From Axinella damicornis (Eukaryota > Porifera > Demospongiae > Axinellida > Axinellidae): a stretch of DNA of 64,000 nt. Position numbers and translations under genes: made by a program. Below the pieces are notes generated by a model that did not search any database, had not been told where the DNA came from, and was given only the letters and a program-made list of their open reading frames with translations. The first letter of the stretch is position 1. Each line of letters opens with the position of its first letter. The stretch is from assembly GCA_963931865.1 (NCBI GenBank), contig OZ007511.1, forward strand, positions 294,836 to 358,835. Direction: 5' to 3'. Positions 1 to 64,000 of this stretch are shown here, one piece after another.

Positions 1-483
1 TTGCAAGCTCAAGATTCCACATATCTGCACTTTATGTGAAGTATTTCACACATGCTAACTTAGAATATGCGCCTACCAATGCATGTCATTCACGCTTTAC
101 CACCCTTGCTGTGAACTGAAACATCCTGCATGCCTGGGATTGTCATCATTGCGTGACCTCTTTGCCACTGAGATTCACATCCAGCAATCAGCAATCCATC
201 ATTTTGTTATCGACCTGCTCTGCATTATAATCAAAGATGACTATGCGTATGCTGGTCAAGAGGCATATCACCTTCTTCACAGCAGGTGATGTACGTATTG
301 CACACCAACTGCCCATGGGTTATGAATTGACCAGGTGTTCCTGCTATTTCCATAGCAACATGATCAACAGATGCTTTGCCATCACCTGCAGCTGTAACTA
401 GCTGTAATTGCTTATTCATCACCAAATATCCACAGCAAGTGATATATAGCTATGTTCAACACCTTCCTTCCTTCCTTCTGCAG
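1..483. other. No gene recognised; probably an intron of gene A
   Basis: No exon with Calx-beta, EGF or other recognisable coding signature was found on either strand. The next exon (484) opens in phase 1 directly after a polypyrimidine tract and CAG, so this stretch is best read as the 3' part of an intron whose upstream exon lies outside the window. Confidence 0.5.
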
Positions 484-3400
484 CTTTTCCGGTTATCATT
501 GACTTCACTAATGGCACACAAGTGTCCGTGGATGCTGGATCTGGAGACAGCCAAATCTGTGTACAATTCACAGTGAATAGTACTGAGGATACCATTGGAG
601 AGCGAGAGGTTGTGGTCAGCTACACGATGAATGATGACACTGCCACTGGTATGTTGTACTGTGTATAATGCTCTAATGACATCCTCAGTAAGGCATTTGC
701 CACTTTAGTAACTGACTGAGGTTGGAGTTACACTTGTTGGGTCATCTCTCTCTCTCACTCTCTCTCTCTCACACACACACATACCCTGCCCCTCCTTCCC
801 CCCATTCTTCTTTCTCTTTGAAATGCAGGTGGTGAGGACTATACAGCATTCACGGGCAATCTTACGTTCACCAACTCAACCAGGATCAGGTGTATCCCAC
901 TCGATATCCTCCCAGACCGAGGAAACACTGTGGTGGAGGAAGACGAAACCTTCTTTGTTGTCCTCCAAACAGATCAACCAGCAGAAGTAATCTTCGAGAA
1001 CCAGCAAGCGAATGTGACCATTATTGAAACCGATGGTGAGCGGAGAAACCCTTTCCCGTGTTAACAATCTAATTCTGATTGATGCAGTAACCATATACCA
1101 TTGCAGTGATACTATTTACAGTACCTCTCATAAACAATTCTCATTTTTGTGTGTTCCAGTTTGTATTTATGCATGTGTGTTCCAGCATCATAGTGATGCT
1201 GGGTACAACAGGTGATGGTACAAGACATTTGATAATACGGTAATTGAATCTCTCTGCAGTTGCCACAGTGAGCTATGCTAATGCAAGCAATGCACGTGTG
1301 TTCGAAGAGGACGGGGCTACTTCACTGTGTTTCACAGTTGAGACAGCCATTGAGAGAGCAGGGCTGTCACTGCATCTGGCTGTTGACAACAGCCCGGCAA
1401 TGATGATGACATCAACCCGATTTGCCACTGAAAATGGTATGTCAGATCTGTGTGCTAGAAATTATTATTCTCACAAAACCTCCCATTTGAAATGATGCAT
1501 ATAAGCATGATCAGTTTTGATTTCTGAGTAACAGAGAACATCTTGTATGCAATAAGGAAGCTCTGTATACTTGAAGATCAGACTAACGGTGCAGTAACAC
1601 AACGGGCATTCCATCCATATTAAATTGCATTGTAACATCTACCTACTATTTACAATTGTGTAACTGTACATGGGAACTTTCAGTTTCATATTTAAGTTCA
1701 GATCGAGACGTTTCTCATTGTCCCCATATCCTCTTTCCAGTGGACTTCAGTCTCCCGATGGTGTACCTCTCCCTCCCCTCACCCGTATCTGCCATGAGTC
1801 AGCACTGTGTATCCATCAATATCATCGATGATCAGCGGCGGGAGCTGGAAGAATCCTTCTTCCTGTCTGCATCTGGCGGCAGTTTTATCTCAGCACCTGC
1901 AGTTCCACTGGGATTTGTCATCATTGACAATGATGGTACGTTTGATCAGTCAGTATGTCTGTTCTATTGTTTCTCTGTCCATCATTCTGCCTCCGTACAT
2001 CGCACGCGTGATATTTTCCAAACTCCTCTTCCATCTTCATGAGCAGAAAATTAATAAGAATGACAAATTTTGCTTGTGTTCTTTCAAACAGTTGTGTGGG
2101 TTTTCTTTGGAGGGCCATTCTCACGCTCTGTTGGTGAGGGCAGTGGAGAGGTGAGGGTGGAGGTTATGGTGGAGGGAGAGTCAGATGCAGCTGTGACCGT
2201 CACCGTGAGGAGCAGAGATGGCTCGGCAGCTGGGCAAGGTTACTAGCTGCACATTTGTAGATTCCTGTAGCTACGCAGTGAGATTGATAAAATCATTACA
2301 GCACTGTTTCTATTAGGTCTACCCATTCATTGATGTCTGTCAGTATAATTAATGTAGCAATAGTTCTCTACTATCCAGAATTGTTCACTCCGACACCTGC
2401 TCAAAGTTGCCGTGATGGGCAGCTTAGGCTTGGCGATGACAGTGTTGGGTCTGCTGGTGCCTTCTACCATCAGGGGAGAGTGGAGGTGTGCATCAATAAC
2501 ACATACGGAGCAATCTGCGATGTGGGCTGGGACCAGCTAGATGCTCAAGTTGCTTGCCGTGATTTGGGATACAACTCGACAAATTTTGGTAGGTAGACCC
2601 GCATGAATGTTGGCCACTTAGAAAAGGTGAACCCAAGACACACCATAACCGCAAGGTACACTACTCATACTCCTTCAGAAGCACAAGTAGTGAACGGTTC
2701 AAACTTTGGTCCCTGGAATGGCCCTGTCTTCCTGGAGAATGTGATGTGTGCTGGTACCGAAGCGGTTGGGACTGAGTGCCCCACACCTGGTGTGGGGGTG
2801 ATCACTGACCCAGAGTGCAACAACCCTAGTCGAACTGCCGGAGTGCGGTGCATTGCAAGTGAGTTGAGCAAAACAGTCTGTTCTTTGATAACCTTCACGG
2901 GCATTGTAACGTGTTCATAGGTAGATTTATTTGTAGTCAGCCAAGACAAAAGTGCCATGTTCAGCCTGTGATTGACCACTGTATCAGATCGCAACAGAAT
3001 TCGCTATGCAATTGTAACGCCACATTTTGGTGCCTAGACAGGAATGAGCTAGAGTCCTTGAATTACTGGCTATCGGTGCGTATGAATGAAATGCTAAACA
3101 TTTCTACCAATAGGGTCAGCCATTGACTACATCGAAGTTGACAGAGTGGTGACCTTTAGAGTGCTGACCTTTGGGTTTGATCAAGAATTCTCTGGTTCTG
3201 GTCCCGGTTCCGGAGAGCAGATTGCAAGCGAGTCCGTTCTTGTGTCCATTATTGATGATAATGTCTTGGAGGGAAACCAGGACTTCTATATCACACTGGA
3301 AAGCAGCGATGCAGGCGTCGACCTTTCACTCATGAATACGACTGAAGTCACCATTATTGACAATGATGGTATGCATTGCATCTCAAAAATATCATTGTTT

Positions 3401-6059
3401 TGATAACCATGTGACCTCTGTGGGAAGTCATAATGATCCCCCACATAATCTCTTGTCATAGGGGTCACAACATGGTATGGTATAAATCATGTGACCTGGA
3501 TTATGCGACAGTCCGCATTTCAACATACTCTTTTTCCATTGCAGAAGTACGTGTTGCATTTCAGCAGGAAACATACTCGGTTAGGGAGGGCGATGGCAGT
3601 GTGGCCGTCTGTGTGGAGATCTCAGGAGTTGATCTCGACATTGAGTTGACCTTCAATCTGTCTGCAACAATTGACGGATCCGCCGCTTTCTCAGGTATGC
3701 ATGACAGTGTTTGCTATACAGGCAGCTGGCATTGTCCACTCTCCTCACAGCATTGGTTAGCTTCAGATTTCCCAGCATTGCGAGGCAACCTGCATGATGA
3801 AAGGGTGGGACACTTTTGCCATACGACTCAGCTTCAAGAGAGAACCAGACAACCCATGCCATAAGATGTATCCACCAAAAGCCTCCTTTGGCCCCATTTA
3901 CTGTCATTCGTTGATCGCACACTTCAAAATGAATGATCCCATCTTGGGTTAAAGTGCCATATCCTACTCTCTCCCTCCAGCCCTACTCACATTCAGTGGC
4001 GTCACCAGAGTGCAGTGTGTCGATGTGCCTGTGTCCGATGATCAGATAGTGGAGGAGGGAGAGATGATTCTGCTGTCCTTGTCACCAATTAACATGCCCC
4101 TCATGGTGGATCCTGGCTCTGTCACTACTGCTGTCGTCATGGTGATTGATGATGATGGTGAGTACGTGCATGTCTACATAATTATGTGTGTGTTTGTGTG
4201 TGCAGTGATATGTACTTATCTCTATTTGTGTGTGTGTACAGGAAAGGCATTACACGTATGACAAGCACCATTGTTCTTATACCTACTTGCAGTGATCACA
4301 ATCAGTCTTGTTTCTGGAGCTATCTCCCTGGCAGAAGGAGTAGGATCATACTCCATCGAAGTCTCTTACACTGGGCAAATAGCTGCCGGTGTTGGCCCAT
4401 TGAGAGCTCGACTGACGACCCAGGACAGAACTGCAAGCGGTGAGAACCCATTGTGGTTAAACCATTAGACTTCGTGTAAGCAATTATACTCACAACATCG
4501 CAAACCATACCCCTGTAAGTGAGGGAGAGCCTTTCTTGAATGATACCATGAGCTCTGCTAGAATCATTAATCTGTTTTCTTTTTGTTGATACAGCTGGAG
4601 ATGACTATAGTCCAGTAAGTACGGAGCTCAACTTCACCGGTAGGTCCCTTCCGGGTGGGGTCAACATCACAGCTGCTACGGTTACCATCATAAGTGACAA
4701 CATTGTTGAGAGAGATGAGCAATTTCAGATTGTGCTGGAAGTCTCCGACAGCCGTATTTCATTTCCTGGAAATGGGAACACCTCCACAGTGACCATACTC
4801 GATGACGACAGTAAGTGGGTTTAATGCCCCTGTAGTATAACTCCTTTACATTACTGCCTGGCAACGATATGAATATCGTGCATCATTGAACGTTACCAGT
4901 ACTATATAAAATGCAAGTGTGTGCAGCTAGAATTTTTTCTCCTTTAGTATGTTCATAGCTATATAGCAAAAGGCACAGCACAACTCGTGTATATCAAACT
5001 GCATGTGGCCTATACTCTGTCCCTCACAACTGCACGCGGCCTATTCTCTGTCGCGGCCTATTCTCTGTCCCTCACAACTGCATGCGGCTTATTCTCTGTC
5101 CCTCACAACTGCACGCGGCCTATTCTCTGTCCCTCACAACTGCACACGGCCTATTCTCTGTCCCTCACAACTGCACGCGGCCTATTCTCTGTCCCTCACA
5201 GCTGTGGATGCGAGTTTCTCTGAGACTAATGTCACGGTAATGGAGGGGAATGGGAGTGTCACCCTCCAGCTGTCTTTGATGGGGGAGCTTGATAGCAGCA
5301 TTTCAGTGAGTGTGCAGGTGCAATCACGAGATGGAACGGCCACTGGTGAGTCAGAGGTTGAGACTGGATGGTTTAATCAGACCTCAATCACAAGCTGTCA
5401 GTGTGATCCAACAGTTGCTGGTCTTTAATATCAAGCCTGTTCATTTCTCTCCTTCAGCTGCGGCTCCTGGTGACTACACCGCCCTCATGAGAACCCTCAC
5501 TCTCACCAGCTCCTCAACCATCTCCATAGCAATCTCCGATGATGTTGTTGTTGAAGACGATGAACAGTTCACGGTCGTGCTGAGCAGCTCTGACCCAAAC
5601 GTCATGACATCAGTCATGCAAACAACGGTGACCATCGCCGACGATGACAGAGGTGTGTATGGTTTAGAATAACTATAGGACAGCATATCATAATTATGCT
5701 ATATGCAGTCTATACCAATAGCATCTAGCTACAACTTGTGTATTACACAAATATTACGTGCCCACCTTAATGTCAGGTATTGAGCTCTTTTTAACTCCTC
5801 CCAGCTAACTGCTTGCATCCTATAGCAGATAGTATAGTGATCATGATGGTCCGAATTTACACAAATCTTTTTACACTTTTATCCAGCTGTTCGTGTTCAA
5901 TTTGAGCAGACAAATTACAACGTGTCTGAGGGTGACGCTACTGTAACCATTTGTGCAGTAGTGGACTCCATTCTGGAGAGAGACGTTAACATCACTGTCA
6001 GAACCTGCGTTTTAGCTGACAGTGCAACAGAAGGAGGTACGTAGATGGTGGAGGAATAA

Positions 6060-6092
<33 letters not shown>

Positions 6093-9000
6093 GACACCAT
6101 TAATCCATATACTTATAGAGCTCCACTTGATCATGATATGCATCATGTACTTCTATAAGTAGTGTGCTCAAACTAAACGACCTGCAGCTAATTTCAGGAA
6201 TAGGTTACATCTTGAAGAATTGCACGACCTTGTCAATACTAGTATGCCATTGGGCCCGTGGCAGAGGAAGTACTTGTATGCATTATTGTTTCATAATGAA
6301 TTTCTGAGCATAAATTATTACTGTAACACCGATGAACATAGTCTGAGCGTAATAACATCATTATGTTTACCACGTGGACACATTTCTCCCTTCCTCTCTC
6401 TCTCTACCTCCCTCCACTCTCTCTCAACCACTAAAGTGGATTACATGGACCCCATCCCTGGACAACTCAGATTCAGTTCCATAGCCAGTACACGCCAATG
6501 CTTCACAGTGGCCATCACAGATGACAACATCTTTGAACGGTTGGAAACATTCTCCGTGGGACTATCCTCTAGCGATCCAAATCTGACGCTGGTGGGACCT
6601 GGTGGTGTGGTAACTGCACTGGTTGATATCATTGATAACGATGGTAAGTTGAAATCAAACACTGGCTGTACTTTATAGCTAGCTAGTTGGCTGTGCTCAA
6701 CAATAGGATGCAAATGATATGGTAATGAGTAGAGTTCTCTTAATCCCTGTCCTTCCCAGTTGTGAGTGTGGATTTCACTGAGTCTGCAGTCATGGTAACA
6801 GAGGGAGACGGAAGTGTCACTCTTACTGTCTCTGTAACTGGGCAGCTGAGTCCTGCGGTCTCAGTCAGTGTGTGGGTGGCCACGATGGATGGAACTGCCA
6901 GTGGTGAGAACCTGTGCTAGCTGCTTAACAAATTTAACTTTGCTTCAAACTTTGAATAGAGTAGTCACTGTCGTACAGACTTTGCTGCTGTTCAAGATGT
7001 TCCCTATCCTTCAGCTCCAGGTGACTACTCTACACTCAGCAGCACTCTCACCTTCACCAGCTCCACAACCATGAGAAATGTTTCCATAGCAATCTTCAAT
7101 GATGCAGTTGTAGAAAGAAATGAACAGTTTGCAGTTACGCTGAGTAGCTCTGACCGGAACGTCATCACATCGGCTAACCCAGCAGGTGTCTCCATCAGCA
7201 ATGATGACGGTACGTACCACATGCACAGTTTGTCCATTGCTACTTACTGATGCGAGTACTCTAGCAGAGGAACAAAACTTGTGCATATCATACGGCCTAT
7301 TCTCTGTCCCTCACAGCTGTGGATGTGAGTTTCTCTGAGACTAATGTCACGGTAATGGAGGGGAATGGGAGTGTCACCCTCCAGCTGTCTTTGATGGGGG
7401 AGCTTGATAGCAGCATTTCAGTGAGTGTGCAGGTGCGATCACGAGATGGAACGGCCACTGGTGAGTCAGAGGTTGAGAAGCTGTCCACTGGATGGTTTAA
7501 TCAAACCTCACTTTCAAGCTGTTAGTGCTATCCAACAGTTTCCGGTCTTTCAAGACTGTTTATTTCTCTCCTTCAGCTCCTGGTGACTACACCGCCCTCA
7601 TGAGAACCCTCACTCTCACCAGCTCCTCAACCATCTCCATAGCAATCTCCGATGATGTTGTTGTTGAAGACGATGAACAGTTCGCGGTGGTGCTGAGCAG
7701 CTCTGACTCAAACGTCATCATATCAGTCAACCAAACGACGATCACCATCGTCAATGATGATGGTACGTTACCCCATCATAGCCAAGAGTTCTTTCTCGTA
7801 GTATAATGATGATGGTACGTTACCCCATCATAGCCAAGAGTTCTTTCTCGTAGTATAATGATGATGGTATGTTACCCCATCATAGCCAAGAGTTCTTTCT
7901 CGTAGTATAATGATGATGGTACGTTACCCCATCATAGCCAAGAGTTCTTTCTCGTAGTATAATGATGATGGTATGTTACCCCATCATAGCCAAGAGTTCT
8001 TTCTCGTAGTATAATGATGATGGTACGTTACCCCATCATAGCCAAGAGTTCTTTCTCGTAGTATAATGATGATGGTACGTTACCCCATCATAGCCAAGAG
8101 TTCTTTCTCGTAGTATAATGATGATGGTACGTTACCCCATCATAGCCAAGAGTTCTTTCTCGTAGTATAATGATGATGGTACGTTACCCCATCATAGCCA
8201 AGAGTTCTTTCTCGTAGTATAATGATGATGGTACGTTACCCATCATAGCCAAGAGTTCTTTCTCGTAGTATAATGATGATGGTACGTTACCCCATCATAG
8301 CCAAGAGTTCTTTCTCGTAGTATAATGATGATGGTACGTTACCCCATCATAGCCAAGAGTTCTTTCTCGTAGTATAATGATGATGGTACGTTACCCCATC
8401 ATAGCCAAGAGTTCTTTCTCGTAGTATAATGATGATGGTACGTTACCCCGTCATAGCCAAGAGTTCTTACTTGTAGTATAATGTTTCAACATAACCTACT
8501 GTTTCCCCCTCCCCCCTTCACTCCAGACCCCTGCACCCCATCACCCTGTGACCCTAACGCTGTGTGCATGAGTGAAGATGGAGGGAACTTCACCTGCACC
8601 TGCATACCTCCATACATTGGTGATGGTTTCACATGCACAAGTAAGTGTGTTCTCAGTAATAGCTCTGAGTGTGTACCAGACTGGTGTATACTTACCATTG
8701 CATTGCCACTAATTGTTATGTTTTTAGAAAACCAATTTTAATGTGTTCTAAAGTGTGTACATGTATCAATGCTAGAAGAGATGCATACCTATAGCCATGT
8801 CTGAACCACAATCACCGTTTCTCTCACCTTATTAGGGATGATGATGGGAGATGACCCTCACTTCAGTGTGGTGCTGCCGAGCGAAAAACTCTTGTGCTTC
8901 TCAGTACAGGGGGACCACAGCCTTAGCTACAACCTGATCAGCAATAGAATGCTGCACATGAATGCCATTTTCATTCCCGATTCCCGGAGAGAAGAGGTTA

Positions 9001-9790
9001 CATGGATTGGTTCATTGGGCATCATGGTTGCTGACTCATCTGCTAAAAGAGTGAACGAAACCAGCTTGTTGTTCGAAATTAAATCCCAGAGAGTTACCAT
9101 TAATAACAAGGTGAAGCTCATCGCCAAGAACATTGACAAGATAACGATATCAAATGGAAAGCTTAGCATTTCAGAGGCACCCCGATTCCAAGGTTTCCGA
9201 TACCCAAAGGTTCTTGTCAATCTGGATGATGCCGGTCTAAGGTTCACTGTGATGTTTAAGAACGAGCATCTTGATATGTTCTGGCACAGCACTGGACAGC
9301 AGAATGAAGACTCACACGGGCTGATTGGTGAGCTATCACATTTCCCATGCACATCCGCATGTAGTGCTATGATTGTCGATAGTTTCCAAAGGCATTATAC
9401 AAAGTGGATTAGTGTATTGTCCACACACTGTAGTGCAATGAGATTGTCTAGCTGCTGTGCATTGACAAGCCAGTTCAACATCTTCCTCTTCTCTCTTTTC
9501 TATCTAAAGGTCAGTTCTTCCGGAAGGGAGTTGAGGTTGATACAGTGCGTAAGATCCTGATCCTGCCTGCCAAGGAGCCGGTGCCTGTGATGCGTCGTCC
9601 CGTGTGGAGCTTCATGGAACGTGAGGTGGCTGATGACCAGCTCTGCTGGACCGCCATGAACCCAGGCTACCAGGGAGAGGGGCTCATCGAGGGAGTTCAC
9701 AAAGACTATATAGTGGAGAATGTGCTTGACAGCGGTTTTGTGTTCAAACATCAGCCACTGACATCCAAACATCAGACTCGGTTCCTATAG
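484..9790 (+). CDS. Gene A (5' partial): secreted protein with nine Calx-beta domains, SRCR, EGF and ITIH_C
   Basis: Exons: 484-648, 829-1035, 1260-1436, 1741-1935, 2092-2238, 2379-2588, 2679-2858, 3114-3368, 3545-3694, 3981-4157, 4293-4439, 4595-4810, 5202-5345, 5458-5652, 5887-6036, 6437-6643, 6760-6903, 7015-7209, 7317-7460, 7577-7762, 8527-8640, 8836-9327, 9510-9790 (TAG). All junctions are phase 1 and the join stays open for about 1491 residues. First-half Calx-beta exons end in patterns like DGTATG; second halves carry GDYT, then DD..VE.DE.F and end in acidic DND/DDD, which in this family helps bind calcium. The third Calx-beta is split by an SRCR domain (residues about 297-427). One EGF (six Cys, about 1197-1234) precedes an ITIH_C domain (about 1235-1491) containing GDDPHF and HGLIGQFF. 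No membrane segment follows, so a secreted or matrix protein is inferred. Exon 10 encodes a shortened second half that lacks the usual DY start. The N-terminus is outside the window. Function is unknown; sponge aggregation-factor-like adhesion is possible. Confidence 0.85.
2379..2858 (+). other. SRCR domain exon pair inside a Calx-beta domain of gene A
   Basis: Two exons (2379-2588 and 2679-2858), separated by a 90-bp intron, encode one scavenger receptor cysteine-rich domain. It opens with SCRDGQLRLG and continues with GRVEVC, AICDVGWD and VACRDLGY. The second exon holds ENVMCAGTE and ends at GVRC. Eight cysteines are visible. The upstream exon (2092-2238) is a first-half Calx-beta and the downstream exon (3114-3368) a second half, so the SRCR pair sits at the ordinary mid-domain intron position. 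The acceptor at 2678 was chosen because it keeps phase 1 and follows a pyrimidine tract. Confidence 0.8.
5010..5201. repeat. 31-bp tandem repeat of a 3' splice-site sequence
   Basis: About six copies with starts near 5041, 5058 (short), 5089, 5120, 5151 and 5182. Each contains CTATTCTCTGTCCCTCACA, which is the polypyrimidine tract and near-acceptor of the following exon (5202). In the upstream copies the AG is changed to AA; only the last has CAG. The near-identical exon at 7317 has one unit only. Confidence 0.9.
6060..6091. repeat. Poly(G) tract, 32 nt, in an intron of gene A
   Basis: An uninterrupted run of 32 G lies 24 bases after the exon ending at 6036. Possible G-quadruplex former on the RNA sense strand, or a length artefact of sequencing. 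Confidence 0.9.
7755..8470. repeat. 52-bp minisatellite that repeats the 5' splice site of gene A exon 20
   Basis: About fourteen near-identical copies, period 52 (GGTACGTTACCCCATCAT occurs at 7762, 7814 and so on). The first copy overlaps the end of the exon 7577-7762, so every unit contains GATGATGGTACGTT, that is the exon end plus a good donor. One copy near 8230 lacks a C and two have GTATGT instead of GTACGT. Confidence 0.95.
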
Positions 9791-10987
9791 AACTTCAATT
9801 CCACATTCGGACAGATTCCATAGCTTGATTACATGCATTGTATCAACACTTCCTGTAGTCTGGTAGCATTACAACATGGTTACTCCATAATTATATCACT
9901 TGTAATGTACATTCTGAAGTTTTAATTTAATGGTTCCACAGTCTAGTAATCCTGATCTAATTATGCTGTTATAAGGCACATACGGATTCTGCATTATTGA
10001 TGCAAGTATTTGGTTGCATTGTAATACCAATCATCAACATCCCCTAGAGGGAGGTAGCCCCACAAGCCTGCAGGCATGGCATGCAGTGAAACATTACAAA
10101 TAGAGGTAGCCATAGTGTCTATATGCAGCATAGTCTCCGTTGCCAAACTTATAAGAACTGGACTTTTATACAGCTACTCAGAGGCCATCTGCGGTACAGT
10201 CATATGACCATATAGGGTAATGCTGTTATAGACATGTTACATAATCCAGTAATTCCCATTGGCTGGAATGTTTTGGGGCTCATAAGGAAACCGGTCATCA
10301 GCAGCCACACATGGCTGTAGGAAAGAATAATAACATCGGTCGGTCTTCCTACTGCCGTGCAGCATGATTGGTGGTAGCTATAGGCCTGGGGCTGAGCATC
10401 AGAACGTTTCAGACAATGCTGTACTTTACAGTACAGTCATCTCGACTTCAATCCAGAGGGGATATGAGGTATAAAACTACTCCATGCTTGATATCTGCCT
10501 CACCTGTTGAGTCAGTAGCTAAACAACACATATACCAAAATGGCAGTTGTAATGGGTAATGCTCAACAATCTTGCACAAGTTTGATCGCTTGAGAGCTAA
10601 CAGAGAACACCGATGTCTTCACCATCTGCAGCAAGAGGAATACCCTTGACCCTGGTTACCAGGGATTCTGCTAAATCCTTCAGGGACAAACTAGCTATGC
10701 TGTGTTTGGCATTGGAGAACAACAAAGGACCTAAAATAGACCAGAGACTGGATCTCTAGTCACTCAGAATGCTGGCAAATATACATAGCATGCAGTTTAT
10801 TGCATTCCTTTCCAGATCGTTGCACCAGCAGCTTCGTTTGCACCTGCTGAGGTACAACAAATATTACTGTCCTTGACAGCTATGTGTGCTTCACATAAAA
10901 TAAAATTACTGGGCCTTGTTGTGATCCACCAAACCTAATCGTTATCCACCTTTCTCTCTCCTTCACTGATAGTTATGGCTACCTGCA
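9791..10987. other. 3' flank of gene A; no gene seen
   Basis: AT-rich intergenic sequence after the gene A stop. It contains no recognisable exon, no long open frame and no clear repeat array. An untranslated 3' end of gene A must lie here, but no convincing AATAAA was picked out. Confidence 0.5.
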
Positions 10988-11444
10988 GGCCAGTTCTTCT
11001 GGAAGGAAGTTGAGATTGAAACAGTGTTTGATCCTGGGTGCTCATTCGCATATTCCAGAATAGCACCCAATACCCTGGGGTGCTTCAGTGGTTCCCATGG
11101 TAACCTTCATATAAAGTCATGCAGGTTGACACAATATAGTGACAGTCAGTTTCTGGGAGCAAAGACCATTCCCTTTCCATGCATAGAAAGTCCGTTTTAC
11201 ATCACGGTTACCATGGAAACCACTGTGTAACACCCCATGGTGATATTCTGGAACATGTGATGTGTCGTCCCGTGTGGAGCTTCATGGAGCGTGAGGTGGC
11301 TGATGACCAGCTCTGCTGGACCACCATGAACCCAGGCTACCAGGGAGAGGAACTGATTGATGGAACCTAGTTAGCTACTTTAAATGGGTAGCCTACCTCG
11401 TCATGACATCCTCTCCACTAACTTCAAATTCAAGAAGCAACAGT
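10988..11444 (+). pseudogene. Relic of an ITIH_C last exon, interrupted by a foldback element
   Basis: The segment from GGCCAGTTCTTCTGGAAGG (10988) matches the start of the last exon of genes A to D. The homology breaks at about 11023 and resumes at about 11257 with the conserved stretch encoding CRPVWSFMEREVADDQLCW. It then has a premature TAG at 11368-11370 and a degraded end that still ends in AAGAAGCAACAGTAG. No EGF or first ITIH_C exon precedes it. It is a broken duplicate of the gene's 3' end; the 3' flank (see 11660-11740) is also conserved with genes C and D. Confidence 0.85.
11049..11256. mobile_element. Foldback (MITE-like) insertion in the relic last exon
   Basis: The left end (about 11049-11105, CATATTCCAGAATAGCACC to GTTCCCATGGTAACC) is an imperfect inverted repeat of the right end (about 11206-11256, GGTTACCATGGAAACCACTG to TATTCTGGAACATG). 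The arms are about 50 bp around an interior of about 100 bp. It sits exactly where the relic exon is interrupted. No coding capacity. Confidence 0.65.
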
Positions 11445-11659
11445 AGAACCTGAATGTGAGTTACGGTAGAGTAGCTAGTTCTTTGCTGATTCAAACTGCT
11501 CTATTATTATAACCCCACGTGTAACACATGGGCAACGTATGAGTCACACCTGCCCCACATGCACATGGAGCAGTTAAGCTTTTTGTTATGTCTAAGCTGT
11601 GTAGCTATAGTGCTTGACAAACATTGTGCAAGTTTATATTAAGAGCTATGTATTCTTTC

Positions 11660-11740
11660 ATCACATGTCCTCAGCTACCAACCTATTTAAGGAATGCATA
11701 TTCACAGCTGTAGTTAGGCCTCTGAATCCAGACGTGCACC
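11660..11740. repeat. 3'-flank homology block (copy 1) downstream of the relic exon
   Basis: TTAGGCCTCTGAATCCA and the preceding sequence, including GGAATGCATATTC, recur about 240-250 bp after the stop codons of gene C (around 29940-30015) and gene D (around 39040-39115). The duplicated unit therefore extended past the coding end. Confidence 0.7.
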
Positions 11741-11803
11741 GTACACAGATGCCACCATACACAGATGCCACCATACACAGATGCCACCATACACAGATGC
11801 CAT
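11741..11803. repeat. 16-bp tandem repeat, four copies
   Basis: ACAGATGCCACCATAC repeats at 11745, 11761, 11777 and 11793. Short intergenic minisatellite. Confidence 0.85.
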
Positions 11804-12777
11804 TATGGAGTGCAGAGTGCAGAAATGCATGTGGCAGGCACCAAGTGTCACCAGACAACAAGGAATTAGCTAATGAGATTAAACTGTATAGCTAATAACT
11901 CACCTAGAAATGAAAGCATTTTTGCATGGTAGCTAGCTATATAACTGAGATTTTGACCTTGGAAATTGAGTCGAAGTTGTGGGTAAGAGGGGGTTCGTGC
12001 TCCTTCGACAGTGGGCACTTTTTCATGACACTGTTGTACAGTGCAGATTTATTTCCGGGTAGTATATGATCCCGTTTAACTCTTTACCAACCAATGACTG
12101 CAAAAGCCGTCATGCATGAGCTCCCATAAGCCCATAAGAATTCATATGGGGAATTTTACATGGTTTGCTTTGCACTGAGCTGATCTCGCATGCATACATG
12201 AGGTTTACCAAATGCATCAACTAAACACACGGTTATTCATAGATTGTTATCTTTAACTCTTTACCAACCATAAGAAAAAGCTTAAGGAAGCAAAAACCCT
12301 GTATTAAAGTATAATGCCTACCTAGTACACTGTATCATGTAGCCAGCACTTGTAGCTCTCAATTGCATAATCGTATGACTTCATGGGTACCGGTACACCA
12401 TATTGCATTGCTCCTAGTAATCGGGGTACACTATATTGCATGCATTGCCCTGGTAATCATAAATGCTAATTATGTAGGACATTATTGACCCAATGGGGGA
12501 GAAAAGAAAAATGGGAATGTACTTCTAGTACTAGTGGGATACTATACTACAAGAGCATGCAATTCGGAATAATTGGAAGCTTTTAAAGGTCACGTAAATA
12601 TGCCGTTGGAATGTCTTAGAGGCCACGTATAAGCCTCGTGCATGCATGCTCATGCAGTGTATAGTTATAAGAGGGCATCAGTTAACGCTGATCGTGAACA
12701 ATTTTGCAGGTACTGTAATTTTCGCCGCAGAACAGAATACTTTGGATCGTGCAGCGTAACGCTGCCCAGAAGACACG
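11804..12777. other. Intergenic region and putative promoter side of gene B
   Basis: No exon recognised. The sequence ACTCTTTACCAACCA occurs twice (about 12079 and 12253), suggesting a small dispersed repeat. A TATA-like TATAGTTATAAG lies near 12660, about 115 bp before the gene B start; this is only suggestive. Confidence 0.4.
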
Positions 12778-13826
12778 ATGGTTCTGAAGATGACACTGGT
12801 ACAGGTGGCTGCGATAGTAGTCGCCGTCGCTCTGCACTGCGCCTGGGGACAATCAGAGCCGACATGTAAGTGCATGAGAGATACCGATCGTATATAACGC
12901 ATCCGTAATTAGTATATAGACAACCAGTTATAAGCGAACTTTTTTTCGGAACAATATACTAGTAATTTATCCGCGAATGCTCTGTACACATGGTTCACGC
13001 ATAGTAAGTTCTTGGCACTGGTGCAACGCATGGTAAAACGAGGTCTTAATTCGCGTATGCATTCCAGGTATTAAAAGAAGACGAACCTCCTTGAGAAATT
13101 TGAGCTAATTCTATAATAGCGTATTTAGCGAGACCTTTCCCCCCATACAGCCGATGCGATGGAACCTATAATTATTGGTTGGTAAAATCGTTGAAGGATG
13201 ACTTCGCTACATTGCCTCCGTACGAGATAGACCTGTCGAAGTCGAAGTCAAAGTCAGGTCCATGAGAAGTTATACTTTGACTTTGCCGCTGACGGACGGA
13301 ATCAGGGCAGTGCTAGGCCTACTTTGTTTCGGCGCTAGTACTAGTATTTATTATACGAGGCGGATCAAAGGTACGTACCTAGGTGAACTGAACTGCTCGC
13401 TATTGCACGGCTATACATGTACAGCATATTCGTAAAAGCTTCCGTCATGCCCCTCACCGCACCTCCATGGATCCACCGCCAGAATCAAGTTGCTCACGCT
13501 CTTCGTACTAGAGATTTTTTGGCTAGAAAAATTCAGCATACACATTTCGCACGGCGCAGGCGCGCGCACGTCGCACAGAGGCATGCAGTATACTAGCAGG
13601 CATCAGATGTCATCCAGGATCTGTGCACGATAGGTTTAGGACCCGCAGACGGACAATCTTTTATTTATTTTTTTCTATAATAATTCATGCCAATGCAAAG
13701 GATACATAATAGCCTTCTAGGCTAATACAGGTATGTACCCTAACTAACTAACTAACTACAAGAACAAAGGTGCAATACCCCGGGTATTTAACTTAAATGT
13801 GTGAGGTGAAGGTGCAGTAAGTGCAT

Positions 13827-13861
<35 letters not shown>

Positions 13862-14588
13862 AGGTGATTCCATATGGAAACAGTACTTGGAACAAATGAT
13901 GCTTGGAAGGCGTTAGTGTGCGCAAAAGGTTGATACAAAAATGGAAGATTATAGTTGTGCCTACTAGGTTGCGGCATAAATACATCGGGTGTGAAAGGGA
14001 AGAGACCATGGATGATCTTAAAGAGAGTACAAAGTTTTAAATAAATTCTCCTGTTCTCAAGTGTAGGAATTTGAGCAAGATGGAGCAGCTCTTGGTATCC
14101 TAGATCCCACCTTTTTAAGCACATCTTTAGCTAGTCCATATTTTTGTACGTTCTCCACAGATTTTATGTCTTTGAGAAGGTGGGGATCGCAGATCAGCAG
14201 GTCCATGGTGTAATTGCATGCTCCCATCGATATCTGTGAATCTATGTCAAAGCGGTATTGGTCCGGCAGGAAGTAGAAAGTATGTAGCTACTTCCTGCCT
14301 GACCAATATCCACATTCATTCTATACGGGCTTCAATGTGTGGCTAAAATGAGGGCAAACTTTTGCCGTGTAGCTAGCTAGCTAGCTTGTTTAGCTCATGC
14401 ACTGAACGTCTACAGTAATTATATTATAGCCTCTGCACCTGGTAACCAAGGGTTACCTCTGGCCTCATGGAATAACCACTACATTTGGCGGGAACCAGGC
14501 TACTAGCGGCTAGAGGCTCACGTGCCGGTGACTGCGACAGGACTATGTGCTGTACTTCACGCATTCACGCATGTAAACTCAACTGCAT

Positions 14589-14621
<33 letters not shown>

Positions 14622-17600
14622 CGTAGTATGAGCCCCTCCCCCGGATAAGAATAGGGTCCAAATCCAGGAACATCACATTGTAAGATGGAGAAAATTAACG
14701 TTTTAACAGAATTGCATGAATGGCTCTGCCTCGCTACATGTCAGAGCAACAGAAATGCAGAGTGGAACATTCGCAATTATCTCATGGCTGAGTGATGTTT
14801 TTGCTGGCTCACAAAGGAAACACGTGCGGGCACGTGCACGATGAAGTGATTGAAGACTTTCCAGTAGCTGACAACTTTATACCCAAAATGTTAATTGTAT
14901 AGTTATCCACAGTGGGGAGGATAAAATAATTATGCATGTGATTTTATGCAGAGTGCTGTGTGAACTCTGGCCTTGGCCTTCATGCACACGCCTATACTTG
15001 CAGCAATTCGGCTTAGATTCCTGGATCCGATGGACGACGGTAATGAGGCTCTTGATGGGACTTCACCGGCAGACATTCTGCTCCCCATTCAGATTGACCT
15101 CACTCCTAATACAGCCATCTTACAGGACAGAATAGTAGTGACCGTCACAAGGACGGCTGGTACTGCAACAGGTATGTACAATTAGCCTTCTTTCCAAGGT
15201 TAAGTTCTCTGACAAGTGATCAAAATTTGGAAGCTACAACCACTCAGGAATTACTGTAGACTGAACCACGTTAAGCACTAAGCTACCTCGCTTGCAAGTT
15301 TATTTGCGTGCATGTCACTCGTGAATTTCCACAGAAACAACTTGTGGCAACCCACTTGGAGGAGACTTTTGCTTCGTTACTAACGATGTGACATTTGATA
15401 TCGGTGCCAATGATCTCAACATCATCACTGTTGTCCTCAATGTGTTTGATGATCTCCTTGTGGAGGGAACGGAGAGCTTTACCGTCTCTGGTACCATAAC
15501 AACACCCGGAAACCAACCGGGAGGCGTGGTGCCTATGTTCGACCCTGGTTTGGATACAGTCGATACCAACATCATTGATAATGACTTCTGTAAGTATGCC
15601 ATCGTAATAATTATTAGCTACTAGAATAGTACTGATGTTGCAATTCTCTTAGGTACCACTGGGCAATAATTTATCCGAGCGCTGAATACACCCTTCGCAT
15701 GGTTGATCGATATCGACACTGAAGGTTGCAGAGGATGAATTTGTATACGACAGCATGTGGGCACAGTTTGAAAGACTAGCTTTGTTCCCATGGAACTCCC
15801 CACCCAGCTTCTTCATGCAGCCGAAAATGGCACGGCCTGGGAATGAGGCTATTGAAATACTGCTTACGGCCTACACACTTTGAAACAGCATTCAGTACAT
15901 CTGATTCTCAATACAGCTTATAACATCAGTAGCTAATAATTATCTCACAGTAATGCATTGCTAAGCATCATGCCCAGTTTCATTCTTTTTGCTGTAGTAA
16001 CTGCTGCCTTTGATCAGAGCAGCTACACTGTCACAGAGTGTGCGGACCCTCGGTTGGACTTCAGTGTTGTTGTTAATGGGCAGTCTGCTCCGGGTCGTCC
16101 ATGTGTGGTCTCAATTGCAACCATTCCTGGCACAGCTATGGGTATGTGACTATACAACCTTCTGCTATAGAAGCAAGTTAGGGCAACCGTTATCAGCTGG
16201 CCTAATTACTCTCCCACTGGCCTTCTTCAGTACAAGTATATATCTGCCAGTGTGCCAAATCCTAACTCCTCCTATCCATTGCTTAATCTGCAAACCTTTC
16301 TATATATAGAAACCACGTGTGAATGGAAAGTAACCCTCCTGTAGTTACCAAATCACATATCAGCAATTCTTCTGTGTTCTGTGATAGCAGTGCACATGAT
16401 ACGCAGTGCATGATAGAGCTTGGTCTCTGCCACATGAAACAACTCCGTTGCATTTTAATTAGGAATCAGATGCCTTTATAATATTATAATTATTGATGTG
16501 TCAATTGTCACCATTGCCTCTTTCTTCCTCGCTTCATGCTTTTATTGCAGCTGGACAGGACTATGATGCCAACGTCTTGTTTAGCCCTTTTGTTTCATTC
16601 CAATTTGGCTCAAGTTTATCCATGCAACGGAGCATCAACATTCTTGAAGACCTTGTCTTTGAGCCAACCGAGTCTTTCAGTTTAAGCCTGAGCACCAGTA
16701 GCCCTGATTGTACCGTCCCCAATCCAGTTGCCACTGTCACTATCCTGGACGATGGTGAGGAAGGTTGTAAATAATTTTACAGCTACACCTGCATATACTG
16801 CCACGAATTTCAGTGTGTATTGAGGACTGGGGTCTGTGGGGTGTATCCATGCACTGTATAGTGTTTAAGATTAGGGGGTTTGGAAGCACATCAACTCACT
16901 ACACTGTTCATACAGAGGACTGTACGGGTGTGGCCGGTATGCCATGTGACGAGAACGCCATGTGTGAAGAGCTCCCTAAATCGAATAACTTCACCTGCAC
17001 CTGCATCCCCCCATATGTGGGAGATGGAGTAGTCATGTGCACACGACCAGGTGAGTATATACAGTAACTTGAGCAGCAACTCTATCTCTGCATTCAACTT
17101 CAGTATACGTAGTACCCCCAAGAGTTTGAAACCCACGATCATGGTACGGCTGGCCATTTTTTGATGCATGTCATTAAAATGATTTATTGAACATCTTGAG
17201 AGAACTTGTGAACGTCTCCTCATGGAAGGACAGTGTGACTACTGGAAGGAGTAACTAGGCGAAAGTCTGGGCAATCAAAGACTGCACTACTTCTAGAAAT
17301 AGATATTCACAGTAAAAGAACAGGAACAGTCTTTGGATGAAGAGATTGGTTGTTCAAGGATCTAGACTAATAGAAACCATTGATGCATGTCAGTTGGCCA
17401 TGGAGTAGTACAATTGATTGAGTATAGCATTAGCCAGAGAGGCACAAGTCAGAGGTGTTGTTATTGTGACATTACCTCCTTTCTAGTGAATCCGACAGTC
17501 GGAGACGACCCTCACTTCAGCATAGTTCTTCCAAGTGGCAAACTCCTCTGCTACACGGTGCAAGGAGAACACGGCTTTGTCTTCAACCTCATCAGCAACA

Positions 17601-18352
17601 AATTGTTCCACATGAATGCCATGTTTGTGCCCGACTCACGCAGAGAAGAGGTCACCTGGCTGGGCTCAATGGGCATCATTGTTAAGAGCAACCAGTACAA
17701 AAACTCCAATGCCACCTATCTGAGGTTTGAGACAAAGGGCAAGAAGATCTACATTGGGGACAAAGTTACACTGCAAGCAAAGAACATTGAGAAAGTGGTC
17801 TTCAACCATGGGAAGATGACCATCTTAGAGACACCCCCTTATGAAGGCTTCAGGTATCCATCAGTACTGGTTGACCTTCAGGATGTGGGCCTTAACTTCA
17901 CCATCAAGTTCCTGAATGAGCATTTGGATCTGTTCTGGCACAACACTGGAAAACACACTAAAGGGTCTCATGGACTAATCGGTGAGTTCGAATCAGTTAC
18001 CGCCCTTGAAGGGCAGCTGCACATGTGCCATTGTCATTTTCTTTGTATGCTATTCCACTGGCTAAAGTATTCATTTCTCTCTTCTCCGCGAATACATGCA
18101 GGCCAGTTCTTCCGGGATGGAGTTGAGATTGATACTGTGCGTAAGATCCTGATCCTGCCGGGCAAGGAGCCAGTGCCTGTGATGCGTCGTCCCGTGTGGA
18201 GCTTCATGGAGCGTGAGGTGGCTGATGACCAGCTCTGCTGGACCGCCATGAACCCAGGCTACCAGGGAGAGGGGCTGATTGACGGAAACTTCTTCGACTA
18301 TCTCATGAACAACATCCTCTCCACTGACTTCAAATTTAAGAAGCAACTGTAG
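12778..18352 (+). CDS. Gene B: secreted protein, two Calx-beta domains, EGF and ITIH_C
   Basis: Exons: 12778-12865, 15004-15171, 15335-15589, 15998-16141, 16551-16754, 16916-17050, 17487-17981, 18102-18352 (TAG). All introns are phase 1 and the join gives 579 residues. Exon 1 encodes a signal peptide with a hydrophobic core (AAIVVAVAL) ending near CAWGQ. Exons 2-3 and 4-5 are the two Calx-beta domains. Exon 6 is an EGF domain with six cysteines and FTCTCIPPYVGDG. Exons 7-8 are ITIH_C, with GDDPHF about residue 338, HGLIGQFF, LCW and GLIDG as in vertebrate heavy chains. There are no VIT or VWA domains, unlike true heavy chains. Intron 1 (2138 bp) carries a LINE fragment and two poly(G) runs. 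The product is probably extracellular; its role is not known. Confidence 0.9.
13670..14140 (-). mobile_element. 3' fragment of a non-LTR (LINE) retrotransposon in intron 1 of gene B
   Basis: The minus-strand frame from 14124 to 13756 encodes a typical end of a LINE ORF2: LYQPFAHTNAFQASFVPSTV followed by SIWNHLP, like the PF.RT..F..SFFP..V..WN.LP signature of CR1/Jockey-type reverse transcriptases. It runs into a poly(G) tract (13828-13860, read as proline codons), so the frame is damaged. No reverse transcriptase catalytic core is seen upstream. Confidence 0.6.
13828..13860. repeat. Poly(G) tract, 33 nt, inside the LINE fragment
   Basis: An uninterrupted G run inside the coding remnant of the LINE fragment, where the family normally has a short WN.LP segment. 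Confidence 0.9.
14256..14308. repeat. Inverted repeat, 21-bp arms
   Basis: TATTGGTCCGGCAGGAAGTA (14256) pairs with CTACTTCCTGCCTGACCAAT (14288), with one mismatch in 21 and a spacer of 11 bases. May be the core of a small foldback element. Confidence 0.75.
14591..14620. repeat. Poly(G) tract, 30 nt, in intron 1 of gene B
   Basis: An uninterrupted run of 30 G in an intron. Confidence 0.9.
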
Positions 18353-18990
18353 AAGATACTTTTAAGTCTAAAGTTCAAAGTGCACTAAAGAGGATTTTTT
18401 TTTGTGGGTTATGTAAAATAGTTCAATTGCTGATTCAGACCTAGAGACAGTCATATTCAATGGCTACAACATGAATTTTAAGGGATCTTGTTGAGTTTTG
18501 ATCATGTATACAGATCAGTAGTCCAAGCTTGACTTCTGAATGAATCACAACGGTGCTACTTGGCATCATGATCAGGCCATCAGATCTGACTGCGAGCAAG
18601 GGTGTACCAGGAACTTGGAAGCAGGGCTGAGGCAGTACTACTTGTAGAGTCGTGTTGTGAATTGTTGACATGAATGAGCTATGTAACCAGCATTTTGAAC
18701 AGCCACACAAGTTTATTACTCAGGTGTAAACAAAAGCACCACACCCTTGGTGTTACGGTTCCATTAATCAATGCTATAGGCTGTATACTGTCACTAGCTC
18801 TGTGTTCAGTCACCGCGACATTAATAAGTGTGAATTCTATGACAAGAATGGTTGGATTACCCAATGGCATGCAAATGGTAGCTAATGACACAAAATTAAT
18901 TGTAAGTTGTGTTTTACATGGGGAATGATACTGCACTAACCAAGGACATGAAATTGGAGTGCACCAGTGTGTGGTTGTCACCAATGCCAT
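18353..18990. other. 3' flank of gene B; no gene seen
   Basis: AT-rich flank with no recognisable exon on either strand. The open frames here lack any codon or domain signature. Confidence 0.45.
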
Positions 18991-19312
18991 TCACCGGTAT
19001 AGTGAGTAATACTGTGGACACAGATAGTATGGGGCCCAAACATGTCCATGCAGTACTGGAGGGTATAGTGAGTAATACTGTGGACACAGATAGTATGGGG
19101 CCCAAACATGCCCAGTACTGGAGGGTATAGTGAGTAATACTGTGGACACAGATAGTATGGGGCCCAAACATGCCCAGTACTGGAGGGTATAGTGAGTAAT
19201 ACTGTGGACACAGATAGTATGGGGCCCAAACATGCCCAGTACTGGAGGGTATAGTGAGTAATACTGTGGACACAGATAGTATGGGGCCCAAACATGCCCA
19301 GTACTGGAGGTA
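18991..19312. repeat. 62-bp minisatellite, about five copies
   Basis: GGTATAGTGAGTAATACTGT begins at 18995, 19062, 19124, 19186 and 19248. The first unit is 67 bp because of a 5-base insertion; the rest have a period of 62. Units are nearly identical. Confidence 0.95.
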
Positions 19313-19628
19313 AGTTAATACAATCTCTCATCAAGATATGCTAGCTAGCTATAGGGTAGAAAGGTGTATGTGCGTGCAGCATACTGTACACGTACAACTG
19401 CATTTGTGTATGAACACGTGTGTGCATGTCTGTGCATGCATATAGCTAATATTAGCTATGCGGTGTGGATATTTATTTACCTCATTGCATGCGCAGGAAA
19501 TGTTTATACAAGATGTATCTTGGGTAGCATAAACCTAATGGACAATACGATTGTCATTTGTCACACATACTTTATGTCATGCTTCTGAGCACGATCAAAT
19601 TCAATAGTACCAACACCTTCAGTGCCAC

Positions 19629-20957
19629 GGGTTGCACCGCTGAGCACTGAGGCAGGGTGTAGAGCTGGTTGATGGAAGGTAGGCTGGGTTGCACCGCTGA
19701 GCGCTGAGGCAGGGAGTAGAGCTGGTTGACGGAAGGTAGGCTGGGTTGTACCGCTGAGCACTGAGGCAGGGTGTAGAGCTGGTTGATGGAAGGTATATAG
19801 GCTGGGTTGTACCGCTGAGCACTGAGGCAGGGTGTAGAGCTGGTTGATGGAAGGTAGGCTGGGTTGTACCGCTGAGCACTGAGGCAGGGAGTAGAGCTGG
19901 TTGACGGAAGGTAGGCTGGGTTGCACCACTGAGCACTGAGGCAGGGTGTAGAGCTGGTTGACGGAAGGCAGGCTGGGTTGTACCACTGAGCACTGAGGCA
20001 GGGTGTAGAGCTGGTTGACGGAAGGCAGGCTGGGTTGTACCGCTGAGCACTGAGGCAGGGTGTAGAGCTGGTTGATGGAAGGTAGGCTGGGTTGCACCGC
20101 TGAGCACTGAGGCAGGGTGTAGAGCTGGTTGACGGAAGGCAGGCTGGGTTGCACCGCTGAGCACTGAGACAGGGAGTAGAGCTGGTTGACGGAAGGTAGG
20201 CTGGGTTGCACCACTGAGCACTGAGGCAGGGTGTAGAGCTGGTTGACGGAAGGCAGGCTGGGTTGTACCGCTGAGCACTGAGGCAGGGAGTAGAGCTGGT
20301 TGACGGAAGGCAGGCTGGGTTGTACCGCTGAGCACTGAGGCAGGGAGTAGAGCTGGTTGACGGAAGGTAGGCTGGGTTGCACCACTGAGCACTGAGGCAG
20401 GGTGTAGAGCTGGTTGACGGAAGGCAGGCTGGGTTGTACCGCTGAGCACTGAGGCAGGGAGTAGAGCTGGTTGACGGAAGGCAGGCTGGGTTGTACCGCT
20501 GAGCACTGAGGCAGGGAGTAGAGCTGGTTGACGGAAGGTATATAGGCTGGGTTGTACCGCTGAGCACTGAGGCAGGGAGTAGAGCTGGTTGATGGAAGGT
20601 ATATAGGCTGGGTTGCACCACTGAGCACTGAGGCAGGGTGTAGAGCTGGTTAACGGAAGGTAGGCTGGGTTGCACCACTGAGAACTGAGGCAGGGTGTAG
20701 AGCTGGTTGACGGAAGGTAGGCTGGGTTGCACTGCTGAGCACTGAGGCAGGGAGTAGAGCTGGTTGATGGAAGGTAGGCTGGGTTGCACCACTGAGCACT
20801 GAGGCAGGGTGTAGAGCTGGTTGACGGAAGGTAGGCTGGGTTGCACCACTGAGCACTGAGGCAGGGTGTAGAGCTGGTTAACGGAAGGTAGGCTGGGTTG
20901 CACTGCTGAGCACTGAGGCAGGGAGTAAAGCTGGTTGACGGAAGGTAGGCTGGGTTG
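19629..20957. repeat. 57-bp minisatellite, about 23 copies
   Basis: The unit includes GAGCACTGAGGCAGGGTGTA and GAGCTGGTTGACGGAAGGTA, period 57. A few units carry a 4-base insertion (TATA) after GGAAGG. Because 57 is a multiple of three and the unit lacks minus-strand stops, the minus strand is open in all three frames for over 1 kb. This is a property of the repeat rather than evidence of a gene. Confidence 0.95.
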
Positions 20958-23229
20958 GACATTTCCATCACTAGCTTGCAGATACCGCCAGGTGGGGTCT
21001 TGCTAGTTACCATAAAACAATGATCAGTTCTGTAGCTTAGTGGTTCAGCATGCACTGACATATGCAGTGCTTACAGATTGTTGAAACTTTGTGTGGTTAC
21101 CAACCGCAATGTAGAGTGTGTTGCTCGAACCTCTAGCATCAGGGAGCTATAGTGCACACTTAGTGCGGGATCAGACACCTGGCAGCAGCTAGCTACATGT
21201 GCTCATTGATTAGTACAGTGCTTCATTAATCCACTTAGTGACGTATGAAGCACCATGGGACTAAGGTGAGTAGGGTCCCTCTGCAGTCTCTTAAGATGCC
21301 GGCGCCTGTGGGGTGATGCAAACCCCAATTATGTAGTTATAGCAAATTTATTCACAATTGTGGTGTATGCAGTTCCTGTTGATGTCAAGGGACCCTATAG
21401 TCCCATGTGGCCGCACTCATGCACTTCCTCAATAGGGTGCAGCAGTGGGTGTGGGAGACTGGACTAGCGCTAGCGCCACTCGCCAAATCAATCCGTTTAT
21501 AAAAAATCGGCTCTAATTCACGAAACGTTTCTCCCGAGAAAAAACCCCGCTATGTATACGGTATACTGTAAACAACATAATTATTCCTTTAGTGCAGATT
21601 CTGTAACTATAGACAATTTGCTGAACAGACAGCAGGTGCTTTATAACTTTAGGCTAGTAAAGCACCCCAGACGTCAACAGGAACTATACATACCACACTT
21701 TAGCACCCCAGACGTCAACAGGAACTATACATACCACACTAAAGAGCTCATCAAATACTCCTAAAGTTTTAAGATGCCTATTGCTCATGCCAAACTGCAT
21801 GCACAAGTGTGGAGCCCGACAGACCCGGGTACCAAGCCGTAATGGCATGCACTCCATTGAGCTTCATTGATCCAATTAGTGATTTATGAAGCACCAGGCA
21901 TCTGGATGCCTGTTGCTCATGCAATTATTCCTAGATCCTGTATATATACTTGGTGCTTCATATGCCACTAAATGGATTAATGAAGCGCCATGCTAATTGA
22001 TGAGTACATGTACTGCTTGGTACCCATTAATTGTGTTTGGACTAGGAGATCGGGTTGGTTAGCTGTAATTCCAGAGTAGTATACTTACGAGGATTGTGGC
22101 TTTCATGATGAGAAAAAGCCCACAAGATGATGGTCGACATAGCCATCACTGTTCAGCATCGATTGAGTTGTGCAAGTGTAACTGACTTGTGTATATAGTA
22201 AGGAAACAAGGTAGCAACGATTGCACAAAACAGTGAAGTATATATATATATATATGCAATCTCCCTTTTCACATACCATGGTAAATTTATCTGCATGCAC
22301 AGTGTCAGTCTACTCGATTGCAGCTATCATGATGTACCGGGGTGTGACTTGCTGAACCATAATCTCTCAGGTTGCATGCAAGGCAACTCGGTGTGCACTG
22401 TGCGCTTTACACCACACCTCTCCTTTTTTAGGGGTGAGCAGTAGGCCAACCGGAGGGCTAGAGTGCTCACTTGCAGGGGCATGTGTGGTCGCTTTCTGGA
22501 ATCACAAGCCAAACTAGAACTATAACTAGCTTATAGGCCTAGCCATGCACATTCCCACGAACAGGGCTATAGGCTCGATAGGCCATGCATGAAGATAACA
22601 TCTAAACTCATTGTTATGTAAACGTTAACCACTGGAAAGTCCGCATAAAATGTGGACATGCGTACATATGCATGATATTCATGTACATAGCTAATGTCAT
22701 CAATCCATAAGGCACAGCAGCTAGGTAAACATAATTACATGAATTTACAGGTCACTGTCTTGTATATAGCTATATAGCTGCTATACCTGATATTAAAACA
22801 AACATTATTATTATTGTGTTTACAAAACAGGTGCATTTCAATAAGCTTTCGCAACAAAAACACACCTGCATGGTGCCCATGATCATCAAATAGACCGTGA
22901 CCATGAAATCCCTCTTTAAGAAGTACCTGACATGTAACTTGTACCAACTTGTGATAGTGTACAGTGAAAGTTCATTTACAGCCTGGCTTCTGAAACCAGC
23001 AGCAAAATATTTTAAAATGCGGAAACCCTGACTGCATGTAGCTAGTGCACTTATAGATTTCCCGCCTAAAGCCTTTATAACGACGTACATTGGTATTAAG
23101 GTGCAGATATTTTCACGACTCTGCGCACTCGAGAGCGCATGCACGCAACAAGTGACGCATCGGTGCTGCCCAGCGATTCTGGTTAATAACGCGACCAAGA
23201 TCTCTCCACCTGTAGCTAGTTGCGCAGAC
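20958..23229. other. Intergenic region between genes B and C
   Basis: No gene recognised. It holds a two-copy repeat of about 41 bp (21659-21740, containing CACCCCAGACGTCAACAGGA). It also holds three related palindromic motifs: GTGCTTCATTAATCCACTTA at about 21220, a second copy at about 21860, and an inverted copy at about 21952-21990. These may be ends of a decayed foldback element. A TATA-like TTTATAA lies near 23072, about 155 bp upstream of the gene C start. Confidence 0.5.
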
Positions 23230-26200
23230 ATGGTTTGGAATTCGAAGATGACGCTGGCGATCGCGTTGGTGATGGCGGTGGTTCTGCAAAGCACCCAAGG
23301 ACAGGGTTAGTAAATAATTAAGTAGTCTGCCGTACTTCGGTCTGGTGCATGGCGAGTCTGTAGGCCGGAAGTAATCAGAAAATTCAGAACAGAATATTGG
23401 ACACAATTTGCGGGGCCACACCAGACTATCCATCTTTCCTTCATTTTGCTATTCTATTTCCCTGCAATGCACGCCTACATGCAGATGTACGGTTTGAATT
23501 GCAAAGAGCGACAACAGGCGACGTAAGTGAGGCAACTCCTGGTCTGCAACAAGTGAATGTTCGCATTGATATCAGCAGCGGCATTCTGGCAGAGCAAGCT
23601 GTGATCTCCATTTCAGTAGCCCCGGGTAGCACTGCAACTAGTAAGTATTATATTGTAACAGCAATGTTAACAATGTGGATTGGCTGTTTAATAAGCATTC
23701 TGTGCAGAGCGTCACAATCAGAAAAGGTTTCCAATAACCACCATTGTGAAGCTCACCGGCGTGCTTGTTTAGCACCACATTAATTGCTAACCAAACTGAG
23801 CTACTTTACCTTCACTGCTGGTGCATCCTTCTTCTGCTTCCAGCCGAAGACCTGGGGGATTTAATGCGGACCTCAGTGACGTTTGATACAGGGTCTGCGG
23901 ATGAGAATGTCATTAGTCTCAATGCCTTTGTTCTGGATGACCGCCTGGTGGAAGGAACTGAGACCTTAGTTCTCATGGGCACAGTAGAGAGTGGGCCACC
24001 AGGATCTTCATTCGTACCTGGCGGAGATACGCTCACTATTAACATCCTTGATAATGACAGTAAGTTTTACCCCCTATAGCTAAACTGGTCTGCATGCATG
24101 TTTCACATGTCAGTCATGCATCTTTAACTTTGAACATTCTCATACACTTGCCTATAGCTAGCATGTACAGCATGCAGAATTGATGAAATACTATAGTCAG
24201 TATTATCACTTCTGCTACCAGTGCAAATAGCTCAATAAACTCGAATAGAACATTCTCAGCAGCTTGTGAGCTAGGAAAAGGAGTGTTGAACAAACTGTAA
24301 ACCAAGCCGCACTCTTGATGTCACACATACAGCATGCACCTTGACACGTCACATCACTCTGTTCATACATAATTAGCTATAGCTATAAGCAGGTATCCGA
24401 ACAAATGAATTCATACACCTGCACTGTCTGTGCCTAATTCCACAATAATGAATAATGCAGGTGAGCTGGTCACCTTTATTAAAATTGCTACATGTATTAC
24501 TCCATACAGTTGCATTCATGAGGTTCTCCCAGTCATCGTACTCTCAGAATGAAAACATCACCCCACTCTCAGTCAGTCTTGTGCTGGTTGCATTTGGAGG
24601 GACTGGTACTGGACCACAATCAATAACTCAAAACATAGACGAACAAATAACCGCCCTTGTTCAAGCAGGCGATACTGCTACAGGTAAGTGATGGGCTTGA
24701 CAGTTCAATGATGCCACTGTAGCTGATTGCAACAACACTGTGGGTGTAATACATCACCTACTTTTCTCACTACAGCGGGAGCTGGTGGAGACTTCATTGG
24801 TATTACATGTCCGGTTACCTTCCTTTCTGGAAGTGGACCTGGTTCTGCTTCAACCCCACTTTGCTCCATCACCATTAACAATGACAACGCTTTTGAGAAT
24901 AGTGAGACGTTCTCTCTGACTGCCAGCATTACGAACAGCAGGGGACTGTCTGCTCAGTTCACTGCTGGTGGCGACTCTGCCTCATGTACCATCATTGACG
25001 ATGATGGTATGTTGGTTGTGCCTCCATGCACTTAATCCCTATAGGATCTTTGCAACCAGGGATATGTTCTGAGAGATGTACAAACAAGCTCCCCCCCACT
25101 TGAAACGTTCTGAGAGGAGAAGTACAAACAAGCTCCCCCCCCCCACTCAAAACGTGGAACTTTGCGGGTGGATCTAACCGATCGCAAGGCTCTCCAAATT
25201 TCACATGCACTTTATACTAAGTACAGTTTAGGGCCGGGAGGGACTCATTATCACCAAACAGAGTTACTATTCATGCAAGAAGTTCTGTAATGGCAGCAGC
25301 TGAGCAATTTGTATGACTATACTTGTCCACTTGTTTAATCCAAGTGTTCACTAATATCAGATGCAGGAAGGTCTGATTTTCATGTAGCTAAATACTAAAT
25401 TTGGGACAAATATGTATCATGCATTACCAGTGAAAGTGTTAAGACCACAAAAATGACTGTTGGTTGAGTATCTTTTGGGACCATGTGCACACAGTTCTAT
25501 GTTTATGATGTCACGTGCATGGGCCTATAAGGCCACTAGAATAAAGAATATCAGTATACGTACACAGCATGTGAGATTTAGTGGTACAGGTTAGGAGGGA
25601 ATATGAGTGACACTATTAAAGAACAGCTGCTCAAACAGAGGCAACTTCTTCCTCACCTGCAGTACCACCAGTCACCGTTCAGCTCAGCGCAAGTACCTAT
25701 AACACAGGGGAAGGCTCCACCACAGTGGCTGTGTGTGTTAATGCTGGTCCACTTTCAGGCAGGACAGTTCAGGTCATTGTCAGTGCCACTCCCGGCACAG
25801 CTCAAGGTTAGAGGTGCATTTCATAGATGACCACCTAGAGGTATAGCTATCAGGTGCACTCCTTATACCCTCCTCTCTGTCCCTTCATCCTCCTCTCTGT
25901 CCCTGCGTCCTCTTCTCTGTCCCTGCGTCCTCCTCTCTGTCCCTGTGTCCTCCTCTCTGTCCCTGCGTCTTCTTCTCTGTCCCTGCGTCCTCCTCTCTGT
26001 CCCTGCATCCTCCTCTCTGTCCCTGCGTCCTCCTCTCTGTCCCTGCGTCCTCCTCTCTGTCCCTGCATCCTCCTCTCTGTCCCTGCGTCCTCCTCTCTGT
26101 CCCTGCATCCTCCTCTCGGTCCCTGCATCCTCCTCTCTGTCCCTGCGTCCTCTTCTCTGTCCCTGCGTCCTACTCTCTGTCCCTGCATCCTCCTCTCTGT

Positions 26201-29200
26201 CCCTGCATCCTCCTCTCTGTCCCTCCATCCTCCTCTCTGTCCCTGCGTCCTCTTCTCTGTCCCTGCGTCCTCTTCTCTGTCCCTTCATCCTCCTCTTTGT
26301 CCCTGTGTCTTCTTCTCTCTCCCTGCGTCCTCCTCTCTGTCCCTGCGTCCTCCTCTCTGTCCCTGCGTCCTCCTCTCTGTCCCTGCATCCTCCTCTCTGT
26401 CCCTGCGTCCTCCTCTCTGTCCCTGCATCCTCCTCTCTGTCCCTGCATCCTCCTCTCTGTCCCTGCGTCCTCCTCTCTGTCCCTGCATCCTCCTCTCGGT
26501 CCCTGCATCCTCCTCTCTGTCCCTGCGTCCTCTTCTCTGTCCCTGCGTCCTCCTCTCTGTCCCTGCATCCTCCTCTCTGTCCCTGCGTCCTCCTCTCTGT
26601 CCCTGTGTCCTCCTCTCTGTCCCTGTGTCCTCCTCTCTGTCCCTGCATCTTCTTCTCTGTCCCTGCGTCCTCCTCTCTGTCCCTGCGTCCTCCTCTCTGT
26701 CCCTGCATCCTCCTCTCTGTCCCTGCATCCTCCTCTCTGTCCCTGTGTCCTCCTCTCTGTCCCTGTGTCCTCCTCTCTGTCCCTGCATCTTCTTCTCTGT
26801 CCCTGCATCCTCCTCTCTGTCCCTGCATCCTCCTCTCTGTCCCTGCGTCCTCCTCTCTGTCCCTGTGTCCTCCTCTCTGTCCCTGCATCTTCCTCTCTGT
26901 CCCTGCATCCTCCTCTCTGTCCCTGCATCCTAATCTCCGTCCCTGCGTCACTCAAATTAGAGTTATATCTACTGAACTATAGCTAGAGAGTTGGCACCGC
27001 ATATTATAGCTCATGAAACTCAGTCTTGTCCTGCCAGTTGCCTGCACTAATTCGGTGAGTGGAATGAAAGTATACACATCCTTCTTTTGACCTTGATGAT
27101 CTGCAGGTGGTGTAGACTATGGTTCCATCACATGCAACCCTCTTGTGTTCTCTGGCACTGACAGCCAGGAGTGCTGCAACATCCCCATCAATGATGACCT
27201 TCTCTGTGAGGGATCAGAGTTCTTCACTGTCTCCCTCAGTGCAGCCAGCGCCGGTGTTATTGTGGGCTTTCCTTCAACTGCTACTGTCACCATTGCCGAC
27301 AATGATGGTAAGTTATTCCACAAAGTGTTCAACACAAGGCTTGCAGTTTTTCTGTGAATAAATACGGTTGAAAAATAATGAACTGCTTGTGATGTTGGTG
27401 AGATAATTACTCCATGAGAGAGCAAATACTGTGCTGAGCAACTTACTGCCTCATTCCCAGGCTGTTCTCCCACTTCCAATCTTTGATCGCTTGTGGGAAG
27501 GCCTGCCCTGGGAGATCTGCATGGTCACATGCGGTCGACGTCAGGTAGACAGATGGTATAGAGATATATACGCAGGGGGTGATGCCTGATGAAGAATCTC
27601 GAAGGCCATAGCAATCAAAGGGCAGTATCAATACCGTTCGTTGTTCACGATGCAGGGAATTAAAATTACAGACTTACACACACAGTTACAGAAAGACTAA
27701 TTACACTCATTCATTTCACTGCAGCTAAAACTGTTGCCACTGATCAGCCCAGCTACACTGTCACAGAGTGTGAAAATCCTCAGTTGGACTTCGGTGTTGT
27801 TATTAATGGGCAGCTTGGTCCGGGCCGTTCGTGTGTTGTCATAATCACAATCATTCCTGGCACTGCTGTGGGTAAGTAACACATCATAGATTCTATAATA
27901 CATTGACAGCCTTCATTCTAGTTCAAGACATTAAGTGGCAATTTGGTAACTGGTGGTTAGCTATTATTTATGAGCTACTATGTAGCAGTCTGCATTGACA
28001 GCTGCATGTGGTGTGTGTGTATTTCTATATAGAGCATGGTTTGTTGGTGACCATCAGTTTATACTAGCTACAACATGAGCGAGCGAATAGCTGTACTGAG
28101 CAACTCATTGCTGTGCACATGAAACCAGGAAAGTATCAGTATCATAATCTACATTGAAACTGTGTGACATACATATTACCATCTCTTTTATCGACATCAT
28201 CACTTCATGATTTTATTGCAGCTGGAGAGGACTATGATGACGGCGTCTTGTCTAGTCCTTCTGTTGTATTCCAATCTGGTTCAGTTGGTCGCATGCCACG
28301 GAGCATCAACATTCTTGACGATCTTGTCTTTGAGCCAACCAAGTATTTCAATTTAAGCCTGAGCACCAATAGCCCTGATTGTATCATCCCCAATCCGCTT
28401 GTCCGAGTCACAATCCTGGATGATGGTGAGGATGAGTTACAGCAGTTGTTGAATATCACTGCATGTGTAAAGGTTACAGCTTCTGTCACTGTTGAATGTG
28501 TAATTCAGTTGCTGTCGTTGTTGAATGGTTACAGCAGACACCGTATTGCGTAGTTTTGCATGGGAAGAGAGTTTGATCCATTAAGAAGTACATCAACTCA
28601 CTACCTTGTTCTACACTGCTCATACAGAGGACTGTACAGGTGTGGCCGGTATGCCATGTGATGAGAACGCCATGTGCGAAGAGCTCCCCAAACAGAATAA
28701 CTTCACCTGCACCTGCATCCCCCCATATATGGGAGATGGATTCATGTGCTCTCGTGGTGAGTATCCATGGTAACCAGCAGTAACCTCTATCTGCCTGGAC
28801 CTCCTCCTTTATGTTCTTCTTTTTGCGGTGAGGCATGTACTGAATGCAATTGTGCCTACTTTCCAGCTTCTGTCGGAGACGACCCCCACTTCAGCATAGT
28901 TCTTCCCAGTGGCAAACTCCTCTGCTACACGGTGCAAGGAGAACATGGCTTTGTCTTCAACCTCATCAGCAACAAATTGTTCCACATGAATGCCATGTTT
29001 GTGCCCGACTCACACAGAGAAGAGGTCACCTGGCTGGGCTCAATGGGCATCATTGTGCAGAACAGCCAGTACAAAAACTCCAATGCCACCTATCTGAGGT
29101 TTGAGACAAAGGGCAAGAAGATCTACATTGGGGACAAAGTTACACTGCAAGCAAAGAACATTGAGAAACTGAGCTTCACCAAGGGGAAGATGACCGTCTT

Positions 29201-29726
29201 AGAGGCTCCACCTTATGAAGGCTTCAGGTATCCATCAGTACTGGTTGACCTTCGAGATGTGGGCCTTAACTTCACCATCAAATTCCTGAACGAGCATTTA
29301 GATCTATTCTGGCACAACACTGGAAGACGTATTAAAGAGTCTCATGGACTAATTGGTGAGTCACGTTTTATGACAATGTTCAAAGTTATCCTTAGCTTAA
29401 GTTGATTAAGGGTATTATTCTTCACCACACCACCATACTATAACACTGCTCTCTCTTCTCCACACATGCATACAGGCCAGTTCTTCCGGAAGGGAGTTGA
29501 GGTAGATACAGTGCGTAAGATCCTGATCCTGCCTGGCAAGGAGCCGGTGCCTGTGATGCGTCGTCCCGTGTGGAGCTTCATGGAGCGTGAGGTGGCTGAT
29601 GACCAGCTCTGCTGGACCGCCATGAACCCAGGCTACCAGGGAGAGGGGCTGATTGATGGAACCTACTTTGACTACCTCGTGAACGACATCCTCTCCACTG
29701 ACTTCAAATTCAAGAAGCGACAGTAG
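23230..29726 (+). CDS. Gene C: secreted protein, four Calx-beta domains, EGF and ITIH_C
   Basis: Exons: 23230-23305, 23485-23640, 23844-24059, 24510-24683, 24776-25006, 25663-25806, 27107-27307, 27725-27871, 28222-28425, 28628-28756, 28867-29355, 29476-29726 (TAG). All introns are phase 1; 805 residues. Exon 1 is a signal peptide (core LAIALVMAVVL, likely cut near TQGQ). Exon pairs 2-3, 4-5, 6-7 and 8-9 each encode one Calx-beta domain. Exon 10 is an EGF with FTCTCIPPYMGDG. Exons 11-12 are ITIH_C, with GDDPHF about residue 565. The last Calx-beta, EGF and ITIH_C exons are very close to those of B and D, while the earlier Calx-beta exons differ, so the 3' half looks recently shared or homogenised. 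The intron before exon 7 holds a 1.08-kb 20-bp minisatellite. An extracellular role is inferred; the ligand is unknown. Confidence 0.9.
25046..25160. repeat. Two-copy direct repeat in an intron of gene C
   Basis: Sequences around GTACAAACAAGCTCCCCCCC occur twice (about 25078 and 25122) with a similar GTTCTGAGAG lead-in. Confidence 0.6.
25868..26950. repeat. 20-bp minisatellite, about 54 copies, in an intron of gene C
   Basis: The unit CCTGCGTCCTCCTCTCTGTC repeats in an almost unbroken 20-bp register for 1.08 kb, with G/A and T/C variants. It is strictly pyrimidine-rich on the plus strand. The period is not a multiple of three and the unit lacks stops, so long frames open on both strands; they are not genes. 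It sits about 60 bp after the exon ending at 25806. Confidence 0.97.
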
Positions 29727-29939
29727 AAGCAAGGTACTGTAAACTTGACTGTGTTTAAGTATGATTAGAGACAAGTTTCTTGTGGAACAGTTAGCTAGCT
29801 AGTTGTTTGCATTTGATCTAGGGGTGGTCATAATTAGTAGCTGTGCCATCTGAGTTTGATCACTATAGCTAGTATGTTTGCTTGCATAATTATGAGTTCT
29901 GTAGTTTATCAATCTTTCATTCGGTTAAGTCACCTCATG

Positions 29940-30015
29940 CAAGTCCTGGTTACCAGCCTATTTGAGGAATGCATATTCGCAGCAGGTCTAGTTAGGCCTC
30001 TGAATCCAAACATGC
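29940..30015. repeat. 3'-flank homology block (copy 2) after gene C
   Basis: GAGGAATGCATATTCGCAGC and TTAGGCCTCTGAATCCA match the block downstream of the relic exon (11660-11740) and, less closely, that after gene D, at the same distance of about 240 bp from the coding end. Confidence 0.7.
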
Positions 30016-30105
30016 ACAATCCAAAGATGCTGTCATGGAGTTACAACATGCAGAAATGCATGTATACCAGTTGCCTAATATGCACCCAATACGAAGACAG
30101 TATGA

Positions 30106-30185
30106 GGACCCACAAGAGCGCATAAGTAGATCGCCCGCCCGGAGTACTCCGGGCGGGCGATCTACTTATGCGCTCTTGGGACCCA
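30106..30185. mobile_element. 66-bp perfect palindrome flanked by 7-bp direct repeats
   Basis: The left arm (30113-30145, CAAGAGCGCATAAGTAGATC onward) and the right arm (30146-30178) are exact reverse complements with no spacer; the centre is GGAGT/ACTCC. The copies of GGACCCA at 30106-30112 and 30179-30185 look like a target-site duplication. It resembles a minimal transposon remnant made of two terminal repeats. A mis-assembled hairpin is the alternative. Confidence 0.8.
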
Positions 30186-30355
30186 TCATATGCCAAGAAG
30201 CACCACACTGTTGTAATGGTTGGCACCTCCACGCATGCATTGCATGGTGTAATTCCAGTCAGTAGCTATGCTTGTGTTTGGATTCAGAGGCTAATGCCAG
30301 TGGAATTGCCAACACACTGGAAGTCTGTATAGACACAATCATTCATCTGGGGGAA

Positions 30356-30640
30356 GGAGGAGGGGGGTGGGGGGGGGAATGGGGAGGGGGGAGGGGGGGA
30401 AGGGGAAAGGGAGAGGGGGAAGGATGAAGAGGAAGGGGGAGGGGGGAATGGGGAGGGGGAGGGGGAAGGGGAGGAGGGAAGAGGAAGGGGGAGGGGGAAG
30501 AGAGAAGGGGGAGGGGGAGGGGGAGGGGGAGGGGGGAAGGGGAGGGGGAGGGGGAGGGGGAGGGGGAGGGGGGAGGGGGAGGGGGAAGGGGAGGGGGAAG
30601 GGGGAGGGGAAGGAGAGGGGGAGGGGGGAGGGGGAGGGGT
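30356..30640. repeat. Purine (GGGGGA)n tract
   Basis: About 285 bp of nearly pure G and A on the plus strand, mostly GGGGGA units with AAGG variants. Likely to form G-quadruplex or triplex structures. The open frames through it are compositional. Confidence 0.9.
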
Positions 30641-30750
30641 TCAGGTCTCTTAGCTGTTTTAGAGACTTGAGGGGTGCTACCTATAATCACCAAGGGTGAT
30701 TACAAGTACATCCCAAAGCTGTTTAGAGACCTGATCAGCTGATGCATGCA

Positions 30751-30924
30751 GGCCAGTTCTTCTGGAATGGAACATTGGAGTTGAGATTGATATACTGAGC
30801 ATAATAAACCTATCCCACCTGGTAAGAGCTTGCCTGTGATGTGTCGTCCCGTGTGGAGCTTCATTCAGCAAGAGGTACGTGGCTGATGACCAGCTCTGCT
30901 GGACCGCCATGAACCCAGGCTGTA
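30751..30924 (+). pseudogene. Second relic of an ITIH_C last exon
   Basis: GGCCAGTTCTTCTGGAATGG opens a decayed copy of the last exon of genes A to D. It has small insertions, for example GTAC in the AGAGGTACGTGGCTG region, and in-frame stops. It still contains the stretches encoding RPVWSF and DQLCWTAMNPG. The homology stops near 30924. It has no upstream partner exons. Confidence 0.85.
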
Positions 30925-31300
30925 CATGTGAGGCTGCCCTCCACTTTGTGCTAGCTGTGAATTGTCGAATGTTGACCTTAAAATGTCAGACACCTGTGGG
31001 ATTCCGTAGCTGAATCCACACAATAATTTACCAGGTCAATAGTTGAAGGGCTTGGAACCAGAGTGGTCTAACCCAAAACAAATTCAAAATTGCTTGAATT
31101 GCACAATAATTGTGTATAATATTATACCCTTCAGTCATACATATGCCCATGCATAATCGTGTATAGTAGTTTATACCCTTCAGTCATATGCCCCAAAATT
31201 ATTCTAGCACATTCAACAGCTAGCTATACAAAGTGACATTTTGTTGCATGTATTGTGTTCTATGCAACTTTAAGCTTGGAGTCACTGTTGATTGAGTCAT

Positions 31301-31500
31301 NNNNNNNNNNNNNNNNNNNNNNNNNNNNNNNNNNNNNNNNNNNNNNNNNNNNNNNNNNNNNNNNNNNNNNNNNNNNNNNNNNNNNNNNNNNNNNNNNNNN
31401 NNNNNNNNNNNNNNNNNNNNNNNNNNNNNNNNNNNNNNNNNNNNNNNNNNNNNNNNNNNNNNNNNNNNNNNNNNNNNNNNNNNNNNNNNNNNNNNNNNNN
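31301..31500. other. Assembly gap (200 N)
   Basis: Exactly 200 unknown bases. The 5' part of gene D (signal-peptide exon and first-half Calx-beta exon, at least) is not present on either side, so it is presumably hidden here, in which case the true gap is likely to be larger. Confidence 0.95.
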
Positions 31501-31588
31501 GGGAGCGGCCCGACTGCCTGGGTTGATTTGTTCAACTGACACTGTAATGTATGAACATTGCTTCCTAACAATCTTCAATCCCTTATAG

Positions 31589-34500
31589 CCGTATCAGCCG
31601 TTGACTACACTGCAATCAACCAGGCCCTCAGCTTCCCCTCTGGTGCGGCTGTAGGCAACAGTCTTGGAAGACAGTGTCTCTTTGTCCAGACAACTGAAGA
31701 TTCTACGCCAGAACCTGACGAGACCCTGCAGCTCAGCCTCACCTCAGGCAATACTGCTGTCCTCGGTGTTCTGGCTGGTCGGGGGACAGCAACAGTGACC
31801 ATTCAGGATGACGATGGTACGTGCCACTGTGGAGCTATGAGTCTAACAATCACAACAGACACATGCAAATCTGTTGCCATGCAACAGCAATTTGTACCCA
31901 TTTCATGCTATGCATTATCATCTTGATTGTACAGTACCTGAATTATGTCCTTACTCCATACAACTGCAAGTCACATCTGAACATGTTGTGCTGAGTATTC
32001 CTAGTGCATGTTGCCATGCCGACTGAAAAATAATCAGAAAACAGATGCCTCCATTTCAATAATTATGGTGTGAGTATTAGATGCACTATGTACAAGATAA
32101 CACATGAATGTATACATGGACTGTTCTAGCGCTCTCTCCCTATCCCTGTTTGCAGAGTCGGAGTTTAGCTTTCAACAATCAACATACAGCGTTATTGAAA
32201 ACGTTGGCACTACGCAAGTTTGCATTGAGCTAGTGATGGGAGTCGTCAGCCAAGCTACTCCAGTGACCATTGTGAGTGTCGCTGGAGGGACTGCCACAGG
32301 TATCTCGTTATTACTGCAAAATTTAGCTCAGTAATATATATAGTTCAATGCACACAGGAGCAACTGAATAGCAAGATAATGCTAGTTGCAAGATAATGCT
32401 AGTAGCTACAGAGGTTGTCCTAGCTGACTGGCTCAAAGGTTCTTGTATCTGAAACTGCTGGTGTCACCGTCCATCCTATACAGCTCCCTCGGACTTCACT
32501 GCAGTGTCAACCACGGTCACATTTCCCGCTGGCAGCAGCAGTGGGCCTCCAAGAGCTTTCCAGTGCGCTCCTGTCACCATTACTAATGATGCTATCGTTG
32601 AAACCCGCTTTGAATCGACCCAGCTCAGTGCATCATCCAGTGCTCCAAATGTTGTGTTCACTGCTGGGGGGAACGTTGCCAGTCTTCAAATTGAAGATGA
32701 TGACAGTGAGTTTGAGCACACCACTGATGACGTGCACTATATGTAGTTACAAAACAACTTGTGTGTACCTCACAAATGAGAGTCGATACAGATCTGTGAA
32801 AAGCAAGGTTCTCACTCTCCGTACACCATGCATGCCTGCCTCAAGGCGATGATGTATTCTATCCGATATTCATAAAGCACAGTCCGTACATCGAACGTTG
32901 CTGCAAACGGTGCACAGGGTAAGTGCTCTACTGGGCACTCCTTGTTACAAAGGTTGTTTTAATTATGCGCTGGTGGATGGAAAGTATCCGCAAGGTAAGA
33001 GTATTTAAAGCAAGGCATAAGGCATCATTGAGTTTGCCCAACCATTTGCTCTACCAGGAGGGCAGTTGCCACTTTAACTAAGTCCAATAGGAGTTGCTTA
33101 ACACCTCTAGCAACTGTCAATATTCCAGTTTGCAGCAGCAGAGGGTGACCTGTTGATTGCTAGTGCCTGTAGCTTGTCTGGGGAGAGAAGGGGCACTGGG
33201 ACTAGCCTACCCTCTCATACGACCAGACGATTGCCACATGACACTAGCTAGCCTCGGACCCAGCACCACATCTTACTGTCAATCACCTTGTCTTACCCTG
33301 TACAGGTATCATAGTTGGCTTGGTGCCGGATCCTGGTACGGGAACACCAAATTACCGGATCCCCGAGGCCAGTGGACCATTGCAACTCTGCGCCCAGATC
33401 ACCAACGGCTTTCTTGCACCAGGAAGGACGGCAGTCGTGACCCTGACCACACAGGCAGGCGTACCACCGAGTGGAGCCTCTGGTATGCACGACAAGTTTA
33501 TTTCAGTGACAATACACTAGCATGGGTTTACCCCCCATGACATACTGCAAGCTTTGTGTGGAGAATGACACGTCCTTCAGTTGATGAGGAACTCTAACCC
33601 CAGCCAGGCTAGCAGCTGTGTGTATGTCTCTGAGCTCTTTAATTCTGTGACACTGTATGGTAGCTCAATAATTGTAGTGCACAGAAAAACTCTAGCTGTA
33701 GGTATGTTTATGAAGCTTGGCTTGTGTTCGCACATGCAACAACACTCTCCTCCCCCCACCACCCCTCCGTTTCTCCCCCTCCCTCCCCTCCCACCCTCTC
33801 CTCCCACCCTTGGTCCTTCCTCCCTCCATGTACCACTGGAATATCATGGTATTCGGTATGGTACCTGTCATAATTGAAGTCTTAAGAGACAGGTTCCAGA
33901 GAGAATCTAGGAATTCCACCAACAGGTTTCTTTCCTGCTAGTCCTATTAAGATCTCATTACCTTGCAGAGTCCCTATAAAGTTGCTGGTTTGTTCCTTAA
34001 TTGTTGTTATGACATCAAATTATTAGGGCTAAGATTAGTATTTTCTTGTAATCTGTAGTATTCTCTCTTGTAATCTCTTGTAATCCCCATGCCTGATGAG
34101 GAGTGTATGGGTTACTGTACCACACAAAGCCTGTTTCCTATAGTGTTAGACTACAGAGGCTATATACTCTACGTTAGCATAAGTTATCCCATTAGTGCAT
34201 GTGGTCATACTACAACTCATCCTCTCTTGAGTAATCTCAGGGTTCTCATGCATGAACCATTATTGTGGTCACAGTAAGCTCTAGTAAGCTCTAGTAACTT
34301 GACAGCTAGTGTTCGCATGAACCATTATTGTGTCACATGCACTGCCTTCATGCTTGTAGCTAGTTAGTGGTATTAAATTTTGTTAAAATACGATATCTGA
34401 GTGTGATAAAGAATAGTCTATGTACAAAACCAGTTTACCCTATGTTTTAACCCTTAGGCTGCAGGTCTCACATATGCTGTGGCTAACTCACATCCCCCCC

Positions 34501-37500
34501 CCCCCCCCCCCCCCCCCCCTCCCAGACCCACAGGACTTTGGTGGCGGAGCCTTCCCGCTCGTGTTCACTTCTGCAACCGGTCAAAACAACCCAGTTTGTG
34601 TGCCAGCAGGAGATGTTCGGATTACAAATGACAACACCTGTGAAGCAGATGAGACCTTCTCTATTGCACTGAGTACCCAGGCCGGAGAGACGCAAGTCAA
34701 CCTAAACCCTCAGACTGGAACTGCAACAATCATTGATGACGACGGTAATTTAGCCAACCATCCTCGATGATGATTGATTTAGCCAACTGCTAAATAGCAA
34801 AAAAATTAATTTCCAGCAAATTCACAACTAAGGTAGGGCGGGGTAATTCAGGCCACGGTATAGTACGGGGTAATTCGGGCCACTTCAACGTTGCAACAGG
34901 AAAGATGCATCCTTTTTATTCTTGCTTCTAGTGAGTTGTAGGCAGGTTGAGTCCCTGGATATACATGGCCAGAAGTTTGCCTAAAGTCTGTCCGTTTTTA
35001 GTTACCGTTGACCTGAAGTTGAAGTGGCCCGAATTACCCCGTGGCCCGAATTACCCCGTGGCCCGAATTACCCTGCCCTACCTTATTTAGCAAACATGTA
35101 TACTGCTTCACACTTGAATATTAGCTACAATGTTGGACCCTATGGAATAGGTGCTCTTAAGGTTACGATGAACAGTTAGGAGGCAGCTGTCAGTTTGTTT
35201 ACATAAAACAATGAGATAATGTTATTCATAGCGGAAGCGGTACATGTAAACGCGGTACAAACTCAATTAACAACAGACTAATGAGACCTTACAGTATTTG
35301 AAACCTTGCGCCAAATATAACGAAGGGAAATTGTTTCTCATGAATTTTGACTTGCTGCACGTGTAGCCTGATGTATTTTGCAGGGCGGCACGAAGCGATA
35401 TCACGAAATTGGGGCATAAAACGGAGGCTATGCATGCCTACAGAATGCTCATCCTGGCTGAACCGGTAAGTTTTTGTACATGTAGCTAAACGTAGACACA
35501 GATCGCCGAATATCTCTTCGTCACGACCTAGCAAATACTATGTACTAGTGCTGGAGAATTTTTGAGGGTTGGGCTACCCTCTGCCTCTCAGTAATTTGGC
35601 GCAAAAGCGCTTGTACAGTGAGTCTATTTGCCTAGGTCCAAATGCCTTGAGGCATTTTACTTTCCTGTTCCAGGTGTTCATACTTCTTTCATGTAGTGTT
35701 GGAAAATTGGAATGCAACTTGTTTCGGATTGATATCTGTTATAGTTCCTGAGATATAAAGCGGCAAAGTTACCAGCAAAAACATTTATCGAATTGTACAT
35801 CGTAACCTTAAGGTAGGAAGCACGGCATCGGCGAAATCGCGCAATTTTGCTCATGAATAATTAATGAGATGACATCACTCGCATTCATCTGTTTACGTTT
35901 TCCCATGGCGGCAACCGGAATAAACAAGATGGGCTTCTCTCTTTGATGCGGCTAGCGGCCCTTTCAAGTTTCAAATCGGTACTCTGATGTGGCCGTGCGG
36001 TACTTTGAAGATTTGTTACAACACTCTTTTTTAGAAGCTATTCTAGCTTATTGAATGTAGCGATGGGCTATCTGAGTGTGAATAGCTAGGTGGAGTGAGC
36101 AGGAATGTTTGTGGGTCTGCTGAAGTGGCCGAAGAACAGCCTGGAAAGTGAACAGCATCTGACAGCTCCCTGGCCAAGGTACTCTAGAGAGTTGACCTTT
36201 CGGCATTACAGGCCCCGCCCATTTTCATGTTAGGGCGAATTTGGTAACTGGACTGGGCTGGTGAGAGGGAGTAGATGTGTGGCCAAAACTCTGTGACCGA
36301 GAGGTGAACGTGGAAAAGCATCCCTAGTTTTGCAGGGGGTAGGTTGACCTTTTGAAGAGCTTGAGTCGGTTTTAGTTGGTGTGCGTGGAATTTTTTTTGA
36401 AAGCCTAGGGTAGCCAAACCTCTGTTTTTGAGGGTGGCAGTGAGTTTTGGGCTGTAACCTGCAAGTGAGGAGAGCAGGTGGTAAATCCATCCGTAATTTT
36501 TGGGCCTGTTTTGTGTGTGTATTGATGATGGGGTCAGAGTGTGGGTGGGGCCTTGGAGAGGGTCCAAATTTTCAGTTTCGTAGAGGGCCTTAAAATTGAG
36601 TTTTAGGGCATTTTCAAGCAGAGGGTGCAGTTTGATGCAAAGTATTGCTGAAACTTGTGTACACTTTGATGCTGCCCATTTGTCCATCAACTTGGTTTCG
36701 GAGATCGCAGTACCCATGTTTCCTACCTTAAGCAGTAGGTAGTGTTTAATACCATCGATTCACTGTTGTATACTTGCAGCTAAGACCGTTAGCTTTGACA
36801 TGCCGAGCTACACTGTCACGGAGGGTGAAGATCCTCAGTTGGACTTCAGTGTGAATATTTCTGGGAGCCCTGGTGTGGGTCGTTCATGTCTTGTCACAAT
36901 CACAACCGTTCCAGACTCTGCAGAGGGTAAGTGACCAGATGTGGGATTATAAGTGTGTACTATAATATATTATACAACCCTAGGTGCTATATGTTTATAC
37001 GGGGTATGGTTTGGATTTGTCAATTTTGTTTTCTGTGATAGTTGTGAACATGATGGCTGCTTGAAATGATAGGCTTGTATGAACTACGCCATATGAAACA
37101 CCCTATAGATAGCATAGTTTAATAGGCATACTAGAATGCAGGGCTTGTATGACATATCATATCGATTCCACCTCCTTCAATATATATCACTTCCGGTTCC
37201 TTTTTCTAATCTCAGCTGCCGAGGACTATGATGCCAGCGTTATGCCTACTCAGTTTGCCACCTTCTCATTTGGCTCAACTTCACCCATGGATCGGAGCAT
37301 CAACATTATTGAAGATCTTGTCTTTGAGCCAACCGAGTCTTTCAATTTAAGCCTGAGCACCAGTAGTCCTGATTGCATCATCCCCAATCCGCTTGTCCCA
37401 GTCACAATCCTGGACGATGGTGAGGATGAGTTACAGCAGCTGTCATTGCAAATAACATCTGTTGGAAATTACAGCAGCTGTCAGTGTTTCAGTGTGTATT

Positions 37501-38814
37501 GAGCTACATGGAGGACTGGGCTCAGTGGGGTGTAACACATTCTGTAATGGAGTTTAAGATTTTGATTTTGGAGGAGAGTTAATTTGCTTAAGCACATCAA
37601 CTCATTACCTTGTTCTACACTGCTCATACAGAGGACTGCACTGGTAGGGATCGTATGCCATGTGATGAGAACGCCATGTGTGAAGAGTTCCCTCGACGCG
37701 ATAACTTCACCTGCACCTGCAGTCCCCCATATACGGGAGATGGATTCATGTGCTTTCGTAGTGAGTATCCATGGTAACAGCAATGTGCATTAATTTCCAA
37801 TCTACATAAAGTTAGAACGTTTTGTAAGTGCTATGAAATAGCTACTGCAAGTTCTCCATGAAGCACTATTAATGATGAATTAATAACTTTCCAGTTTCGG
37901 TCGGAGACGACCCTCACTTCAGCATAGCTCTTCCCAGTGGAAAACTCCTCTGCTACACGGTGCAAGGAGAACACGGCTTTGTCTTCAACCTCATCAGCAA
38001 CAAATTGTTCCACATGAATGCCATGTTTGTTCCTGACTCACGCAGAGAAGAGGTCACCTGGCTGGGCTCAATGGGCATCATTGTGCAGAACAGTCAATAC
38101 AAGCAATCCAATGCCACCTATCTGAGGTTTGAGACAAAGGGCAAGAAGATCTACATTGGGGACAAAGTTACACTGCAAGCAAAGAACATTGAGAAACTGA
38201 GCTTCAACAAAGGGAAGATGACCATCTCAGAGGCTCCACCTTATGAAGGCTTCAGGTATCCATCAGTACTGGTTGACCTTCGAGATGTGGGCCTTAACTT
38301 CACCATCAAGTTCCTGAATGAGCATTTGGATCTGTTCTGGCACAACACTGGGAAACACACTAAAGTGTCTCATGGACTAATCGGTTAGTTTATTCACATT
38401 TCCACCCAAATTGAGTGTTGGCAAGTTTTGAGTTGACCAATTGATCTGCTTGCATTAGAAGGGTACACATGTGGTGCATAAGTCAGTCTCATGTTCTTTG
38501 TATACTACAGTATACTACACCCACTAAAGCAATCATTTCTCTCTTCTCCACACATGCATGCAGGTCAATTCTTCCAGAAAGGAGTTGAGATCGATACAGT
38601 TCGTAAGATCCTGATCCTGCCTGGCAAGGAGCCGGTGCCTGTGATGCGTCGCCCCGTGTGGAGCTTCATGGAGCGTGAGGTGGCTGATGACCAGCTCTGT
38701 TGGACTGCCATGAACCCAGGCTACCAGGGAGAAGGACTGATTGATGGAACCTACTTTGACTACCTCGTGAACGACATCCTCTCCACCGACTTCAAATTCA
38801 AGAAGCCACAGTAG
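31589..38814 (+). CDS. Gene D (5' end in gap): Calx-beta repeats, EGF and ITIH_C
   Basis: Exons: 31589-31816, 32156-32299, 32484-32705, 33306-33482, 34526-34744, 36780-36926, 37216-37419, 37632-37760, 37895-38383, 38564-38814 (TAG). All junctions are phase 1; 735 residues are visible. The first visible exon is a second-half Calx-beta (VDYTAINQALSFPSG, ending QDDDG), so its first half and the signal peptide are missing. Three complete Calx-beta domains follow, then EGF (FTCTCSPPYTGDG) and ITIH_C (GDDPHF, HGLIGQFF, GLIDGTYFDY). The last five exons are very close to those of gene C. The acceptor at 34525 follows a 26-nt poly(C) run. The intron 34745-36779 has swelled with transposon-like elements, and the donor after 38383 is GTTAGT rather than GTGAGT. 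Confidence 0.88.
34494..34519. repeat. Poly(C) tract, 26 nt, forming the polypyrimidine tract of a gene D acceptor
   Basis: A run of 26 C followed by TCCCAG and the exon at 34526. The homopolymer takes the place of the normal mixed pyrimidine tract. Confidence 0.9.
34829..35085. mobile_element. MITE-like foldback element with GGTAATTCGGGCCAC repeats
   Basis: The left end TAAGGTAGGGCGGGGTAATTC is mirrored by the right end, which reads GGCCCGAATTACCCTGCCCT then ACCTTA. Each end also has internal copies of GGGGTAATTCGGGCCAC (two on the left; three on the right, inverted). Length about 257 bp, no coding capacity. Inserted in an intron of gene D. Confidence 0.75.
35157..35811. mobile_element. TTAA-flanked element 1
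   Basis: TTAA (35157-35160) is followed by GGTTACGATG; the other end is CATCGTAACC followed by TTAA (35808-35811). The inner element is 647 bp with perfect 10-bp terminal inverted repeats. TTAA target duplication is typical of piggyBac-like transposons. No transposase is visible, so it would be non-autonomous. Confidence 0.65.
35808..36731. mobile_element. TTAA-flanked element 2, sharing a TTAA with element 1
   Basis: It starts TTAA-GGTAGGAAGCA and ends TTTCCTACC-TTAA (36728-36731), giving imperfect inverted ends of about 10 bp around 916 bp. The ends resemble those of the 34829-35085 element (GGTAGGGC). It contains the minus-strand frame at 36184-36717. Confidence 0.6.
36184..36717 (-). CDS. 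Unrecognised 177-residue open frame inside TTAA element 2
   Basis: A continuous minus-strand frame starting MGTAISETKLMDKWAASKC and ending just inside the element, reading away from its right end. I do not recognise the protein; no catalytic triad, zinc-binding cluster or membrane segment stands out. It begins 10 bp from the element terminus, as transposon-encoded proteins often do, but chance openness in a 0.9-kb element is possible. Confidence 0.25.
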   Translation of the reverse strand: MGTAISETKLMDKWAASKCTQVSAILCIKLHPLLENALKLNFKALYETENLDPLQGPTHTLTPSSIHTQNRPKNYGWIYHLLSSLAGYSPKLTATLKNRGLATLGFQKKFHAHQLKPTQALQKVNLPPAKLGMLFHVHLSVTEFWPHIYSLSPAQSSYQIRPNMKMGGACNAERSTL

Positions 38815-39680
38815 AAGGTAATAAGGCACAGAGGAACAGTTTTTATGAACTGTAGAATAGTGATTTAGTTCTAGAGCCCGTCTTATCAGCACTGTACGAT
38901 CTTGCAGTTGTGTTGATTATACAGCTTTATATACACGACTTGTACTGTATAATAATTATGTTGGATTTTTATGTTTGACAACTTCTGTACGAACCGAATC
39001 AGCCTTCATGATCATTCATTCTGTTGCTAAGTGAGCTCATGTCTCGGGTTACCTATGTACCAATTCAAGGAATGTGTATTAGCAGACCTCACAAGGGCTT
39101 CTGAATCCACATGTACAATGCAAAGCATTCCGATGCAAGGTGCTGGAGTGTGGACTCATTCACATCGTGTCGATCGGTCACCACCTGTCACCAAACTGAA
39201 CAGTGCTTGGTAAAATGCGGAAAAATGGAACTTCTCTAGTTTCGTGTCAGACCCCAAGTGTTACTACATACCTGGTTGGTATCCTGCATGAAGCCGGACA
39301 TATCAAGCATGAATAGGTCTATATATGCCCTAGCCCACTGTCCCAGGCTCTCTCCTTTTCTGGGACCGAGGCTAAGCAAGGAGTAGCGGTTGTTGCCAAA
39401 AGCCACTTGCTTTTTTTGGTGGGGGGGCTGCTCTGGTCATCATCTGACGGTGATTGCAGGACTGGTCTGGAGTTGCCTATCATTATTGTACCTCTGAGAA
39501 GATAACCTCTACAAACTGGACAAAACACCCGACTGAATCAACTTCCTAGTCCTTCCCCAATATTGAGAGGCTTCACTGGAGTAGGCTCACAGCCCAGGCC
39601 AGCCAGATGCCTATGAAGTAATGGCCACTACTACCCACTACACACATGACATACACACTGTCACACACACCATGTAATCC
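38815..39680. other. 3' flank of gene D
   Basis: No gene recognised. The region 39040-39115 (GGAATGTGTATTAGCAG then TTCTGAATCCACATGT) is the third copy of the conserved 3'-flank block. The remainder is ordinary intergenic sequence, with a small imperfect foldback around 39345-39375 (CCCAGGCTCTC and TGGGACCGAGGCTA). Confidence 0.5.
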
Positions 39681-39764
39681 TAGCCTCGTTCCCAGGCCAT
39701 TCCCACCACCAGTATTTGCAATCTACTCAATACTGGCAGTGGGAATGGCCTGGGAACGAGGCTA
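39681..39764. mobile_element. Foldback element, TAGCCTCGTTCCCAGGC family, copy 1
   Basis: TAGCCTCGTTCCCAGGCCAT at the left is exactly mirrored by ATGGCCTGGGAACGAGGCTA at the right; the arms extend through CCCAC/GTGGG. Total 84 bp. The cleanest copy of the family in the window. Confidence 0.85.
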
Positions 39765-40134
39765 ATGGCCAGGAACAAGGAATGGCAACCTACATTATAC
39801 ACACACACAGCAGTTACAAAGTGAATTAAAATGTATTACAGACAGTAACATTAAAAGATACTCCTACTAGTGCAGTTGCACCACGAATTGAATATAGCAC
39901 AAAACGATCTCTAAACCAAACAGGATAGCACTAAACATGTATTTCAAACAACAGTACTGGCTCTATAATATATTAAATAACATGTAATTTCAAGTGTGAA
40001 AAAATAGGCAAGCTAAATAGCAAGCCCAGACACGGGGTCATACACAAGTATCACACGCACCATAAGAGTACTGCTACGTATAGTCTCCAAGAAAGAAATA
40101 AACAGTCCAGGAACATGCTTGCGATGTATGCACC

Positions 40135-43100
40135 TCAACAACAGCCTTTCTTGGGAGGAGGATCATTCGGATCACCGACTTTCACACCGCCTGGAGAGTA
40201 GGGGGCAACGTTGTCGCTCACCTGAAAGGAGGAAGCAGGTACCGCTCAAACCACTGGCTCATGGCCAGGTGTGTGCAAGTATAACTATTTACACTTTAGC
40301 TTATTTGACTTGAAGCAAGTAGATATGAGCAGCCTCGGTCCCAGGCAGTTCAAGCGACAATAAGCTGGAAGCTATTGTCTCCTCTATGTTGGTGTTCAGG
40401 GGGTGGGGCTAGAGCAGTGTTTGGTCACATGACCTTCATACTTATTACAATACGAGATATCAGCAGGACCAATGCTCGTCAGAAGAACTCAAATGCCAAT
40501 ACCCTCTCCAGGAGCTTAGATAGAGTGCCCACCAGAGTGAGTAACGCAGCTCAGATAGAGTGCCCACCAGAGTGAGTAACGATAAGAGCAGCAAGTGGGG
40601 ACGGCTGGGTACAGCTCAGATAGAGTGCCCACCAGAGTGAGAGCAGCAAGTGGGGACGGCTGGGTACGTACACCAAATCTCAGATTAGCAATGGTGTGGA
40701 GATATGCCACATGACCTGCCACATGACCTGCCACATGACCTGCCACATGACCTGCCGCATGACCTGCCGCATGACCTGCCACATGACCTGCCACATGACC
40801 TGCCACATGACCTGCCACATGACCTGCCACTAGCTCTACAACACACACAATACATTATATTGATGTACACTGAACTGAGTGTATTGCTGATAGTATGGCA
40901 CATAGTGTTATTTCAAGGCCGCTGTACTAACAACTGCTCGTAACCAATAGCATTGGAGGCACTGCCACTCAACTGAGACTATGAAGCCATTGCTAGTGGA
41001 ATTCCTACCACTTCTCCTTATTAGCTACCGGTACTCAGCATGCTTGCTATGCAATGAGACCCCGGTGGCTGGTACAAGAGCAGGAGAATGCCATTCCGTT
41101 CCTCCAAGACAACCAGCTCTGGCCACAGCAACGGACGCTAGTGCACGGCAGTGATGACAAGACATTGCAACACTGAACCACAGATCAACAACGTCCATCA
41201 TTGTGTCACATGACCTGCCACATGACCTGCCACATGACCTACCACATGACCTGCCACATGACCTGTCACTAGTTCTATTTGTATTGCAGTACATTTTAGT
41301 CTCTTCCTAGACCCTTCATCCAGTGTGTATACCGCTTCATCCAGTGTGTATACCGCTTCATCCAGTGTGTATACCGCTTCATCCAGTGTGTATACCGCTT
41401 CCAGAATAACGTGTGGAAAAACAATCTTTTCCTTACTGACGTAATGTGAACTAATTGCCAGATATAGTATCAGAACAGCAGTTTCATCAAGTGCTTGCAG
41501 GCAAGGCTACCTCCTAAACCCAGTCTACTGGGTCCATAGAATCCTCACAGCACAGGCTCAGGAACCACCGTACACGGAATGCAATGAGCTCAAAACCTTC
41601 CACACAAGAGTGCTCTGAGGTCTGATATGGTGTTCCAAGGGTTCTGTAAAATCTAGTGCACAGCCAAAGAATTTGAAGCCATTTTCCGGCGGAACCGATA
41701 CCAGCACACCTTGCTAGCTGCCAGCAACTCAGCATGCTTGCTATGCAATGAGATACTGACTGGTACAACGACAAGAGAATCCTCCAAACAACAGCAAGCA
41801 GATCTTTAATGGCTACAGCATGGAAGCTAGCACATGGCAGCAATGCACGCTAGTGCACGGCAGCAATGTACGCTAGCACATGGCAGCAATGCACGCTAGC
41901 CATGGCAGCAATGCACGCTAGCACATGGCAGCAATGCACGCTAGTGCACGGCAGCAATGTACGCTAGCACATGGCAGCAATGCACGCTAGCCATGGCAGC
42001 AATGCACGCTAGCACATGGCAGCAATGCACGCTAGCACATGGCAGCAATGCACGCTAGCCATGGCAGTGATGATGAGAGGGCATCTCAACACGAACAAAA
42101 CATTGACTATCAGCTGAGGAGTATATTACAGACATTATTATATGGTATAAAGTATTGCACTATGTATTGAATATCACCACTGCTTTAATTCACAACAGCT
42201 GTACAATGGATGTCTTTGGAGGCCAATTCTGAAGACATTTTACGTCAACCAGGGGCATCCATACCAATTTCAATTAAGTTGCTGCATGTACACTACACTG
42301 TAGCTGCCGCTTGTTGTGGAGGGCATCCTGCATGCGTAGTCTTGTTCCCAGGCCTTCTACGCCTCAAGGCCTGGGAACGAGGCTAGGCATGCAGTATTAC
42401 GCTAGGTATCTTGGGTTAGGAATGAGATATGAAGCTGGGATTTGCACCATTGTGATCAGCATGAATGGAGCATTCCAATGATGTCCTTTTTGCTGTAGGT
42501 TGAATTTTGACCCAAAATCATGAAAAACCATGGATTATAGCCTTTGGTCGAGTGCGATTTTTGACAAAAATGTGACCGAGATTAAAAATCACTTTAAGGA
42601 CATCATTTGAAAGCTCTTTGGATGCTGACCACAATGGCACAATCCCCAGCTTCGTATCTCATTCACATACCAAGATATAATGGCACAATCCCCAGCTTCG
42701 TATCTCATTCACATACCAAGATATAATGGCACAATCCCCAGCTTCGTATCTCATTCACATACCAAGATATAATGGCACAATCCCCAGCTTCGTATCTCAT
42801 TCACATACCAAGATATAATGGCACAATCCCCAGCTTCGTATCTCATTCACATACCAAGATATAATGGCACAATCCCCAGCTTCGTATCTCATTCACATAC
42901 CCATACAAAGTCATCACAGTACACAGAAATGCTGACTACACATGATGTACCCATATTAAAGCATGTGTGGACGTAATGTCTAGATTCTGAGATATGCCCT
43001 GACACGACACACTATGATCACAACTGCATGGTTACGGGACATTCTTGTGTGAGCCCTGTATGGGTCCGTTATGGCACTCAAGGAATCCGGAGACCTCAAG

Positions 43101-45875
43101 ATTAAGGTTACGGGTTACTCGTGCGTGCGCCGTGCGAAATGTATTTACTTAATTTCTCTAGCCAAAAATCTGATGAATCAAGTTGCTCACACTCTTCGCT
43201 TAATGGCCACTGATACTCCTAATACAGCACTCAAGGAATCCGAAGACCTCAGGATTAAAGGTCACTGATACTCCTTATACAGCACTCAAGGAATCCGAAG
43301 ACCTCAAGATTAAAGGTCACTGATACTCCTAATACAGCACTCAGGGAATCCGAAGACCTCAAGATTAAAGGTCACTGATACTCCTAATACAGCACTCAGG
43401 GAATCCGAAGACCTCAAGATTAATGGTCGGTTGATTGATACTCACATTCTTCCTGTCCATTTTGTTCTTAATGTCTCTTGCAAGTGTCAGAAATGCCTGC
43501 AAAAAGGTAGAGAAATTTCAGTTCTGCTTGCCATACTCATCAATGGACCTTCCCCACTGAACCAGTACAAAACTAGTATACTAGTCTAGTAGTATACTGT
43601 TATAGTAAACACTACCAGTACGCTGCTAGTATACTACATGTACTAGTACACTGATAGTACTAGTATACTAGGCTGAGAGTAGGCTAACACACCATCACTT
43701 TAATTCTTTACTGGCCATAAGAAATAGCACGTGCCTGCAAAAGAGCACCCATGGGCGGTGCACCTAGCTTACACATTCACCAAAAGGGGTAAAACCCTGT
43801 AATTAGATTAGCTAGATGTGACTGAAATCATACACACGTCGGCCATCAACATTTCTTACTCACCGCTTCTACGTTGACCCCAGACTTTGCGCTGGTCTCC
43901 ATGAACTTCACTCCGTGCTCCTCTGCAAGCTGCAGAAACAGGATAGCAGAACAGGACAAACCAGTTTGCAGTTTGATGGTATACACACATCACTACAGAT
44001 GACAGTTGTACCACTCAATTACCCTCAACCCCAGGCCCTCTCCAGCTCTGCTTTCTTACGCCACATACCTGACCTTTGAACCAAGTAAAGAAAACATTTT
44101 CCTTCCTTAGTTCAAAGGTCAAGGCAGAACTAACACAGACACAGTGAGGGGGCTGCAGGTGAGAGCTCGTGAGGGCCTCTGCACCATACAGAGAGCTACC
44201 CAGCGCAGGACTAACCAGACACAGTGAGGGGGCTGCAGGCGAGAGCTCGTGAGGGCCTCTGCACAGTACAGAGAGCTACCCAGCGCAGGACTAACACAGA
44301 CACAGTGAGGGGACTGCAGGCGAGAGCTCATGAGGGCCTCTGCACAGTACAGAGAGGTACCCAGCGCAGGACTAACACAGACACAGTGAGGGGGCTGCAG
44401 GCGAGAGCTCGTGAGGGCCTCTGCACAGTACAGAGAGCTACCCAGCGCAGGACTAACACAGACACAGTGAGGGGGCTGCAGGCAAGAGCTCGTGAGGGCC
44501 TCTGCACCGTACAGAGAGCTACCCAGCGCAGGACTAACACAGACACAGTGAGGGGGCTGCAGGCGAGAGCTCGTGAGGGCCTCTGCACAGTACAGAGAGG
44601 TACCCAGCGCAGGACTAACACAGACACAGTGAGGGGGCTGCAGGTGAGAGCTCATGAGGGCCTCTGCACAGTACAGAGAGCTACCCAGCGCAGGACTAAC
44701 CAGACACAGTGAGGGGGCTGCAGGTGAGAGCTTGTGAGGGCCTCTGCACAGTACAGAGAGGTACCCAGCACAGGACTAACACAGACACAGTGAGGGGGCT
44801 GCAGGCGAGAGCTCGTGAGGGCCTCTGCACAGTACAGAGAGCTACCTAGCACAGTAGGCAGTAGCTGAAGTGAGCGATGATACTTTAATGTATTAGGCTT
44901 GCTATCCTTAGCACTTAGTATCACAGGAAAAGTGATTGAATCAGTCAGCCACTGATCATGGATGACTTTTCTACTTTCAGACCAGACAGCATACATGTGC
45001 ATGTGCATGCAGCTGAGGCAGCCTAGCTCATCGCCTTGGCGGCACAAGATTCTCGTCTCACATTGCAAGTCACCCACAACCCTTGCTTTGCGTCTCTGCT
45101 CCATCTTCCCTTCCTCCCCGTCTCCCTCATCTCTCTCTCCCTCCTTCCCTCCCCTATCCCTCCCTCCCACCCTCCCTCCCTGCCTACATGCCTCCCCTTG
45201 TCCCTGCCTCCCTCCCCCTTCTTTCCTTCCTCCCTCTCTCCCTCATCTCCCACTCACCAGTCTTCCTCTCTCCATGCTGACAACCCGTGACTCCTGGAGA
45301 TCACACTTGTTACCTAGGATCATTTTTTCTACATCTGCTGATGCATTCTGAGAGTGGAGAGAGACGACAGTGGAGAGAGGGAGGGAGGGAGGGAGGGAGG
45401 GAGGGAGAAGGGGGGAACAAAGGGACGGACGGAGGGAGAGACGGACGGAGACGACAGGGGAGAGAGGAGGGAGGGAAGGAGGGAGGGAGGGAGGGAAGGA
45501 AGGAGGGAGGGAGTGAGGTAAGGAGAGAGAAGGATCGGACACGATAGATGAGAATAAGATAATTTAAATGTAACCATTATTTGGTGTGTGTTATCTAACC
45601 TCTTCAATGTTCCTAATCCAGTTTCTGATGTTGTCGAAAGATTTCTCATTGGTCACATCATAGACGAGCATTATACCCTGAGGTTGTGGTGGATGAATAG
45701 AGGACAGATTGGACATCTGAAGAATGTGCTACCATTGTGACCTACCCTAGGATGGCTGGGTTGTCATGGGCAACATTCTATGATGCTGCCATGGCAACAG
45801 ACTCACCATTGCTCCCCTATAGTAGGCAGTTGTAATTGTCCTGAACCGTTCCTGGCCAGCTGTATCCCTACATGT

Positions 45876-45910
<35 letters not shown>

Positions 45911-48022
45911 AATCTTCTGTTCCCCATATTTCTTGTACACTAAACAACTTCACGTCTGTCCTATCAACATCGGAACGAATGGCCATTTATCCACATGAAG
46001 AGGGCAAGTTGCCCATATATGGCGGGGTGTTTGTCAGACGACAGACCCCGGCAACTGCCTCTCAGGTACTGTAGTTGCTAGCCCTATGTGCACAGCACAC
46101 TAATGCAACATACCATATTTGCAACTTGATTTTCTTCCCCTCAATCTCAACTGTCCGAATCTTAAAGTCTATGCCTGGACATGAGCAAGTGTGTGGATGT
46201 ATATGCGAGTGTGTGTGTGCGGATGTGTGTACATGTGCGTGTGTATATGTGTATGCATGTGCAAGTATGCAGATGTGTGCAGTGTGTGTGTGTGTATGTG
46301 TGTGAGGGTGTAGTGTGTGTGAGTGTGTGTGTGTGAGGGTGTGTGTGTGTGAGTGTGTGTGCGTGTGTGTGTGTGCTGTGTAAGGGGCAGTCCCAGCACT
46401 TCATTCCCGCAATAAATTTTCCCAAAGCTGCGAGACAAAACGTGGGAGGCAAAGCCTGGCTAGGTTCAAAGAGCAAATGTTTTGGGTGAATTGAAGTACC
46501 ATACACACAATTACAAGCTGTTTGCATCTTTGTTCAAAGCTTTCAAATAGGATATAAACTATGCAATTCAACACGGCCAGCTGTGCTGCTTCAGTTGTCA
46601 ACACTGGTCCTGAAAGCCGATGGTCATCGTAATCAAGGCCAAGCAAGGCTTTGGCTTTCTTTGTTGACATCAACACAACAGTTTCCTCGTGCATAGCGAC
46701 CGTGGGAGGCAATCGTTGTACGGACCACACGTCAACCTCAACTCCAGTTCTTGATCTCTATTTTGCATACTGTAAGCGATCTGGCGGCGTAGCAGGCCTG
46801 GGAATGAGGATACTACACGTTGGACACATACATCCATACATCGTGCGGGTTATCCACAGAATGAAGTCTCTGTCCGTGACATCGTCACAAGGTGAAATAA
46901 GTGCTTTTCATGCTGTAGCAAAACTGTGTGGAGCAACATTCATGTCTGGTGCCCCTGCACTCCTGACGGAGATCTTTAGCTCTGTGTGGGTACCGCTTAA
47001 GGTGTGAGACGTCTATTCTTTCAAGGTCACTTTTAGCCTAAGATCACTCAGGGTTATCAGTCTCCAAACTTCACACAATTGTTCTTGCAGCCAGCCGGTA
47101 GTGACATCAAAAGATGAAGTCTCATGTCAATCATATACAGTGGTCACTAGCAGTTAAAGGGTTAAGCCTTATTAGGCAGGATTCAATGATCCATGCTGAA
47201 ATGAGGTCTGACGCACCAAGCTAATGCCCATACTCGTGAACACAGCGAAGCCTTCAACTACAAACACCTGGGAACAAAGAGTAGGTCGTGATTCCAAGCC
47301 ACGCCCAACCTTGCAGAACACAGTGAAGCTTTTCTACTACACACACCCTGGGACCAAAGAGTAGGTCGTGATCCAAGCCACGCCCACACTTACAGGCGTG
47401 CAACGTGGGCCACAGTATTGCCGAAGGTTGCTGTATCTAGCAACATGAAAAGAGTCTGGTATCCATGACAACGCTGCCTATAAACCAGGTGAATAACTAG
47501 GTGTATAATGAAGACATCACGATCCACTCTTTGACCCCAGGATGGAAAACTTCTCCGTCAGCATTAATAGTCTGGTGACTTATTCACCACATTCTATAAC
47601 TTGCAGGACACACCCACATGTACGAGGGTATCCTCGGAGTGGGGGTGGGCTTTACTTCCCCCTTGGGTCAGCATAACCAGCTATAGATTTTAATGGTAGA
47701 ACATACGGGGCCTCCCATACCCACCCCACACGACCTCGCGTCCAGACCCTCCCCTGGAGGTACAGTAGGTGGGCGCCACACCCTATCGTGAGGTAGGCGA
47801 GAGACCCTGCAGGTCAGACCTTCTCTGGAGGAAAGTGGGAGAGGGTCTGGGCACGAGACTACACCCAACATACAAATCACACACACAAGGCTACTGACCA
47901 ATTGTTGAGATGAACGTTGAATTGAAAGCGTCCTCTGAGAACCTAACCAGAATGCACGTCTTCCCTACGCCACTGTCCCCAATCAGCAACAGCTTAAACA
48001 AGAAATCGTAAGTTTTAGCCAT
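40135..48022 (-). CDS. RAB8: Rab8-like small GTPase
   Basis: Coding exons in order of transcription: 48022-47899, 46174-46114, 45867-45807, 45677-45600, 45347-45258, 43929-43864, 43496-43446, 40221-40135 (TGA). They join to 205 residues, against 207 for human RAB8A. It starts [20 protein letters not shown] with P-loop GDSGVGKT, then FISTIG (switch I), WDTAGQE (switch II), NKCD and ETSAK (guanine specificity), and ends KKGCC, a double-cysteine prenylation signal. In animals Rab8 directs Golgi-to-surface and ciliary membrane traffic. Rab10 and Rab13 are the nearest alternatives; the MAKTYD start, SEDAFNSTF and [15 protein letters not shown] favour Rab8. Introns total over 7 kb and contain most of the minisatellites of this region. 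The frame is open for 68 codons upstream of this ATG (to 48226); I chose the downstream ATG because family proteins start there. Confidence 0.93.
40697..40832. repeat. 12-bp tandem repeat, about 11 copies
   Basis: CCACATGACCTG repeats with two CCGCATGACCTG variants, in the last intron of the Rab8-like gene. A second shorter block of the same unit lies at 41207-41268. Confidence 0.95.
41207..41268. repeat. Second block of the 12-bp CCACATGACCTG repeat
   Basis: About five copies of the unit seen at 40697-40832, followed by the same CACTAG(C/T)TCTA flank. The two blocks share flanking sequence, so the array and its flank were duplicated. Confidence 0.9.
41314..41403. repeat. 21-bp tandem repeat, four copies
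   Basis: CTTCATCCAGTGTGTATACC repeats four times with period 21 in the last Rab8 intron. Confidence 0.9.
41815..42068. repeat. Minisatellite of GGCAGCAATGCACGCTAGC units
   Basis: About eleven units of 20-23 bp (ACATGGCAGCAATGCACGCT with CATGG or GCACGG variants), in the last Rab8 intron. Confidence 0.9.
42337..42385. mobile_element. Foldback element, TAGCCTCGTTCCCAGGC family, copy 2
   Basis: TAGTCTTGTTCCCAGGCCTT and AAGGCCTGGGAACGAGGCTA face each other with an 9-base interior. A minimal copy of about 49 bp. Confidence 0.8.
42633..42902. repeat. 46-bp tandem repeat, six copies
   Basis: TGGCACAATCCCCAGCTTCG at 42635, 42681, 42727, 42773, 42819 and 42865. Units are practically identical, suggesting a very recent expansion. 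Confidence 0.95.
43211..43437. repeat. 55-bp tandem repeat, about four copies
   Basis: TGATACTCCTAATACAGCAC at 43211, 43266, 43321 and 43376. The array ends about 10 bp before the 3' end (in plus coordinates) of the Rab8 exon 43446-43496. Confidence 0.9.
44125..44860. repeat. 81-bp minisatellite, nine copies
   Basis: ACAGTGAGGGGGCTGCAGGC recurs every 80-81 bp from 44141 to about 44787. The period of 27 codons with no stops keeps frames open on both strands. It lies in the intron between Rab8 exons 45258-45347 and 43864-43929. Confidence 0.95.
45100..45245. repeat. Pyrimidine-rich CCCTCCCTCC tract
   Basis: Low-complexity CT tract on the plus strand, in a Rab8 intron just beyond the donor of the exon 45258-45347. 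Paired at 45355-45535 by a purine tract on the same strand, so the exon lies between mirror-composition tracts. Confidence 0.85.
45355..45535. repeat. Purine-rich GGGAGGGA tract
   Basis: Low-complexity GA tract upstream (in gene sense) of the Rab8 exon 45347-45258; on the transcript it is a long polypyrimidine tract. Confidence 0.85.
45876..45907. repeat. (TG)n microsatellite
   Basis: About 16 TG units in the Rab8 intron upstream, in gene sense, of exon 45867-45807. A looser TG-rich block lies at 46190-46380. Confidence 0.9.
46400..47897. other. Interior of Rab8 intron 1: no gene recognised
   Basis: Two open frames (46651-47007 plus; 46730-46401 minus) overlap here but neither resembles a known family. 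A tandem duplication of about 90 bp (47230-47400, containing AAAGAGTAGGTCGTGAT) is present. Confidence 0.4.
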
Positions 48023-48396
48023 ATTGATGCCTTCAACGGGTGTCTGCAGTATCAGTCCTTTGTTACGGAATGAGGGCACACCCTTCAAAGACTTTGATGG
48101 TTTCAATGGGACACAAACTTCTTTCAGCGCCCAACACGCAGTAGAGTGGATATGCTGCAAAGCAGAGTAGTCTTCAGTGCCTGGTTCTTGCAGTGTAATA
48201 GGCTGTTGGGGTCTTTGAAACTTCAAACTTGCGAGTCTTCGTCCACTTTCACCATTTTAATATTCCGAGTCACGTGAAACTCACTACTAATAAATAACCA
48301 GGCGCTAGGCCAGCTAGCTGTTACTATAAATAAATTCAATAATTATGTCATACAGTTTGACACGTGGATTTCGGGAGAGGGCGTGGCCCGTGAGAC
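48023..48396. promoter_or_regulatory. Probable bidirectional promoter between the Rab8-like and GPATCH4-like genes
   Basis: The two start codons diverge across 374 bp. Both genes encode housekeeping-type products, and no other gene lies between them, so a shared promoter is inferred. CACGTG and TCACGTGA E-box-like palindromes occur near 48271 and 48361. No TATA box was assigned. Confidence 0.55.
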
Positions 48397-49588
48397 ATGA
48401 CAGAATTTGCAAGAAAGCAGCTGGAGAAGTATGGTTGGAAGAAAGGTAAACTCTTGCAGTTGGACAATTGATCCTACCCCTCTTTATATATACACACACA
48501 CACCTGGGCTGAGGTGATTGCCCTTCAAGCCTTTTCCTGCCCGAAGCATAACTGGACAGCTGTATGACGTGATTGCATATCCGGAGTAGGAATCCAATCT
48601 CTAATCCCTAGGGAGCAGGGGTGGTTACTCCAATCAGCAATGTACTTAGAGCTGCAACCGGGGTCACTAGTCTCGCGGTCTCGCCACACCCACTACGAGT
48701 CTGGCCCGCGAGACTACGGGGTCACATGATGGAGCTAGTAGGTGTGGCCTGTTGTGGCTACTGTACTACTTAGCCTCGTTCCAGTTCCGGTTCCCAGCCC
48801 CCTCCCTGCAGCCCAGGGGGAGGGGGCTGGGAACAACTTAAGGCTACTGCACTGTACTCTGCACCTCTTGTCCCAAGGAGGTCACAGGGAGATTGAAACA
48901 TGGTTGGGAACAGGTGTGGTTTTTATTCCTCCAGGTCAGGGCCTTGGGAGGGAAGAGGAGGGGATTGCGGAGCCAATCAAAGTTGGGATAAAGAGAGATC
49001 ATGGTGGAGTGAGTTGGGACAAAGAGTGATTGTATACTGGAGTGAGATCTTGGTGGAGTGAGTTGGGAGGAGTCAGTTTGGACAAAGAGTGATTGTATAC
49101 TGGAGTGAGTTGGGAGGAGTGAGATCGTGGCCGGTAGTGTGAGTTGGGATGAAGAGTGATCGTAGTGGAGTGAGTTGGGAGGAGTGAGATCATGGTGGAG
49201 TGAGTTGGGACGAAGAGTTGGCATATTGATGTGGAAGTGTCAGTCATTGGTATAGGCCACATGCGGGCAGGGTTACGGTTGCCAGGAATTCATTCCGGAG
49301 CCTGTGAGGTACGATTGGGACTTTGACATCCTGTACTCTACAGAAGTGGGTGTGGCTAATTTAATTAAGTTTTTGCCGACTGTACTGCTACCATGATTCA
49401 ATTGGGAATTGGGGGTGGGATCCCAGCCATCACCCCTTGTGGGTGTGACCACTCATTGTAATGACTTTTCCAGGTCGGCCTCACTCCGGGTGGAGAGTTC
49501 TCAAACCAGTGGTGGAGCTCTGTGTTTGAGACTGCCGCCAGCAACATCTCAGTGGACAACAGCGATGTAAAGAGAGAGAGAGAGAGAG

Positions 49589-49678
<90 letters not shown>

Positions 49679-50401
49679 TGAGTGAGTATTACTAGTTCTT
49701 CAGACACTCTCCCACTTTCACAGAGGAGAGCTGGCCGACAATACCAAGTTTTTGATTGCCCCAAATCACCCAAGCTTTCATACAGCACTATGTAGAACAA
49801 AATTTGCTCTTTCATTCCCAGGCCCCCACCCAGCATTCGTCGGTACTGCAAGCGACGGAAAGCTGGGAGGGGCCTGGGAACGAGGCTACTCTTTCATAGC
49901 AACATCGTGCAGATGTATTGATGTGTGTGTTGTCTCTGTTAGGATGGTGTTTTGATCCAGACCAGATCTGGGAATGAGACATCCCTTCCTCTTAAGCGGA
50001 GGCACTACGGAATGCACCGGAAGTCACTGCTGTACGGAGGGTTCTTGCAGTCATCAGGGACACCACAAGATGGGGCATCTTCATGTGGTGCTTGTGACCC
50101 TAGCCCTGGTGGATCTGCCCCACGGGCATTGTGAGTCATTGCGTATACTAAGGAAGACCAGTGACAGTGATTGATGGTCATGGTTAGGGGGTAACCTCTC
50201 TCCTGGTCAACAAACAAATTTAAAGCCTGGGAAGTAGGTTCGGGGGAGGGTGAATGCTTTTACAGTAAATGTTTGACATGGCGCCCCAAAATAGTTGACG
50301 GGTGGGATCCCAATTGAGGTATATATTCTTTACATTGCGTGCAGGATTTCTGATGAAGACCTATTCAAGGCTTGTGGTGGGAGAACTGCGCATAAGTAAG
50401 T

Positions 50402-50432
<31 letters not shown>

Positions 50433-50965
50433 ACCCCTGAATTGCTAATCAGGATACATAATATACATTGCGTGGGCCCAAGATTTCCTGAGAACTAAAT
50501 TTCCCACTTGTCCCCTTTTGAGATTATGTAATGACTACTACCTGCATGCAGTGAGCAGAAATATATCTTGTTCCAACTTGCAGGGCAGCTAGGCACGGTC
50601 TGGCGCTGACAGGAAAGCTCAGGAGAGTGCAGTGCCAGGAGGCTGTCTTCTTGGAGCAACCAAGGACCAGTTTTGTCTCCCACAATGGAGCCACCTCGAG
50701 TCATGGAGCCCCCTCAACTCCATTGTCTTTCCATCAAGAGAAGAACGAAGTCACACGGCCGAGTGTGTGTAGGCTGAAGCAGAGAGAAGGTGGAGGCAGT
50801 GGTGTGAGAACTAGAGCAAGGAAACGGAGAGTTAAAGCTGGTGGTGTGGAGCTGATGGTGGACGTTTGCACTAGTTGTCACGGAGCTGAAGCACAGGAGA
50901 AATGTGACAAAAAACGGCACCAAAAATTGAAAACTAAGTGCATTACTGCTACTTCTGAAACATGA
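48397..50965 (+). CDS. GPATCH4: G-patch domain protein, GPATCH4-like
   Basis: Exons: 48397-48445, 48935-49008, 49474-49566, 49943-50130, 50345-50395, 50584-50965 (TGA); 278 residues. The G-patch at the N-terminus reads FARKQLEKYGWKKGQGLGR, followed by GIAEPIKVGIKRDHGG. Then come EFSNQWWSSVFETAASNI and, later, FKACGGRTAHKAARHGL. All align in order with vertebrate GPATCH4 (G-patch, NHWWNELFNKTAAN, ACEGRTAHKAARLG). G-patch proteins usually bind and activate DEAH-box RNA helicases; GPATCH4 is nucleolar in vertebrates. The C-terminal tail is basic (TRARKRRVK, DKKRHQKLK) but much shorter than in vertebrates and lacks the long KKKK repeats. Introns occur in phases 1, 0, 0, 2, 2. A repeat overlaps the exon 2 donor. 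Confidence 0.88.
48771..48845. mobile_element. Foldback element, TAGCCTCGTTCCCAGGC family, copy 3
   Basis: Left end TAGCCTCGTTCCAGTTCCGG with CCCAGCCCCCTCCC; right end GGGAGGGGGCTGGGAACAAC then AAGGCTA. Imperfect, 75 bp, in GPATCH4 intron 1. Confidence 0.7.
48994..49220. repeat. Degenerate tandem repeat spanning the donor of GPATCH4 exon 2
   Basis: GGTGGAGTGAGTTGGGA, which contains the exon end and donor at 49008/49009, recurs at about 49052 and 49195. Related GAGTGAGTTGGGAGGAG and ACAAAGAGTGATTGTATACT units occur between. The intron therefore holds several donor look-alikes. Confidence 0.8.
49567..49684. repeat. (GA)n/(TG)n compound microsatellite
   Basis: Alternating blocks of GAGAGA and TGTGTG starting directly at the donor of GPATCH4 exon 3 (49566/49567). 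Confidence 0.9.
49811..49888. mobile_element. Foldback element, TAGCCTCGTTCCCAGGC family, copy 4
   Basis: TTCATTCCCAGGCCCCCACC faces GGGAGGGGCCTGGGAACGAG then GCTA, in GPATCH4 intron 3. Confidence 0.65.
50402..50431. repeat. Poly(G) tract, 30 nt, at a GPATCH4 donor
   Basis: It begins six bases after the exon ending at 50395, so the donor is followed immediately by 30 G. Confidence 0.9.
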
Positions 50966-51188
50966 TAGCTTGTATTGTACGTACATGTATGAGGGAAATG
51001 TCAGTGGCAGCTGTGGAAGACAGCAAGAGTGCATAAAGCAGTAGTGTATAGGACACAGTCTTGTATGGGCGGTGTATAATTTTTGGCACATGGGGGAGAA
51101 CATTCAATCGCCAATTCCATTTTTGTTCAAGCACCCAGATCTTGGTGCTCCAATCAGATTGTTTCATCGGAGTGATGTATAAATGCAT

Positions 51189-51317
51189 AACCTCGTTCCC
51201 AGGCCCCACACCATAGTGGCTACTTCTGCTGCAGATTCTTTTATGAACTACCTATTAAAGCATACAGGACATTTTTCATGCTTGTAAGCGAGGGTGTGGA
51301 GGCCTAGGAACGAGGCT
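51189..51317. mobile_element. Foldback element, TAGCCTCGTTCCCAGGC family, copy 5
   Basis: ACCTCGTTCCCAGGCCCCAC faces GTGTGGAGGCCTAGGAACGA then GGCTA; the interior is about 90 bp. Confidence 0.75.
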
Positions 51318-51427
51318 ATGCATTGCATTCTTATTGCTGTGCTGGTACAGGCCGCGTGAAGTGTTCCTTTCTATACAAATTCTAGGTCACATCAGAATGA
51401 AAACAGTTGACCTAACTATATTTTCCC

Positions 51428-51658
51428 TAGCCTCGTTCCCAGGCTCCTGACAATGCACAGCAACGAAAAGTAAGGTATTTTGCATTGCTGCACAATGGGG
51501 AGCCTTCCCCCTACACATACTCAAAAATTGTCTTGGGGGGGGGGGGCACAGCTAATATCAATGCATGCATAGGGAGCTAGGAAGGAATGGCTTATGCCCC
51601 CATGGCATGGCATTGAGAAAAGGTCAATTTTCACCGCATGTGGTCTGGGAATGAGGCT
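51428..51658. mobile_element. Foldback element, TAGCCTCGTTCCCAGGC family, copy 6
   Basis: TAGCCTCGTTCCCAGGCTCC on the left and GGTCTGGGAATGAGGCT on the right, about 230 bp apart and just upstream of SIN3. Confidence 0.65.
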
Positions 51659-51747
51659 GCGGTATAGTGGGCGGACACCTTTAATTATGTTGCATATTCG
51701 ATTCGATTTGAGCACGTTTTCATTTGCGGTTTGTTTACCAGAAAGGC

Positions 51748-63044
<11,297 letters not shown>

Positions 63045-63055
63045 GTTTGTGATAC

Positions 63056-63150
63056 GCTAGCCTTGTTCCCGGCCTTCCCCACCTCCAGTCTTTGATCACT
63101 TGAAGTATCCAAACATGGAGGGAGAGGGCCTGGGAGATCTGGTCACGTGC
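63056..63150. mobile_element. Long variant of the foldback-family element
   Basis: CTAGCCTTGTTCCCGGCCTT then CCAGTCTTTGATCACTTG and GGCCTGGGAGATCTGGTCAC. The same order of motifs (TTCCCAGGC, CAATCTTTGATCGCTTG, CCTGGGAGATCTGCATGGTCAC) occurs at 27454-27556 in an intron of gene C. Confidence 0.6.
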
Positions 63151-63321
63151 ACAGATGGTAGACACATGGAGGCCAGTTCCGATGAAAGATATTGAGTGTT
63201 TGCCGAGGATGAGGTCATACTATGTTTTGTACCAAAACAGGCACATTTTGGAAACCATTTTCTACCAAATGTGGGAGACCATTTGTGACCCTCTGAGCAT
63301 AAACCACCCATTCACCGCAAA

Positions 63322-63326
<5 letters not shown>

Positions 63327-63358
<32 letters not shown>

Positions 63359-63840
63359 GAAACTGACCAACAAGGGAAGGAGCTCAGTCGGTCCCATAGC
63401 CCAAGGCTAATCTAGGGGACTTCGAAAAAAAAAGAACAAAGAAAAAAAAAGGGGGGAAAGGCACAAACAAAAAAAGGGAAAAAAGGCACAAACAAAAAAG
63501 AATTACACAAGACCTATAAGTAAATTGATTTAATTTTTGTCTTAAAGGTACTAATACTACTGCTACAAACAACATCACTAGACAACGAATTCCACAAACA
63601 AACAGACTGTACAAAAAAAGAATTATAAAAAGACGAACACTTAGCAAAGGGTTGTAACAGTTGAAAACAATTAGAGGTTCTAAGGTTAGGAGACAATCTA
63701 AGTACAAAAAAACCACCGGGAAAATAAGAGAAACCTTTAAGGAATTTAAAAGTAGTCAATAATTTAAAGTACTGTCGTCTTTTGATGAGAGAGGTCATTT
63801 CAAATTGACTGTGTAGATTCTCCGAACTAGAGACATTGAA
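63327..63840 (-). mobile_element. 3' end of a LINE retrotransposon with poly(A) tail
   Basis: The minus-strand frame 63798-63514 encodes LRLSPNLRTSNCFQLLQPFA followed by KCSSFYNSFF and LWNSLSSDVV, the classic C-terminus of CR1/Jockey-type ORF2. Downstream on the minus strand comes an A-rich 3' UTR and an A run of 29 (T run at about 63327-63355 on plus). This fits a 5'-truncated insertion in the last visible SIN3 intron, antisense to SIN3. Confidence 0.75.
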
Positions 63841-64000
63841 TTTACGTTACGAGGGTTCAAAGTTCAATGGCTCCTAAGCGAATATTGATCGCTTGCGCTA
63901 CTTCTAACGTGTGTAACAACTGAACGCGTAGGACTTCCCGTTCGCAACTCGAGATTATTGAACGCATACTTGCTCGCTATTGTTCATGTTCGATGGCTTC
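63841..64000. other. Window edge; nothing recognised
   Basis: Presumably still SIN3 intron or older LINE sequence. The remaining SIN3 C-terminal exon or exons are not visible. Confidence 0.4.

What the first reader, a model, noticed from the sequence alone, without database searches (positions are those of the whole stretch)
484..38814. Tandem family of Calx-beta(n)-EGF-ITIH_C genes, an apparently undescribed architecture
Seen: four same-strand genes and two relics, all ending in EGF plus an ITIH_C domain and differing mainly in number and type of Calx-beta domains (9, 2, 4, at least 3.5). Known: vertebrate ITI heavy chains join ITIH_C to VIT and VWA, not to Calx-beta, and sponge aggregation-factor core proteins are built on Calx-beta arrays. 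Inference: this is a clustered, fast-changing family of extracellular matrix or cell-adhesion proteins, possibly related to self-recognition.
Basis: partly seen in the sequence, partly recalled or inferred. Interest (0 to 1): 0.88.

Follow-up and report, generated by a model that had tools for sequence, protein, structure and literature searches.

The report
Sponge matrix proteins with self-cleaving caps

The parts
484..8640 (+). Gene A ectodomain: 9 Calx-beta domains, SRCR on exons 2379-2588 and 2679-2858, EGF exon 8527-8640; continues upstream of the window with two cysteine-rich (LDLa-like) exons
   Evidence: gene models; Pfam; exon 1702-1935 may start later than modelled
8836..9327 (+). 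Gene A cap exon 1 (VWD-like core); Asp-Pro-His codons begin at 8853
9510..9790 (+). Gene A cap exon 2 and stop
10988..11376 (+). Relic of a cap exon 2, in more than one frame
15004..16754 (+). Gene B: two Calx-beta domains (exons 15004-15171, 15335-15589; 15998-16141, 16551-16754)
16916..17050 (+). Gene B EGF exon
   Evidence: 28.1 bits, just under cut-off 28.5
17487..17981 (+). Gene B cap exon 1; Asp-Pro-His codons begin at 17507
18102..18352 (+). Gene B cap exon 2 and stop
23248..23305 (+). Gene C first exon, signal-peptide-like (by eye)
23485..28425 (+). Gene C: four Calx-beta domains (exons 23485-23640, 23844-24059; 24510-24683, 24776-25006; 25663-25806, 27107-27307; 27725-27871, 28222-28425)
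28628..28756 (+). Gene C EGF exon
28867..29355 (+). Gene C cap exon 1 (489 nt); Asp-Pro-His codons begin at 28881
29476..29726 (+). Gene C cap exon 2 and stop
30812..30920 (+). Relic of a cap exon 2
31589..37419 (+). Gene D: second half of one Calx-beta plus three full ones (exons 31589-31816; 32156-32299, 32484-32705; 33306-33482, 34526-34744; 36780-36926, 37216-37419); 5' part missing next to the 200-N gap 31301-31500
37632..37760 (+). Gene D EGF exon
   Evidence: 31.8 bits
37895..38383 (+). Gene D cap exon 1; Asp-Pro-His codons begin at 37909
38564..38814 (+). Gene D cap exon 2 and stop

Best explanation
These are secreted, modular matrix proteins made of a variable calcium-binding Calx-beta rod plus a self-processing C-terminal cap. 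The cap is a VWD-fold domain of the ITIH C-terminal type. SHOWN: architecture (as gene models, with database proteins of the same build), phase-1 modular exons, ITIH_C relationship of the family, VWD fold (on a relative's model), conserved Asp-Pro-His at the cleavage position, the same cap on unrelated front parts. INFERRED, likely (about 0.75): during secretion the Asp side chain attacks its own backbone carbonyl and the chain breaks between Asp and Pro. Both conserved cysteines of the cap lie after the break, so nothing obvious holds the pieces together and the front part would leave with a new C-terminal Asp. INFERRED, about 0.4: as in HC1/HC2, that Asp is joined as an ester to a glycan, so different ectodomains are displayed covalently on matrix polysaccharide. 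Adhesive or recognition specificity would come from the Calx-beta array; a role in individuality is speculative (about 0.15).
Against: No biochemical or RNA evidence for this species. The window's own caps are below Pfam's cut-off. The residue before the Asp is Asp in the window genes (17 of 28 own copies; Leu in 6, Gly in 5), not the Gly of canonical GDPH, whose cis Gly-Asp bond favoured cleavage-ready shapes in the FCGBP simulations. The Gln near the scissile bond in FCGBP has a possible counterpart in 22 of 28 own copies, His in 6 (equivalence by sequence, not by coordinates). Profile comparison with this genome's own VWD exons was weak (E 0.037 and 0.079). No Link-domain (TSG-6-like) gene was found, but that search was silent in all controls. 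DPH is only 3 of many invariant columns, so its conservation alone does not prove catalysis. The structural model is of a relative, and its first residues are weaker (block 21-30 mean pLDDT 68); a model of the multidomain relative P0002 failed (pLDDT 42.6).
Confidence: 0.6

Rival explanations
1. The cap cleaves itself but only to mature or stabilise the protein, as reported for the GDPH VWD domain of FCGBP; no ester to glycan is made and the cap may stay attached non-covalently.
For: Same fold and scissile position as FCGBP; in FCGBP cleavage raises stability and protease resistance (PMC10880436 passages).
Against: Cap length and family are those of the ITIH pro-domain that is shed on glycan attachment; the conserved cysteines both lie after the cut.
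Confidence: 0.3
2. The genes encode aggregation-factor core proteins: Calx-beta rods of the large sponge adhesion proteoglycan, working in species or self recognition.
For: Calx-beta arrays in a sponge-type genome; aggregation factors are calcium-dependent proteoglycan-like complexes with a multimeric core protein and many long glycans (PMC7828597 passages); Calx-beta changes faster than the cap in 5 of 7 pairs.
Against: No VWD Pfam match in genes A-D; the aggregation-factor gene paper (Grice 2017) is not held, so its Wreath domain could not be tested; many more Calx-beta exons lie elsewhere, for example C7:2.75-2.99 Mb.
Confidence: 0.15
3. Secreted pattern-recognition or immune proteins: SRCR, LDLa-like and fast-changing Calx-beta modules bind microbes; the cap is a generic secretion tail.
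For: SRCR in gene A; dN/dS of 0.65 to 0.99 in the last Calx-beta of B, C, D.
Against: Only gene A has SRCR among the four; no dN/dS estimate exceeds 1, and relaxed constraint would give the same; the cap's conservation (dN/dS 0.12 to 0.30 for B, C, D) argues for a specific function.
Confidence: 0.15
4. Artefact of ab initio joining: Calx-beta exons are not really spliced to the cap.
For: No RNA data for this genome; models come from my own simple exon chainer with some borders set by eye.
Against: Database proteins P0002 (584 aa) and P0012 (H. panicea) join Calx-beta to the cap, and P0011 (1858 aa, 12 Calx-beta plus cap) is an open frame on a 5,834-nt contig, too short to hold introns and so transcript-like, whose chainer had no phase preference, 46 of 47 joins were phase 1.
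Confidence: 0.03

Closest known systems
[quoted passage not shown]
   Same: C-terminal domain family ITI_HC_C; Asp-Pro-His (GDPH reported in ITIH3, 5, 6); pro-domain length 239/244 against a median of 240; VWD-like fold predicted for both
   Different: Heavy chains are (recalled) VIT-VWA-ITIH_C; genes A-D have Calx-beta and EGF and no VIT or VWA. Some other cap genes of this genome do have VWA_4, but VIT matches lie elsewhere
GDPH-type VWD domains (FCGBP, MUC2, MUC5AC, MUC4, RGMB)
   Same: Fold, and for FCGBP the position of the Asp-Pro bond
   Different: No PF00094 match in A-D; Asp, not Gly, before the Asp in the window genes; the cap is C-terminal and shared between unrelated proteins
Sponge aggregation factors (MAFp3/p4 type)
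   Same: Calx-beta arrays in a sponge; presumed extracellular and calcium-dependent
   Different: ITIH-type cap and EGF instead of the VWD and Wreath domains recalled for aggregation factors; identity untested
Halichondria panicea LOC135336475 (P0002), LOC135347821 (P0001), LOC135343434 (P0012), named uncharacterized
   Same: Same cap (57 and 60% identical to gene C's for P0002 and P0001; 53% to gene A's for P0012) on Calx-beta-EGF, Reeler-Sushi-Calx-beta and Calx-beta-Ig front parts
   Different: Different numbers and kinds of front domains

Membership tests
ITIH heavy-chain family | ITI_HC_C C-terminal domain | tested here: met
   Met for the family: 12 of 12 caps match at E up to 10, best 1e-5; P0020 and P0033 at or over the cut-off. 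Window proteins themselves sub-threshold
ITIH heavy-chain family | N-terminal VIT domain | tested here: not met
   No VIT match in A-D (A and D lack their 5' ends in the window); VIT exons lie elsewhere in the genome
ITIH heavy-chain family | VWA domain | tested here: not met
   None in A-D; present in the two C14 cap genes scanned (VWA_4) and, by eye only, at C7:790k
ITIH heavy-chain family | Asp-Pro-His cleavage site at the start of the pro-domain | tested here: met
   28 of 28 own copies held, 119 of 120 listed relatives
ITIH heavy-chain family | Ester of C-terminal Asp to a glycosaminoglycan | not testable with these tools
   needs biochemistry
VWD domain family (PF00094) | Pfam VWD profile match | tested here: not met
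   No PF00094 match in A-D at E up to 1 nor among the 12 caps at E up to 10
VWD domain family (PF00094) | VWD fold | tested here: met
Sponge aggregation factor | Calx-beta array | tested here: met
   9, 2, 4 and 4 stretches
Sponge aggregation factor | VWD domain (recalled from Grice 2017) | tested here: not met
   but the cap has the VWD fold
Sponge aggregation factor | Wreath domain (recalled) | not tested
   no model held; paper not held
Calx-beta proteins | Calx-beta profile with calcium-binding acidic ends | tested here: met
   Pfam; NCX1 matches in the PDB, E 2.3e-10; acidic cluster at the end of all 19 second-half exons (17 by pattern, A 5458-5652 and B 15335-15589 by eye); calcium binding itself not testable

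The most novel reading that the evidence does not exclude
Sponges use the ITIH-type cap as a general covalent-display module: dozens of unrelated ectodomains (Calx-beta, VWA, Ig, NIDO, Reeler) are cut at Asp-Pro and esterified to matrix glycans, and exchangeable Calx-beta arrays give the matrix individual-specific adhesion. The vertebrate heavy-chain/hyaluronan system would be one surviving use of an ancient animal chemistry.
Probability: 0.25. Interest if true: 0.92.

Novelty: new variant of a known kind. Interest (0 to 1): 0.74.

Why it matters
Covalent attachment of a protein to a polysaccharide through a C-terminal Asp ester is described for vertebrate inter-alpha-inhibitor (passages). A sponge family of at least 46 cap exons with the same kind of pro-domain and an Asp-Pro-His in every copy read would suggest that this chemistry, or its machinery, is older than the VIT-VWA heavy chains. 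It would also give a testable route by which sponge adhesion proteins could be joined to their glycans. Pfam's ITI_HC_C model scores most of the family members tested here below its cut-off, so such proteins stand in databases as uncharacterized.

Tried and rejected
Whole-genome six-frame search with PF06668 found nothing, and its controls were silent too: uninformative. PDB sequence search with the cap profile gave only a chance VgrG match, E 5.7. NCBIfam gave one chance match, E 0.15. hhalign of the cap against two of this genome's own VWD exons was weak (E 0.037 and 0.079). Prokaryote genome scan with the cap: 60 pattern stretches, none a relative. Structure of the multidomain relative P0002: pLDDT 42.6, not used. 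Intron identities printed come from gapped global alignments of unequal introns and are not used. Aggregation-factor membership could not be settled because the key paper is not held. Cap lengths were cut short for some copies and were recounted to the stop; for 42 database relatives one search gave a median of 251 (236 to 295), some visibly with intron read-through. Rows left out: A1 holds 7 of the 28 own and 5 of the 9 database caps, among the window genes only A and C; the tree holds 31 rows; A3 holds 58 rows, 54 database proteins and 4 window exons. dN/dS: 7 pairs passed the filters in the script (at least 40 Calx-beta codons, Calx-beta dS below 1.2); they share genes and are not independent; gene A was left out as saturated; 617k/627k (0.39 against 0.16, bootstrap 0.11) and 735k/738k (0.22 against 0.22) show no significant contrast.
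Full report
WHAT IS THERE. The window lies at C7:294836-358835 of an unnamed 226-Mb genome; the genes read as sponge, since the only named homologs seen are from Halichondria panicea. I chained exons with codon and splice scores and then set some borders by eye. Four + strand genes result: A 484-9790, B 15004-18352, C 23248-29726, D 31589-38814. Calx-beta domains are split over two exons each; EGF sits on one exon and SRCR on two; the cap takes two exons (489 to 495 nt and 251 to 281 nt). All 48 introns of the final models are phase 1. Since I set some borders with that phase in mind, the fairer count is, whose chainer had no phase preference: 46 of 47 joins, the odd one a spurious first exon of D that I dropped. 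Pfam gives 9, 2, 4 and 4 Calx-beta stretches in A, B, C, D, SRCR in A and EGF_3 in each, B's just under the cut-off (B without its last exon). Gene A continues left of the window with two cysteine-rich exons that look like LDLa (by eye). D's start meets 200 N at 31301-31500. Relics of cap exon 2 lie at about 10988-11376 and 30812-30920.

IS THE CAP AN ITIH_C DOMAIN? For the window's own proteins the match is sub-threshold: 17.3, 16.6 and 17.0 bits for A, C and D against a cut-off of 27, none for the truncated B; the gene C cap alone gives 19.4 bits, E 0.00088. For the family it is convincing: 12 of 12 caps (7 own, 5 database) match ITI_HC_C at E up to 10, best 1e-5, and no other family is matched by more than one member. 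A profile search of 5.8 billion proteins gave 400 relatives at E up to 10, of which 120 were listed; two of these, P0020 (52% identical to the gene C cap over 98%) and P0033, which share a long nearly identical stretch, reach the curated cut-off with 27.3 and 27.0 bits. Of the ten relatives scanned four showed ITI_HC_C at E up to 1; six, among them the close relative P0013, did not. In one search two of six own-genome proteins showed it at E up to 0.05; of the other four, one lacked cap exon 2 and three had whole caps. In one search two of six database proteins showed it at E up to 0.01.

CONSERVATION. D, P and H are each present in 28 of 28 own-genome caps held (of 46 located) and DPH[FY] in 119 of 120 listed relatives; the exception, P0056, begins after the motif, and one of the 120, P0049, is the window's own exon. 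What precedes the motif differs with the front part. The preceding residue is Asp in 17, Leu in 6 and Gly in 5 of the 28, so strict GDPH is the minority form. The conserved cysteine pair lies wholly after the Asp-Pro bond, so a cut would free the ectodomain. After the Asp the cap measures 240 residues in B, C and D, 250 in A, and a median of 240 (235 to 252) in the 27 own copies with both exons. PMC7170535 (passages) gives 239 and 244 residues for the pro-domains that HC1 and HC2 lose when they are attached to chondroitin sulfate; PMC4661386 (passages) states that the bond is an ester between the C-terminal Asp and a C6 hydroxyl of GalNAc.

A LARGE, SWAPPED CAP FAMILY. One search of the own genome with the gene C cap gave 110 exon matches, a lower bound, of which 46 by my count are near-complete first exons, on nine contigs: C7 (16), C14 (8), C3 (6), C13 (6), C5 (3), C9 (3), C10 (2), C1 (1), C68 (1). 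Three of the C3 exons belong to a 5,999-bp unit repeated with almost no difference, perhaps an assembly artefact. Where I hold enough sequence, the chained models show different front parts: Calx-beta with or without EGF (C7), VWA-like by eye at C7:790k, VWA_4 (C14, two genes scanned), NIDO-TIG (C10; several joins of that model are not phase 1, so this join is the least sure), Ig (C3), Calx-beta x3 (C3), EGF (C1). On C3 an Ig-bearing and a Calx-beta-bearing model have nearly the same cap. Such swapping fits the uniform intron phase. VIT domains, a mark of true heavy chains, occur in this genome but megabases away from the cap matches.

EXPRESSION AND OTHER SPECIES. P0011 is an 1858-residue open frame on a 5,834-nt JGI contig with 12 Calx-beta, LDLa and the cap: too little room for introns, so very probably a transcript. 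H. panicea has Calx-beta x2 - EGF x2 - cap (P0002), Reeler-Sushi-Calx-beta-cap (P0001) and Calx-beta-Ig-cap (P0012). No relative was found in the prokaryote genome scan.

EVOLUTION. Among B, C and D the last Calx-beta has dN/dS 0.65 to 0.99 and the cap 0.12 to 0.30; over seven usable, non-independent pairs five show the contrast (bootstrap fraction 0.008 or less) and two do not. In 735k against 751k, Calx-beta dS is 0.12, EGF 1.42 and cap 0.62: neighbouring modules have different histories, as expected from exchange or conversion. No estimate is above 1, so relaxed constraint explains the data as well as diversifying selection.

HOW IT MOST LIKELY WORKS. Secretion; folding of the VWD-like cap; attack of the Asp side chain on its own carbonyl; break before Pro; ectodomain ending in Asp. 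By analogy with HC1/HC2 the activated Asp may be taken by a glycan hydroxyl. The genome has CHGN-family genes (recalled as chondroitin-synthesis enzymes), nine long exon matches, so a chondroitin-like acceptor is possible. A Link-domain search found nothing but was silent in its controls. The Calx-beta rod, related to the NCX1 calcium-binding domains and with acidic ends in all 19 second-half exons of A-D (17 by pattern, two by eye), would bind calcium. Architecture, family and fold are shown; cleavage is likely; coupling is plausible; self-recognition is only conceivable.

WHAT IT IS NOT. It is not filed as an ITIH heavy chain (VIT and VWA tested and not found in A-D) nor as an aggregation factor (no VWD profile match in A-D, Wreath untested; Grice 2017 not held). 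It resembles the ITIH pro-domain in sequence family, motif, length and predicted fold.

LITERATURE. Searches for sponge with Calx-beta and inter-alpha-trypsin (0 papers), PF06668 / ITI_HC_C with Porifera or Calx-beta (7 papers, none with PF06668) and ITIH heavy chain with sponge terms (10 of 915 listed, none of the ten with the ITIH term) showed no description; on aggregation factors and sponge Calx-beta showed none in what they listed. Only CC0, CC BY and CC BY-SA papers are in that library. The papers cited for content were seen as passages, not whole.

Noticed in passing
window 7753-8483: Minisatellite of 14 copies of a 52-bp unit that contains the end of a Calx-beta exon of gene A and its splice donor; 12 places keep the exact exon-end/donor string, so gene A may have a row of alternative donors.
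   Followed up: partly
G000 C3:18641000-18659000: Tandem copies of a 5,999-bp unit carrying the cap exons, 99.98% identical: a very recent duplication or an assembly artefact.
   Followed up: partly
G000 C7:2.2-5.2 Mb, C6:4.60-4.65 Mb, C13:8.6-10.2 Mb: Many Calx-beta exons (150 of 2049 candidates scored) in intervals where one search lists no cap match; candidates for the real aggregation-factor genes.
   Followed up: no
window 40135-49224 (-) and 46942-62310 (+): By eye a Rab-type GTPase gene and a Sin3-like gene next to the cluster; not profile-tested.
   Followed up: no
window 19629-20957 and 25869-26949: A 57-bp x 23 array between genes B and C, and a 20-bp x 54 C/T-rich array inside an intron of gene C.
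   Followed up: no
G000 C14:7.22, 7.35, 7.36, 7.88 Mb: VWA-type models with ITIH-type caps (two of the four profile-tested, VWA_4), closer to the vertebrate heavy-chain layout than the window genes but with no VIT match in those two.
   Followed up: partly
G000 C3:7528277, C3:6584337, C12:10407488 and others: The best VWD matches of this genome span about 489 nt of one open frame, the same size as cap exon 1; the C3:7528277 one has GDPH at its start.
   Followed up: partly
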